Positions 1 through 64,000 of a stretch of 64,000 nt of DNA are shown here, one piece after another (position 1 is the first letter of the stretch; each line of letters starts with the position of its first letter). This DNA comes from Craspedostauros australis (taxonomy: Eukaryota; Bacillariophyta; Bacillariophyceae; Mastogloiales; Achnanthaceae): NCBI GenBank assembly GCA_026770025.1, contig JAMXDE010000024.1, forward strand, positions 496,001 to 560,000, in the 5' to 3' direction. The notes under the pieces are model-generated. The model saw nothing but the letters and a program-made list of their open reading frames with translations, searched no databases and was not told where the DNA came from. Both the position numbers and the translations under genes were made by a program.

Positions 1-189
1 GAGTGTTCCTATTCTGCACAGAAGAAGAGGGTTGTTTGCGGTGTTTTCTGCATGAACTTAACAAATTGCGTGCACGAAACGGACAAGCAGAGAATTGTAC
101 GCGCCACATGCCAATCCCGGCGAACACTGTGTAGTCTTGAAGGAGTCGTCTTCGTCTTTCTGTTGAACCTTGAGTTGTTTATGTCTGAC

Positions 190-193
190 TTAT
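190..193. repeat. Target-site duplication, left copy (TTAT)
   Basis: TTAT lies directly outside the left inverted repeat, and the same four bases in the same orientation lie directly outside the right one at 13870-13873. This is the signature expected after transposition with a 4-bp staggered cut. A 4-bp A/T match could arise by chance, so it supports the element only together with the inverted repeats. Confidence 0.7.
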
Positions 194-345
194 GACCCGC
201 CTGAGCGAAAATAGTACACCTTTCTCGGGAAGTCCTCTCAGATTTCCCTATAAATTTAATATGATGTTCCTCTATATGAGAAAGTGACGGATTGACTTTC
301 CTAGAATTGCTACACTTTATATTTTATAAGTTATGAGGGCTTGAG
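194..345 (+). repeat. Left terminal inverted repeat
   Basis: Compared with the reverse complement of 13719-13869, the first 38 bases match at 37 positions. Then comes a diverged stretch, and similarity resumes with CTAGAATTG at 301 followed by an AAGTTATG...AGGG...TTGA pattern near 330-345. The preserved spacing shows that the repeat is about 150 bp long and has diverged internally. Confidence 0.9.
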
Positions 346-3314
346 TTGAGAAATTCCCCACAGTAGCCCGTGCTTTAGGTTTTTAGCTTTCGATCGGACA
401 TGGATGCGACTCGTCATTGTCTTCAAGTTGGACGTCGGCGAGCGGCGAAAATGTCCTTTTTTCCTCTCTGAGACGGACTCACAGCAAGGCACTCGAAGCT
501 GAACTCAGACGTGTCTACAGTCGTGCGAACGGATCAACATTTCGGCTGTTTTTGGCCCCAATTGATTGCACGCAGTTTCTCGCAGTGGACTTGGAACAGG
601 TGTGGAGGAGAAAAACTGCATCAGAATGCGATGGTACGTACGTGCACTGCGCTGTACGTACGACATTAGGATGGGATGAAGGTGCAGAGCTATCAGCATA
701 TTCCACCAGGTATAGTGGGATGTTACTTTTGCCTTTGCTGATGCTGGTAGTTCTTCGTGAGCGCGGGAACTGTGATCACTGCCGGGTTCGTTGCACCATG
801 ATCTCGCGCGTTCCACGTGTGGTCTCTCATTTCATACAAGGGGCACGAGACTCTGTGACAAGATAGGTGCAGGAGGATGACGTTCCCATCCTGCGAATCA
901 AAGTTGACCGGTGGAAACTACAGCACATTCCTGATGTACGCTGCTGTGCTCTTCTCGAGTTGCTGAGTTGCCGAGTCGCCGCGCGTTGCGCCTCTCAGAC
1001 AGGATTTCGGTGTCTTGTTGTTGTTGTTGTGGAAGTTTGTGAGTTCATTTTGCTCTTTCCTGGATCATGTTTCATTCCTTTTCCTGGTTCTTTTCCATGT
1101 CGCACCCAAAGAATCGCTCTGTACTTTTTCAAATGTCGGTGGACAGACAGACGTGAGATGTGGTGTTTTGTTAGAAACATGCGTGGAACAAAACCAAATC
1201 AGATACTGCGCTCGCGAATTCTGGACTGCTTTGTGCCTGTTGATACGCGTTCCCAGAAGAATCGGTTCTGGTGGGCCACAAAACTGCGGAGTGGCTCTGC
1301 GAGAACAGAATGATGTACCGCACTGAACACAAGAAGGGGAGTACAGCAGGAGATCATATAATACATCTGTGTTTTATTGTACATGCCCACATTTGTATTA
1401 TTCGCCCATCGGAGGCTGATGAGGTTAGATCTTGTGATGGATCGGCTGACTTCCGCAGAATCAACATTCCACCGTCAATTCCAACCGTCAACGATGGTGT
1501 TGCATCCACAAGGCGCGCTTGGTGGTCAGCGGCGCAGGCAGACTTGGAGTGCGAGGATTGTCAGCATTGTTACCCTCATGAGATAGGTATGACGATCAGT
1601 TCCATGGTGCGTTATCGTCTCCAGAGTTGGCGTGGATCAAAGACAAGGAACAACAACTATGTGCTGACCGTTTGGACCCCATATTGTGGATTGAGTTTAG
1701 GGTATTTGAATTGATTTGACAGCGGCGTTGCTTCGAATAACAATTCCTCTTGGTGCTGTGGAACCACAGTTCCATTTTTGCTCCTGGCGACGACATCGAT
1801 ACTGACATGCGCGTGCGATTTTTTTTTGCGCCCATGGATTTGGTATCATCACTCGCTCTCGCTGATCGTCATCATTCTCCGTTGTCTGCTGGGGCCGTTC
1901 GTGGCAGTCTGGGTGGTCACAGAGCAAGCAACAGCCAGCGCCAAACATGAATGGCACCGGCGGTTGATGATTGGTGAACGCTGTTGCACAGGCGGATGCG
2001 ATTTGTTGTCTCCCCCAGCGGTTGTTGGATGAGTGACGGACAAGAAGCTGGTGGTGATCGTCTGTACGGAAAGCGTTGGCGTAGATGGATGGGATGTTCT
2101 GAGCAATGAAACAATAGTACCATACTAATGGATGAGGTAGTATGGATGAGGCTGAGAGCTTGTTCCGATTTCCTCGCAAGCACAAACATTTTCGAATTGA
2201 TGGCGTATGCTCGTCCTCTCGCCGCGATTGACTTGTGTTTGCGTGAGAGCAAAATGTGAGCCACTGCTCTGCGCCGAGAACTGGTGTCCATTTGCAAGAG
2301 AACTGCGCATCCCGATTCACAAGTCGAGCGACAAATCGCGCACACTCCAGACTACATTCGTGACTTTCCGATACGACACGACATGACATGACACGCTACT
2401 AATACCAGTACCATACGTATTGGATAGATTGACGAATGGATGGATGGAGCGAGCTGTGATCATCCCAAGGATACCGTATCGACACACTTGGCGACGAACC
2501 ATAGTCGCCGTATTGGTACCATCGCAGGACATGGTGCAGATACGCGGAGCAAACGCCGGTACGTGCAGCCACAAATTGCTACACGCAACTGTGAAAGGGA
2601 ATGGCGCAAGTCACCAATTAGCTCATGGGCAGAAGTCAGCACATTTGCTCTTGGAGTCAGTCCAGTTGTACCAGACAATGTTACCAGCATCATGGAGATT
2701 GCATTGTACTTAGAGCAGAGAATTTGGGATCGATCATTCAAGAATCTTATTCCATTCGGCATGGCGCTTGGTGTCAGCAGCGATGGTGTCCACGTAGCAT
2801 TCTGTGGCAATGCTGCAGGTGCCCACCTTGTGCCTACTCTAGCAATTCACTGATTAGATTCTTATCATTGAATGATAGGTATGCTCATACACTGGACAGT
2901 GTACGACAGCAGCATCATACCCACTCTGGCTTGCACAGGAGCGTGAGAGCCGCAACCTGGAGTTGTGCCGTGCCAACTCCTTGTTTGTCTTGGGTCCTTT
3001 GTGTCCAATTTCTGGTTCCCCGATTTTCTCCCAAATCAATCTACTGAATTTTTCAATAGTGGTATACGATGTTGTTGCGTGGGTAGCGCATTTGCAAACA
3101 TTACTGCATTCATCCTTTGCACGATCCTCTCCGTTGGATGAACTCCATACCTTGATTTCAACGCTTCCGACATACCCACCCACCAATACAATGTATGCGA
3201 TTCACCCTGTGCTATTTTTAGTTCGGCGCGTTGTGTTGCCGGATTCTCGTTTTCTCTCGTGTTATGTCTCACGATAAAGTTGCAATATCTTCCCCTTTCC
3301 GCTGCGTTCACGGA

Positions 3315-3641
3315 CTCCATCGGTTTCGACAGCCACATGCCCGGACTGCCGTCATCTTCTTCGTCTTGTCGTCTACTTTGTAGTCGTTCAATTTTATTTC
3401 GCAATTCCGCCTGGTGCTATTCCTATGCCAACAAAAGCATACCTATGTAGGGACCCCGTGTTATTCTTCGCACAAACATTTTTGCACCCTCACCTGAACG
3501 TTTCCATCACGCATTCTATCAGTTTCGACGTCTGGAGGGACGAACCACTCTCATCTCCTCCGCCTCATTGTTTACTTTGTAGTCGTCCAATTTTTATTTC
3601 GCAATTCCGTCTGGTGCTATTTCTATCCCACCAAATCCATA
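3315..3641 (+). repeat. Diverged tandem duplication, unit about 190 bp
   Basis: Two neighbouring segments, roughly 3315-3440 and 3500-3641, share a run of matches including TTTGTAGTCG, TATTTCGCAATTCCG and CTGGTGCTATT in the same order and orientation, with scattered substitutions between. Around each copy there is also a shared TTTCGAC. It looks like an old local duplication inside the transposon. Confidence 0.7.
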
Positions 3642-4552
3642 CCCATGCAAATTCCGCTCCGTCGACATGCACCTTCTGGAGGGCATCGTCAGTGTCATGC
3701 ACGATTGGCGCGATTGAGGTGAGTCTATGCCATTCCAGTTGCATCAACCTTTCGTATTGCGCAATACTGTATGGTGTTTGGCTGATGGGAAAGGGGAGGT
3801 TGTGTCTGAGCGATCTACACGCTCCGAATTGATGTTGCTCGCAATCCTCTTGCGAGGGCTGCGGACTCCGGCAGACTGTGTGTTGACTTTCAATTGCTCG
3901 CGGATCCGTGTGGTGTTGGCCTTTTCGAATTCCACCAATGGAAGGAGATTCACATGGCGTTGATGCAGATGGTTACGCAGGTTTGCGGATGACCTGGATG
4001 CTGGAGATGGTGCGGGGCATGATTTCCTACCGCTTTGCATCACGAGGCCAACGACTCAAGCAACAGAATTGACGATCAGCGACGGCAGTGGACAAATTGC
4101 AGCGGCTCCTGAAATATGTGGAACCACGGACGCGTTCCTGCACCATTGTGAGCGCTGCGCTTTTGCGGTTCCATCATGGTTCGAAGATCGACTTGGCGTC
4201 TTCTACTTGTCTCATACTCGACAATACACTGCATGCCTTGGTCGATGCCCGATCCAGTTTTGTGGTCTTGATCGAAAATGTGGGTGTGGTGTGGGAGTTG
4301 TTGTTGTGATTTTGGCGCACCTCGGTCAAATCTGATTGGATGGGAATCATCAATGGTTCAGTGTAAATGTCGTTTGTTGCTCACGAGGACGAACGACATT
4401 TAACAAATGAACAACGAAGAACCAAAGTATATCCGAAAATCAAGAAAACAACACGATGGGATCACAAATGACAGATTCATGGACCAGCCACCAGTCTCCG
4501 ACGCACCAATCAAAAGCAACAGGCAGAACAGAATGTCCGCCCCCAGCGAACT

Positions 4553-4789
4553 CACATCACACATCACACATCACACACCACACACCACACACCACACACC
4601 ACACACCACACATCACACATCGCACACCACACACCACACACCACACACCACACACCACACACCACACACCACACACCACACACCACACACCACACACCAC
4701 ACATCACACATCGCACATCGCACACCACACACCACACACCACACACCACACACCACACACCACACACCACACACCATGCACCACACACC
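4553..4789 (+). repeat. Heptamer array (ACACACC)n, about 235 bp
   Basis: Near-perfect 7-bp units of ACACACC with interspersed ACACATC and ACATCGC variants. On the other strand the unit reads GGTGTGT. Because seven is not a multiple of three, all frames across it stay open and give meaningless Thr/His/Pro or Cys/Val/Trp repeats, which explains several spurious ORFs here. Confidence 0.95.
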
Positions 4790-5073
4790 CAACGACTGTA
4801 CTCTTGCCCATTCACTGCGGATACTTCAATCGTCGCATCTGAGACGATCGGAGCCGACAACCAACGCAATTCGAGATGGCAGCCAACGAAGAACAGATCG
4901 ATTGTATTCAACCGTGTTGCGTTCGGCCACCAGGGACGTAATCATGATACACACTCGATCGTCTCTCACGATGCCAACGCAAATGATGAGAAATTGAGGC
5001 TACAATCGATGAGAATAAAAAGTAAAATTCAATAGAGAATGAATGGATAGACGGATTGATGTAGCACTCGTTG

Positions 5074-5092
5074 CTCTCTCTCTCTCTCTCTC
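5074..5092 (+). repeat. (CT)n microsatellite
   Basis: A pyrimidine dinucleotide run about 370 bp upstream of the likely transposase start. It may lie in the promoter or the 5' leader. I have no evidence that it acts in regulation. Confidence 0.8.
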
Positions 5093-5439
5093 TTGCACTT
5101 GCTCTCTCGTTGTGTTGGCGCCGCGTCACACTCACTCTTTCGCCAGAATAAAAATCGCAGATGGTTCCACATACATTCTCCAATCACAACCACGTATGCA
5201 CCAATGAGCGACCGTTGAACTGTTGCTGCCGATCTCGACACAAACACATCCCTCATGCTGTTGTGAACGAATGTGCATGTGTCATTTTGGTTTGTTGTGT
5301 GTTGTTGTTGCTGTCTGCTGTGTTCTCCTATCTGCAATGTCAGCGCAACGCTCAGTGCTCCCCAACATCGAGATCATTCAGAATCATCCGTGCCTTCCCC
5401 CCACCCACATCGTCCGTCAGCCACCATCGCTATCGCATC

Positions 5440-8400
5440 ATGACCCGTCCACGCGAGGATTCGAGCAGCGACCCCAATCCATCCCAATCAAAGGTGCAAC
5501 GTCAAACAGCAACTGCTGGCACATCCATCTATCCCCAACCACCTCATGGGCACTACGCATCATACCAATACTCTGCACCTGTCGGACCAAACCACCATGG
5601 CAGCGTTCACAGTCCTCCTCTCCCCATGGTTGCGAATCATCATGTCCCTCCCAACATACAACCTCCTTCCTTTTGCATCCCCAGCTACATCGGTACAGGT
5701 GTGGGTGGTCTACCATACTCTACATTCCATCCCAACAACAGCATGGCAACTCCAACATCTGACTACATGGGGCCCAACTGCTTTGGTATCATGCCTTGCC
5801 AGCAATGTCTGACCCTGTTCTGCAGTCACTGCAGTAGGCCACCATTTTGCCCAAACTGTGCGTCATCCATAAGCGGAGGTGCACGTCACACAGGTGTGAA
5901 TGCCTTGGTACCACAGGCCAATTCGTTCTCCATTGGGACTTGTGGTGGTGCTGCTGCGCCAACACGTCCCAAGCGCAAATTATCAGCAACCAGATGCAGG
6001 GCGCCACATCGACAGGCAGGAGATGATGTGCTCGCGCGACAAGATGTCGCTGTGTCTATGGAAGAGTGCGAGTCGGATTGTGCGAGTACAACCAGTGAGG
6101 ATGACACGGATGCTGCGTTCGTTCCAGCCAACGAGGGCAAGGTGAATCGAAGAAAAATGCTGCAAGCCATTTTTGAAGCAGCTGGCATTAGCATCAAACC
6201 CCTCTCACGGTTCCATGTGGATGGATTTGAACGTCTCCCACGAAAGACAGCGACTGGTCGTTGGAGTCTCATCAACCGAGTCTGGGATGGAGTTTGTGGT
6301 GGGTCAACCCAGCACATGTTTCCTGGCAGAGAACCCCCCGAACAGCTTTCAGAAGCCATGACCTTCGTGCGACATCGCAAACAGCTCCCTCCTGTGTTGC
6401 TGGAGCAGACTCTCTGTCATTTAGCCTTCTGGGGGAATCAAGACCTATCGCTGACTGCTCGTGCGGTTTTGGCAATGACCTGTGACTCCAGGCGCTGCAC
6501 CCGAATCCTGGCCGCGCACTACGGTAGCTTGTCGAAAGGAGACAAGGCAAAGATCAAGCTTGGACGCCGAACCATGTCTCGTACAGGACACAGGCGACTG
6601 TCGCGCGCTGGAGGTGCGATCCTTGCTGGAGGCCAGTTCCCACACGCAGACTACAAGTACCGTGTCAAGGAATCTAGTCTCCAGGGCGTAGTCTCGTTTC
6701 TCACTTCCATGTTCCAGTACCGGCCAGGCATCACAAGGAGTGTCAAGTTGGCTGGTGTTCTGTTCCCAGACCTGCCCATCTTCATTCGCGGATCAATATC
6801 AGAAGAGCAGCTCTTTGCCAAGTACAAGAACACAACAGATGACCCAGTTGGTATGCCTGCCTTCAGGAGTATCCTGACATTGCTCACGCGACGTGGCAAG
6901 TGTCAAACTGGCCTGTCCTCCTTCTACACAGACACTCTGACTGTATTCATGCACTTCCAAAGCATGATCAAGAGAGTCATGGAACTGCTTCAGACTCAGA
7001 ACAAGGAACATCAAGACAAAGAACTCGCGTCTGAACTTCTGGATGAGGCACAGACCATCATCACGGACAGTGATTCTGTTCTTTCATTTGCGAAATGGGA
7101 ATACGCGAACAAGCACATTCAGGTGAAGACAACCACGGATATTCTACATTCCGCAGAGTTCGCACTGACAAAAGGCTCCCTCCCATTTGTGAACCAAGCA
7201 TGCAAGCAATGTGCAGATGTCATGACGTTTTTCCCGATTCGTGTTCGCAACTTCATGAAAACTGCCACCAACAGCATCACTGGCAACACGTTTGAATTGG
7301 ATCGCATGGCTGCAGCAATTAACCTGTGTGATGACGCACTGCGCCAGTACATGGCCCACCAAGTGAGACGAAAGGTGCAAGCGCAGAAGATCAAGGAGGA
7401 AAAGGAGCGCCTCAAGGACCATCCAGATCGCATCATTGCCGTGCTTGATCACAAGCAACGCATCCTCCCAACGGAGAATCAGGAAGCTCAGAAAGCGTTC
7501 TTCGGAAAAAACGGAATGTCTCTCCTAGGTGTCATGACAATCCAATACAAGAACGGTAAGTTCGAGTACCGATTCATTGACATGGTGATGAAGGGGCGGA
7601 ACAAACAGGATCATGTCCAAGTTGCTGGTGCGATCAAGATTCTTCATGCTACCGTGCTTCCGAAGCTTCACAAGGGGGTCAAAGAGGTCGTATTCCAAAG
7701 TGACAATGCCAGTTGTTTTGCAAGTCCGGCACTGATGAGGTACATGCATGGACTAAACCAGGGAGAGGTTGAAGTTGAATACACGATGCCAGAGAAGAAG
7801 AAGAAGAAGAAGCGGAAGGCGACAGGCAAGAACAAAGGCAAGCACAAGGACAAGGCTAAGTATCCACCTCCCCCCAAAATCAACACCGAACAGTCATCTT
7901 ATCATGATGCGAAGGCTGCATCATCCACGAAGGCAAAAGCACAGCAAGACGCTGGAACCCGCCCTCCCAAACCACGACTCCAAATCATCCAATGGATGTA
8001 CACCGAGGCACAAGCTGGCAAGAGTGCTTTGGACGGACACTTCGGTTTTGTCTCACGTCAACTCAGGTTGTATGTGGACAGTGCCAGGGACGCAAAGATT
8101 GCCACCGAAGGCGATGTTTTCAAAGTGCTGAAAGCTGCCAACATCAAGGGGACAACAACGCTTCTGTTGGATCTGAGCGGATTGGGACACGCCATCATCT
8201 GCGATGTGGACGGAAAGGAAAAAGCATTCGCGACCAACCGAGTTTCCGTTCGCGCCACCCATCAAATTGATCTGATTGATGACAAAATTCAGGTCACAGC
8301 ATCATCGGGATTGACGCATCCAGAGACCATCACTCAGGACAAGATCGACAAATTTGACATTCTCCATCTCGATGTCACTTGCAATGATGAGGACATCACA

Positions 8401-9087
8401 GAGGTCCCACCGGCATTTGTGATGGATCCACAGAATATCCGCGGCTCACAACCGACTGAACGACGACACGCAACAACAACAAACAAGAGCACCACCAAGA
8501 CGGAAGTGTTCAAACGTGTTCTCACTTCGCGTGTTCTGGAACCAGCAGCGGCAGCAGAAACGGCAAATTGTGAAGGAAATGCCACAGTGGACTTCCCTCA
8601 ATCCATCAGGCAGGGATGGGCGATCTGCCACCCAGACAAAGCCACCTCACGAAAGAAGGATCCATCAGCACGTCCGGCAACCAAGGTACCGTCCATGTCG
8701 AAACAAGTGGCGCAGATCGTGTGCGATGCTGCGATTGCTTGCAGGAACCCAGACACGAGGAGGAGCGCTCATGTGCTTCACGAAGAGCTGATGGCCGGGC
8801 CTTTCTTGCTTGATTGGGAGCAGAGGATCAAGGTGGACATCACGTACCTGAAATGCTTCCTGGCAGCTCCTGACGGTCGAGCGGAGAGATACCTCGAGAA
8901 CAATGGCTACTTGGATGACGAGGAGTGCGAAGAGCACCTGAACGAGATGCATGAACTGCGGATCATGGCATCCAAGGAGAACACTCAAAGTGAAGAAGCG
9001 CACGAAGAGCAGGTTCTGGATGATCGCCCATACGACGGGCAGGACGCTGATGTGATTGATGGCAACCTGCTACCTTCCGATGATTGA
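5440..9087 (+). CDS. DDE-type transposase of an unclassified DNA transposon
   Basis: A single intact frame. The start at 5440 (MTRPRED) gives 1,215 residues; the frame is open to an ATG at 5161, but the extra 93 residues look like leader sequence. Near residues 120-138 there is a Cys cluster, C-x2-C-x4-C-x2-C-x5-C-x2-C, probably a zinc-binding DNA-recognition module. The catalytic core is visible as three blocks: VLDHKQ (Asp 670), FQSDNASCF (Asp 755) and YTEAQAGKSALDGHF (Glu 856, with another Asp at 865). Before the second Asp, FFGKNGMSLLGVM resembles a block I recall from uncharacterised transposase-like proteins of many protists and invertebrates. A Lys-rich, disordered insert (residues about 785-840) separates the second and third blocks. 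The C-terminus is acidic. It should cut and rejoin DNA at the element's inverted repeats in the nucleus. The superfamily is not assigned. Confidence 0.8.
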   Translation: MTRPREDSSSDPNPSQSKVQRQTATAGTSIYPQPPHGHYASYQYSAPVGPNHHGSVHSPPLPMVANHHVPPNIQPPSFCIPSYIGTGVGGLPYSTFHPNNSMATPTSDYMGPNCFGIMPCQQCLTLFCSHCSRPPFCPNCASSISGGARHTGVNALVPQANSFSIGTCGGAAAPTRPKRKLSATRCRAPHRQAGDDVLARQDVAVSMEECESDCASTTSEDDTDAAFVPANEGKVNRRKMLQAIFEAAGISIKPLSRFHVDGFERLPRKTATGRWSLINRVWDGVCGGSTQHMFPGREPPEQLSEAMTFVRHRKQLPPVLLEQTLCHLAFWGNQDLSLTARAVLAMTCDSRRCTRILAAHYGSLSKGDKAKIKLGRRTMSRTGHRRLSRAGGAILAGGQFPHADYKYRVKESSLQGVVSFLTSMFQYRPGITRSVKLAGVLFPDLPIFIRGSISEEQLFAKYKNTTDDPVGMPAFRSILTLLTRRGKCQTGLSSFYTDTLTVFMHFQSMIKRVMELLQTQNKEHQDKELASELLDEAQTIITDSDSVLSFAKWEYANKHIQVKTTTDILHSAEFALTKGSLPFVNQACKQCADVMTFFPIRVRNFMKTATNSITGNTFELDRMAAAINLCDDALRQYMAHQVRRKVQAQKIKEEKERLKDHPDRIIAVLDHKQRILPTENQEAQKAFFGKNGMSLLGVMTIQYKNGKFEYRFIDMVMKGRNKQDHVQVAGAIKILHATVLPKLHKGVKEVVFQSDNASCFASPALMRYMHGLNQGEVEVEYTMPEKKKKKKRKATGKNKGKHKDKAKYPPPPKINTEQSSYHDAKAASSTKAKAQQDAGTRPPKPRLQIIQWMYTEAQAGKSALDGHFGFVSRQLRLYVDSARDAKIATEGDVFKVLKAANIKGTTTLLLDLSGLGHAIICDVDGKEKAFATNRVSVRATHQIDLIDDKIQVTASSGLTHPETITQDKIDKFDILHLDVTCNDEDITEVPPAFVMDPQNIRGSQPTERRHATTTNKSTTKTEVFKRVLTSRVLEPAAAAETANCEGNATVDFPQSIRQGWAICHPDKATSRKKDPSARPATKVPSMSKQVAQIVCDAAIACRNPDTRRSAHVLHEELMAGPFLLDWEQRIKVDITYLKCFLAAPDGRAERYLENNGYLDDEECEEHLNEMHELRIMASKENTQSEEAHEEQVLDDRPYDGQDADVIDGNLLPSDD

Positions 9088-9361
9088 TCCTGACGACCAC
9101 TGCAAGTATGCTACCAGTATTATAATGGAGTCTGTAATACAATAGTCTATGTCACATTGGTAATATCAACTCGCAGCAAGGCGATATCAACAGCAGTAGC
9201 TGCGTGTTCACAGGGATTACAGGAGGAAGCTGTTGTTGGTATGTATAGAGTGGTTCTAATGTTATTGGTTGCTACGATCTAGACATGCACTATGGAACCT
9301 CCATCGCTGTGCATCTACTCAATTCGCACATGTGATTGCTATGTATGGTATGGTACACGAT

Positions 9362-12270
9362 TAGAACAAAGCGTGCATCAATCCAAACCCAGCCCATTTC
9401 TCGTCAGCTGACTTCTCGGCCTTCTTTGACGACGTCTTGAACATGAAATCATACGCCAGCACGGTCATGAAGGCGTTCTGCGTCGGCGTTGCAGCCAGAC
9501 CATTCCCGCCCTCCACACTCTCATCGTATTATGACAGCCATTGCTTTCCCTGAACCAGGCTCCACAGCTTCTTCACCATCTTGCGCGTATGCGCTGGGTG
9601 TATCCGATCATCGTTCGTGCGGCAGAGAATAGGATTGGTGGAGATTTTTGATCCTATTTGATGTTGTGATACAGCGAGGTCTACCCCATGAACATCTCCA
9701 ATCGGACGTCTCCGGATCACCAAATTCGCTCGTCCAACCGGGTGTGCCATCCGACTGAGATCTCTGGACCGCTTCATGTCATGGATCGACTGTGCAATGC
9801 ACTGGCCGAACAGTTCAGGAGCATCACGAAAGCATCCGCACCACCAATCCTCCGCCGGATCCGCCGCGGATGGCCAATGTTTTGGCTTTTCATTTTTTCG
9901 ACCAAATCAAATCCTCAGCAACTGCGATGAAGTCTTCGGGTGGTTTGGTGCGCTTTTCGCGCACCGCACCCTCCAGCGAGACGATATTGCAGCAATTCAG
10001 ACACATGGTTGGAGTGGAGTCCATCATTCGGGATGAGAGTGTGTGCGAGCAGTACCACAGAATGGGCGCAGTTTGTATCATATCATGCCATGCCAACCAA
10101 TCGGACATTGATTCAATTGTGAGTATGACATGAAGTGAAGTGAGAATACAAATGGAAAAGAATGAAGGAGTGAATGACAGGTGTTCCCACAAGCTCCGAA
10201 AGTCGTACTCCTCCAATGCGCCTATTGTGTGCATGCTTTCCATTCCTGATTTTTGTCTGCTCTGCGCCGCGCACATGTCATGCACAGCTGCGCGAGTGAA
10301 CAACACAACCATACACAGCAGCAACAACATCGACAATAATTGGCACTCACCTGATGCCAGCTGGGACCAAATTCTTCATCACCACGCACGTTGGCTTCCG
10401 CGCAGACGCCGCCACATTCCAACCATGCCAGACCTGTTGCGGGGTGTAATGCAGACCGAAACGACCTCAAAGGCACCGTAGGCGTAGAGCAAGGTGGGTC
10501 CGCTTGTTCGTGGGGACGCCTCTTCGACATCATGAAGTGCAGAGCATCGGTGCTGTCTTTGCTTTCTGCGATGCATTGCATGACGTCCAAACCTTTCGAA
10601 TCGAAATGACTTGGTAGCAATTGCAGCTTGCTGCCAAGGTGGACCTCTGGATCAACCCGCTTCATCATCTTCTCGTCTTCGCCATCAAACACGGATGCAT
10701 CGCCGAGCCACAGCATGGTTGGTTCTGTGTAGCTGGTGGTCGTGATCCAGAATCGATCGCTCTCATAGGGATGCGCAAATCGAACGCTGGCGGAGGCGAT
10801 TCGGGGTCGCTTGTCGACTCCCACCAAACGCAGCTTGTTAGCCTCCTCCTCCAATTGATAGAACTCCAGCTTCGATCTGACGTTACCAATGAGCAAGAGG
10901 ATGAGGTGGTTCTTTGTGATGGTGTAGTTTTTCGGAGGAGGCAGCCGGAGGTTTTGAAGAGGGTATGATATATCCAATCGTCCGGACCATACTGACGAAT
11001 TTGTGCGCATTGACGTAGATGATGGATCCAGCCTTGAATTCCTTGGCACCCTCAGGTGACCAGTTGGATTGCAAAGGGATCATGAGAACGGTGACACCGA
11101 AATCGATATCCGAATCTTCTGGTGCAAGCAACGGTTTGAAATCCGGCGGATCTCCTGTCTCGATTCTGGTATGTTGTCTGGGCGGCAGCATGTGCTTGTA
11201 CTTGACCTCCGTATCCAGAATTTGGTGATCTGGTAGGCAATGGCCCTCGTGCGGATTTTGTAAATGCCCCTGCCACGCACCCTCTGATCGTCGACGTTGG
11301 CTGAGACTGCGATGTGAGACTTTTCACCTTCGAAGACCACGAGCGCCGATGCCAGACCTGTGCCTCTGACCCACTCGCGGATCGTCCTGGGGCATCCCGC
11401 CCTCATGAGAGACGAAGAACCAAATCCGCCCCGACCAGGAGGATGTTCCTTGTTTTGTAGCAGGCTCTGGTCTTATCCTCTGGTATTGAGAATGGCCTGT
11501 CGGTGACGAATGCGGATTTGACGAGATCGAATTCCCTAACGACGACGGAGTCCGTGCTGCCCCGCGACAAACTGAGAAGTGCACGGGTGATGAGCTTGCC
11601 GTCTTGCGACATTGGATCTCTCGCTCTGGGCAGCACCCAACTTCCCTTCCATGTCCATGGCATCTTCTCCTTTCTGGCAGGGTTGTCCAGATCCAGCACC
11701 TTGATCCATTTGGGGTTGCTGGTCTGTTACGACGCCAACGTCGTTTGCGCCAGATGCCTTTTTCGATTCTGCAGTGTTTGGAGTGTGGACAATGTCGATG
11801 TGGATGCAGGATTGTTGGTTGGAAGGATGACGCGAACAGTGAAGCAAGACAACATAATACGAGAATAATATGTGAGAATAGAATGCAATGTTGTTCTGTG
11901 TGTGAGGAGCGCGATGCATACCATGGAATACTTGCAGAGCTTCTTCAGCTCATTCGTGCAGTGTATTGTGCATTGCGCATTGTACCTACCTTGGAATCCT
12001 TCCACAGATTGAAGAGCATGCCATTGCTGGCTGCATCCATCCCCATCTTGCTGACGAAGGGTATGGTGTCATTCGCCTCACGGACGTCCACGATGCTTTT
12101 GTCGGATCTGGTCTTGGGCTTCGTAAGACTGCCGAGCGTGTTGAGGCACATGTCGTTGGCCCTGGAGCCAAAGCTCATGGAAGATTTGCTGTCCACATCC
12201 TCCAACGAGGCGTAGGAATCGTCCGCCATGTTGCTTCTCTTTGCGTCGTGATGCGCTATGATGCGTTGTG
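9362..12270 (-). pseudogene. Prolyl oligopeptidase (S9A) pseudogene inside the transposon
   Basis: Pieces of one protease appear in the right order on the minus strand, in shifting frames. The N-terminal piece ADDSYASLEDVDS (12.2 kb) matches the family's DPY.WLED motif. Blocks at 11.7-11.0 kb match the beta-propeller, including TSNPKWIKVLDLDN and PRTIREWVRGT. At 10.5 kb LLYAYGAFEV and EANVRGDEEFGPSWHQ match the start of the hydrolase domain. TLAIRGGSGGGL (near 9850-9885) carries the catalytic Ser motif GGSxGG. The tail has DDRIHPAHTRKMVKKLW and VEGGNGLAATP, close to the Asp and His of the triad. Stops interrupt the frame, for example before YDESVEGG and at LAS*QTSNP, and there are several frameshifts. 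Two introns seem retained (donors near 11995 and 10358), so it is not a retrocopy. It cannot make a working enzyme. Confidence 0.8.
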
Positions 12271-13718
12271 ATGCGTTGGAATTGTCACGGTCGCACAAGC
12301 AGGAATGAGTGACCGTAACGGTACAACCCACCAACTGAACACGAGCGGCGATCGGTCAATTGATCGACGCAATGAGAGATGCCAGTTGAGATTGGGATGA
12401 AGCACTTCAGAAGATGAACGTGCTTGTGCATGATGCTCTTGATTGAAAAAAGATGATGGCAAGCGAGTATGGTACTCGTGCGGTTGCCAAGCGATGCCGA
12501 TGGAAATGGAAATGGCAACGGTGATGATGCGAAGCCACGCGACGCGATGTTTCCCACCAGTCAACACAGGGCCCCTTTCGTCTCTTGTGTTGACTTGTTT
12601 CTTGTCTTTGTTTGTCCAAGTCTGTCTCTTTGGATGGCTCGTGCGTTGAGATTCTCAACGAAGCCTTCGAGCCAACGTGCCAGGTTTTACTCAGCAGATA
12701 TGACGTCTGTCCGGATACCAAGGTCACAATCGACAATAATCATTACTTTTCATTGGCGCCAAAGAGTTCAAAGGACGTTCTGGACGATACCTTCGATGAA
12801 ACAAACTGTAAAAATTGTGAAATCGAATCAAAAACGCCGGAACGGCGGCCGTTGAAATGGATCGAAACAGTGCGGGAAGCAAAAAAGTGGGAGAAAAGCA
12901 AGAGTTCGCGACAAGGGCAACACCAGAGCGACGGAGGAGGTAACTGTGTGCAGATGACGTTGTTCAGACAGAGTCATCAGGTTGCTCAGGGTTAGAGTTA
13001 GGGCTGGGGTTCTGGCTTGGGGTAGGGTTAGGGTTAGGGTTAGGGTTTGGGAGGTGGGAAGCAGTTGCTCAGGGCTAGAGTTAGGGTTAGGGTTCCGGCT
13101 GGGGTTTCGGCAACTTGGGAGAGACGAGGGAGGCAACTGCGTGTGGCTGACAGTACTCAGACAGAGCCATGAAGTTACTCAATGTCAGGGTTAGGGATGG
13201 GGTTAGGGGGCCAGAGGGTCAAGACTTGGATTAGATGTGTGGGTTGGGGTTGCCACTGCCTACAGGACTGTGGCGAGGGTGCTGTCCATTTCCATCTTGG
13301 CACCAGCAATTCACATCGTCCAATTCAGCGCTGCGCAACTTGCATCGTATGCGTCTTGTGCATTGCAGCCAGTGCATCCCCCTTGCTACCACTCTGACAT
13401 AACAGACAGGAGGAAGAGGAACAAGGACCGTGCCTACCATCCTGGTTGACGGCCCATGGCACATCGCCCTGCATCACATTACATCACAATACATCACATC
13501 ACTCTCCACACAACAAGAGTTTTGTGTCCACACCAACGATTCTGTGTGAGCACAAGGTAGAGTCACTCTCCGGAAATTCAAGAATCGCGAACAAAGCCCA
13601 AACGATGGAAGAAAAAAGAACGTTTTGGGACGAATGACCACTGCGACTCTATTGAAGCGCCAATGAGCACTGTTGCGTCTGTGCGTTATTCACCTAATAG
13701 GTAGATTCGACATGATTT
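12271..13718. other. Right interior of the transposon, no supported gene
   Basis: A 127-codon frame at 12612-12995 contains a CxxC-like patch (NCKNCE) and reads somewhat like protein, but it runs straight into the telomere-type repeats and I recognise no domain, so I do not call it. The remainder holds those repeats (listed separately) and short CATCACATTACATCACA-type runs near 13465-13500. Confidence 0.5.
12936..13210 (+). repeat. Duplicated block with TTAGGG telomere-type hexamers
   Basis: Perfect and near-perfect TTAGGG units occur at 12990-13050 and 13076-13100 and again near 13186-13212. They are embedded in a larger repeat: the segment from 12936 (GGAGGTAACTGTGTG...CAGACAGAGTCAT) recurs at about 13130 (GGAGGCAACTGCGTG...CAGACAGAGCCAT), a shift of about 194 bp, each copy leading into a hexamer run. 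It reads as a short satellite or an interstitial telomeric tract, not a chromosome end, because unique sequence and genes continue on both sides. Confidence 0.85.
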
Positions 13719-13869
13719 TCAACCCTCCATAACTTTAAAATGATTGGACGGAACAATTCTAGTTCTTGCCATATGATGTATTTGATGTAGGACAAGAGAT
13801 ATACGCAGTTATTTTTAACACAGAAACGACGTTCCCGAGAAAGGTGTACTATTTTCACTCAGGCGGGTC
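13719..13869 (-). repeat. Right terminal inverted repeat
   Basis: Reverse complement of the left repeat. The outer 38 bases (13832-13869) match with one substitution, and CTAGAATTG reads on the minus strand from 13762, exactly 107 bases from the end, as on the left. The inner end is placed where the AAGTTATGGAGGGTTGA similarity fades. Confidence 0.9.
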
Positions 13870-13873
13870 TTAT
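13870..13873. repeat. Target-site duplication, right copy (TTAT)
   Basis: Direct copy of the bases at 190-193, immediately outside the right inverted repeat. Confidence 0.7.
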
Positions 13874-14465
13874 AACGAAGGCTATTTGTCGTAGTCGTAC
13901 TTGACACTATCAAACATCACAAAAACTGCGCAGCGAAGCCATCAATCCCAACATGGCCACAAGTTGGAACTCGCGAAGGCAACGACAGATACGTTCGTCA
14001 ACTTGTTCCAACGGTGGCAATAAGTGGAGTTGAGTATTCATGCCTGCGACAGCAACACAGACGCAAACGCAAACCCACACGCCTCCACTTGATTGCACGC
14101 TTAGGGCGTCCACGTGTGCAACAACACTGACACCCAGACCCAAAGAAGTGTGGGTGTTGGCGTTGATTTCGACGGAAGAGAGAGAGAGAGAGAGCATCAC
14201 AACACTGGACAGGGCAAGACATCACAAACAGCAAGGCAACAGGGTAGCACGAATACATGCAGAGCTCGTAGAGTACCAATACTCCACCCGCATCCTCTCC
14301 CGCCTGGACATGCTTACATTCATTCATACATAGTTGCACATCCGTCCTCATTCTGCCTTCCACTGGCGTCTGATCACAGTACTCTATCATCACATCACAT
14401 CACATCACAGCATCGCACAACTGGTACTCCTGTAAGTGCTACTGCTCCTCGTACACTGCGCCATC
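13874..14465. other. Upstream region of the receptor gene, no gene
   Basis: About 590 bp between the transposon end and the receptor start. It contains an (AG)n run near 14178-14194 and a short ATCACATCACATCACATCACA run at 14388-14409. Pyrimidine-rich sequence continues to the start codon. Part of it is probably the promoter and 5' leader. No coding signal is seen. Confidence 0.5.
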
Positions 14466-16322
14466 ATGGGACAGGATCGCACGGATGCCCAGTTCATCGC
14501 ACAAGGGGTCGCAATGACGACGGCGAGCCTGCTCTCCGTCGTTGGCTCGTCTCTCATCATCTTCATGGTCAGACGTGAAGCATCTTCAGTGTACAACCGT
14601 ATCCTGGTGCTGCTTTCGATAGGAGACATCATCTTCAGTCTATCCAACGCCGTGCATCTCTTCCTCGTCCCAGCCGGCCGGACGGACAGCCCCATCGCGT
14701 ACGGCAACGATGCCTCCTGCAACGCTCTCGGTTTCGTCCTCAACGGGGCCTCCATGTACATATCTGCCTACAATGCTTTCCTCGCCGCCAACTTCTACCT
14801 GCAGATCCGGTTTAAATGGACCAACGAGGAGATCGCCAAGAAGATCGAACCGGCTGTCCATGTCGTTGCTTTCGTACTCGCTACCGCATTTCCCATCATC
14901 GCGTTGCTGCGGGACACGTACGCGTTGGACTTTTCCACGGGATATTGCTTGATGGGAAGTTACTCGGAAGAGTGCGAGGAGGTGGTTGTGCCGATCAACG
15001 ATACCGACTCTGCCATCGATGCAGCATTCAGCAACACCACGGACATCGCCACCACGACGATTCTGGAATGCAGACCGGGACGGATCGAGTTCGACTACAT
15101 GACGAATACTGTCACGGTTATCTTGGGGATGCTCGGAAACGTTGGAATCGTGAGTACGGTAGGCCTGTATCGAACAGTCTACTCCACCTACTCTGCGAAC
15201 CAAAGATACGAAGTCGCAGCGGCGCCAACGTCGGCCGCAAGCGACGACGTCGAGGCTCGCAACCGCAATTCCGACCGCAAAAACCATGTTCCTTCCCAAC
15301 GAGAGGAGCGTTTGAAGCAGGTCACATGGCAGTGCGTCATGTACGCTGTGTAAGTGTCTTGTCCCCGACGTACTTGGAGCGCACGTGGATTCGTGTTCCT
15401 CTTCGGCAATGGATACTGAGATGCATCTCATACGGGAACACCGGCTGTTCTGCCGAATCACATGCCCACATATGCTACGTCAACTCACCTGATTGCTGTT
15501 CACAACTCGGTTCTTCTCTCGTTTACTATTCGTCTTCACTCTACCTCCACGCTGCTTCGCGCCGCTCCAACCCACAGTATCTACGGCAACACGTTCGTAT
15601 GGGCATTTGCATTTGGAGTCTTGTATTGGACAGCGGATGTGAGCGACAACCTTGGGCACCCGGCAATCTTCATTCTGTCATTCCTTGGCTCTTTCTTCTT
15701 CTCTGCACAAGGTTTCTTCAACTTTGGCGTATTCATTTGGCCCAAGTACCGAAGGACGAAGAAGGTGGCAGAGCGGAGATTGCAGCAGATCGTATTGGAG
15801 AAGGAGTCGTCGGCATCAAAGCCCCAATCCATTCCGAATCTACAAACAACTGCTGCTGCAGCAGAGGATGTGGACACCAGCATAGCGAAGATCAGCCCAT
15901 TTCTGATCCTGTATTGGACCATCAAAGAAGTTGATTCATCGAAGATGAGCTTCTCGGATCGCTCGTTGCGCAGTCTGCATGTGCGGAGCAGAATAGATGA
16001 TAGCGTTGCTCCAACCAATCTGAGGTCGAAGAACAACCGCAAGAGCGGACCGTCCGTGACGAGTCGACTTACCAGTATCGAAGGCATTGAGGGCAGCACT
16101 CGTGCTGCTTCTGCCCGCATATTGCAATGTGACTATAACGAGGCAGACAGCATGCCATCACGACCAGATTCCACGAGATCCGAAGATGAGGAAAGAATAC
16201 CCCGGCCAGAAACGAATGAGGCGATGCAGGCAAGCCAAACGAGGAGACAGCTGGCTCCGAAGAGCTCAGCATCGTGCAACAGCAAGCACATGGCCGTTGA
16301 TCATACGGGCAACGTTCGATGA
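14466..16322 (+). CDS. Seven-helix G protein-coupled receptor, two exons
   Basis: Exons 14466-15349 and 15578-16322 give 542 residues. The intron has donor GTAAGT and acceptor CCACAG; joining restores ...MYAV-IYGNTFVW in frame and completes helix 6. Hydrophobic helices lie near residues 14-35, 44-68, 85-113, 129-148, 211-237, 286-314 and 323-350. The last ends QGFFNFGVFIWPKYRR, a pattern typical of the cAMP-receptor-like receptors of amoebae and stramenopiles. The second outer loop has two N-glycosylation motifs (NDT, NTT) and cysteines that could pair with Cys 85. The tail of about 190 residues is Ser- and Arg-rich and probably cytosolic, suited to phosphorylation. A plasma-membrane receptor signalling through G proteins is expected; the ligand is unknown. 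A frame exists upstream of 14466 but without ATG. Proximity to the cyclase cluster is suggestive only. Confidence 0.82.
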
Positions 16323-18412
16323 GTGGTGTGCTGTTACCACCTACATGTTCGCAGCGTAACATCAGCGAGGCGGGTTGGGATGGAGCCTGGCAGAATGGAA
16401 CGCGAGAGAGTGAGAGCACAGAGCAGTGTTGGTCAAAGGGTGAAGCAAAATTCCACCACTTGCGGGCCATAGCTCACAGAGCGCGCGAGAGGGAGAGAGA
16501 AGAGAGAAATGCCTCATCAGATGTGCCCCTGTTTATCCCTCGCTCCTCTCGTACTCCTACCGTTCAGTCCAGGGGCAACCACGCGAATCAAATCGGGAGT
16601 CGGCGCCAATTTCCTTTTCGCTGCAGCGGTTCGCTCTGCTCGATCGACATCCTGTTGACCTTCATGATTTCAATATCTCGTACCGGTGTTCATCATGCCA
16701 CAAGTGCCAGGTTTCAAAGCTGCATACAGAAGGCGGAATGAGCGGCGCAGTGCGAAGGTTTGGATTAAATGCTCTGCTGTTATGTTACCATAACGATGCA
16801 TGCAATTTTGGATACAAGATGGCGTTTGGCAGACTTGTACCAGGGCAGGTCCCGGGTTCTTGGTGCTATGCTATCTATGCTTCATGTAGTTGGGAGCATC
16901 ACGGAGGGCCGAATGATCTCTTGGATAGACAAAGGTGCATTGTATCAAATCAACAAACCATACATGATCCCCCTGGGGAGAAACCGCAGAGATTATGGGA
17001 ACGCAGGAAGAACTCGCTCTCGCGTCATAGCAACTGCTCTTCGTGTGTCATTCATCTCGGATCTTGGATTTCGTCGTCAACGAAGACGCCACCACCGCCA
17101 GATCTAACATAGATATTGCTCGATTACCATGCATGACCTGCATCACGTCGCAAGCCTCGCACATCCCGCAGGCCAAGGGAGAGGTTCATGCCCACAACTC
17201 GCGGATAGTCACACCGGGAGGCAAGGGCCGCGCCGATCATGCATAGGCCGCAGACTTCAGCTCGCATGCGACAGAGATGAGGAACGAACGGGCGCTTTGC
17301 TCCATCGGATGGCGCAGAGGGTCATCTGCCAATGCTCAAGATTCCATGCCACCATTCCGAGTCGATCTGCGGCGGTCCCCATCTGCGCACACCCTTCACA
17401 ACAGCCTGATCGTCGTGTCAGTTCCTCAGAACCCTCCACCAATTCCACCAATCATCCCCGAGTAGCACTCGAAGGCAAGGGTCGCGAAGATCATGCGCAG
17501 CGTGTCACTTGTAGCCGTACCCCCTTCCATGGTTGGGAGAAGACGAAGTTCTCCTTTCCCTTCGGGTTTTGTCATCGATCTTGTCACGAAGTCACCCACG
17601 AACTTCTTGGCTTGTATCCATGAATGTTCGACAGAATTTGGCGCCAAAAACAAACAGTGGTGTTGTCTTGGCTGGGGCTGTCCAGATTTGTCGTTGGTCA
17701 CCCGAGACACATTTTAATCGTTGATCCTTTGTCCGCCCGCGCAGCGGAGTGATGATCCCATTGCGAAGTGGCATTGGCAGTCCACCGATGTCGTTGGGGA
17801 CGCATCCTTCGCAAGGTTGATGCACCATTTATTGTGGATCAATCCTGGGCAAGCCAGCAGCGACCGCGGAAGGGCACACCCATTTCCTTCTCCCCAACGA
17901 TGGTGATTGACCATCCGGAGCCTTCCCTCGTCACCATCCTCGTGCAGTGTGCAGACGAGCACAGTGGAGAGAGGAGACATTCTTCTGTATCTAGAATACT
18001 ATATCCAGGAGAACGAGACTGGCGAACATGCTCCTAACAATAGTATAGCACATTGCAAGATGACAATGAAGGTGAAGTATACACCACGGCACGCCAATCA
18101 GATGCTACAAGAACGAACCATGGAGACACAGTCAGAACATCAGAAACGAACGAGGAGACGCAGGCAAGCCACACGAAGAGGTGGCTGCCTCCCAAAGGTG
18201 CATTACGTGCATAGCGTGGCGGCCAAAGCTTCCGCGTTTCAACATCGCAGGGGTAGGAATAAATGGAATACAATGAAATGCATTGGAAAGGACGCTGTCT
18301 CTATTGGCATAGAATTCATAGGATGTTGAGAAGTTGTAACAAGTATAGTACGTTTATCTGCGCTATTTGCTCTTTCCCCCTCTGTGAATTCTGTTTCGAA
18401 CGATTATACACG
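16323..18412. other. Intergenic, no supported gene
   Basis: About 2.1 kb between the receptor and the ATPase, whose 3' ends converge here. Overlapping frames of 60-165 codons on both strands (for example 17129-17623 plus and 17426-17710 minus) lack domains. A minus-strand stretch near 17.0-17.7 kb keeps protein-like composition across several frames and could be a remnant gene, but I cannot identify it. Confidence 0.45.
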
Positions 18413-21400
18413 CTACGATTTATCGGTCAATACAGACAAGTTGTCGTCAGCAAGAGCAGTGTCATCGCCTCCCTCTTCACCGGTCATACTCGTACTCCTC
18501 CTTTGCATCGTGCCCGTGCTTGACCTTGGAGATTTGCTCATGTCCGTCATCGACATGAAGCTTGTTCCCGTCTGGGACTGGCTGCGGCCTGGCGTGTACT
18601 CCGACATCAAGTCCTGGCCAGTGGTGCTCGATTGGCTGTGGAATTGCTGCGACTCCTCCCAAAACGCGAGAGACTTGACTTGCCCCACGAGGCTGGTCCT
18701 GGTCTTCATATCCTCCACACGTTCCTCGTCAATGTAGCTGCCGTATGCATTGCGGAAGATTTCGTACTTCGGCACAGCCCCCCAGATCTCATAAAATCCC
18801 AGCGCCTGGGTGAAGTAGCCGCGAATGCGGCGGGCTTGGTCCACCTCGTTGATGTCGTCCTTGCTGCTTTTGCTCGTTCTCAGGAAGTGCTCACCTGCCA
18901 GCTCACATGCAAGCCCCGCCTCGTGAAGGCAGTTCCCATCTCTGGCCTGCTTGATGGCTTTGTTGTAGCACGTTTCTACCATCATAGGATCGGTGTTCCC
19001 CACCTTGATGGCTTTCCATTCGGCACGCAGAATCAAGTACCGGTGGAGCCCATTCTTTCCTTGCGTCTCGCAGATCTTCTTCAGCTCCCGCTTTCGTTGC
19101 CGCAGCATCTTGAGGTACTTCACCTTCCTCGTCTGCCGGTATCGGTAGGAGGCCATCACACCTCCGAGGATCGCAACGGACGTGACCAGCGTGTAGGCTC
19201 GGTCATGAATTTTGCTGGCCCTGAAGAGGGCATCCATGGTCTCCGCGTGCTCGAACTTGCCAAAATAGACTGCAATGTACAGCCGACCCCAGTAGGCAGA
19301 ACCACGCACAAATGGAACGGCATGATCGTACTTCTTGACATTCAGGAGCGTATCCCAGTCCAGCTCGATCGTGCCCTGCATGCATTTGTACAGGGTCAAC
19401 ATCTCAGAGATCAAGCCCTTGTAGGATTCGATCTTGTACATCTCCATGTGCTCGAGGAGAGCGGTTGCAGCGGGCACCACCTCGGTCAGTGGGCGTCCGT
19501 TGAAGAAGGAGGAGTAGATGTTGCCGTTTTGTGATAGCACAGCAAGCTCGAAATCACCAACCGCCATGCCCGATTTGTAAGCATACCGGAGATCCTGCGA
19601 CACCTGATCCCATGGCTTGGAGTATGAGTCAATGTACATGGCCGCAGCGTAGTAGACCCAACCCACTGATTTGCTGTGACTCCCCAGCCTGCGCAGGATC
19701 TCCTTCGCAAGCTCGGACGATCGACGAGCTCCCGCGGAGTCGCCTGACGTCATTTGCATCATGGCAAAGGCATTCAAGGCACCGGCAGAAGGCTCGCAGA
19801 TGCCGTCGCGTCTCGTGATCTGGAGAACCCGCACAATAGCGAGAGCCCACGACACCATGTCCTGGCTCGAATACGCTCGGATGATGATCTGCCGCAAGAA
19901 GTCCATCGCGAGCATCGTCTTTGGATCCTTCGTGACCGGATTCTGCGCGAAGAACTCTTCCATCGTCGTCTTCTTGAGGTACGCCTTGATGGAAAGAAGC
20001 TGCGGCAGCACATGCAGCGCGTACCATCGTTTGGGGTACTCGCCGCAGATCTGGGCACCCTGCTGGGCCAGCCGCAAACCTTTGGCGTGCTCGTCCTGCT
20101 GGCCAAGCGCGCTGGCCATCGCAACGTACGTGGGGAGCTTGTCGTGGATGGACCGGGCATGATCGAGCAGCTCGTGTCCCAACGAATACCCCAAATCGAA
20201 GCGGTTCAGCGACAGCTCAATGTCGCAACGGGCGCGCACGAGCCGAATCGTCAAATCGTAATGATCCTGCCACGGATCCCCCCGCACCTTACGCAATGCA
20301 GTGTTTGCAAGCTGGAGGTACGTTGCGGCAGGCACGAGAGCAGCAATTTGCAGCGCGTGTTCGCCGACCTGCAGATTCTGCCGCGCGGATGCCAGATGAT
20401 CCTTGCTGGGCACGCAGTTGAGATGATCGGCCGCGATGAATACTATGCTGCTGTCGTCGACAGATATCGATGCGTCGTCCATGGATGGAGTTGACGAGGT
20501 GGAGCAAAGATCCCACAGGCACTGGCCAATGCGCAGACGCAGTTTCGTGCGCACCTCTCCGAACGGCACGAGGTCACGCGCCGCCTGCTGGATGCGATCA
20601 TGCGCGAAGCGGTAGCTTGCACCGCCGATGGAATTCGCGAGGAGGCCCTCCAGCACTGCCTGTTCCAACCAGTCTACGAGTGACTTCTCGGGTTGTGCGT
20701 TGTCAATGTTCTCGCTTGTGACGGCGTGAGGCGTTGTGATGAGAATGTCACCGCCTGTGGGGCCGTTCTGCGCTTCGTAGTCCCAGACCGCTTGCAGAAC
20801 ATCCAGCTCGAACGAGGATCGAATGTACGATGCCAGCACGAGCGCCCGCTGCAATGGAACCGGTAGCGATCGCAGTTTGGACGAGACGAGGTGGACCACG
20901 TTGCTTGCCGCGGCGTGAATGTCGCCGCCGCTGATGTCACTGCTCCTGCCAGTGTCGCCGTTGCGCTGCATGGCACTGAGCATGGCAGGATCGATCTCCC
21001 ACTGGAACGTGATGCGGCTGTACGTCAAGGCTTTGGTGCGCTCCATATCCTGCAACAGCTGCATGGTGTGGAAGATGTTGCCTGCGGTCTGCTTGTGCAG
21101 AAGCTCGGTGGTTTCATCCACCACATCATCGTCCTGATCAAACACTTGCGCCACCCAGTCGCGCAGCTCGTGTTGGCTGAAGTTCTGCAGATGGATGTTG
21201 GTGTAGGGAGTCGCCGTGGGGTCGGGCGATTCTGTCGCGCATTGCGCTTGCACATCGCGGAGGAGACGCATGAAGGGAAGATCCGCATCCAGGTCCATCA
21301 CCTCGCCGGGAGACTTTGGGTCAGTCTCTTGTCGGATTGTGCCAATCCAAAGAAAGTGGGGCTGATGGATGGCCGTGGACATGAGATCCATGCATTCCTG

Positions 21401-22462
21401 CGACGCCCATTGCAGATCATCCAGCACCATGACCACGGGACGGTGTCGCGATGAGATGAGGGTCAAGAACTGGGTGAAGGTGTACTGAAACCGATTCCAC
21501 GACGTGTCCGTTGATGACACCTGCGGCAGCTGCGACTGTTGCGCACTCGCCGACGTCATGGGCGTCATGCAGCTCTCGTCGTCGCCGAAGAGGATGGACA
21601 GCGCTGGCACGAATGCGGTGAGGACATCCTTCTGCTGGGTTGTGAATTGGCTCGATTTGACGATGGTGCGCAGCCGTTGCAGCTCCGATGGGTGGCTCAT
21701 GCTGTGGCGTTGTCGCTGGTCCTTCTTTTCGTTGTCATCTGATGACGATGCTTGTGTATTGGCATGTGTATTGGCATTTGTATTGGCATGGCCATCGATA
21801 TGTGAATCCATCCGTGCATCGATGTTGAGATCGTCATCGTCGTCATCCGTCGTCTCATCCGACCTCTCCGCACTGCCAACCTCCTTGATGGGCGTGAGCG
21901 GCGCATGCGACGACGACAGCTGCTTGCACCAATCCGACAGCGCCTGCGTGATGGCGCAGAAGGGATTGCCTTCCTGGTTCTCCTGGAACTTGCCCTTGAG
22001 CACTCGCACGCGTCTCGTCTTGCCCGCCAGCAGCTGGCCGCAGAAGGTGTCGACGAGCCTGGACTTGCCGCTGCCGCTGGTGCCCCACACGAAGGCGGCC
22101 GGCACGATGACCGTCTTGTTGGACTTGCGATGCTTCGCCTTGGAATGCCGCTTCATGCGATCGAAGACGCGATGCAAGGTCTGCAGCTCATCGTCACGTC
22201 CGAAGAAGGCATCGCGCGCGCCAAACAGAGTGTTGGGCAGCTCTGTGTCAAGTTCCGTCTCATTGTACCCATCGTCGTAGAAGTCGTGGCCCGACGTCAA
22301 CACGCTGTCGTGCAGGCGGAACGATGGCTTCGTGGTCAGATGCCGACGCTGCACGCTGCCTTCCGCGCAGCCATAGGATGTGTCGGACGTCTCGGATGTC
22401 AAGGACAGCATCGATGTGGAGGCCGACGATCCATGCGATGGTTTGCGGCGCGCGTTCGTCAT
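18413..22462 (-). CDS. STAND/AAA-type signalling ATPase with helical-repeat C-terminus
   Basis: A single uninterrupted frame of 1,349 residues from an ATG at 22462. A Walker A loop GTSGSGKS is at residues 127-134 and a Walker B-like VVMVLDDLQWAS at about 343-354, as in the AAA_16/STAND group. The block YRFAHDRIQQAARDL (about 617-631) is the hallmark found after the ATPase in large bacterial and fungal hybrid sensor kinases and in related protist proteins. The following 600 residues read as alpha-helical, TPR-like repeats. No kinase, cyclase or GAF domain follows, and the C-terminus is Ser-rich. A low-complexity Asp/His/Asn/Thr insert (about 205-240) splits the ATPase domain. It is probably a cytosolic nucleotide-driven scaffold or switch in signalling. 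The partner and signal are unknown. The 3' end faces the receptor gene. Confidence 0.75.
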   Translation of the reverse strand: MTNARRKPSHGSSASTSMLSLTSETSDTSYGCAEGSVQRRHLTTKPSFRLHDSVLTSGHDFYDDGYNETELDTELPNTLFGARDAFFGRDDELQTLHRVFDRMKRHSKAKHRKSNKTVIVPAAFVWGTSGSGKSRLVDTFCGQLLAGKTRRVRVLKGKFQENQEGNPFCAITQALSDWCKQLSSSHAPLTPIKEVGSAERSDETTDDDDDDLNIDARMDSHIDGHANTNANTHANTQASSSDDNEKKDQRQRHSMSHPSELQRLRTIVKSSQFTTQQKDVLTAFVPALSILFGDDESCMTPMTSASAQQSQLPQVSSTDTSWNRFQYTFTQFLTLISSRHRPVVMVLDDLQWASQECMDLMSTAIHQPHFLWIGTIRQETDPKSPGEVMDLDADLPFMRLLRDVQAQCATESPDPTATPYTNIHLQNFSQHELRDWVAQVFDQDDDVVDETTELLHKQTAGNIFHTMQLLQDMERTKALTYSRITFQWEIDPAMLSAMQRNGDTGRSSDISGGDIHAAASNVVHLVSSKLRSLPVPLQRALVLASYIRSSFELDVLQAVWDYEAQNGPTGGDILITTPHAVTSENIDNAQPEKSLVDWLEQAVLEGLLANSIGGASYRFAHDRIQQAARDLVPFGEVRTKLRLRIGQCLWDLCSTSSTPSMDDASISVDDSSIVFIAADHLNCVPSKDHLASARQNLQVGEHALQIAALVPAATYLQLANTALRKVRGDPWQDHYDLTIRLVRARCDIELSLNRFDLGYSLGHELLDHARSIHDKLPTYVAMASALGQQDEHAKGLRLAQQGAQICGEYPKRWYALHVLPQLLSIKAYLKKTTMEEFFAQNPVTKDPKTMLAMDFLRQIIIRAYSSQDMVSWALAIVRVLQITRRDGICEPSAGALNAFAMMQMTSGDSAGARRSSELAKEILRRLGSHSKSVGWVYYAAAMYIDSYSKPWDQVSQDLRYAYKSGMAVGDFELAVLSQNGNIYSSFFNGRPLTEVVPAATALLEHMEMYKIESYKGLISEMLTLYKCMQGTIELDWDTLLNVKKYDHAVPFVRGSAYWGRLYIAVYFGKFEHAETMDALFRASKIHDRAYTLVTSVAILGGVMASYRYRQTRKVKYLKMLRQRKRELKKICETQGKNGLHRYLILRAEWKAIKVGNTDPMMVETCYNKAIKQARDGNCLHEAGLACELAGEHFLRTSKSSKDDINEVDQARRIRGYFTQALGFYEIWGAVPKYEIFRNAYGSYIDEERVEDMKTRTSLVGQVKSLAFWEESQQFHSQSSTTGQDLMSEYTPGRSQSQTGTSFMSMTDMSKSPRSSTGTMQRRSTSMTGEEGGDDTALADDNLSVLTDKS

Positions 22463-24656
22463 TGTCTCCTGTTATACTATGTTGTTGACGGGTGCCTGCA
22501 ATGGCGTCTTGGGAGGTATTCTATTATAATAGTTATAATAGTTATAACAGTTACAATAGTTATAATCCTATATGACCTATCAAGGCGTCCGACCTGTGTT
22601 ATAGTCAGAAGTGAAGGATGAAGGATGAAGAGCGAGGATCGGGATTGCTTCAGCCCATCGCGAGGTGATGGTTGGCCCAGCGTGTGCTATGTTGGTACCG
22701 TGGTTCGCGCTGTTCCCGTTGTTGTCGAGCGCGGAATTACTGCTCACAGAGTGGATGGAGGAATGTCCCTCACAGTTGTCTCCCCATCGTTCGCGCATTG
22801 CCACCGTCACTCGTACAGGAGCGCATACAATAAATGAACGCCGCGGGAGACTTCGACAAGGCTTCACTGTGTCATCGTCGAACCCAATCCTACACCTCAC
22901 GTGACGATGAGCGAATGGGCATTTACGCACTCCTGTGTCCTGACATTTATCAGCCTCCATTGCTGGTCATTTCTCTCTGGGGCACTTGCCGACCAGGTAC
23001 TCGTAGTATTGAAGAACGCGCAAAGCGCAAAGAGGCACAGCGACAACAGCGACAACGGCGACCAACCATCTCATTTTGCGCACACGTCAGCAACAACAAA
23101 CCGCGAAGATGAAACCACGCAACCACGCCTCAACGCGACGCCATGAGAATGAGCAATGCAGATTGCGATGTGCCACACTACACACACTTCATCCATCCTT
23201 CACCTACCAGAGCTACACCACAATACATATCCCCCCGATGTATACATTGATCACGATGATAGCAACGCAACGTTAGGCGTGCAAATGGTATAGCCGAGAT
23301 GCATGTTGCACATGTCAGAGCTGTGTTGGTTGTGATTCCCTTGAAACGACGAGAGAGCAGAACTGAAATTGAATCACAAGGCTTGTTGCTCGGAGCTTTC
23401 TATTCATTGATGAGAGACATGCGATGTCTAGCGTGCAAGTGATTCAGACACATCGTGCGCACCTTTCACCTCGCTCTTCAACATTGCTAAGGCCTGTTGA
23501 ATAATCTAGACATGTAGATGAAGTCTTTCAATGACCTGTCCATTCCTGTCATAGTCCGATAACATCCACGATTCATAACGACCATTGTCGTCCGATCAGT
23601 AGAGGTTGCGGTAAATCATATAATGATTGTTGTTATATCCTATCGGTGATGTTACGGCATCCTTGTTCTCTCGCCGCGCATACAAGTGGACTGCATCACG
23701 TTCCACAAAGACACCAGTGCCAACATCAGCATCGTCGCCACAATCACCATCAGTGCTCCAATGAGCTGAGTACTTTGAATCTCACGTCATCAAGTTCCCA
23801 GTGCGAGTTCGTGGCGCGTTTCCGGTGCTTCGTCCTTTCACTGCCTGATATTTGGTGCCCTGCCAGCGGTATGGTGTGGCATCACTGTCTTGATCGGAGA
23901 CGTGCGATTCCTGTTCCACCATTTGCCATCTCCGAACTTCGCGATCGTCATCTGTTTCTACGAGTGCTCTGCTGGCGTTCGTGCTTGTCTGGAGGCGGCA
24001 CGCTGCTTCGTGGCAACTCAAGACCATCGAATGGCGATTCTTTCTTCGTTAGATTCAGATGTTGGTGTGATAGTTGGTGCATCATTTGCTGCCCGCGTTT
24101 CTCCGTTTCATAGTACGCCATCAGCAGCCTGTTCCGCACATGAAAGAAAAGCCGATTTCGCCCGACGCACAATTGATAAAATATCTTCAATGTTCATCGC
24201 GTCGGGCGAATCGTGTGACCGGATTGATAAAAAGCAAGCGAAACAATCACCCAACAACATCCTTCACCGAAGAACGAAGTCATCCATACAAGAACAACAT
24301 GACGTGAGATCATCTCCCGCCCACGATCAACATGTGCGACTACTTCCACCATTACAGTACATTCCGCTGCTCTCCTCTGTTATCGAGGACAATTACTCCT
24401 ATCTCCATCAACACATCCATGCATCTCACGAACTCCAACCTACCACAACGTTTGCCTGACGACGAGAGAACAATACTCTGGTTTTGAAAGAACATTCGTG
24501 TGTGCTATGCCAATTCGTTCAAAGAGGTTTTAATCTACAAGTACTTGTATGTGGGTGATGGCGCGCCGTGCAGTCCGGAAAGGCACCACCGCGGGCAAAG
24601 GTATCAACAAAGTTCCCGACCGCAACGTCCGATCAATTCTCCAGACCTGCACAGCT
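22463..24656. other. Intergenic, no supported gene
   Basis: Contains the promoter side of the ATPase gene (with the tandem repeat at 22513-22570) and the 3' side of the dehydrogenase gene. Frames at 23646-24113 and 23890-24459 (plus) and two on the minus strand overlap in the same interval. None shows a domain, and I treat them as chance. Confidence 0.45.
22513..22570 (+). repeat. ATAATAGTT-type tandem repeat
   Basis: Five or six imperfect copies of a nine-base unit (TATAATAGT and variants with C) lie 50-110 bp upstream of the ATPase start codon. They fall in its promoter or 5' leader. No function can be read from the sequence. Confidence 0.8.
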
Positions 24657-25703
24657 TCAGATTCCAAAATCTTCTTCGATGCATTCCTCTGAATAGTCCC
24701 AAAGTTCGGATGCCAGGTTGGCATCGTTGCCATTGCCGAATGCCTGCGTCTTGCGCGGTGGTCCCTTGTCCTCACCGGACGAAGCTGGGCCGTAGAAATC
24801 GCCGTTGGATGCTCCTTCAGAAACCGCTGCCATCAGCAACGGCAGCGATCCGTCGGCGGCGCTCTGCGCGTAGTCCCTGCCCACGATCTTCCAATTGGGA
24901 TAGGCGTCGCCGGCGACGTTGTGCAGGTTGGTGCTGGCGATGCCAGGATGGCACGTCAGCGCGATGATCTCGTCGGTCATGTCCTGCTTCTGGATTCGTT
25001 CTTTCAATCCCAATGTGAAGAGGACGTTGCAGAGCTTGGACATGCCGTATCGTGCCCAGCGATCGTGCATAGCGAAGCCAACGAACATCGGGAAGAAGAT
25101 CCAGTTGATGACAACGTTCTTGCCGAAGATGCCGTAGGTGTACGTCGGTTTCTCCATGCGGTTCCTGTCGAATGTGGTACCCATGAGGTGGTGGAACATG
25201 GAGGAGTGGTTGATAACGCGGGCTTGACCGTCCGTCTTGACGAGCTTGTCCCAAAGGAGCTTCGTGAGGAGGAAGTGGGACAGATGGTTGGTTTGGAACT
25301 GAATGTCGTGGCCGTCCTTGGACTCGACCAATTGCTGTGCCATGACGCCGGCGTTGTTGAGCAGCAGATCGAGGCGATCGTACTTGGCGTTGAATTTCTT
25401 GGCGAAAGACCGAACGGAGGCGAGGTCCATGTTGTCCATGCGGATGATGTCGATCATCGCACCCTTGTGCAGATCCATGATCTCGGCCTTGGCATGCGCC
25501 GCCTTCTTTTCGTTGCGGCAGGCCATGACGATGGTGCAGTGCTTGGAGGCCAGGGCGGCGGCCGCCCAGAAGCCGGTACCGCTGTTGGCACCCGTGATGA
25601 TGGCGACCTTGCCCGTCATGTCGGGGATGTTGTCCTTGATCCAGGCGTCGTAATGGACGTTGGGGACGGTGAAACCGTGATTTGCTTCGTCGGATCGAGA
25701 CAT
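24657..25703 (-). CDS. Short-chain dehydrogenase/reductase, retinol-dehydrogenase-like
   Basis: 348 residues from an ATG at 25703. The Rossmann motif TGANSGTG (residues 37-44) binds NAD(P), NNAG (116-119) stabilises the central sheet, a Ser pair follows in VINHSSM (about 167-168), and YGMSK supplies the catalytic Tyr 219 and Lys 223. The spacing from Ser to Tyr (about 51 residues) is longer than usual because of a hydrophobic insert (VVINWIFFPMFVGFAM), which may dock to a membrane. The arrangement is closest to the retinol dehydrogenase, WWOX and protochlorophyllide reductase branch, so oxidation or reduction of a lipid-like alcohol or ketone is plausible. The substrate cannot be told. It is one exon, lying alone between two intergenic stretches. 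Confidence 0.88.
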   Translation of the reverse strand: MSRSDEANHGFTVPNVHYDAWIKDNIPDMTGKVAIITGANSGTGFWAAAALASKHCTIVMACRNEKKAAHAKAEIMDLHKGAMIDIIRMDNMDLASVRSFAKKFNAKYDRLDLLLNNAGVMAQQLVESKDGHDIQFQTNHLSHFLLTKLLWDKLVKTDGQARVINHSSMFHHLMGTTFDRNRMEKPTYTYGIFGKNVVINWIFFPMFVGFAMHDRWARYGMSKLCNVLFTLGLKERIQKQDMTDEIIALTCHPGIASTNLHNVAGDAYPNWKIVGRDYAQSAADGSLPLLMAAVSEGASNGDFYGPASSGEDKGPPRKTQAFGNGNDANLASELWDYSEECIEEDFGI

Positions 25704-27579
25704 AGTGTGATGTGATGTGTTGTTTGTGTTTTATTTGTGTGCTGTTTGTGTGGTGCGGTGTGATGTGCGGTTTGCTTTTCACTTGGCGCTGATTTTGAAT
25801 TGTGAGCTTTTGGTTTGTGCGATTGTGAATGAGTTCATTGCGCTATTCCCTATCTCAGCGGTAGAGTGAGCCGCCCGCGTTGTGCTGGAGACCGAACTGC
25901 ATCGCATTGCTCATTTCCACACGCTTCATTGCTTCATTCCGACACTGTTTTGCACGTTGCGCCGCCGAGCCATCCTCGCACACCTCCTCTTGCTCGTACA
26001 ATCGCTTCACCGACCCCAAACGACCTTCACTCGTCTCTCCTTCGCGTTCGTTCATCCGCTCTTCCGTTGACTGTGAGGGATGTCTTCATCGTGCGCAGCT
26101 GGTGGGATTCGCGTCAATCAGCGCAAACGATGTTCGGTTGTTCCAGTTCCTTGGGCGAAGCGGCACAAAATGTGAAGAGAAATCGTCGGTGACGATTCCA
26201 TGACGTCCGTTGCTTCGACATCCATTCGTGGATAGGCATACTCGTGATTGAATTTCGAACGAATGACCGTGAGCATGTCAGACCAAACAAGTGACACATA
26301 GAGGCGATTTGAAGACTCTTCAAGAAGACTAGAGAACGAAACGCCACTGAATCATATCGCGAGATGACTGTGAGCAAGATTCTGTTCTCTCTGTTTGCGA
26401 CTTTCTGTCTCGTCTCTCGTGCGTATTGGTACGAGAAGAAGACGTGCTCGGAATAGGTCTCGGAGTTGCCGTTTGGTCGTTTCTGAGGTATGGCGCCACA
26501 CTTCAAGTTTGTAAGGGGGCAGTACAATGGGAGTGTCGAGTGGGATTCATTGCACAATCATGAGGACTGACCACGATGAGAATGGAATGCACTGGAACGT
26601 GAAGCACAACGCAACATGAACATGTCGACAGCGCCACATGACAACAATCTCATGTTCACACAGCAATCGTCAAAGCCAAAGCCAAAACCAAACCAAAGTC
26701 CATGAAAGGCAACGATAAATGTTGCGAAAGGATGTCGTTGCGAAGCGATACTGGTGACCACACGATGGCCATCCTGAAACCGCCGATTTACGAGCTCCAA
26801 GAGCAAGATTGCTCTGCGTATCATTGATGAGATGTGCATGAAGGACGCCATCCTTGTTCTAACCTGGGTGTGTGGTACTTTCCCAAAGGAGTTCCATACT
26901 CTGTTCCACTCCCTCGACTTGATTTCGCTGCGAACCACGGCAAATCTGCACTTGCGTGGACGTGGTGATGACGTGAACCTATGCATGTGTGTTGGTGGCT
27001 GCGTTTGGTGCGCCGTTTTCATTGGGGAACATCGGTCATCTTCATTGGTGTAAAAGGCTTCCTGTTTTCGTTCCAAAACCGCATCGAATGTGGTGGCGGC
27101 GATGACGTGGTTGAAGTTATCCCATGTTGCGAACACCAATTGCTAAATACGATGTGTGTGCAACGTCATTTGTTGAACACAACGAGGACCAATACGATGA
27201 TTTGGCCACATCTTTTGGCAATTGCACGGGTTTGGCGCAAACAACAGCGCCCCAACTTGTCGCGCAAAGCCATCTTGTTGCTACATGTATTACCGTGGTT
27301 CAGGTGCAGCGGTTGTTGTTGCGGTTGGATGAGGACGGAAAGCGACACGGATACCTGGTCAACGCATGCGGAAATGAGTGAAGAGCAGCACGTGAGCAAG
27401 AATCACAAATTCAGCATCAACGCATCGAAACGGACTGTGCTGCATTGTCGTCTTGGACTCTCTGCTATACTGGACGACTATCTTTGAGCAACGATCGCAT
27501 CCAGCACGGCAAGAAGCAGAGCACGATCGTCTCTGGGAAGCCCATCATCAGTGTTCGAAAGGAGAACGATCTCGCAAAG
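25704..27579. other. Intergenic, no supported gene
   Basis: Probable divergent promoter space between the dehydrogenase (-) and the first cyclase-PDE gene (+). Frames such as 26558-27139 minus and 26981-27487 plus overlap and lack motifs. The frame of the cyclase gene's first exon is open to 27445 but without an ATG before 27580. Confidence 0.5.
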
Positions 27580-30500
27580 ATGACGCAGTCTCACTCTTTC
27601 AATCACAACAACGACGGCAGCAATGCTCACATTCATGTTGCCCATCACCTTTCCAGAGAGCAGAGTCCGCAACAGCAACAAGAAGACAGCGTCGTCGCGC
27701 GATCGAACCATCAGGAGACGCAGGCAGCCATCGGTTCGTTGGACGCGTGCGAGCAAGAAACCGTGCAACCGCTGACTGGCATTGAAAGACACCACAATAC
27801 TAACGACAACGGCCAACACCCGACGATCGATCTCAAGGACATTCCGTTGCCGCAGCGCCCAGATCTGCGCCGTGGACGACTCCTGTCGATCGGCAGCAAC
27901 ATGACGGACGATCCCAAGCGCGGTCCCACGTCGGTGTGCACCGATGATGAAGAATCGAGCCCAGAACATGAACCTGCAGAGTATGCCGCCGACGAAACGA
28001 GATGGCTCAACTGTTCCAAGCTCCTCTTCTTTTTGGTGCTGGCCGTGGCCGCAGCGTCGTCCTCCATCGCGGTCTTCCTCATCTCGTCCCGCGATGAGAA
28101 TCGGGCTTACGAAACGCGGGTGAGTGGAGTGTTGTTATTAGTGGAGTGTTATTGGGAGTGGAGTGGAGTGAAGTGTCGGAGGGGGTTCATGTGCTCTGCT
28201 GCCATTGCACATGTTATGCTGCACAGCCACAATGCACACCACGTGGTCTCGTGAGCCGTAACTCTTGTGTTCGAAGGGGTTCTAACGATCATGATGAAAT
28301 GTCATTGTCATTCACCATCTTCAACTCACGCATCCTCACATTCGTCACTCAACGTTCATTCAATGTTCCTCATCACCACCATTCTGTGCCACGCCAACAA
28401 CACGCCAACAACACACCAATAACATGCCTACGACTACGCACGAGTATTGCAGTTCCGAGACTTTGCCAACGAAATCATCGCCGTCTCCAACTTGAACGCA
28501 CGCTTCGTCGTGCGCACGTACGAGACCGTCAGCTTGCAAATGACAGCATCCATCCACAGAGACAAGCGCGACCAATGGCCCATGGTCTACATCGAAGGCT
28601 TCGAGGGACGCGGCCAGCAGCTCATCAACACAACGGAGACCACCTACACGGCCATCACACCCATCGTTCCCGTCGATCAGAGATCGCAGTATGAACGCTA
28701 CGTGCGCGACAACAGCTCCGAATGGATCCAGGAATCGCTGGACTTTGTGCAGCGCACCGATCTGCAGGTGCAACCGCATCCTCACATTTTCGCATTCAAC
28801 GACAACAACGAGAAGGTGGAGCCGAGTCCCACCACGTCCGGCGTCTTCCTTCCCATCGCGCAGATCGCGCCCATCGTGCCGCTGGCACAGTTCCTCAACC
28901 TCAACGGCATCAACGATGCGCTCAGCCGACCCATCTTGAAGCGCGTCCTGGAGACCAAAGCCACCGTGCTGTCCACCATCGCCACCAACTCCGGCAGCCT
29001 GCTGCCCAACGCATCGCCATCGAGCCTCGTCGTGACGCCCATCTGGCGCACCATCAACGGCCGCCGGGATGTCGTGGCCACCATCGTCGGCAACATACTC
29101 TGGACGGGATACTTCCGCAACCTCGTGCCCGACAACATCGATCCCATCTACCTCGTCGTGCGCAGCGCGTGCAAGCAGGAATTCACCTACCTCGTCGAAG
29201 GACCCAACGTCAGCTACGTCGGCGAAGGCGACCTCTATCCCTCCATCCGCATCGGCCGCAGGAAGGTCAAGGATCTCGAGGTCGACGGCGCCTTCGAAGC
29301 CTTCGAGACCCTCGACGGTTGCGAGTACACGCTGCACGTCTTTCCCTCCAAGGCCTTTTACGAGACCTACAACACGTCGGAACCCGTCACGAACGCCATC
29401 ACGGTCGCTGTCACGTTCCTCGTCACGGCCGCCGTTTTCGTCTTGTATGATTACTTCGTCGAGCGGCGGCAGACGGCCGTCGTCAAGACGGCCAAGAAGT
29501 CCGATGCCATTGTCAGTTCCCTGTTTCCAGCCAACGTGCGCGATCGGCTCATGAATGACGAGCGCAGTCGCCGTGTCGTGCCGCAACAGCAGCCGACGGC
29601 ACCGCAGGTTGCCAAGTCGAAACCCATTGCAGATCTCTTTCCGCGGGCCACCGTGCTATTTGCGGATATCAGCGGGTTTACTGGTACGTATGTCGTGTGT
29701 TGTCGTCGATGCTGTTGTTTGTTGGTGGGGTGAGTGAGTGAGTGCAAGAATGGATGGATGGAATATATCACTCACTTGTCTCTCTCTCTCTCTCTCTCTT
29801 TATGGTGCTATCATACACACATTCACTCAAACGAAACTACTCCACTAATATGCATTCTGCATTCATCACAGCCTGGTCCAGCATGCGAGAACCAGAACAG
29901 GTCTTCGAGCTGCTGGAATCGCTGTACAACAGCTTCGACAAGATCGCCAGACGTTTGGATGTTTTCAAAGTCGAGACCATCGGTGATTGCTACGTCGCTG
30001 TGGCGGGTCTGCCGGAACCCAACCCGCACCACGCCCTCATCATGACGCGCTTTGCGAAGTACTGCATGATCAAGATGCGAGAGGTGGTGCACCGCTTGGC
30101 CGTGCAACTGGGGCCGGACACGAAGGACCTCTCCTTGCGATCGGGTTTGCATTCCGGACCCGTCACGGCCGGAGTTCTGCGCGGGGACAAGTCGCGATTC
30201 CAGCTGTTCGGTGACACGGTCAACACGGCGGCTCGCATGGAACAGACTGGCGTGCGGGGGCGCATCCACATCTCGCAGGAGACGGCCAACGATCTCATCC
30301 ACGATGGCAAGCACAACTGGATCGTCGAACGCGCCGACAAGGTCATGGCCAAGGGCAAGGGGGAGCTGCAAACGTACTGGGTCATCATGGGCAACGAACC
30401 GCTCGAGTCCAAGTCGGATTCCAGCACGACGCGCGACAGCGAGGAGAGCCATCCCATCGCGGCGGCTTCCACGCGCAGCGCAATCGATCGACGACCACCG

Positions 30501-31859
30501 ACGATCGAACTGCGCGTCGAACAGAACATTATGCTGCGCGGAGATGGCAGCGGCCCGGCCACGATGCAATCCGCCGCCAACAGCCTGGAGGTGCAGTGGA
30601 ACGTCGACGTGCTCAAGCACATGCTGCAGCGTGTTGTGGCGGGCCGCGATCCCAATCGGCGCATCGATGTCGACCAGATCAACGAGCTCCGCATCGATCG
30701 CGACGTGGATGCGACGGTGCTGGACGAGATGACGGAGGTCATCCATCTGCCAGGCCAGTGCGCGCAGCACAACATCGATCCCAACGCCGTCGCGCTGGGC
30801 CCGGCCGTGGTGGAGCAAACCGAGGACTTTGTCGAGACCGTCGCTTCGATGTACCGCCGAAATCCATTCCACAACTTCTCGCATGCCAGCCACGTCGTGC
30901 AGTCCACGGTGAAGCTGCTGTCGCGTATCGTGCGCACGGATACCATCGACTACGAGCACATGATGTTCAAGGAGAAGCAGAACACGACGATGCACAACTT
31001 CTCGTTCGGCATCACGTCCGATCCCTTGATCCAGCTGGCCTGCGTGATAGCGGCGCTGATCCACGACCTCGACCATCCCGGCGTGCCCAACGCGCAGCTC
31101 ATCAAGGAGCAGAAACGATTGGCGCAGGCCTACCGCAACCAGAGCATCGCGGAACAGAACTCGCTCGATTTGGCCTGGGATCTGCTGATGGAAGATCGGT
31201 ACAAGGATCTGCGCGCCTGCATCTACACGACGCAGGACGAGATGGAGCGGTTCCGCCAGCTGCTCGTGAACGCGGTGATTGCGACGGATGTGATGGACAA
31301 GGAGCTGAACAGCTTGCGCAAGGCCCGGTGGCACAAGGCGTTTATGTCGTCTTCGCCCGCCGATCTGCAGCAGGTGGCGCCGTGCGGTTGCAATGGCACG
31401 CAAAGCAACGAGGACATGAACCGCATGGCGACCATCGTGATTGAGCATCTCATCCAGGCATCCGATGTGTGCCACACCATGCAACACTGGCATATCTACA
31501 CGAAGTGGAATGAGAAGCTGTTCGACGAGATGTACCAGGCCTACCTGTCCGGCAGAGCATCGGAAGATCCATCCAAGACGTGGTACCAGGGGGAGATCGG
31601 GTTCTTCGACTTCTACATCATCCCGTTGGCGAATAAGTTGAGAGAGTGCGGCGTCTTCGGTGTGTCGTCCGATGAGTACTTGAACTACGCGCAGGCCAAT
31701 CGAAAGGAATGGGAGATGCAGGGCCCAGCCGTCGTGGAAGGCTATCTGAGGAAGTACCAGTCGACTGCTGCCACAAACAGCGATGATGACGATACTGATG
31801 ATACTGAGACGAGACCAACAAGCGACGACAGCGAGGATGACATGGGGGATATGGTTTGA
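27580..31859 (+). CDS. Membrane nucleotide cyclase-phosphodiesterase fusion, copy 1
   Basis: Exons 27580-28119, 28453-29683 and 29872-31859 give 1,252 residues. Introns start GTGAGTGG and GTACGT and end GCAG and ACAG; the second splits ISGFT-AW. Order: Ser/Gln-rich cytosolic tail; ETRWLNCSK then helix 1 (about 147-168); extracellular sensor (about 181-490); helix 2 (about 491-515); SDAIVSSLFPANVRDRL linker; class III cyclase from about 570; class I PDE from about 830. The cyclase keeps metal Asp residues in LFADISGF and IGDCY, and the Asn and Arg in NTAAR. KVET has the Glu of guanylate cyclases, but the partner site in FQLFGD is Gln. The PDE has HNFSHASH, HDLDH and the distal Asp in QASDVCH. 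It should make and hydrolyse a cyclic nucleotide under control of an outside signal. cGMP is my preference; cAMP is possible. Confidence 0.9.
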
Positions 31860-32331
31860 TGTGTGTGTGTGAGAGAGAGAGAGATACAGACAGAAATATG
31901 GCATCGAAGTATGCAAGGACAACAATAGCAACGATGTTGATGATAATGACCTTGCTCACAACTAAAGCGAGGGGGAGAGGCAGGGACAGCAATACAATGC
32001 GATACAAAATGATACAACGTATAATAATCTATACAAATACAGTGCATATTGCATGAATACGTATAACAGTATATAATAGAATATGATAGTAGAGTGGAGT
32101 GGAGTATGGCACAAGGTCTGCTTGGATCAACTCGATACCCGTTTGGTCTGCAATCCTGACAAAGGACCAGGAGCGTCCCATCCTGTTCCCACTACAGTAC
32201 TTGAGACGACGCCGCACCGCGTTCACCTCCCCAACACCACAGTCTCCATGGTGCACCTTGCAACGAAGCTAGAGCCTATTTTGCCGAATCTACTCTTGTG
32301 GCTGGTCGTACAAGACTACACGATCACATAA
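31860..32331. other. Intergenic between converging genes
   Basis: Starts with a (TG)n(AG)n run at 31860-31885, probably 3' untranslated sequence of cyclase copy 1, then A/T-rich sequence with many ATA/TATA steps, where 3' ends from both strands meet. No gene is seen. Confidence 0.55.
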
Positions 32332-32793
32332 TCACGAGAACTGCGTGAGCTTGTACATGACAACGCCCCACAACGCAATGCTGGAAAGGAAGTAGGTCTT
32401 GAAGGTGAGGACCCAGATCTTGATGAACGGCGGCACGGGCTTATCCTTGAAGTCGCCCTTGCCCACGACGCTGGCCAGCTTGGCATCGGACATGGGCAGC
32501 ACCATGGCCGCCGGCAGACCGTAGTTGGCAATGACGAGGCCGCTGGCGATCATCGTGGCGAGGTAATGCTGCCGCAGCGACGACAGGAAGGTGATGCCCA
32601 TGCTGATGTGTCCCTTCTCGCGCTTGTCGCCGCCGACGTAGACCTTGAGCAAGGCCCAGCCGCCGTAGAAGGCCGACAGCTGCATGGTGAGGCTGTAGAT
32701 GTCCGCGTCGCTGGTGGCGTTGGTCAGCATGTACCAGCCGTAGGCCTGCGATAGCGGCATCAGCGACGTCTTCACGTAGTCCTGGAGGCTCAT
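32332..32793 (-). CDS. Small four-helix membrane protein, unknown function
   Basis: 153 residues from an ATG at 32793, one exon. Hydrophobic segments near residues 27-52 (weak), 75-100, and 120-150 suggest three or four membrane helices. A basic loop GGDKREKGH (about 54-62) and the loop KGDFKDKPVPP (about 112-122) separate them. There is no signal peptide, and I recognise no family or motif. Composition and codon use fit the neighbouring genes, and the frame has no breaks, so I think it is real. It lies between the converging cyclase copies 1 and 2. Whether that placement matters cannot be told. Confidence 0.65.
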   Translation of the reverse strand: MSLQDYVKTSLMPLSQAYGWYMLTNATSDADIYSLTMQLSAFYGGWALLKVYVGGDKREKGHISMGITFLSSLRQHYLATMIASGLVIANYGLPAAMVLPMSDAKLASVVGKGDFKDKPVPPFIKIWVLTFKTYFLSSIALWGVVMYKLTQFS

Positions 32794-33394
32794 GGTCGTC
32801 TTGTCTTGATCTCGTCTTGGTCTTGTTTTATGCAGAATGGAGCAAAAAGAGCGAGAAGATCGCGTCGGCTTGATTCTTGCTGTGGATGTGAACGTGGCTT
32901 CTGCCTTCGCAGGCGTTCGCTTTGCGGCGCGTGTTTTTGATGGCGCGCGGCGGGAGATTTATCCTGACCTGCGTGTGTCTCAAAGAAGCAAAAGGAGACA
33001 AATTCCTTCCTCGCACAACGAAGAGAGGAATTGATCTTCGGTGATCCTCGGCGAAGGAACGCTGGCAAAAGACGCACATCGCTGCCAAGAGCAAAAGCGG
33101 GATGGAGCTGCTGCCCATGGTGATGTCTCCTCTCCATCCGCAAGGGGAGATTGAATCCAACAGGAGGCCGTGCAGGAACCATGGTGCTGCTCCGCGACCA
33201 CGCCGCATGCTCCATGCTCTACCACCTATGCATGTTGTTTGTATAGTATTCTATAATAATAGTTGTTTGCAGTTCTGAGCAGTCATGAAATACCGTCTCT
33301 ATTGGTATTAGTGCGGCCAATGCCTCTTCTCGTCTACGTATGTACTCTCCTGCCCTGTTCTGTTCTGTCCTTTCCTTGCTTGTCTTGTCCTGTC
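32794..33394. other. Intergenic, no supported gene
   Basis: Promoter side of the small membrane protein gene and 3' side of cyclase copy 2. A run TTCTGTTCTGTCCTTTCCTTGC near 33356-33380 is pyrimidine-rich. Short frames on both strands are not convincing. Confidence 0.5.
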
Positions 33395-36300
33395 TCAGGT
33401 CTCCCGATGCTTGGCCATGTATCCCTTGACCACTTCCTCTCCTCTGTTTTCCCATTCCAACCGATTGGCCTTGGCGTAGTTCAGATACTCGTCACTCGAC
33501 ACACCGAACACGCCGCAATCCTCCAGCTTCTTCGCCAGCGGGATGATGTAATTGTCAAAGAACCACAGCTCACCTTGGTACCAAGCGCGGGACGGATCCG
33601 TCTTGGCACGTCCTTCCTTGAAGGCCTCGTAGATCTCGTCGAACAGCTTCTCGTTCCACTTGACGTACACGTGCCAATGCTGCATCGTGTGAGACACATC
33701 GGATGCCTGGATGAGATGCTCGATGACGATGGTGGCCATGCGGTTGACGCTCTCGACGTCGCCTTCCTCCTCTTCCTCATCGTCCTCGTTGCCGTCGTTG
33801 CTGTTGGCAGCGATGCTGCCTTGCGCCTCGCTGCGCCGTCTGCCCTCGTTGTTCTTCCCGCTGAATGCCTTCTCCCAACGTGCCTTGCGCAGATTGTTCA
33901 GCTCCTTGTCGATGATATCGGTCGCCATCACCGAGTTCACCAGCAGCTGACGGAAGCGATCCAGCTCCTCCTGATTCGAATAGATGCATGCTCGGAAGTC
34001 CGCGTAACGTCGTTCCATGAGCAGATTCCAGGCCAGGTCCAGCGAGTGCTGTTCGGCCACACTCTTGCCGCGGTACTTCTTAGCGAGGCGAGATTGCTCC
34101 TTGCCCAGCTGCACATTTGGAACTCCGGAGTGATCGACGTCGTGAATCAGCGCGGCCAGGATGCAAGCGAACTGGGTGACGGGATCGGATGTGATACCGT
34201 ACGTGAAGCGATGCATCGCAAGCGTGTTGGGCTGCTCGTCCTTGTAGGACATGCCGGTGTTGTCGACGTGGGTGGCAGTCACAATGCGGCTCATCAGCTT
34301 GGTTGTGGACTGCACAACGTGACTGGCGTGCGAGAAGTTGTGGAATGGGTTGTCGCGGTACATCGATGCGATGTTCTTCACAAAGTCGCGGAGCTGCGCA
34401 ATGACCTTGGGGTCAACCTCGATGGTGGCTGGATCCTGCTTGTACTGCGCAGCTGCTTGTGGCAGTGCGATAACCTCCTGCACCTCGTCCAGCACGATCT
34501 CTCCTGGTCTGCGATTGATGCTGAGCGCTGCGACGCGCGCCTTGGCCATCAACGGATCAGCGCCCGATTCTCTCATGGCGAGAATCTTCTGGAGCATGTT
34601 CTTGAGCACATCGACGTTCCACTGCACCTCGAGCTGCGTGATGTTCTTCTTTTCGTAGATCTGGTGCATCCTGCTTGGATCCTGGAGGTTGGCGGTGTTC
34701 TCCTCCATGTCGTCCAGGTTGAGCTCTCCGAAGTTCATCTGGGCGATCTCCGCCTTGCGTTGCTCCTCCAGCTCGATGGGGTTCTGCGTGGTTTCGGCAG
34801 TGCCGTCGTTGCTGTTGATGGACTTGAATCGGCGGTAGCTGGTGCGCTTCTCGTTGGGGTCGTCGGCGCCGGGCGATTCGCCCAGCAGGTTCTTGTCCGT
34901 CTCGTTGCTGGCATTCAGGGTGGCGGTTTCACCTCCGTCGATGCTCAACGAAATCTCCTTCGAAATGACGGAGCCATCGCTGCTTGACAATCCTTCGAAC
35001 AGCAGCCAGTAGGTCTGCATCTCGCCCTTGCCCTTCGCCACGATCTTGTCATCACGTGCAACTATCCAAGACGATCGGTTGGCTGCCGTCAGCTCATCGG
35101 CCGTCGCTTGAGATAGCTGGATCTTGTTGGGGATGGAGGTTTGTTCGAGACGGGCGGCTGTGTTGACGGTGTCACCGAAGAGCTGGAAACGAGACTTGTC
35201 TCCACGCAGCACTCCTCCAGTGACAGGTCCCGAATGCAGACCACATCGCATGGACAAAATTCCAGTGTCCGGGCCGAGCGTCACGGCCAGCTTGTTGACG
35301 ACGTGTCTCATCTTGGACATGCAGTGCTTGCTGAATCGTGCCATGACGATGGCATGATCTGGGTTGGGTTCTGGCAGACCCGTGGCCGCGACGTAGCAAT
35401 CGCCGATGGTTTCGACCTTGAAAACGCCAAGGCGTCTCGCGACACGGTCGAATGTGTTGTAGAGGGTCTCGAGGAGCTCGAACACCTGTGTCGGTTCTCT
35501 CATACTCGACCATGCTGCGTGTGTGCGTTTGTGCAAGTGTTGAAGTGTGAATTGGAGCGAGCGTGTTTGTGAGCGCGAGTCTGAGTGTGAATATCCACAA
35601 CCACAACCACAACCACATCCACATAACGCATTAACACATTAGCACAAATCACATGAACAACCATGCATGGCACCACACTTACCTGTGAAACCAACGATAT
35701 CCGCAAAGAGGACCGTCGCGAATGGGAACAGATCTGCGATGGGCTTGCCGCTGCCGTACTTGCCGCTGCTCTTCGACATGGAGGCGGTGGCGGATGCCAG
35801 GGGATTCTGGAGTGGGGCCGAAGCGATGATGCTGCTCATGCCCTTGTCTTGGAAGACGTTGGTGATGAGGTTTCCGCTGCTGCTGTTGATCTTTTGAGCC
35901 GTCTTTTGGGTGTTGCGCGACGTTGGGCTATCTCCCTGCTTGGAGCTGTTTGGCGGCCGTCTCGCTGCCGCGTCGTTCATGAGGCGGTCGCGGACGTTGG
36001 CCGGGAACAGCGATGTAACGATGGCGTTGGACTGATCGGCAGACTTGATGATCTCCTTTTGTCGTCGTTCGACGAGGATGTCGTAGAGGACGAAGATGAT
36101 GGCGGTGAGGAGGAATGTCGCCACGATCGTGATGGCGTTGATGGTCGGCTGGGTGGTGACGATGGCGTCGTAGAAGTCCTGCGTCGGGTGGACGTGGACA
36201 AAGAAGCCGCAGCCCTGGAAGGTGACGTACGTGTCGTACTCACCCGAGATCCGGATATTCCCATCCGAGGCGCCGCGTCCTTCGACCTCGTCGATTTGAA

Positions 36301-38388
36301 GGCCTTCGCCGATGTAGGTGACCTCCGGACCCTCCACGAGGTACGTGTAGCTCTTGGTGCATGTGCACTCGAGAACGATGTAGACGGGATCGGTGCCCTC
36401 CGGCAGAATGCCCCTCAGGTATCCAATCCACTCGATTTGGCCGCTCAGGGTTCCAACCACCGTCTTGTCGTCAAGGTCCAGCGATCGGAAGATCGGTGCA
36501 CCCACCAGGCTGAGAGCAGCTGGATCGTCGAACATCTCGTTGGCGATGCCTTGGATCGGAGAGACGACCGTTTTCCTGGTTTGCATGACGCGATGGACGG
36601 TCATGTTCGCCAATGGTTCATTGAACATGTTGAAATTGGTGATGTTGCCGTTGAACCAGGTGTCGCCCACGTTGAGGATGGGCGAGAAGAGACCATCCTT
36701 GGTCGGCACGGCATCCACCACCCCGGTGCTCGAGAGATCGTGGATGTACGGAATGATGTCAAGGTTGGCATCCGGGTGGCCGGTGAATTCCAGGTTTTCC
36801 TTGATGGCCTCATCGAGCAACCCCAGAACGAATGCTTCGTATTGCGCCTCGTCGTCCACATGGACTAACGGAGAAAAAGCGATGTTCTTGGTTTCGGTGT
36901 AGTCGATGAGCTGGATGGTGCGGGCTTCGAAGCCGTGCAGGTAGACGAAAGGCCACCTCCGCGGATAGGGCGATGTGTGGTCCAGCTCTTGCGCCGCCTC
37001 CTGCTGGGCTGTTATCTGGAGGCTGATTGTGTCGTACGTTTTCGTGACGAAGTCAGCATGCTGCTTCGACGCCGCGATGGCTGCATTGGCAACATCGGTG
37101 AGCTGTATTCACATTCGTATTCGTATTCATGTTCGTGTTGATACCATGGAGAAGATTGGCAGATTGGCAAAGAGGGAGGGAGAGAGATGGTGGTCGCAGT
37201 TGGAGCGATTGTTGTTTGTTGTTTGTTCGTGATGTTGGTGATGGAGATGTTGCGTTCCGCAAAGCCATGCCAACGTGGTGGGGTGTGGTGGTGCGCGCAA
37301 GCGATGTCGGCCAAGTGTGTGAGCATTTCGGTGATGTCCAGTTTTGATCAAGAGAGCGTAAAGTCATTGTCAACGGTACTGCCTCGACGAGGATGCTGGT
37401 GCGTTTGTCAACGTCTTGGGAAATGTCTTGGTCCCAGTGACAGTCTCCGTCTTTTCTCACGAGAACACCTGCTTCGAGGCGAAAGGCCCGCCTGCTGGCC
37501 TCTCCAGCGCAGTGAAGGTCGCGCGCATTGTCCGCTGCCTGTTGCGTCCCGATGTCAGACACACCGCAGCGCACAGAAGCAAAGCCAAGACAAAACAAGA
37601 TAAGAACTGGAACAAACACCGCATCGCAAACTGCCGCAGATCCAAAGGCAGAAAGCAGGTCGCGAAGCAACCGATGCGATGAATGCGCTTGACGAATGGA
37701 AACTGGAACGTACCGCTCTCTCGTAAGCATGCTGCTCCTTGTTGGCCGTGTCCTGCCACACGAAGAACGCGCTGAGACCTGCTGCCACCATGAGCACCAG
37801 GAAGAAGAGTGCCTTGGAGCACAGGATCCACCTTGTCTCGGACGCCACCAGCTTGCTCGTCCCTGTCCTGCTGCTGCTGGCGCCGCGCCCCTTCGACGAG
37901 GTCTTCTTGGTGTTGCGCTTGCCCCAACCGCCGACGCTGATCTGGTCGTCGATGTGGGACGAGATGGAGTGCCCCGACGGCGCGAAGGCGTGCGACGAGC
38001 CGCTGTGCTCGTGCGTGTCGTGGTCCCCGTCGCTGGTGGCGTCGTCGTCGTGGAAGTCGTCCGCGAGGTTGCTGGCCACGCCGTTCTGGCTGCTGCTGGT
38101 GGAGTCCTCGCGGTGCATCATGCCGTTGGCCTGTTCTTGGAAGCCGCTGTTGTGGTTGTTGCTGCTGCTATTCTTGTTGCTGTGGTTGTTGCTATTCTTG
38201 TTGCTGATCCTGCCGCCTCCGAAGGGTCTGCGCATCTTGGATCCTTGTCGCATGTGGGCGGAAGATCCGGAGCTGGTGCTGGAAAGGAATCCGTCCTCGG
38301 TGGTGGGCGAGGTCATGTCGCTGTTGCTGTTGCTTCCGGTGGTATTTGTGTCGGAGGCAACAGGCATTGCTGCTTCCTTCGCCTTCAT
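33395..38388 (-). CDS. Membrane nucleotide cyclase-phosphodiesterase fusion, copy 2
   Basis: Exons on the minus strand: 38388-37714, 37102-35683 and 35514-33395, giving 1,404 residues. The true ATG is at 38388; the frame runs further up without one. Introns: GTACGT to ACAG (611 bp) and GTAAGTG to GCAG (168 bp), at the same two places as copy 1. The cytosolic tail is Ser/Asn-rich. ETRWILCSK precedes helix 1 (about 192-211), helix 2 is at about 546-570, and the cyclase domain spans the second intron (VGFT-AW). Metal residues of the cyclase (FADIVGF, IGDCY) and of the PDE (HNFSHASH near 1093, HDVDHSG near 1157, QASDVSH) are intact. KVET and FQLFGD are as in copy 1. It is nearly identical to copy 3 across the catalytic core, so these two are the most recent duplicates. 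The PDE has an acidic insert before its last helix block. Confidence 0.9.
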
Positions 38389-40113
38389 GTCCGATCGATG
38401 CTCGTTTTTTGTGGACAATGCAGAGTGCTGGTTGGCGCTGCGTTATTATGCGATCGTTCGGGTTCCGCTGTTTTGTTCCACGGGCTTTTTACCGCTCATA
38501 CTCTGGACTGCTTTGTTGCGTCGCCTTGTTGATGCCGCCAAAATTCGGAGAGGCTGTTGGTGCGCGAGAGATCCAAGCACAAGCGCGCGTGATTCTACCA
38601 GATTCAGCCGATCGCGCTGCGCCGACGCGCGAAGACTACGAACAGAACTGGTAGCTGGTTGGTAATGACACAATTGCAATCTGCCTCCTGGTGGCTGCCA
38701 GCGTTTTCTCGCTTCCGACACGAGATTCAACAGAAAGACCCATCAGAGGACTGTACCATTACATACATACGGGTCCGTACTGTCTCCATGGACCTGTTCG
38801 CCGTCCATCCATGACGGCACATGCATACCACGAGTACCCCTGTAATTGCACGATGCTCGACTACCATGGCTCGACTACCATGGCTCGACCACCGTGTTCG
38901 TCGCTCCACGAACACTTCCGCGAAAAGAAAGGAACCAGCCCCTCCATGCCTGCTTCGTGGATTCCTACTACGCAACGTCTTCGCGAAACCGCTACGGTAG
39001 TTTGTTTCTTCCCAACGGGGCTTTTTGCTCCGCCGATCTCGATGCCTCATTGACATTTCGAAGGGAGAGGTGACCGTTCTTGAGTCGCTCGTGGTGTGGA
39101 GAAGTCGGTCCGGCTGGCACGACTCTGTTCATAACAGAAGGCACGCGGTGTCAACGTAAAGACGTTTTTGCCTCGATGAAGGGCAATCCAACCACTCCCA
39201 CTATGACTATTGATGTTCACAAATATCCAACCTTCAAAGAATAGTCGCTCGTCTCGCGCTCTGGTAACTCAAATAGGATCCCGAACACGATTACGTGACA
39301 GAAACGAGGAACGAAACAGCTGATCGTTCGTAATGATTCTCACGACGGGAGTGGAAAATGGCCGCGCTAGTGTCGACGGCACCCGTCACCCCATCGCTAC
39401 TTTATTCGCCCGTCCAGAAGTAGCGTTTGGTGTGTTCTTCGTGCTGAACGGCGGTATCGACGTCTGGTGCTCGCGCTTTTTATGTCGTCACATACGACAA
39501 GACACACCCATTCCGAACGCAAAGGTGACAATCCGCCCAATGGTCTTGCTTCGAACAACGAACAGAAACAGGCACAGACAAGGAATGCGTGAACAAAGCC
39601 TGTCCGTGACTAGTATCAGCGCAACAACCGGTTGTATCAAAGTGTCTTGTTGCACGGAACTGGAACGAACACCTAGTACCTGGAAAAGGTGACTCGTGAT
39701 GTTGCCGTGACGCTTGTTGGTGCACAGAGAGCAAAAGGCCCTTCGGAGTAGCATTTATTTGCCGCAGCTCCCGGTCTAAAATAGTGTTTATCAAGCGTCT
39801 TCTCTGGATAGCATTGGTCGACTAACCTAGAATCCTCTATCCTGTTTAGCGATATAGTATTGCGCCCAACGAGCTTCTCCATGCATGATGCGTGCGAGTA
39901 CATAGCAAGATCTAGCCGAGACCATGGCAGGGGTTACTCGTTCGGTGTGGGGGGAATACCCGCTCTCTGGATGGATCACAGAGTTCAATCATGCAAGTAT
40001 GATAGTATTACATACCTCGTAGTGACAGAATCGGATGTAGCGTGGACGAGCATGATGGGATCCCTGCGAGCGGATGCTCACGCTTTGCGATACACACTTG
40101 CGTTGTCTGCCAA

Positions 40114-40140
40114 TACTACTACTACTACTACTACTACTAC
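40114..40140 (+). repeat. (ACT)n microsatellite
   Basis: Nine ACT units in the intergenic region between cyclase copy 2 and O-methyltransferase 1. It translates as poly-Thr and makes a spurious ORF look longer. Confidence 0.95.
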
Positions 40141-40367
40141 AATGCGCCTATTCTACTTACCCAGCCAAGATGCTCGCGTAGGACAACCGCGTGCATCACA
40201 AGCTGATAAGGGGCAGCGACTGTCGACCTCATGGTTGGCTCGCACTTTGACTCTTCGTCTGCTGCTTCTCGCCAGAGTATCCGCGCTTGTTTGTGAGCAT
40301 TATACTCTACTTGGCATGAAGTCCGCAGAGCGCATTGCAGTGTTACTCTCGCAGTGGTGGATTAGTA

Positions 40368-40478
40368 TTGCCGCTCCTATTGCTGTTCCTATTGCCATTG
40401 CTATTGCTGTTACTGTTACATCTCTTCGTGGCTACACATCCGTATTCGCGGATGACGGATGACGGATGATGGATGACG
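40368..40478 (+). repeat. Two short tandem repeats: GCTATT-type and GGATGAC
   Basis: From about 40368 to 40415 a six-base unit (CCTATTGCTGTT, CCATTGCTATTGCTG) recurs imperfectly. From about 40453 the seven-base unit GGATGAC recurs three to four times. They lie about 120 bp beyond the stop codon of O-methyltransferase 1. Confidence 0.7.
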
Positions 40479-40598
40479 CATGTTGGCATGGAGCGGATCG
40501 TACCCAGCTTGCCTCGTGTAGTCATATCACCTCGTCACTCGGATCGTCGATTTGGACTACAATGACAGGCGCGAGTGCGGTTCCTCTATCGGGGTGGA

Positions 40599-41909
40599 TC
40601 AAGCCGTGGGGGCTTCCACTTTCCGCTGGAAGTTGGGAAGAGGCACAGCCTCGATCCAATGCAGGATGGACCTGGTCGGATAGAAGTGTTTGACGTCGAA
40701 GCCGCCCTGCGCCATCAGAGCCTTCCATTGGGACGGGGTTCGTTCCTTGGCGTTGAAGGTGGTCATCATGATCATGTCCAGCTTCGTCTTGACAGGAGGC
40801 ACCGGCACCTCGTCGCGTTCCGGAATGTCGGCCTCCCCGATGATCAAGGTGGCATTCTTGCCGCGCATGGCATCGTACAGATTGTCCAGGATCATGAGGC
40901 ACTCCTCGTCGGCCCAGTCATGCAGGATGAATCGCAAGATGTAAGCGTCACCGTCCTGCGCCAACGGCAGCGAACCGGTCTGGAAGAAGTTGCCGCCGAC
41001 CATCTTGACGCGATCGCTGGCGTTGCTGTACTCGGATTGCCACACGGCCTTGGCATTCTCGATCACCTTGGGCTGGTCGAAGAGGACGCCCTTCGTGCTG
41101 GGGTACTCGTCGAGGATCTTGTGCAGCTGGTGGCCCAGCGATCCGGCGATGTCGAGGATGCGCGTGAACTTCTCGAACGGTCCATCCTTGGCCATCGCGA
41201 CGCCGCCGAGACCCTCCAGCGCGAACATGGCGCGGCCGAAGTTCTCTTCCCTATCGGGTCGCTGCTGGTGCATGTACCACATGCCGCCCTTGGATGTGGG
41301 GTAGTCCGGGTTGGCAAAGTCCCACGCGATGGCGTCCTTGCCGTCGGGACCGAAGTGCTTGGGGAAATGCAGCCACGACGAGATGAGGTCTTCGACGCCG
41401 AGGCTGAGGAAGGGACGGGCGCTGTGGGGACCATCGGAACGCAGCGTGGCCGACAGGGCCGTGTTGACGAAGCGCGGCTTCTTGGGGTTTGGAGAGGCCG
41501 GGTCCAGCTTCGTCATGCCGTGAGATGCCAGGGCGTACATGAACCGCTCCACGCGCAGCACGTCGTACTCCGTCTGCATGTGCAAGGCGATCTCCTCCAC
41601 CGTCTTGGGTCCCGTCGCCAGGAAGTCCGGGATGGTGAATTTCTGGCACACGTACGCCATCATGGTCACCTCGAATCGCATCGAGATGTCGAACATGACG
41701 AGCGGCGGCGGCGTGAGGGCGTCGGCCAGGAGGCGCAGCTGGTGCGGCAGCCACACCAGGAAGTTGAACAGGAAGAAGGGTGGCGGTTGCGACCAATCCA
41801 TCAGCAGCGCCTCCTCGCTGTGCTTGCGAGGGAACAGAGCGACAGCGAGGACAGCACCTGCGACGGCGGCCGCGACGAGCAGCAGCTTTGATTTGCTGGC
41901 GGTTGGCAT
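40599..41909 (-). CDS. Membrane-anchored O-methyltransferase (COMT/ASMT family), copy 1
   Basis: 436 residues, one exon, ATG at 41909. Residues 8-26 form a hydrophobic anchor followed by a basic FPRKH, unusual for this normally soluble family. The fold is recognisable by the N-terminal dimerisation helices with KTVEEIALHM (102-111), the S-adenosylmethionine motif ILDIAGSLGH (251-260), GVLFDQPKVI (274-283), GGNFFQTGSLP, and RFILHDWADEE (326-336), where His 330 is the likely catalytic base. ERTPSQW closes the core. The first glycine-rich motif is DIAGSLG where most members have DVGGGxG. The product should be a methylated hydroxyl on a small aromatic or similar molecule; the substrate is unknown. 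It is a close duplicate of the gene at 44026-45333, in the same orientation. Confidence 0.88.
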   Translation of the reverse strand: MPTASKSKLLLVAAAVAGAVLAVALFPRKHSEEALLMDWSQPPPFFLFNFLVWLPHQLRLLADALTPPPLVMFDISMRFEVTMMAYVCQKFTIPDFLATGPKTVEEIALHMQTEYDVLRVERFMYALASHGMTKLDPASPNPKKPRFVNTALSATLRSDGPHSARPFLSLGVEDLISSWLHFPKHFGPDGKDAIAWDFANPDYPTSKGGMWYMHQQRPDREENFGRAMFALEGLGGVAMAKDGPFEKFTRILDIAGSLGHQLHKILDEYPSTKGVLFDQPKVIENAKAVWQSEYSNASDRVKMVGGNFFQTGSLPLAQDGDAYILRFILHDWADEECLMILDNLYDAMRGKNATLIIGEADIPERDEVPVPPVKTKLDMIMMTTFNAKERTPSQWKALMAQGGFDVKHFYPTRSILHWIEAVPLPNFQRKVEAPTA

Positions 41910-44025
41910 AGTGACGGTTCTTGAGATTCGATGTGATGTGGAATTGATGTACTTTACAGCTGCGGCTATTGTATTAGTGTATGTGATTGATGATGGATGA
42001 TGGGTGGTGGGTGGTGGTTGTGGAGATCTTGATGAACGATGGGATAGTCGTGTTGTCGTCTATTAATACTGTCCTATGTGAGAAAGGTCAATCCATGTGA
42101 CGATGGTTGATTTTGTGACACCAGAACAGAACGATGGACAAAACGAATGATCCTCGCACGAAGTCAATCCACATGTCACGCAACACCAATGACGACGTTG
42201 GCAATTCCAACACAAACCAACGACAGCAGGTCGAGGGAGCCTGGGGTTGCCAAGCGTTCATCACAAGCTCACCAACAAACGGAAGAACTTCTTCATCTTT
42301 CCGATTTCCCGCCGTCTCGCGTCATCAGCGATTTGGGCAGCCATCAGCATGTGGCGATCCCATCATGTGCGCCTCGCACACCTCGCACATCGATGAAGCA
42401 GGAGATCACATTGGTATTGTACTACTACGAGTACTGGTACGACTGTGGTCGATAGTTGATGCAAAGAATGAATGAAACCGGCAGCCACAGACCGCGTGCA
42501 ATTCTGTCCTTCGGTCATTGCTCGCTCCAGAGGAGTACGTGTACGATTCGTCCATGGCGACGACGGGGTGCAACTCGAGCTTTCTATCCTTCCGAAGAAT
42601 CGGATCCTCTTGTTGCGTTCTGGGAATCTCTTGGGAGAGAGCAACAATACGTGTGCAATACTGTGCTCAATCTTGTCGCGTTCTGTCTTGCCTGTTTTCC
42701 CCCATCAATCGGCGCCACCATCATCAGTAACATCAACGTTCACGAAACGCAAGGATGCCAATGACACAGACGTGCGCGATGGAACTTTTGGATGACAACT
42801 CGCAAAGAAGATACCATGTGTGGTGGCGGCTGGACCCATCGCACCTGTCGCGTCGCGTCGCGTCACAACATCACCGAATCTTCCTTCGCCGAGATGGGAG
42901 CAATGCTCGTACCACAAGTGCGTCAGATCGATCCATGAAGTGCTTCTGCTTCGCTAAATGTACGTCTCGGGAAGAATAGTCGACACACACAAAGATCCAT
43001 CGGCCATTTCGGGTGTGTTCTGCAAGGTTCGAAGATCGCAAGTGCTATCCGTGCCCGTATCGCACCAACCAAAAGCGAAGTTCCACTCTTGAATGAACAC
43101 GCGTACGACCTATTGAAGCACCATGACCATGTTGTTAACGAATGAGAACGAGTTCGGCCAATAATCTATGGGTCGCGCATTTACGATCAACGCACGAAAA
43201 CTCATCCACGGACAAATCAACGACCTTAGCGCCTTCTTTGTTCGTGGATAGCAGAGTAAGCGCCAAGAGCACATCGGCAGCATTGCGCAACGACCACTGT
43301 CCGCATCCGGCCAACTTCTTCCCTTCCCCTCCGATTGTGGGCATTGGCGCAAGTGCGTACTCCGTAGTTCGTAGTTCGTAGTTCGTGCGTCACCCAACAT
43401 TCGCAGGATCGCTAACACGACAGGCCATTCTGGACAGATGCTATGATCAGAATGGAACGGAGTGCGGTACCGTATGGTACGAATACTTGACTTGCCACTG
43501 GAAACAAGTTGCTTTTCCTTGCTTGCTGCAGAACCTTGCTTGGTTCCTTGCATCAACAAGAGCATGATCCAAGCCTCGTTCATTCCGGGAGCTTACCCTT
43601 GTAGCGGCACTTTCGCCTGATATGTTCGAGAATCATCAACACAAGAAACAGACAAATCCAAACAGATGCAAACAGACACATCAAAATAGTTTCTGGACAG
43701 ACAGACACAATTCAGATTGATCACAAATTGCGCCCAGACGACCAATTCAAATGAACCTGTTTGACGAACGACATCCCTAATTGGATCAAACACTTCGCTT
43801 CCTCCAATCCACACGACAACTACACAAAAGGACGACAGTATCCGAGCGAAACGAAACAACTGCTCCACCAAATGCACCCGTCACCGGACTTTCGACATAT
43901 CGAACTGCGGCTTATTCCTGCACTACTGTTATCACTACAAGTGCTAAGACTACATTTACATTGTGTGGCATTCGAGCCAACCAATTGCCGACTCGTGGCC
44001 AACTGTCTGACCCCCCAAGCAAAAT
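41910..44025. other. Intergenic between the two O-methyltransferases
   Basis: 2.1 kb. Apart from a GTAGTTC heptamer run, I see short overlapping frames only (for example 43110-43583 minus) without motifs. Composition becomes more A/T-rich than in the genes. Confidence 0.5.
43364..43384 (+). repeat. (GTAGTTC)3 tandem repeat
   Basis: Three perfect heptamer copies in intergenic DNA between the O-methyltransferase genes. Confidence 0.9.
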
Positions 44026-45333
44026 CTAGGAAGTCAATGTGGCGATGTCCTTCTTGAATCCCGGGCGCGGCACAGCCTCGATCCAGTGAAGGATGGATCT
44101 GGTGGGGTAGAACTCAACCACATCGAAGCCAGCTTGGGCGAGGAGTTCGGTCCACTGGGATGGAGTGCGCTCCTTCGCCATCAGGTTGGTCAGCATGAGC
44201 ATGTCCAGCTTCGTCTTGATGGCGGGCAGGGGCACGTCGCTGCGCTCAGGAATGGCGGCCTCGCCGACGATCAGAGTTGCGTTCTTTCCGCGCATGGCAT
44301 CATGCAGGTTGTCCAGGATCACGAGGCACTCCTCGTCGCTCCAATCGTGAAGGATGAATCGCATGGAGTAGGCGTCGCCGTCCTGCGCCAAAGGCAACGA
44401 ACCACTCTGGAAGAAGTTGCCTCCAACCATCTTGACGCGATCGAGCATGTCGGAGTGCTCGGATTGCCAGAATGCCTTTGCGTTCTGGATGACCTTCGGT
44501 TGATCGAAGAGAACGCCCTTGGTGCCTGGGTACTCGTCGAGGATCTTCTGCAGCTGGTGACCGAGGTTTCCGGCGATGTCGAGGATCCTGTCGTACTTTC
44601 CGAATGGACCGTCCTTGGCCATCGAGATGCCGCCGATTCCCTCGAGGGCGAGCATGGCGCGGCCGAACTGCTCCTCCTGCTCCGGCTTGAACTTGTACAT
44701 GTCCCACATTCCGCCCTTGGATCGTGGATAGTCCGGCCATGCCATATCCCACGGCACGGCGGTCTTGCCCTCTGGACCGAAGAGCTTGGGGAAGTGGGAC
44801 CAGGAGGGGAAGAAATCCTCCACCTGGATCCCCAGCATGGCACGCATGCTGTGGGGGCCATCAGTACGCAGGGTGGCCGACAGAGCCGTATTGACGAAGC
44901 GCGGTTTGTCGGGATTGGGAGAGGCCGGGTCGAGCTGCGTCATGCCGTGCGAGGCCAGGCTGTACATGAGACGTTCGACGCGAAGGACGTTGTACTCGGT
45001 CTCCATGTGGACGGCGATCTCCTCGACCGTCTTTGGACCAGTCGCCAGGAAATCTGGGATCTCGAACTTGTGGCACACGTACGCCAGCATGGTCTCCTGG
45101 TATCGCATCGAAATGTCGAACATGGTGATTGGTGGTGGCACGAGGGCGTCGCCCATGCGATGGAACAGATGCGAGAGCCACACCAAGGAATTGAAGACGA
45201 AGAAGGGCGGGGGCTGCGACCAGTCGGCCAGCAGCGCATCCTCGTTGTGGGCACGAGGGAACAGCGCGACGGCGAGGACGGCGCCACCGACCGCAGCGGC
45301 CAGGAGAAGCTTGGTTTTTGTAGATGGTGCCAT
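44026..45333 (-). CDS. Membrane-anchored O-methyltransferase (COMT/ASMT family), copy 2
   Basis: 435 residues, ATG at 45333; the frame continues upstream to 45555 but the homologous start is MAPSTKTKLLLAAA. It aligns with copy 1 along its whole length and most residues agree. It has the same N-terminal anchor (about 8-26), KTVEEIAVHM, ILDIAGNLGH, GVLFDQPKVI, RFILHDWSDEE with the likely catalytic His, and ERTPSQW. It shares the altered glycine motif (DIAGNLG), so this change predates the duplication. Differences cluster in the loop after FDISMRY and in the C-terminal tail, which ends DIATLTS. Both copies are oriented with cyclase copies 2 and 3. They could act in the same pathway with split specificity or dosage. 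Confidence 0.88.
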   Translation of the reverse strand: MAPSTKTKLLLAAAVGGAVLAVALFPRAHNEDALLADWSQPPPFFVFNSLVWLSHLFHRMGDALVPPPITMFDISMRYQETMLAYVCHKFEIPDFLATGPKTVEEIAVHMETEYNVLRVERLMYSLASHGMTQLDPASPNPDKPRFVNTALSATLRTDGPHSMRAMLGIQVEDFFPSWSHFPKLFGPEGKTAVPWDMAWPDYPRSKGGMWDMYKFKPEQEEQFGRAMLALEGIGGISMAKDGPFGKYDRILDIAGNLGHQLQKILDEYPGTKGVLFDQPKVIQNAKAFWQSEHSDMLDRVKMVGGNFFQSGSLPLAQDGDAYSMRFILHDWSDEECLVILDNLHDAMRGKNATLIVGEAAIPERSDVPLPAIKTKLDMLMLTNLMAKERTPSQWTELLAQAGFDVVEFYPTRSILHWIEAVPRPGFKKDIATLTS

Positions 45334-46691
45334 GGTGATGCTGTTTTGATCGATATCCAAATTTATGATGAGAGGGCGATGTTGACGCTCGCTGACCGAA
45401 AGATCAAGCAAACAACAACAACTGGAGCAAACAACTGGAGCAGTAGCAATGGAACGATGAGCGGCCGCAGTAATGACAGTCGCAGCAACAGGATCCATGT
45501 CAACGTCAACATCAACGTCAGCGTAACCATCGCAGCCAATCCACCAGACACACAACGACCACGCAGATCCACATCAAGACCAAGTTCGACATCGCCAATT
45601 TCGAAAAGCGCCATGGATACGACTATGAAACTCACCAGGCTTGTATTTGGGCTCCTGTTCTCACGTCTGCAGATGAAGTGTGCAGGTCGGAGTTCCAGCA
45701 AAGCGAAAGTGTCGCAACTTTCCTTCGTCATCCAAGCTTAGCGAATCCGATCCCTCAAAGCGCGAAAAGAAGACAGCCGTCACGCAACTATCAATTGTGA
45801 CGGAATGAAATGTCACAAGACACGCAGATAAGTCGGTCTTTCCATAAATCTGAATTCGTGACATATCTATGGTGCCATATAGTACACTGCCCACGACCTG
45901 CTCTACCACAACAAGTATACTCTATCCAACTTCTGATCACACGGACTGCGTGACGATCGAAATGATCCATCTGCCTCCTCGCATGGACCCAAGAGAGTGT
46001 ACTCCTGAGCACAAGCTACTCCATCACGAATCTCACCGGAACGTGCCACTCCACAGATATGCGAGTGATCCCAACGCTTCTCAGGACCCAGCCAGACTGC
46101 ACGAAAGTGAGCGCTGTGTCGACTCATCTGGCCTGCACCTTGGGACAACCGAGTTGGATTCAAAAGAAGCCGGTAGGACAAGGCGCAGCTTCTGCGATGC
46201 GCATTGACAATGCACCAGCAGGGCTGCTGCAGACATCATCGGTTCCATTCCAAGTCGGAATGGTCCGCGGATGGAAACTTCTGTACAGACGCACACTTCG
46301 CTTGGGATACAATGTGCCTCGAAGGTCGGCCGAACAATCTATCCACATTGGTGCTTCCGCATCCGCTGCGGCGCATCCAGGGCAACAATAGATTCGTGTG
46401 TCCCTTGTTGAAGAACGCTCTATCTTCCGTAACGGACATGTTATCAACGGCATGACACATTGTCGGACGTTGTGTAAAGGTGTAGAGTATTGGAGCGGAG
46501 TGTAGATGAGACATTCCTCTCGAACGGAATGTACCTACTGTCGAGAGAAGAAATCAAGATGGCATCATAAATAATCTTATACATTCTAGTTGCGCATGCA
46601 TTTGCGAATGTATTACTCAGCGAATATTCTGCTGCCCCTATTGTGAACTGGTGCCGATATTGATGACGCCGCTGTGAAAATTGTGCAATGA
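45334..46691. other. Intergenic, no supported gene
   Basis: Upstream of O-methyltransferase 2 and downstream of cyclase copy 3. Near 45495-45535 there is a short GTCAACATCAACGTCAGCG run. Frames of 60-120 codons on both strands overlap, and none is convincing. Confidence 0.5.
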
Positions 46692-49600
46692 TCAAAGACC
46701 CGTGCCATTTGGTGCTGGTGCCCCATTGTTCCCTCCTCGGTACTTCGCCATGTAGGCATCCACCACCCCTTTGCCTCGGGTCTCCCACTCTCCGCGGTTG
46801 GCCTGGGCGTAGTTCAGATATTCATCGCTGGACACGCCGAACACGCCGCAATCCTTCAGCTTCTTCGCCAACGGGATGATGTAGTTGTCAAAGAACCAAA
46901 GCTCACCTTGGTACCAGCCTCTGGATGGATCCATCCTGGAACGCCCGCATTTGTAGGCCTGATAGATCTCGTCGAACAGCTTCTCGTTCCACTTGACGTA
47001 CACATGCCAGTGCTGCATGGTGTGGGCCACATCCGATGCCTGGATGAGATGCTCAATGACGATGGTGGCCATGCGGTTGGCGCTCTCCACATCGGTACCA
47101 GCGTCACCATTGCCGTTGTTTGCTGCTGGGTCGCTGCCTTCTCCCTGGTCACCAGCAGCAGAAGCAGCGGCATCATGGTCGCTGTTACTGAATGCTTTCT
47201 CCCAACGCGCCTTGCGCAGATTGTTCAGCTCCTTGTCGATGATGTCGGTTGCCATAACAGCGTTCACCAGCAGCTGACGGAAGCGGTTCAGCTCCTCCTG
47301 ATTCGAATAGATGCATGCTCGGAAGTCCTCGTACTGCGGCTCCATCAGCAGATCCCAGGCCAGGTCCAGCGAGTGTTGCTCGGCCACGCTCTTGCCACGA
47401 TACAGATCCGCCAAATGGGATTGCTCCTTGGCCAGCTGCACGTTCGGAACCCCGGAGTGATCCACGTCGTGGATCAGCGCGGCCAGGATGCAAGCGAACT
47501 GAGTGACGGGATCGGATGTGATACCGTACGTGAAGCGATGCATCGCAAGCGTGTTTGGTTGCTCATCCTTGTAGGACATGCCTGTGTAGTCGACGTGGTT
47601 GGCGGTCACAATGCGACTCATCAGCTTGCTGGTGGACTGTACAACGTGACTGGCGTGCGAGAAGTTGTGGAAGGGATTCTTGCGGTACATCGACGCGATG
47701 TTTTCGACGAAATCGCTAATCTGCGCGACGACCCTGGCGCCAAGCTCGATGGTGGCCGGGTCTTGCTTGTATTGGGCGGCTGCTTGCGGCAGCGCGATGA
47801 CCTCCTGCACTTCGTCCAGCACGATCTCTCCTGGTCTGCGATTGATGCTGAGCGCTGCGATCTCCGCTTTCGTTGGCGACGATCGTCGTGATGGTGCATT
47901 TGTACCCGCGCCCTTGCTTCCATCTCTCATGGCAAGGATCTTCTGGAGCATGGTCTTGAGCACATCGACGTTCCACTGCACCTCCAGCTGCATGATGGTC
48001 TTCTTCTGGTAGGCCTGATGCATCTTGCTTGGATCTCGAAGATTGACGGTCTTCTCCTCTTCGATATCCTCCAGGCTCAGCTGCCCCACGCTCATTTGGC
48101 ATTGGTCGTTGCGATTGTTACCAGCCATGTTGGAATCGGGGTTGCTGTTGGAACGGTTGCGACGACGGCCGTTCTGTACCGAAGGCATGTTGTCTCTCAG
48201 GATTGGCTCGCTCGCATGCCGCCTGTGTGCATCGTGTCCATTCAGGTTTCCTTCAGCGCTTGCCGCCAAGCTGCGTTCTTTGGACACGACGGAACCGTCG
48301 CTGCTTGACAAGCCTTCGAACAGCAGCCAGTAGGTCTGCATCTCGCCCTTGCCCTTCGCGACGATCTTGTCTTCACGTGCAACCATCCATGACGATCGAT
48401 TCGCCGCGATCAACTCGTCAGCGGTCGACTGCGACAGCTGGATCTTGTTGGGCACGGACGCTTGCTCAAGTCGAGCGGCCGTGTTGACAGTGTCACCGAA
48501 CAGTTGGAAACGAGATTTGTCTCCACGCAGCACTCCCGCAGTGACTGGACCCGAATGTATGCCGCATCTCATTGCCAATGTGCCGGTGTCTGGACCGAGC
48601 GTCACGGCCAGCTTGTTGACGACGTGTCTCATCTTGGCCATGCAGTGCTTGCTGAACCTTGCCATCACGACGGCGTGTTCCGGGTTGGGTTCTGGAAGAC
48701 CCGTGGCCGCAACGTAGCAATCGCCGATGGTTTCTACCTTGAAGACATTGAGGCGTCGTGCGACGCGGTCGAATGTGTTGTAGAGGGTCTCGAGGAGTTC
48801 GAAGACCTGTGTCGGTTCTCTCATGCTCGACCATGCTGTGTACGCAAGCGTTGGAATGTGGAGACAAGTGCGGGCAGGGGCAGGAGTGGGTGTGTTTACG
48901 TTTGTGAGTCCGACCGTAAATGTACAACATGAAGAATAGGCGCAATGTAGATGCCCAAGGTTTACATTACACACCAAAAGGCATCCCTCATAAACACACA
49001 TACGCACACACGCTCTCGCACATACACGCGCATGCAAAATCTACCATGAACTCACCTGTGAAACCGACAATATCCGCAAATAGCACCGTCGCCGATGGAA
49101 AGAGATCGGCGATTGGTTTGCCGCCGGCCGTTCTGGGCGCTGCCTCCGTGGGCTGTTCTGCTGTCGAGTTCATCATGCTGCGGATCATCATGCTGCCCAT
49201 GGATTTGTCCGCAAAGACGCCGCTGATGCCGCTGCCTCCCTTCTGACTATTCCTGTGGCGGCTGCGGTGCGGCATGCCGTCATCGTTCTTGACGCGCAGA
49301 TGATGCGACGATCGACCCAGCACGGCATCATTCATGAGCCGGTCGCGGACGTTGGCGGGGAACAGCGACGTGACGATGGCGTTGGATCGATCCGCGGACT
49401 TGATGACCTCCTTCTGACGGCGTTCCACGAGGATGTCGTAGAGGATGAAGACGATGGCCGTGAAGAAGAACGTGATGACGACCGTGACGGCGTTGATGAA
49501 CGGCTGATCGGTGACGATCGTGTCGTAAAAGTCTTGCGTGGGGAAGACGTGGAGGGAGAAGCCGCACTCCTTGAAGGTGGGCAGGACGTCGAACGGCTCG

Positions 49601-51180
49601 CTGACTTCTAGGTTCCATCGCGCCCATGGGCGTCCCTCGATGGAGGGCACCTGCGTGCCGCTGCCACGGTGCTCCACCTTCGCACCTTCGACGTAGTACG
49701 TTTGATCCGGACCGCAGCCATCGCGCATGACGATGTGAACGGGATTCGCGCCTTGTGGCAACAGGTTCTCGAGGTATCCGATCCATCGCACACCACCGGA
49801 CAAGAAGGCGACCACGTCACCCTTGTTGCCGCGGTCGAGGAATCGGTAGATCGGGGTTGCGAAGATGCTGGTGGGGGCGTTGGTGCCGAAGAACACGGCT
49901 GTGATGTTCTCCATCGGAGTCAGGACGGTCGTCTTCAATTCCAGCGTGCGTTGGTACAACTCACCGATTTCTGGAGTGGAAATCGCGTTGAAATTGGTCA
50001 TGTTACCAGCTCGTGCCACCGGGGCAACGTGCATGAGAGGAGCAAAGATGCCATTCTCGTTGGGCCTTGCTGGCGTGGGAAGGACCTGTGGGGTCAGGTC
50101 GAACACGAAGGGCGCCGTCTGGATGGTGGCATTCGGCATGCCGCTGTACGCCAGACCCTCCTTGATCCACCTGGGGCTGTGCTGGTTGACGAAGTTCTGA
50201 TACTCTGGCAAGCCTGCCACCGTGACTATCGGCGTGATACCCACGTAGGAGGTCTGCGTGAAGTTGACGATCTGCTCCGAGCGGGCCTCGAAGGCGTGGA
50301 TGTGCACGGTGGGCCACGTGGGAGCGTCTTCATCCTTGTCCTCTCGCAAGGCCAGCTCCTCGGCCGTGATTTGCAAGCTGACCGTCTCGAAGATGTTGGC
50401 GATCGAAACCGCGTTGAGCTGGGCGACCGCGATGGCCGCGTTGGCGACGTCGGTGAACTGTCATGGATTGGAGCGTTGATCGCAGCATGGGTTTGGTTAT
50501 TGTTGCTCAGTGAGTGAATGTGTGAATGCAAGATGTGCGAATGTCAACAAGGAGACGCAAAAGAAACCGGCACGCTCCACAGAATCCCCACAAGTTCACA
50601 CCAGCGCATACTCTCCGGAGACGTGCGCGGTATAATCCCACCAACTCACCCTCCGTTCGTACGAATCATGCTCGGCGTCCGCAGAGATCTTCCAAACAGC
50701 GAAGGCGCTGGACGCGGCCGCGATCAGCACGACGAGGAAGAAGAGCAGCTTGGAACACAGCAGCCACTTGGTTTCTCTGGCAACGAGGGCACTCGCGGTC
50801 TTCGACTTGCGCTTCTTCCTGTCTTGCTTCGTCTCTTCCGTGTCGGACGAGATGGAGTGATTGTCCAAGGCTCGAAGTTGGGATGATGAGCCTGGTATCG
50901 CCTCATCGTTGCTGCTGTGCTCATCGTGGTGTTCGGCGCCGATCGAACCGGCTTTGCTGGCAGCCTCCATCAGCAGCATCCCGACGGTCAACGAATCCTG
51001 GCTTTCGTTGTGATTGTGGACGTCCTCTGCGCTGAAGCTCTCGATGTTGGCGGAGTCGCCATGGTCCAGCGCGCTTGATGATGCATCGCTCTCGTAGACG
51101 ATGTCGCTGCTCTCGTTGCTGGTGTTGCTGTTGCCGCGGATGACATCGTCATAGTCGTTGTTTCCGTATCCATCTCCCAT
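46692..51180 (-). CDS. Membrane nucleotide cyclase-phosphodiesterase fusion, copy 3
   Basis: Exons on the minus strand: 51180-50650, 50457-49056 and 48835-46692, giving 1,358 residues. The ATG at 51180 (MGDGYGNN) is the first in frame. Introns of 192 and 220 bp (GTGAGT to ACAG, both) fall at the family positions. ETKWLLCSK precedes helix 1 (about 145-164). The extracellular part contains TWPTVHIHAFEARSEQI and NPVHIV blocks like its paralogues. Helix 2 is at about 500-522, followed by SNAIVTSLFPANVRDRL. The cyclase and PDE catalytic residues are intact (FADIVGF, IGDCY, HNFSHASH near 1033, HDVDHSG near 1098). From REPTQVFELL to KGKGEMQTYWLL it is almost identical to copy 2, while the sensor region differs strongly, suggesting the same output wired to a different input. 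Confidence 0.9.
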
Positions 51181-53168
51181 GCTGGCTGGTGGTGTTGTCT
51201 GTTGTTGCGAGACCAATCCCGATCGTGGCAAAGCGTTTCACGGTGGCTCTCTCTTGAGGTGAGTGGACAGATGGACTCTCTGAGTCTGCGTCTGAGTATG
51301 AGTCTGAGTATGAGTGTGGTATAGACGAAATGTGCAGAATGCAATGGTATAATGATGCCTGGGTGTTGGTTGATGTGGCAGGTGTGAGCATGTGAGCAGA
51401 GGGCCAAGAATGAGCTGCCTGCGCAGATTGGTTGCGATGCGGTTCGTCCCAATCTTTCTCTCATTGGTTGTGCGAACAGCGTGGTATGGACGCGCACAGA
51501 AGTGTTTGTGCTGATCGAGAGATGGAACGGCCTGGACGGGACCGTGAGGTGTCGTTGATGGGTTGGTTTGCACAGGCACAGAAGCACGATGAACACTCTC
51601 CTTTCTCTCCTTTCTCTGTTCGGTGACACAACACAGAGTTGTTTTTGTGCACAATTCCGCAAAACCAAAGTGAGAAGCAACGAGTGCCAAAGCCGTAACA
51701 GGATTCGGTCTTGGGCGTGCTTCTCGACACTCCGTCGTTTTGTGACGTGCTCATTTCCGTCCAAACACACGACCATGGTACGTATCACTGGGCTTAAAAC
51801 GCTTGTCATCGTGACATTGCGGAACAGCATGGGGACACAAGATCGCATAGCCCTCATGTTGAAGACCTCGCTTGGACTATGCCTGACACTTTCTGTCCTG
51901 TGAGCAAAGAAACAGAATGCCATCAGACGGTTCAAATGAGTATCAACACGCAAATCCATGCGCACAAACGCTCGTGACCGGTTGGTTTCGCCTAAATGTT
52001 GGATCGTGTCATGCTTCTTCAAGTTGTTTGGGTCGGATGCAACATTCCCTCGCGTGTCACGAAGACACAAGGAACACGAGAACTGTATCTTTCCATCTAC
52101 CATGGACGCGTAGGACAACGCCATCAAACACACAACGAGCACGACGGAAGATGACTGCATCGCACTTCGCTATTATGGTTGTCGTCACGCGTCACTTCAC
52201 CCAAAACAAATCTCGCTGGAACCAACAAGGTGCCAGCCTTGGGTGTTCAAAGAACTCTGTTCCACACTCATTCCCGGTACCGCCATGTCGCCAACAGGTA
52301 GAATCACATCGACGACAAACAAATGCGAGCACGAGTGCGAATGTGAGGACGAGTACGACGAGTCGTGACATTCCCTCTGATCCTGGTTACCTACCTTTCC
52401 ACTTGTTTGCTTGCCAACAAGTTTCCTTCCAAACGAAACGAAGACAAACTAGAGTAGAGTGGCCTAGATCAATCTACTCTAACGTTTAGAACCTGTATAG
52501 CCGCCGTTATTCTCGCACAACCGCCCGTTGGCTTCCTTTGTTTGCTTTCGATTGCTTTCGATTGGATTGGTTTGGCGATGACGAACAGCACACAAAAGCT
52601 GCACAGAAACCATGAATCGGTCACAAGGCCCACTTGCCTGTCCCCATCCACAAGACCCTTTTATCACAAGACTCTCTGGGCGTATTCTGATAATCCCATT
52701 CGCTCAATCATTCGCGGTTCTGGCGGGATAGTTTGTTCTGAAGACCAGTATAACATTAACGTTATATTATAGGTGTTTGACGTTAACTGGTGTCACAATC
52801 TGCGTGTTTGTATTTCTTCTTTGCTTTCCTCACAAACGGCACAAATAGGCGGCGCCACGCAATCCTCGTGCCATACATGCTCTTGTTCTGCATCATGTGC
52901 TGGTACGATCCATCCCCATTCGTCATAGAATACAATACAAAAGAACAATAATAAATAATAATACAATAGTACTGACACACGTGTGTTGCATTCTGGAGAT
53001 GCGCTATGAATACGACGCGTACTCGCAACAACCCAATTAACTCGACTTGCATCTACCCGTTCGTTTTTACTCCTCACCCCCACTCCATTCCGTTGGCCAA
53101 CGACGAGTGCTAATCCAATTGTGTTCTGTGCAATCACATCCACCAACACGAACACTCACACAGCCAAC
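51181..53168. other. Intergenic between cyclase copies 3 and 4
   Basis: 2 kb. A 390-codon minus frame (50988-52160) enters this stretch, but its 3' part is the wrong frame of copy 3 exon 1, and the rest has random-like composition. Another short A/T-rich tract (ATTAACGTTATATTATAG, about 52755-52772) lies near the end of copy 4. No gene is supported. Confidence 0.5.
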
Positions 53169-56100
53169 CTACGGAAACTTCGATCGGTACTTCTTGACCA
53201 ACTCCTCACCGCGAGTCTCCCATTCCTTGCGATTGGCCTGGGCGTAGTTCAGGTACTCGTCTGATGATACACCGAACACTCCGCAATCCTTCAGCTTCTT
53301 GGCCAGCGGGATGATGTAGTAGTCAAAGAAGCCGATCTCCCCTTGGTACCAGCTCATGGTCGGGTCCTCCGTGGCTCTGCCGGCCAGGTAGGCTTTGTAC
53401 ATCTCGTCGAACAGCAGCTCGTTCCATTTGGTGTAGATGTGCCAGTGCTGCATGGTGTGCGACACGTCGGAAGCCTGGATCAAGTGCTCGATGACGATGG
53501 TGGCCATGCGATTCACGCTCTCTGCGTTATTCCTGCCAGACACCATGTCACCGCTGGCACCATTGCTGTCGTTCATCTTGTTCGGCGACCCTCCCACCTG
53601 CTCAAGCCGATGGCTGAAGGCCTTCTCCCATCGCGCCCTTCGCAGGGTACCCAGCTCCTTGTCCATGATATCGGTGGCCATGACCGCGTTTACAAGCAGC
53701 TGCCGGAAGCGGTCCAGCTCGGCTTGAGTGCAATAGATGCACGCACGGAAGTTCTCGAACCGCGGCTCCATCAGCAGATCCCAGGCAAGGTTGAGCGAAT
53801 TCTGCTCCGCCACGCTCTTATTCTTGTACTGCTGCGCAATATCCGCGCCTTCCTTCACGAGCTGCGAGTTGGGGAGACCGGTGTGGTCAACGTCGTGGAC
53901 CAGCGCTGCTACGATGCAAGCAAACTGAGTCAGCGGATCCGATGTGATCCCGTAAGTGTTTTGGTGCAGGGCCTTGCCGCTCTTCTTCTTGTACGTCATG
54001 TTGTTGTAGTCGATGGCCTCCGAACCGATGATTCGGGACATGAGCTTGACGGTCGATTGGACCACGTGGGTTGCGTGGGAGAAGGAATGGAATGGATTCT
54101 TCCTGTACCAGCCGGCGATCGTCTCCACGTAGTCGCGGATTTCTTGCTTGGCAACCGTGGGAATCTCGATCGAGCTGGGGTCTTGGAATGTGTGCGGCAC
54201 CTTGTTGGGGAGCCGGATGACTTCTTTGACCTCTTCCAGGACGATCTTGCTGTATTCCTTCTGAAGGTCCTTGGGCCGACCAGGGCTGGCCCAGCTGTCG
54301 CTGCTGTGATGATCCATGCTCTTGCGCTTGGCACGGTACAGCTTCGGGTCACGGACAGCGAGGATGCTCTTGAGCATGTTCTGAATAACGTCCACGTTCC
54401 ATTGAATCTCAAATTCCGTGTCTGTGTCGATGCGCACGGAGGGTCGAAGGTTCGCTAACTTGGCAGCGTGGCCCAGCGAGGAAATCGACTGTATTCGTCG
54501 GTAGCTTGGCCTCCTGCCAGTCGCAGGTCCACCGCGCTCGGATTTGGTGTGCTCGAACGAAAACCTGTTGCCATTGGAACCGTCTGGACGGTCGACGCCA
54601 TTGACAACATGGCCATTTGCAATCGTCGTGCGTGTTCCTCTCTTGCCTTGCGCTCCGGAAGTTCCCGACGGCAAGGGCATGACCTGAGGCGACTCTGAAT
54701 CGCTCTCTGATTCACCCTCCATCTCAGCGCCGAAGGACGAGCTTGTGCTTGTCTGAACTTCACAGTCGGCCTCTAGTTGATCGCTCGCAATGCCTTCGCT
54801 TTCGTATTGCTGTTCTTCGCTCTCGCCATCATTCCATGTCACATCCTGGATGCTCGCATTATGCGCTGTTGCAATGCTGTACTGGCTGTGAACGCTACCC
54901 AACTCGGGCCTGTCCCCTGATGGTGTCACTCCTTCTTCTCCCGTCCCTGCTGCTGCCGCTGCTGCAGATGGGTCGGGTGATGATTGCGACTGCGACTGCG
55001 ATGGTGATGACGATGTCTTTATCCAATAGGTTTGCAGCTCTCCCTTCCCCTTGGCCACCACCTTGTCGGACCGGGCCACCAACCACGACGACCTGCCTGA
55101 GCTGACCAGCTCGTCGGCGGTCTCCTGGGAGATGTGGATGCGGTTGGACGCTCCGCAGGATTCCATGCGCGAGGCCGTGTTGACGGTGTCGCCGAACAAT
55201 TGAAATCTCGATTTCTCTCCGCGTAGCACACCCGCAGTTACCGGTCCAGAGTGAGCACCGATTCTCATGGCGAGCTTGCGGGTGGTGGGACCAAGCGACA
55301 CAGCCAACGAGATCATGACTTGCTTCATCTTTGACAGACATGCTCTTGCGAAACGGATCATCACGGTGGCGTGGTTTGCATTGGGCTCCGGCAGACCCGT
55401 TGCGGCTACGTAGCAGTCTCCGATGGTTTCCACCTTGAACACACCGAGACGACGTGCGATAGCATCAAAGGAGTTGTACAGCGTCTCGAGCAGCTCGAAC
55501 ACCTGCGTTGGTTCTCTCGTGCTGGACCATGCCGTGAAGCCGACGATGTCAGCGAACAGAACCGTGGCTCGTGGGAAGAGATCGGCGATGGGCTTCGTCT
55601 TGAGGCGGATGATGCTGCCGCTGCTGCTTGAGGGGCCGCCGTAAACGACGCTGTTGGAATGCTTGGAGCCATGCGTAGAGCCACGCGAGAGGCGACCGCT
55701 TGGATCCATCGAATTCGCGCGGTCAATGCTGTTCTGGCGCAGGCTCCTGTTATGGCTGCTCTTCCCCTTCCTGCTGTACTTGCTCATCTGCATGAACTTG
55801 CCGATCACGCTGGGCTGTCTGTTCATCTCCATGTAGCGCCCCCGCTGCTCCTTCTCATCGAGCGCATCGGTCTTTACAGGATCCTGATCATTCAGTGGGG
55901 CGTCATCGGTGACGTTCTGGAGACGACTGGCATGGTCATGATCATCGCCCATATCCAGCAAACGGTCTCTGACGTTGTCTGGGAACAAGGAGCGTAGAAT
56001 GGCGTTCGACCGATCGGCGGTCCTCATGACATTGTTCTGCCGCCGTTCCACCAGCACGTCGTACATCACGAACACGATGGCAGTGGCGAGGAAGGTAACG

Positions 56101-58294
56101 ACCACCGTGAGCGTGTTGACCAGAGGCTTGCGGGTGTGGTACGTGTCGTAGAAGTCCTGCGTGGGGTACAGGTGGAGAGTGTAGGAGCAGCCGATGAATG
56201 TAGGGACGGGCGTGAACTCGCTCGACTCTGTGGTGCTTCCGATATCGGTGTCATGCAGATCGCCTCGACCCACGAACTCGACACGTGGCCCGTCGATGAG
56301 GAACGTGTAATCCAGCGTGCAGACGTTCTTGACGACCAGGTAGATTGGATCGATGCCTTCTGGGACGAGATCCACGAAGAATTTCTCCCATAAGATGTTC
56401 CCGCTGAGGATGCCCACCACCTCGGGGGTTTCCTTGGCGTGGCTGTCAAAGATGGGAGCAGCCAGATAGCTCTCTGGCGTATCCCCCGTGAGCGTGGTCG
56501 CGTCATGTCGGATTTCGGCAAGCAGCATCGTCTTTTCTTGGAGGATGAGCTCTATGGTCTTTCTGGCGAAGCCTTCATCCAAGCTGTTGTAGTTGACGAA
56601 GGCCCCAGCCTCTGCGATGGGCGCAATCTGAGACACGACGATGGCGATCTCGTCCGATCCAGGAGCCGGAATCCACGGCTTGATGGGCACTTCACTTCCC
56701 ACATCCTGGACAAACACGAACGGCACCGTGGGGATGAACAGATTCGGCTGCCCAATGTGTTCCAAGCTCTCCTGCATCCATTCAGCATTGTTGACCTGCA
56801 ACCATTGGTTGTAGTCGTTGAGCTGGTCGGGTCTGACGACTGAGGACAGGCCCACGATGTTGGTTCCGGTGGCATTTCGAATCTGATCGGCCTGTTCCTC
56901 GAATCCGGGTATCTTGACGTAGGGCCACTTCTCTTCGCCGTGTGTGGACTTGTACATTGAGCTGCTCGTGTAGGTTGTGATTTGATGGCTCACGGTGTCA
57001 TACGTGTCGAAGACTACTTTGGCATTGAGATGGGACACAGCCACGATGGTGGTCACGATGTCTCGGAACTGTGCGAAATAGAGTAGAGTAAGAATGGAGG
57101 AATTGCACAGTGGCATAGCGCAGATGTAAATGCAAATGTAAGGGGTGGTGGTGGATGTTGGTACGCACAAGCACAAGTGCGTATGCCGAGAGGAAGAGCG
57201 ATATATGCAGCACACAACATGTAATATGATGCAACGCACAAGCCGCAGAGGGAAGCAAACAAACACAGACCACTTACTCTCGTCTCGTACGTGCGCTGTT
57301 CATCTTGCGCGCCGATGTAGTACACCGCGTAGGCGCTGCTGCATGCGGCCAGCACGAGAACAATGACGACCAATCCCTTGGAACATCGCAGGCGCTTGGT
57401 CTCCCGGTTCAACGCGGAGTCGTTGCGTCGCTCTCGTGTGCTGCCCTCGGTTGCGTCGTAGTCGGAGGTGGAGCCGTGTCCCTTGCTGCGTCCGATTGGT
57501 TTGCCGTCGTCTTCCTCGTGACGGCTTGGATCGTCGTTGGCGAAGGAGTCGACGCTGGCAATGTCGTCCGCCAGCATTTCTGGATGCTGGTCGTTCGCAG
57601 TGGTCGGACGGAACGTGCTCTCGTGATCTGTATTCGGTGCCGTGTTGGAAGTATCCTCCGACGGCGTCTTCTCTCTTGCCTGCAGATCCTTGTTCATGGT
57701 GTCAAACTCGCGGCGGCCGCTGTTGCTGTCTTCGTGAGGTGCGCAGGCGAAGCTGTTGAGCGTGAGGTCGTCCAAGCTGTCGCCGAGGCTGCTGTTATAG
57801 GTCGACATCGGTCCTGGTTGATTGTGACTGTGGACGTCGATGCTGTGGCCACTTTGGCTTTGCATCTCAGAAGAGCTGGAGTGGGTGCTGCCCGCGAGAG
57901 TTGCTGTGTACATGTCGTCAGCGGCAGATGAGAGTGGTGGGTTCACGAATAGATAGTCGTCTGTCTGGTGGAGGGATGAGTGAGATGCGACGTCGGCGAA
58001 GTCAGCTTGTTCCTGTTGTACGTGATGATGTTCCTGTTCCATCCCTTCGCGTACTTGTTGTGTTGGTGATTGTGCGAGTACTTCTGACGTTGAGGTTCCA
58101 GTTTCACCAGGCACTCCTCCCGTTTGTGGGACCTGCAGCAACTGTGGCACTTGTAGTGAATGTGACGCTTCCAAAGATGGGCCAGCCTCAATCGGTTCCT
58201 CCACTGGAAGTGGTGGCGTTGAATCTGGATCATCATTGGGTTGACCTGGACTGTGGTTGTCTGGTCCGACAGCGATTGAATATGCCGCCTTCAT
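53169..58294 (-). CDS. Membrane nucleotide cyclase-phosphodiesterase fusion, copy 4, lacking intron 2
   Basis: Exons 58294-57278 and 57068-53169 on the minus strand give 1,638 residues. The intron (GTAAGTGG to ACAG, 209 bp) is at the family's first position. The second intron is absent: IVGFTAWSS reads through. An ATG at 58561 could add 89 residues, but that stretch looks untranslated. The tail is long and Ser/Gln-rich. ETKRLRCSK precedes helix 1 (about 305-325), and helix 2 is at about 656-678. The cyclase starts near 833 with FADIVGF, KVET (about 882) and FQLFGD. A linker of about 260 residues, rich in Ser and Glu, leads to the PDE (HSFSHATH near 1332, HDVDHTG near 1399). It is the longest and most diverged copy. 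Catalytic residues are intact, so an active enzyme is likely. Confidence 0.88.
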
Positions 58295-60000
58295 CCTTGA
58301 CTGCTTCGATACCGTGCTAGCTGCAATCTCAACAAAGGTGTTGGTGCACGGTCTATCAACTCTATCCCGCGTTGGACAACCTCGTGGCCTGTTCTCGACG
58401 CCTGATTGGTACCGCTCCACTTGATCGCAATGTTGTCGATCGTAGAATAGTTGTGAACAATGAGGTTGTGTTGTTTCGTTGTTGTGTTTGAGATTCTGTA
58501 GCAATTTCTGGATTGTGCACACAATGTAATGAACTTGTTGCGTCGCAGCGATGAGTGCCATAGCTCTTGCGTATCGACAAGGAGGAGAGGGGTGGCGTCA
58601 TCTTCTCCCATCCCAAGGGGCATTCTTGCATTGGCACATCCACGAACTCAGCATGTGGAGAGCGTCTGTGTGGCGCCTTCACTGTTTCGGCCACGTACTG
58701 CGTACCATAGAGACCTCCGACGACACTTGGTTGGAGGGAGAAGAATGCAAAAAGTGTCGGTTGTGGACGTGCACACACACTGTTCGTAGAATGCCAAAGA
58801 CGCTGTGCACAACGTTCTCCTCACGTGCGTGCGTGACGTTGCCAGCCTCAATTGTTCGTGATCTTCCTGACGTTTTCACGCCCAACGCTGTGATGAAAGT
58901 TGTGAGATTAAAACATGCGTGCTGTTTGTCACAGATATGCGCCTCTCGGTTTTCGTGGTCACAATGAGCAGGAAGGACACAAGCAACACATATATGAACA
59001 AGGTCCTTGGGGCAAGTATAGATCATGCGTTAGCGCATAATTGTAACGCTATCGTGAACAAGTGTCGTCAGTGTTTGTGCCTTCCTCTGCTGTGGGCCTT
59101 GCAGGAGCCACGACCAAACATAATCCAAACTCGTGCATAGTATACTACGTACTTGGACCAGATCGTCGAAGAATTCGGTTGGTGGGAGTATCATGCCATT
59201 CACAGGTTGTACAAATACTGGCGTCAGCAGTTGGTATGAATACACATCCAAACCTGTGATTGCGAACCAATCTTGGGACGGAACTTCACTTGCTTCCATC
59301 GCAACCCCATGGATCAAAGGTTTGATGAGTGGTGGTGGCGCATTGTTTATAAACTTTTGTGCTGGGTGGTTGATTCTGTTGGTATCGCGGTGAGGAATGG
59401 AAACCTGATGGAGGTTCCTGTGCGTTGCGTTCTTTCGCTCCAATCAAGTCTGTCAATGATCTGACACGGTTCGGTTTCGTGTTGTCGACGAATGGCAGGG
59501 CTTGGACCACTTCGTTTCGATGACACAGCCCGAGACCGACAAGATTTGTTGGACTGTGGGCAACAGCAGAATGCCACAGTAAACCTCATCTTTCACAATG
59601 TTGATGTTGATCTTCTTGTCGCGTCTTGTTCCACGTTGGTGGTGGTTCCTGTTTGGCCGATATTCTTTATGTGTCATCATGTCAGTCTTTCCATCGTCCG
59701 ATATCATGTCCAATCGTGTTGCTCATGAGTCAATTGATCTTCATGTTTCGATGTTGCTCTTTCGACCCATTCGACTCCCAAAATAGTGTGATAGATATCC
59801 ATACCGCGACTCCCATCAGCCCAAACACAAACAAAAGATCTCCGATTCCCAAACATGCGCCAATGCCACACGTTGCTGCTGATCTGCATGCCGATGCCAT
59901 TGTGCTCTTATCAACCACAAAACGCCAACATCGTCAGCAACCATCGTCAGCAACCATCGTCAGCAACAGCAGTAACTGTAACTGTAACGGCATCAGCAAG
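58295..60000. other. Intergenic, divergent promoter space
   Basis: Between cyclase copy 4 (-) and the glutathione transferase (+). The frame of copy 4 is open to 58561 and that of the transferase to 59626, both probably leader sequence. Just before the transferase start a CAGCAACCATCGTCAGCAAC-type repeat and GTAACTGTAACTGTAAC occur (59930-59990). No gene is seen. Confidence 0.5.
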
Positions 60001-60678
60001 ATGGCAGAACAAAAGCCACCACAACCAAAGCTCAAGTTGTGCTACTTCAACATCGCAGGCAAAGGCGAACCCATCCGCCTGTATTGCAAGTACGCTGGGC
60101 TCGAGTTCGAAGACTACCGCTTCGCCGACCGTGCCGAGTTCCAAAAGCTCAAGGAAGATGGGACGCTGCCCTTCGGACAGGTGCCTCTGCTGGAGGTCGA
60201 CGGCGGCAAGCACAAGCTCGTGCAGAGCAGCGCCATCCTGCGCTACCTCTCCCGCATCGCCGGTCTCTACCCCACAGATCCGCTGATCGCCGCAAAGGTC
60301 GACGCCGTCTTGGAGCAGGAGGTGGACGCCTTCATCGCCAATACTGTGGCCACCTACACGACGCGCTTTGGCATCCCCCTGGATGAGGACACCAAGAAGA
60401 AGGCGTACAGCATGATCACGGACGAGGTGACGCCACGTCATCTGTCCTACATCGAGCGGCTGCTGGAGTCCAGCCAGACGGGGTACCTCGCAAATACGGC
60501 GGAGCCTTCCATCGCAGACTTCGCGTGGTTCTATCGGTTGGGGAGCTATCTCCCATTGGTAGCCAAGGACTTCGCGCCGCATCTCGCCAGCTTGGAGCAG
60601 TATCCAGCGTGCCGCAAGTTCGTGGCCAAAATGAAGGATCTTGATGCGGTGAAAGAGTTCTATGCCGACAGCAAGTGA
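60001..60678 (+). CDS. Glutathione S-transferase, sigma-like
   Basis: 225 residues from an ATG at 60001, the usual length. The N-terminal thioredoxin-like half has KLCYFNIAGKGEPIRLYC, where Tyr 15 (in CYFN) is the expected glutathione-activating residue. FGQVPLLEVDG carries the cis-proline, and QSSAILRYLSR the Ser that holds the glutathione glutamate. The C-terminal half is all-helical with SIADFAWFYRL, matching the family's conserved capping and hydrophobic-staple region. It should conjugate glutathione to electrophiles or act as a prostaglandin-synthase-like isomerase, in the cytosol. It is intronless. The frame is open upstream to 59626, but homology starts only after 60001. Confidence 0.92.
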   Translation: MAEQKPPQPKLKLCYFNIAGKGEPIRLYCKYAGLEFEDYRFADRAEFQKLKEDGTLPFGQVPLLEVDGGKHKLVQSSAILRYLSRIAGLYPTDPLIAAKVDAVLEQEVDAFIANTVATYTTRFGIPLDEDTKKKAYSMITDEVTPRHLSYIERLLESSQTGYLANTAEPSIADFAWFYRLGSYLPLVAKDFAPHLASLEQYPACRKFVAKMKDLDAVKEFYADSK

Positions 60679-60984
60679 AGTAGAGCGCTGTGCTTTGTGC
60701 GTTGCGCACGCAGCGTGACTGCTGTGGCGAGCCCGTACGCTTCTATGGGATGCAAAGAGGCTGCGCAAGACGCGATGCGATATTGTCGGTTGCCAGCAGA
60801 GAAGTAAATACAATATTAGTAGCGTTGAGTAGCGTTGAGTAGAGCACTCTAGACCTACTGTTGCGCGCTGTCGCTGTTTCGCTATGAGTTTGCTTCTCAC
60901 CCTGTATCGTCTCCACCTTCACTAGCACCCTTCCTTGCTCTCCATCTTCCTCTCATTTGCAACAGCTCCGCATCCATAACCATC
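60679..60984. other. Intergenic between converging genes
   Basis: About 300 bp of 3' flanking sequence for the transferase and the oxygenase. It includes the direct repeat TAGCGTTGAG twice in tandem near 60820-60838. No gene. Confidence 0.6.
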
Positions 60985-61725
60985 TCATTCCATCCCCACG
61001 TACACTTCCGCCCTCAAGCATATCTTCGGCACATCGACGACCGTCGCACCCTCATGAGGAGTCCGATGCGGGAACAGGAGTATTCGGCCACGTCGCGGTA
61101 CCGTCGCGTGGATGATGTTGTCGCTCGTCGTGGACGCATTGCACTGGCGCAGCAGCACGGTCTGCCCACCTTCCTCGCAATCCGTCAGGTACAGCAGCAT
61201 GGTGTGCGTCGATGTGTGTCCAGTATCGTCGCATCGCTTGGTACCGTCAGTGTGCGGATCGAGCTTCGATTCGGGTTTGGTGTACTCCAGGAACCGCATG
61301 TAGCGCAGCACGTGCAATGCGACGGAGTCGCCATTCATGTCGATTGAGTCCTGCGAATTGGTTTGCGCCAGCGAATGATGCAGCGCCTGTTCCAATACTG
61401 AAGCAATCGGTCGATCGCGCTGGATATCGAGCGGAGTTGTGCCGCAGCCATCATCATCGTTGCTCTCACATTCACGTTCGCGTGCACTTTCGTTTTGACA
61501 CGCCCATGTGCAGGCATCCCATCGTGACGGATCGTCATCCGTGAGGCCGTCTGCAAAGAATCGCCGGTCGACCGTGGGACGCTTGCTGTCCAGAGGCAAG
61601 TTGAGGCGGAATGCATCGATGGCTTCCAAGATGGAGGTTGGAAGAGATTGATCGATAATCCACGCCGTTCCTGGTGTCGGGTCCACGCCTATCCTCGTCA
61701 CCTTGATGTTCTCGTTCGCTGTCAT
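60985..61725 (-). CDS. 2-oxoglutarate/Fe(II)-dependent oxygenase, prolyl 4-hydroxylase-like
   Basis: 246 residues; the ATG at 61725 is the first in frame (a TTG lies two codons earlier). The jelly-roll iron site is visible: LDPHTDG gives His 158 and Asp 160, and FPHRTPHEGATV gives the distal His 224. Arg 238 in LRAEV should bind the 2-oxoglutarate carboxylate. RYMRFLEY and TMLLYLTDCEEGGQTVLL are typical of the prolyl hydroxylase-like branch. The N-terminal half has a Cys-containing insert (WDACTWACQNE, GCG) that I do not recognise. There is no signal peptide, so it probably acts in the cytosol or nucleus on a protein or small molecule. It lies divergently to the TM9SF gene, 626 bp apart. Confidence 0.82.
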   Translation of the reverse strand: MTANENIKVTRIGVDPTPGTAWIIDQSLPTSILEAIDAFRLNLPLDSKRPTVDRRFFADGLTDDDPSRWDACTWACQNESARERECESNDDDGCGTTPLDIQRDRPIASVLEQALHHSLAQTNSQDSIDMNGDSVALHVLRYMRFLEYTKPESKLDPHTDGTKRCDDTGHTSTHTMLLYLTDCEEGGQTVLLRQCNASTTSDNIIHATVPRRGRILLFPHRTPHEGATVVDVPKICLRAEVYVGME

Positions 61726-62351
61726 GTCCAAACCAGTGGCGCTGTATCACATGGCATTGTCGAATGCAGAATGTACGATCATTGCGGGAGGTGAAGAAAC
61801 GCAGCCGCAGAAAGTGTGCTCCAATGCTATTATGATTTTGTTGGTACGCAAGGGCCGCAAGTTCCCCTTCGACTGTTGGTGGATCCTTGGTTTGTGGTTG
61901 ACGATCTCTTCCAGAGTGTCCTGTTTGTTTGTTGGTTCTGGATTCGACTTGCACGCGATCGTGGTAGTCGTAATTGTGGATGAATCTTTGGCTTCTGGAT
62001 CCCTCGAGTCGAGTCGTGTTTCTTGCGCGGCGAGAATTTCCACGTCTGTGATGGCGCCACGCGCTCTGGCGTACAGAGCCTTCGCACAAGCTGTTCGCAT
62101 TCTGCGCAACGTGCACAAAGGCAGCTCTCTGGTGGCCATGGGCGGGTGTAATAGATCGTATGGCGTGGTGTTGAAGCCCCGAATCAATACCCGTGCATTG
62201 TTGTTCTTGGGACACATAAAAGAATAGGAATCTTGTGCATGGCAGTGTCTGCAAGTGGTGCCAGCAAGAGAAGCACAGCAATAATACAACAGCAACCTCT
62301 GTCCCCGGCAGTAGTACCATAGAGAGAAGCGGAGCAAGGCAACAAGGCAAC
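61726..62351. promoter_or_regulatory. Shared divergent upstream region of the oxygenase and TM9SF genes
   Basis: 626 bp separate two start codons on opposite strands, so both promoters must lie here or overlap. Several frames cross it, but none has a domain. I see no clear core promoter element. The assignment rests on gene arrangement only. Confidence 0.5.
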
Positions 62352-64000
62352 ATGCTGTCCTCACTCACGCGAGCGATCTTGGCTGCCCTCGCTGCGGCGC
62401 AATGCGCACAGGCCTTCTACATCCCAGGCGTCCAGCCGGAGGAGTTCAAGAAGGGCGAGCCGGTGCATCTCAAGGTGAACTCACTGACATCCATCCGTAC
62501 CCAGGTGCCGATGGATTACTACCATCTCCCATTCTGCCAGCCCAAGGGAGGCGTTAAGATGGCCTCCCAGAACCTGGGAGAATTCCTCACCGGCAACAAG
62601 ATCCGGAACAGCCCGTACGTGATCAAGATGCTCCAGAAGTCCTACTGCAGCAGGCTGTGCCAAGTCGAGCTCTACAAGGACAACGTCAAGCGCATCGTCA
62701 AGCACATCAAGCAGGATTACCATCACAACTGGATCATCGACAACCTCCCCTCCGCTTCCATCATGCGCGATATCAGCGGAAGCGAGAAGAAGCACTTCTC
62801 CGGCGGCTTCCCCATCGGCTTCGTCGACCGCAAGTCCAAGGATCCCTACATCTTCAACCACGTCAACATCCAGCTCGACTACCACCAGCCTGATCCAACC
62901 ATCAAGGCCTACCGCGTCGTGGGCTTCTCCGTGGAGCCGGTCAGTGTCGCCCACACATTCTCCGGAGGGTACGAATGGGATGGCAAGGAGGAGGGCGGGC
63001 TCACCAAGCCCCTCGAGACATGCACGCCGAACGCCCACGTGAGTCCTGACCGGGTTCAGAAGGGCCAAATCGTAGAAGAGAATCAGAAGATCCTCTTCAC
63101 CTACGACGTCGTCTGGAAGGAGAGCCCCGTCGCGTGGGCCTCGCGTTGGAATGTCTACCTCTCAGAGGATAACCTCGTCCCATCACAGGTGCACTGGTAC
63201 TCCATCGCCAACTCTATCAGCACCATCATCATCTTCCTTGTGATCATGGCCGTCATCGTCGTTCGAAACTTGCGTGATGACAATGATTCCCAAAATACTG
63301 AGGCTGGCGACATTGACAAAGCGATGGACGAAGCGACGCACGAGAGCGGTTGGAAGGTGTTGCACGCCGACGTCTTCCGCCCACCACAAACCAGGCCAAT
63401 GCTGTACTGCGTCTTCGTCGGTACCGGATCACAGCTGGGAGTGACAGCCCTGATCTGCATCGTCCTCTCCGCCTTAGGCATCCTCAATCCATCCAGACGC
63501 GGATCCCTCTTCACCGCCATCCTCGTCTACTTTGCGTTCTGCGGCATCGTGGCTGGATACGTCAGCAGCCGTCTCTACCAGTCATTCGGAGGCAGCGACC
63601 GCCAGCGCTGTACCGTCCTCACGGCCACCGTCTTTCCAGGTACTGCATTCTCCATCTTCCTCGTCTTCAACGTCATCCTCTTCTTCCTTCACTCCACCGC
63701 TTCAGTGCCGGTCGTGACAATCGCCGTCCTCGCCTTGCTCTGGTGCGGAGTCTCCATGCCGCTCGTCTTCCTCGGGGCATACTTCGGATACAAGAAGGAT
63801 GCCATCGAGTTCCCAACCGTCACGTCCACCGTCGCACGTGCCATTCCGCCACCGCGGCCAGTCTTCAACCCAACCCACGGAATTTTCGTGGCCGGGATCA
63901 TGCCATTCGCCGCCGCCTACGTCGAGCTCTTCTTCATCATGTCCAGCCTGTGGATGGACCAGTACTACTACGTCTTCGGATTCACCCTCATCGTGTACCT
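62352..64000 (+). CDS. TM9SF (nonaspanin) multispanning protein, 3' end beyond the window
   Basis: Open frame of 549 residues from an ATG at 62352 to the window edge, with no stop. Residues 1-20 are a signal peptide ending AQCAQA. The luminal domain has the family block DYYHLPFCQP with NLGEFLTGNKI and MLQKSYCSRLC. Membrane helices begin near residue 282. WKVLHADVFRPPQTRPML, RGSLFTAILVY, GAYFGYKKDAIEFP and IPPPRP match the conserved order of TM9SF2/4-type proteins, seven of about nine helices being present. The family acts in the Golgi and endosomes, sorting membrane proteins with Gly-rich helices. About 50-100 residues should be missing at the C-terminus. No intron is needed in the visible part. 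Confidence 0.93.
   Translation, partial: MLSSLTRAILAALAAAQCAQAFYIPGVQPEEFKKGEPVHLKVNSLTSIRTQVPMDYYHLPFCQPKGGVKMASQNLGEFLTGNKIRNSPYVIKMLQKSYCSRLCQVELYKDNVKRIVKHIKQDYHHNWIIDNLPSASIMRDISGSEKKHFSGGFPIGFVDRKSKDPYIFNHVNIQLDYHQPDPTIKAYRVVGFSVEPVSVAHTFSGGYEWDGKEEGGLTKPLETCTPNAHVSPDRVQKGQIVEENQKILFTYDVVWKESPVAWASRWNVYLSEDNLVPSQVHWYSIANSISTIIIFLVIMAVIVVRNLRDDNDSQNTEAGDIDKAMDEATHESGWKVLHADVFRPPQTRPMLYCVFVGTGSQLGVTALICIVLSALGILNPSRRGSLFTAILVYFAFCGIVAGYVSSRLYQSFGGSDRQRCTVLTATVFPGTAFSIFLVFNVILFFLHSTASVPVVTIAVLALLWCGVSMPLVFLGAYFGYKKDAIEFPTVTSTVARAIPPPRPVFNPTHGIFVAGIMPFAAAYVELFFIMSSLWMDQYYYVFGFTLIVY

Follow-up and report, generated by a model that had tools for sequence, protein, structure and literature searches.

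Four spliced, stop-free genes, g1 to g4, occupy positions 27580-58294 of the window, a 64,000-nt stretch of Craspedostauros australis DNA. We consider it likely that they are diatom receptor-type guanylate cyclase/phosphodiesterase (GC/PDE) fusions with a CHASE-type sensor, in which cGMP is made and then locally hydrolysed, and that they belong to a family of about 100 copies with fast-evolving sensors and conserved catalytic halves.

Four GC/PDE fusion genes within 31 kb

The gene models, whose introns are all GT-AG and which contain no internal stops, are as follows.

27580-28119, 28453-29683, 29872-31859, plus strand: g1, CHASE-like receptor guanylate cyclase/PDE, 1252 aa, 3 exons (gene model, Pfam)
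38388-37714, 37102-35683, 35514-33395, minus strand: g2, architecture as g1, 1404 aa, 3 exons, sister of g3 (gene model, Pfam, trees)
51180-50650, 50457-49056, 48835-46692, minus strand: g3, architecture as g1, 1358 aa, 3 exons, sister of g2 (gene model, Pfam, trees)
58294-57278, 57068-53169, minus strand: g4, architecture as g1, 1638 aa, 2 exons, cyclase domain without intron (gene model, Pfam)

The span and lengths reproduce exactly the four intact paralogues of 1,252-1,638 residues within 31 kb reported by the first-pass annotation, "intact" referring here to open reading and splice-site sequence only. Each chain runs from a cytosolic N-terminus through TM1, an ectodomain of about 315 aa and TM2 to a guanylate cyclase and a class I PDE. 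In every gene Pfam matched both catalytic domains, Guanylate_cyc at E 7e-49 to 3e-37 and PDEase_I at E 3e-28 to 1e-30. TM1 and TM2 were the strongest hydropathy peaks in g1-g3, with extra weak peaks in g1 (two) and g2 (one); the TMs of g4 were assigned from the alignment, where they match the TM columns of g1-g3. Gene models, domains and hydropathy bear out the earlier claim that sensor, cyclase and PDE are joined in a single chain with receptor topology, and the architecture, with its predicted membrane orientation, is that of the diatom receptor-type GC/PDEs. A haplotig artefact was rejected for the window: the g2 sensor matches only itself at 100%, the next best match being 40%.

Other pathway genes had been suggested to lie between the copies; instead, g2 and g3 are separated by two recognisable genes that are both O-methyltransferases.

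40602..42059, minus strand: O-methyltransferase (PF00891 + PF08100), outside the receptor family (Pfam)
44029..45573, minus strand: second O-methyltransferase (profile match)

PF00891 has at least 4 matches in the genome, including these two. Silicon transporter PF03842, a family that we take to be a diatom marker, has at least 88 matches (best E 4e-249).

The window genes belong to a genome-wide family

An isolated four-gene array was rejected. The genome search, whose counts are lower bounds, returned at least 127 merged cyclase places and at least 113 merged PDE places. About 103 pairs (a lower bound) had a cyclase followed by a PDE on the same strand within 3 kb, a pairing rule backed by full gene models only for g1-g4, the domains of the 38 further fusions that were read being taken from open frames; 24 cyclases and 10 PDEs were unpaired. 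Since the genome holds some 103 such pairs, g1-g4 make up the most tightly packed part of a family that is spread over the whole genome. When 103 candidates were placed uniformly over 74.8 Mb, four fell within 31 kb in 0.15% of simulations, and neighbour pairs less than 20 kb apart numbered 17 genome-wide against 2.8 expected.

It is possible, though we lean against it, that g1-g4 form one local tandem array descended from a single ancestor. By cyclase identity (0.74-0.92) each is closest, or almost closest, to the others, and the AU test did not reject their monophyly (p 0.057 and 0.29). However, in the best catalytic tree, midpoint-rooted, the window clade includes five copies from other contigs (C1, C43, C55), and the closest relative of the g1 sensor is L014 on C1 (0.42). 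Only g2 and g3 are clear sisters (support 100/96), g1 lies on the opposite strand, and g4 lacks the cyclase intron. We prefer a family that would have grown by both local and dispersed duplication.

The sensor resembles a CHASE domain

The ectodomains gave the following assignments.

28453..29385, plus strand: g1 ectodomain, 311 aa, putative divergent CHASE (Pfam CHASE E 0.0057, below cut-off)
36146..37102, minus strand: g2 ectodomain, 319 aa, putative divergent CHASE (Pfam CHASE E 0.0012, below cut-off; AF2 model)
49501..50457, minus strand: g3 ectodomain, 319 aa, putative divergent CHASE (Pfam CHASE E 0.041, below cut-off)
56124..57068, minus strand: g4 ectodomain, 315 aa, putative CHASE by homology to g1-g3 (36-37% identity to the g1 ectodomain)

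Matches to CHASE (PF03924) in the window were thus weak in three ectodomains, none of the four passing the curated Pfam cut-off, and g4 gave no Pfam match to CHASE. Among nine paralogue ectodomains, seven matched at E<=0.1 and two scored above that cut-off. The best PDB matches of the g2 AF2 model in Foldseek were PcrK (6k62) and AHK4 (3t4s); the model is weak (pLDDT 57, pTM 0.58), with TM-scores of 0.32-0.39 by query length to the AHK4/PcrK chains among the matches listed. For the poor g4 model (pLDDT 42.6), AHK4 ranked first without being significant (E 0.054). Each window ectodomain carries two invariant Cys and between 1 and 5 sequons for N-glycosylation. With moderate support for the fold class, the sensor of g1-g4 is probably a divergent CHASE domain, with the fold of plant cytokinin receptors. 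Such a sensor suggests candidate ligand classes, namely adenine derivatives and other small molecules.

Sensors diverge faster than the catalytic halves

The chains were compared in subsets, with L006-L008 left out as short copies: the identity table covers 22 of 42 chains, the trees 35 of 48 and the 4-fold test 40 of 48. Protein identity among g1-g4 was 0.31-0.40 in the sensor versus 0.74-0.92 in the cyclase. Over the identity table, the sensor was less conserved than the cyclase in 231/231 paralogue pairs and less than the PDE in 229/231. Tree length was 25.7 for the sensor versus 12.8 for the catalytic region, and omega for g2/g3 was 0.54 in the sensor versus 0.06 and 0.20 in the catalytic cores. 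The first-pass annotation had described conserved catalytic cores with diverging sensors, and these data uphold it; the first half of the outcome it had named as fatal, sensors evolving no faster than catalytic regions, did not occur by identity, by tree length or, for g2/g3, by omega.

Sensor omega exceeded 1 in no tested pair (14 of 15 pairs gave a value, the fifteenth having no sensor change) nor in any of the 18 pairs of a second comparison; gene-wide positive selection on the sensors was not found. PDE omega equalled or exceeded sensor omega in 4 of the 14 pairs. Because of these two results, diversifying selection on the sensors is undemonstrated. The earlier suggestion that this is the divergence pattern of a receptor family expanding to read several ligands therefore holds only in part: sensors are faster, but their omega never exceeds 1, and part of the catalytic likeness in many close paralogues extends to silent sites.

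The absence of any sensor omega above 1 fits relaxed constraint alone, in which sensors vary simply because change is tolerated and many of the copies duplicate one another's function, without ligand diversification. So does the responsiveness of the Seminavis robusta cGMP family to a wide range of conditions, according to the available text of the genome paper (PMC7335047). We regard this explanation as possible but less likely than not. Against it, the window sensors stay open and keep their Cys, sequons and length despite high silent divergence. In addition, amino-acid change was densest in ectodomain columns 61-180 in four of five scanned pairs (in columns 1-60 for L021/L022); silent change is often elevated in those columns as well, so they are not the product of selection by itself. 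Positive selection at a few sites would, moreover, be compatible with the gene-wide omega values. We continue to favour sensors whose divergence reflects weaker constraint than that on the cyclase and that may serve different ligands in different copies.

Catalytic halves are homogenised in several paralogue pairs

Of 21 unsaturated paralogue pairs, 14 had a catalytic half that was more alike than the sensor at silent sites too, and the remaining 7 showed no significant excess; the extra likeness in the 14 points to gene conversion or partial duplication. In 443 saturated pairs the means of 4-fold divergence were near-equal (0.676/0.674/0.641). The 4-fold divergence of L037/L038 was 0.31 in the sensor, 0.01 in the cyclase and 0.01 in the PDE (Fisher p 3e-14). 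In 150-nt bins, identity of this pair stayed at 0.95-1.00 between the hinge (nt 4050) and nt ~6600, just ahead of the stop; outside this tract the 3' flank gave 0.48-0.59, and the sensor 0.61-0.85 but for one bin at 0.97. Seven of the 14 excess pairs lie on one contig (L021/L022, L019/L021, L019/L022, L036/L038, L037/L038, L044/L045 and L048/L049), and for the seven lying between contigs an assembly effect may be involved. The sensor excess of silent divergence was not significant for g2/g3 in the 4-fold test (p 0.084), which leaves recombination unsupported as the source of their sensor divergence.

Incongruence between sensor and catalytic trees was partly significant. With groups named after the trees had been seen, AU tests rejected the catalytic group L019+L022 (p 0.0116) and the sensor group L036+L037+L038 (p 0.0115), and did not reject catalytic L033+L038 (0.23) or sensor L021+L022 (0.147). 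Receptor assays could draw on the sensor/catalytic mosaic as a source of natural sensor swaps.

Cyclase residues are conserved and the fused PDE is divergent

The cyclase domains all match PF00211.

29868..30383, plus strand: g1 cyclase domain (exon 3 part)
35003..35512, minus strand: g2 cyclase domain (exon 3 part)
48324..48842, minus strand: g3 cyclase domain (exon 3 part)
55017..55574, minus strand: g4 cyclase domain

Both metal Asp, the guanine-selecting Glu and the transition-state Asn and Arg are kept in 48/48 chains; we assume the usual catalytic roles for the Asp, Asn and Arg positions. By these two Asp, the Asn and the Arg, the domains are predicted to be class III guanylate cyclases. 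The second guanine-selecting position, canonically Cys in guanylate cyclases, is instead Gln in 43/48 chains, including all four window genes.

The PDE domains all match PF00233.

30867..31646, plus strand: g1 PDE domain, with Glu at the invariant-Gln position and Ser at the conserved metal-pocket His
33521..34345, minus strand: g2 PDE domain
46857..47672, minus strand: g3 PDE domain
53286..54092, minus strand: g4 PDE domain

The metal-pocket residues H, H, H, D, H, D and E are kept in 42/42 fused copies. The eighth, equivalent to GlPDE His1176, which has been termed strictly conserved (PMC5617230), is Ser in 42/42, so that the eight-residue pocket is incomplete. Likewise, the invariant purine-binding Gln is replaced by Glu in 38/38 fused copies that cover the site (4 rows are uncovered). 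This Glu was aligned opposite the PDE4B Gln by phmmer, and the stand-alone PDEs L050 and L051 of the same genome retain Gln. By Pfam score the fused domain still belongs to PDEase_I, as a predicted divergent homologue. Because it departs from class I at two normally invariant positions, its hydrolytic activity is uncertain.

These fixed substitutions, set beside the Gln of the stand-alone enzymes and the concordant PDE4B alignment, could mean that affinity has been lowered and that the PDE hydrolyses only weakly or serves as a regulatory module that binds cGMP. The receptor would then be mainly a cyclase, with the PDE sensing its product or trimming it only where the local concentration is high. 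The available text on engineered PDE9 Q453E reports a loss of ~50-fold in cGMP and ~5-fold in cAMP efficiency, with cGMP KM rising from 0.113 to 2.8 uM (PMC3069055). The same source, however, describes Q453E as still active, and in its authors' view the Gln is probably not what discriminates cGMP from cAMP. In the fused PDE the remaining metal ligands surveyed are kept in 42/42 copies, PDE omega (0.04-0.64) indicates purifying selection, and further pocket residues differ, so the Glu may be well accommodated. We judge a weak or regulatory PDE unlikely and retain a fused PDE that would hydrolyse cGMP. The fixed Glu offers a one-residue experiment on make-and-break receptors.

A model for signalling by the fused receptors

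In the model that we favour, the extracellular CHASE-type sensor between the two membrane helices would bind a ligand, and TM2, together with a short helix-like stretch that is conserved (VERRQ...SLFPANVRDRL), would relay the signal to the guanylate cyclase, a class III homodimer. The cGMP so produced would be hydrolysed locally by the C-terminal PDE of the same chain, which would limit the response in space and time and may give rise to the pulses or local gradients of messenger envisaged earlier. Purifying selection would maintain the similarity of the catalytic halves, with gene conversion or partial duplication contributing in several pairs of paralogues outside the window. A bolder version seems to us improbable, though worth stating: some 100 CHASE-type chemoreceptors whose signalling halves are kept exchangeable by gene conversion, whose sensor halves are spared conversion and diversify, and whose PDEs have all been retuned to low cGMP affinity by Gln->Glu, making each chain its own pulse-limiter.

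Comparison with known systems

AHK4 (3t4s, 3t4j) and PcrK (6k62), to which the g2 ectodomain model is closest in structure, share only 12-14% identity with it over the structural alignment. They too carry a sensor between two TMs, but their output is a histidine kinase, whereas that of g1-g4 is a predicted cyclase and PDE. Animal receptor guanylate cyclases, such as atrial natriuretic peptide receptor 1, are cGMP-making membrane receptors with a homologous cyclase domain (E 6e-30). They differ in having another ectodomain, one TM and no PDE domain. CAPE of liverworts and charophytes also joins a class III cyclase and a class I PDE in one chain; in the available text, however, its PDE is N-terminal, its adenylyl cyclase C-terminal and its GC activity undetected (PMC5159850, PMC8115329). 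In g1-g4 the cyclase precedes the PDE and the guanine-selecting Glu is present.

The closest counterparts by topology are the GC/PDEs of Seminavis robusta, with a small intracellular N-terminus, an extracellular stretch between two TMs, and GC followed by PDE; eight SIP-responsive fusions, including Sro991_g228730, are described in the available texts (PMC8027222, PMC4726125). Moeys et al., cited with these papers, report in the available text that the guanine-binding residues are conserved except two. As far as the accessible portions of the sources go, sex pheromone elicits a response in relatives that share this topology, and bacterial exudates do so in receptor-type GC/PDEs, in both cases as shown for some S. 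robusta members (PMC8027222, PMC4726125, PMC6688387), and GC/PDE fusions have been proposed as receptors of diatom pheromones and bacterial cues (PMC4726125, PMC6688387). A term search of the main texts of the S. robusta papers found CHASE in none of them; glutamine was likewise absent from the two GC/PDE papers (PMC8027222, PMC4726125), and gene conversion from the genome paper (PMC7335047). Titles and abstract starts in a mostly open-access literature gave no CHASE sensor in a diatom GC/PDE, no gene conversion in a diatom cyclase family and no Glu substitution in diatom PDEs.

The first-pass annotation knew of no description of a dense array with other pathway genes in between. This is overstated: S. 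robusta has published cGMP families that are both expanded and tandem-enriched. The available text of its genome paper lists cyclases among tandem duplicates (a term that may cover polyketide cyclases) and cGMP-related proteins among tandem-enriched expansions, gives a cGMP family the highest pleiotropic signal, and notes high piN/piS in some cGMP genes (PMC7335047). The receptor-type GC/PDE family, its topology and the tandem expansion of cGMP genes are thus already published; g1-g4 are real and mostly of a known kind, to which the CHASE-like sensor, the contrast in rate between sensor and catalytic halves, the silent-site homogenisation and the PDE Gln->Glu replacement add new and testable details.

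Gene structure and neighbors of the window genes

We rebuilt the models of the four receptor genes (g1 to g4) exon by exon. The resulting proteins of 1252, 1404, 1358 and 1638 aa reproduce exactly the length range and the cluster span claimed in the first-pass annotation, and Pfam matched both a guanylate cyclase (GC) and a phosphodiesterase (PDE) domain in each of them. The four-gene cluster of cyclase-PDE fusions is confirmed as an observation; its interpretation is upheld in part only. The genes and those lying between g2 and g3 are:

27580..31859, + strand, g1, GC/PDE fusion
33395..38388, - strand, g2, GC/PDE fusion
40602-42059, - strand, O-methyltransferase (Pfam PF00891)
44029-45573, - strand, O-methyltransferase (Pfam PF00891)
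46692..51180, - strand, g3, GC/PDE fusion
53169..58294, - strand, g4, GC/PDE fusion

Where pathway genes had been claimed, the intervening genes are the two O-methyltransferases, with no cGMP pathway genes; the genome-wide search for PF00891 gave four matches, two of which are this pair, a local curiosity. Three exons make up each of g1-g3 and two make up g4: a phase 0 intron directly past the first transmembrane segment (TM1) is common to all four, and a second, within the cyclase, is present in g1-g3 and absent from g4. TM1 and TM2, which flank the ectodomain, are the top hydropathy peaks in g1-g3 (weaker additional peaks: two in g1, one in g2), and the g4 segments align with them. Past TM2 the window genes share a helix-like conserved stretch, VERRQ...SLFPANVRDRL, which may resemble the linker found in animal receptor cyclases; between it and the cyclase core each gene has an insert, of 23, 78, 72 and 121 aa (g1 to g4).

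Elsewhere in the window, we noted a weak Frizzled/Smoothened-type GPCR match at 14436-15350 (+) (E 1.9e-4; 21.2 bits, just below the 22.3 cut-off), a single open frame of 1311 aa at 5152-9084 (+) in which Pfam matched nothing at E≤0.01, and an open frame of 1352 aa at 18416-22471 (-) with an AAA_16 ATPase domain (E 1.4e-18) close to its beginning.

Local duplication of GC/PDE genes

The genome (74.8 Mb, 90 contigs), of which the window covers C22:496001-560000, was searched for both domains, which gave 127 merged cyclase places, 113 PDE places and 103 same-strand cyclase-then-PDE pairs at ≤3 kb. Grouped at <20 kb, the pairs form one four-gene cluster (the window), one triple, twelve doubles and 72 singles; the contig of the window, C22, carries four further copies. 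If placement were uniform, a 31-kb stretch would hold four fusions in 0.15% of draws and the expected number of close neighbors would be 2.8, against the 17 observed. Thus, local duplication of these genes is real. Within the cluster, g2 pairs with g3 in either tree, whether built on catalytic or on sensor columns (support 100 and 96), and midpoint rooting places g1 and g4 in one group with this pair and five paralogues (L012, L014, L015, L040, L041); monophyly of g1-g4 is neither rejected (AU p 0.057 and 0.29) nor shown.

A separate family, the silicon transporters (PF03842), which marks diatoms, shows the genome to be a diatom's, with 88 matches (best E 4e-249). At least 25 of these are nearly full-length and free of stops, and other copies contain stops. 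This is a very large set; a handful is known from other diatoms.

A putative CHASE-like sensor

The window ectodomains are 311-319 aa long; two Cys are invariant among them, and each has 1-5 sequons. Searched against the genome, the g2 ectodomain gave 73 matches and that of g4 gave 95, each exon being counted on its own and the query itself included. Among the 42 readable fusions of the 103 (38 fetched plus the four window genes), 40 share this ectodomain family over at least 100 columns; L029 and L031 fall below that. Matches to the g4 sensor at C22:453196, C62:124868, C62:140415 and C22:903146 occupy frames 1437-1617 aa long; no cyclase stands nearby among the matches listed, and the sensor may there be joined to another output. 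The locus L042 (C57:325000-334900) holds a full fusion and, upstream of it, a cyclase that shares the sensor but has no PDE match.

Pfam CHASE, the sensor fold of plant cytokinin receptors such as AHK4, gave weak matches to three of the four window ectodomains. Of nine paralogues, seven matched at E≤0.1, and two of these passed the cut-off (L039, 28.5 bits; L018, 26.0); the L039 gene was also one of four matches in a separate genome-wide CHASE scan (29.1 bits). An AF2 model of the g2 ectodomain, built from the four window sequences, was weak (pLDDT 57, pTM 0.58). Its top PDB matches were two CHASE sensors, PcrK (E 3.2e-4) and AHK4 (E 4.6e-4), with low TM-scores (0.32-0.39 by query length, AHK4 and PcrK chains listed); the KinD sensor and ligand-binding domains of chemoreceptors came next. 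The g4 model was poor, with AHK4 first at a non-significant E of 0.054. Profile and model lend moderate support to a divergent CHASE domain as the probable sensor; cytokinin would be just one option among the candidate ligands of such a sensor.

Sensors evolve faster than catalytic domains

Across 22 well-covered genes, all 231 pairs were less identical in the sensor than in the cyclase, and 229 were less identical in the sensor than in the PDE, with medians of 0.26 (sensor), 0.66 (cyclase) and 0.52 (PDE); among the window genes the ranges were 0.31-0.40, 0.74-0.92 and 0.60-0.81. Tree length for 35 genes was 25.7 on sensor vs 12.8 on catalytic columns. For g2/g3, NG86 omega was 0.54 (sensor), 0.06 (cyclase) and 0.20 (PDE). 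Sensor omega, whose dN is raised somewhat by alignment error at 30-40% identity, was 0.24-0.68 in the 14 of 15 pairs with a value, above cyclase omega in all 13 pairs having both, and above PDE omega in 10 of 14. PDE omega equaled or exceeded it in L021/L022, L037/L038, L048/L049 and L042b/L043, and exceeded it in L019/L021 and L019/L022, from a separate set of pairs. Sensors thus diverge faster than the catalytic cores, as claimed, but the pairwise ratios (sensor 0.24-0.68, 14 pairs) do not demonstrate positive selection on them.

Silent sites point to mosaic histories in some pairs. Of 473 pairs usable at 4-fold degenerate sites, 443 were saturated and 21 unsaturated. Mean divergence in the saturated pairs was nearly equal (sensor 0.676, cyclase 0.674, PDE 0.641), so silent change is not inherently faster in sensors. 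Sensor silent divergence exceeded catalytic in 14 of the 21 unsaturated pairs (Fisher p<0.05; the same genes recur among the pairs, which are not independent), and in seven of these both copies lie on one contig; the excess was not significant in 7 of the 21, g2/g3 among them (p 0.084). Along the gene, the identity step falls toward the end of the sensor or within the hinge. In L037/L038, adjoining on C22, identity per bin is 0.95-1.00 from nt 4050 to ~6600; it drops to 0.48-0.59 in the 3' flank, and the sensor bins stand at 0.61-0.85, save one at 0.97; this bounded tract is of the kind that gene conversion leaves. L021/L022 show 0.95-1.00 from nt 4050 to the end of the fetched stretch, and partial duplication fits too because the high identity runs beyond the stop. 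Two of four AU tests gave sensor/catalytic tree conflict in the expected direction. Amino-acid change was densest in sensor columns 61-180 in four of five close pairs scanned, silent change often being high there too; these columns are perhaps the membrane-distal part, where the model is least certain.

Substitutions in the PDE pocket

All 48 cyclase chains examined retain the two metal Asp, the guanine-selecting Glu, the Asn and the Arg. At the second specificity position, 43 have Gln and the other five have Gly, Ser or Cys. The PDE keeps the surveyed metal ligands in 42/42. At the purine-binding position, called an invariant Gln in class I PDEs and aligned opposite the Gln of PDE4B, it carries Glu in 38/38 (four rows lack coverage), and the pocket His position is Ser in 42/42. 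Two stand-alone PDEs of this genome retain the Gln. L052 and L053 (on C7 and C57), two GC/PDE-type PDEs without a paired cyclase match, have Asp at this position instead of Glu or Gln.

The same Gln-to-Glu change engineered in human PDE9 raised the KM for cGMP from 0.113 to 2.8 uM and lowered efficiency ~50-fold with cGMP and 5-fold with cAMP; the authors of that study viewed the Gln as not decisive between the two (PMC3069055). The simplest inference is that the fused PDE is a low-affinity enzyme. The domain may instead be a regulatory site, or a normal enzyme in which the substitutions are compensated. A low-affinity PDE would act chiefly on high local cGMP next to its own cyclase.

Comparison with known systems

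Literature searches, with most subscription journals outside their scope, found neither the CHASE sensor, the Glu/Ser substitutions nor the conversion pattern, and a term search of the main texts of the S. robusta papers returned no mention of them. Moeys et al. proposed either the ectodomain or an activator as the ligand sensor, and described the GC/PDE combination as, to their knowledge, limited to diatoms (PMC4726125). Receptor-type GC/PDEs are reported to respond to Maribacter exudates (PMC6688387), and a P. multistriata homologue has a Ka:Ks of 0.92 (PMC5485032). In the S. robusta genome, cyclases are among the tandem duplicates and the highest pleiotropic signal is a cGMP family (PMC7335047); eight GC/PDE fusions of the same topology are upregulated there by sex pheromone (PMC8027222). 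Given these published fusions and tandem cyclases, the window cluster belongs to an already known kind, ordinary as a discovery and of use as a lead. Its genes resemble the S. robusta GC/PDEs in topology, with transmembrane segments around an ectodomain, then GC, then PDE (PMC8027222).
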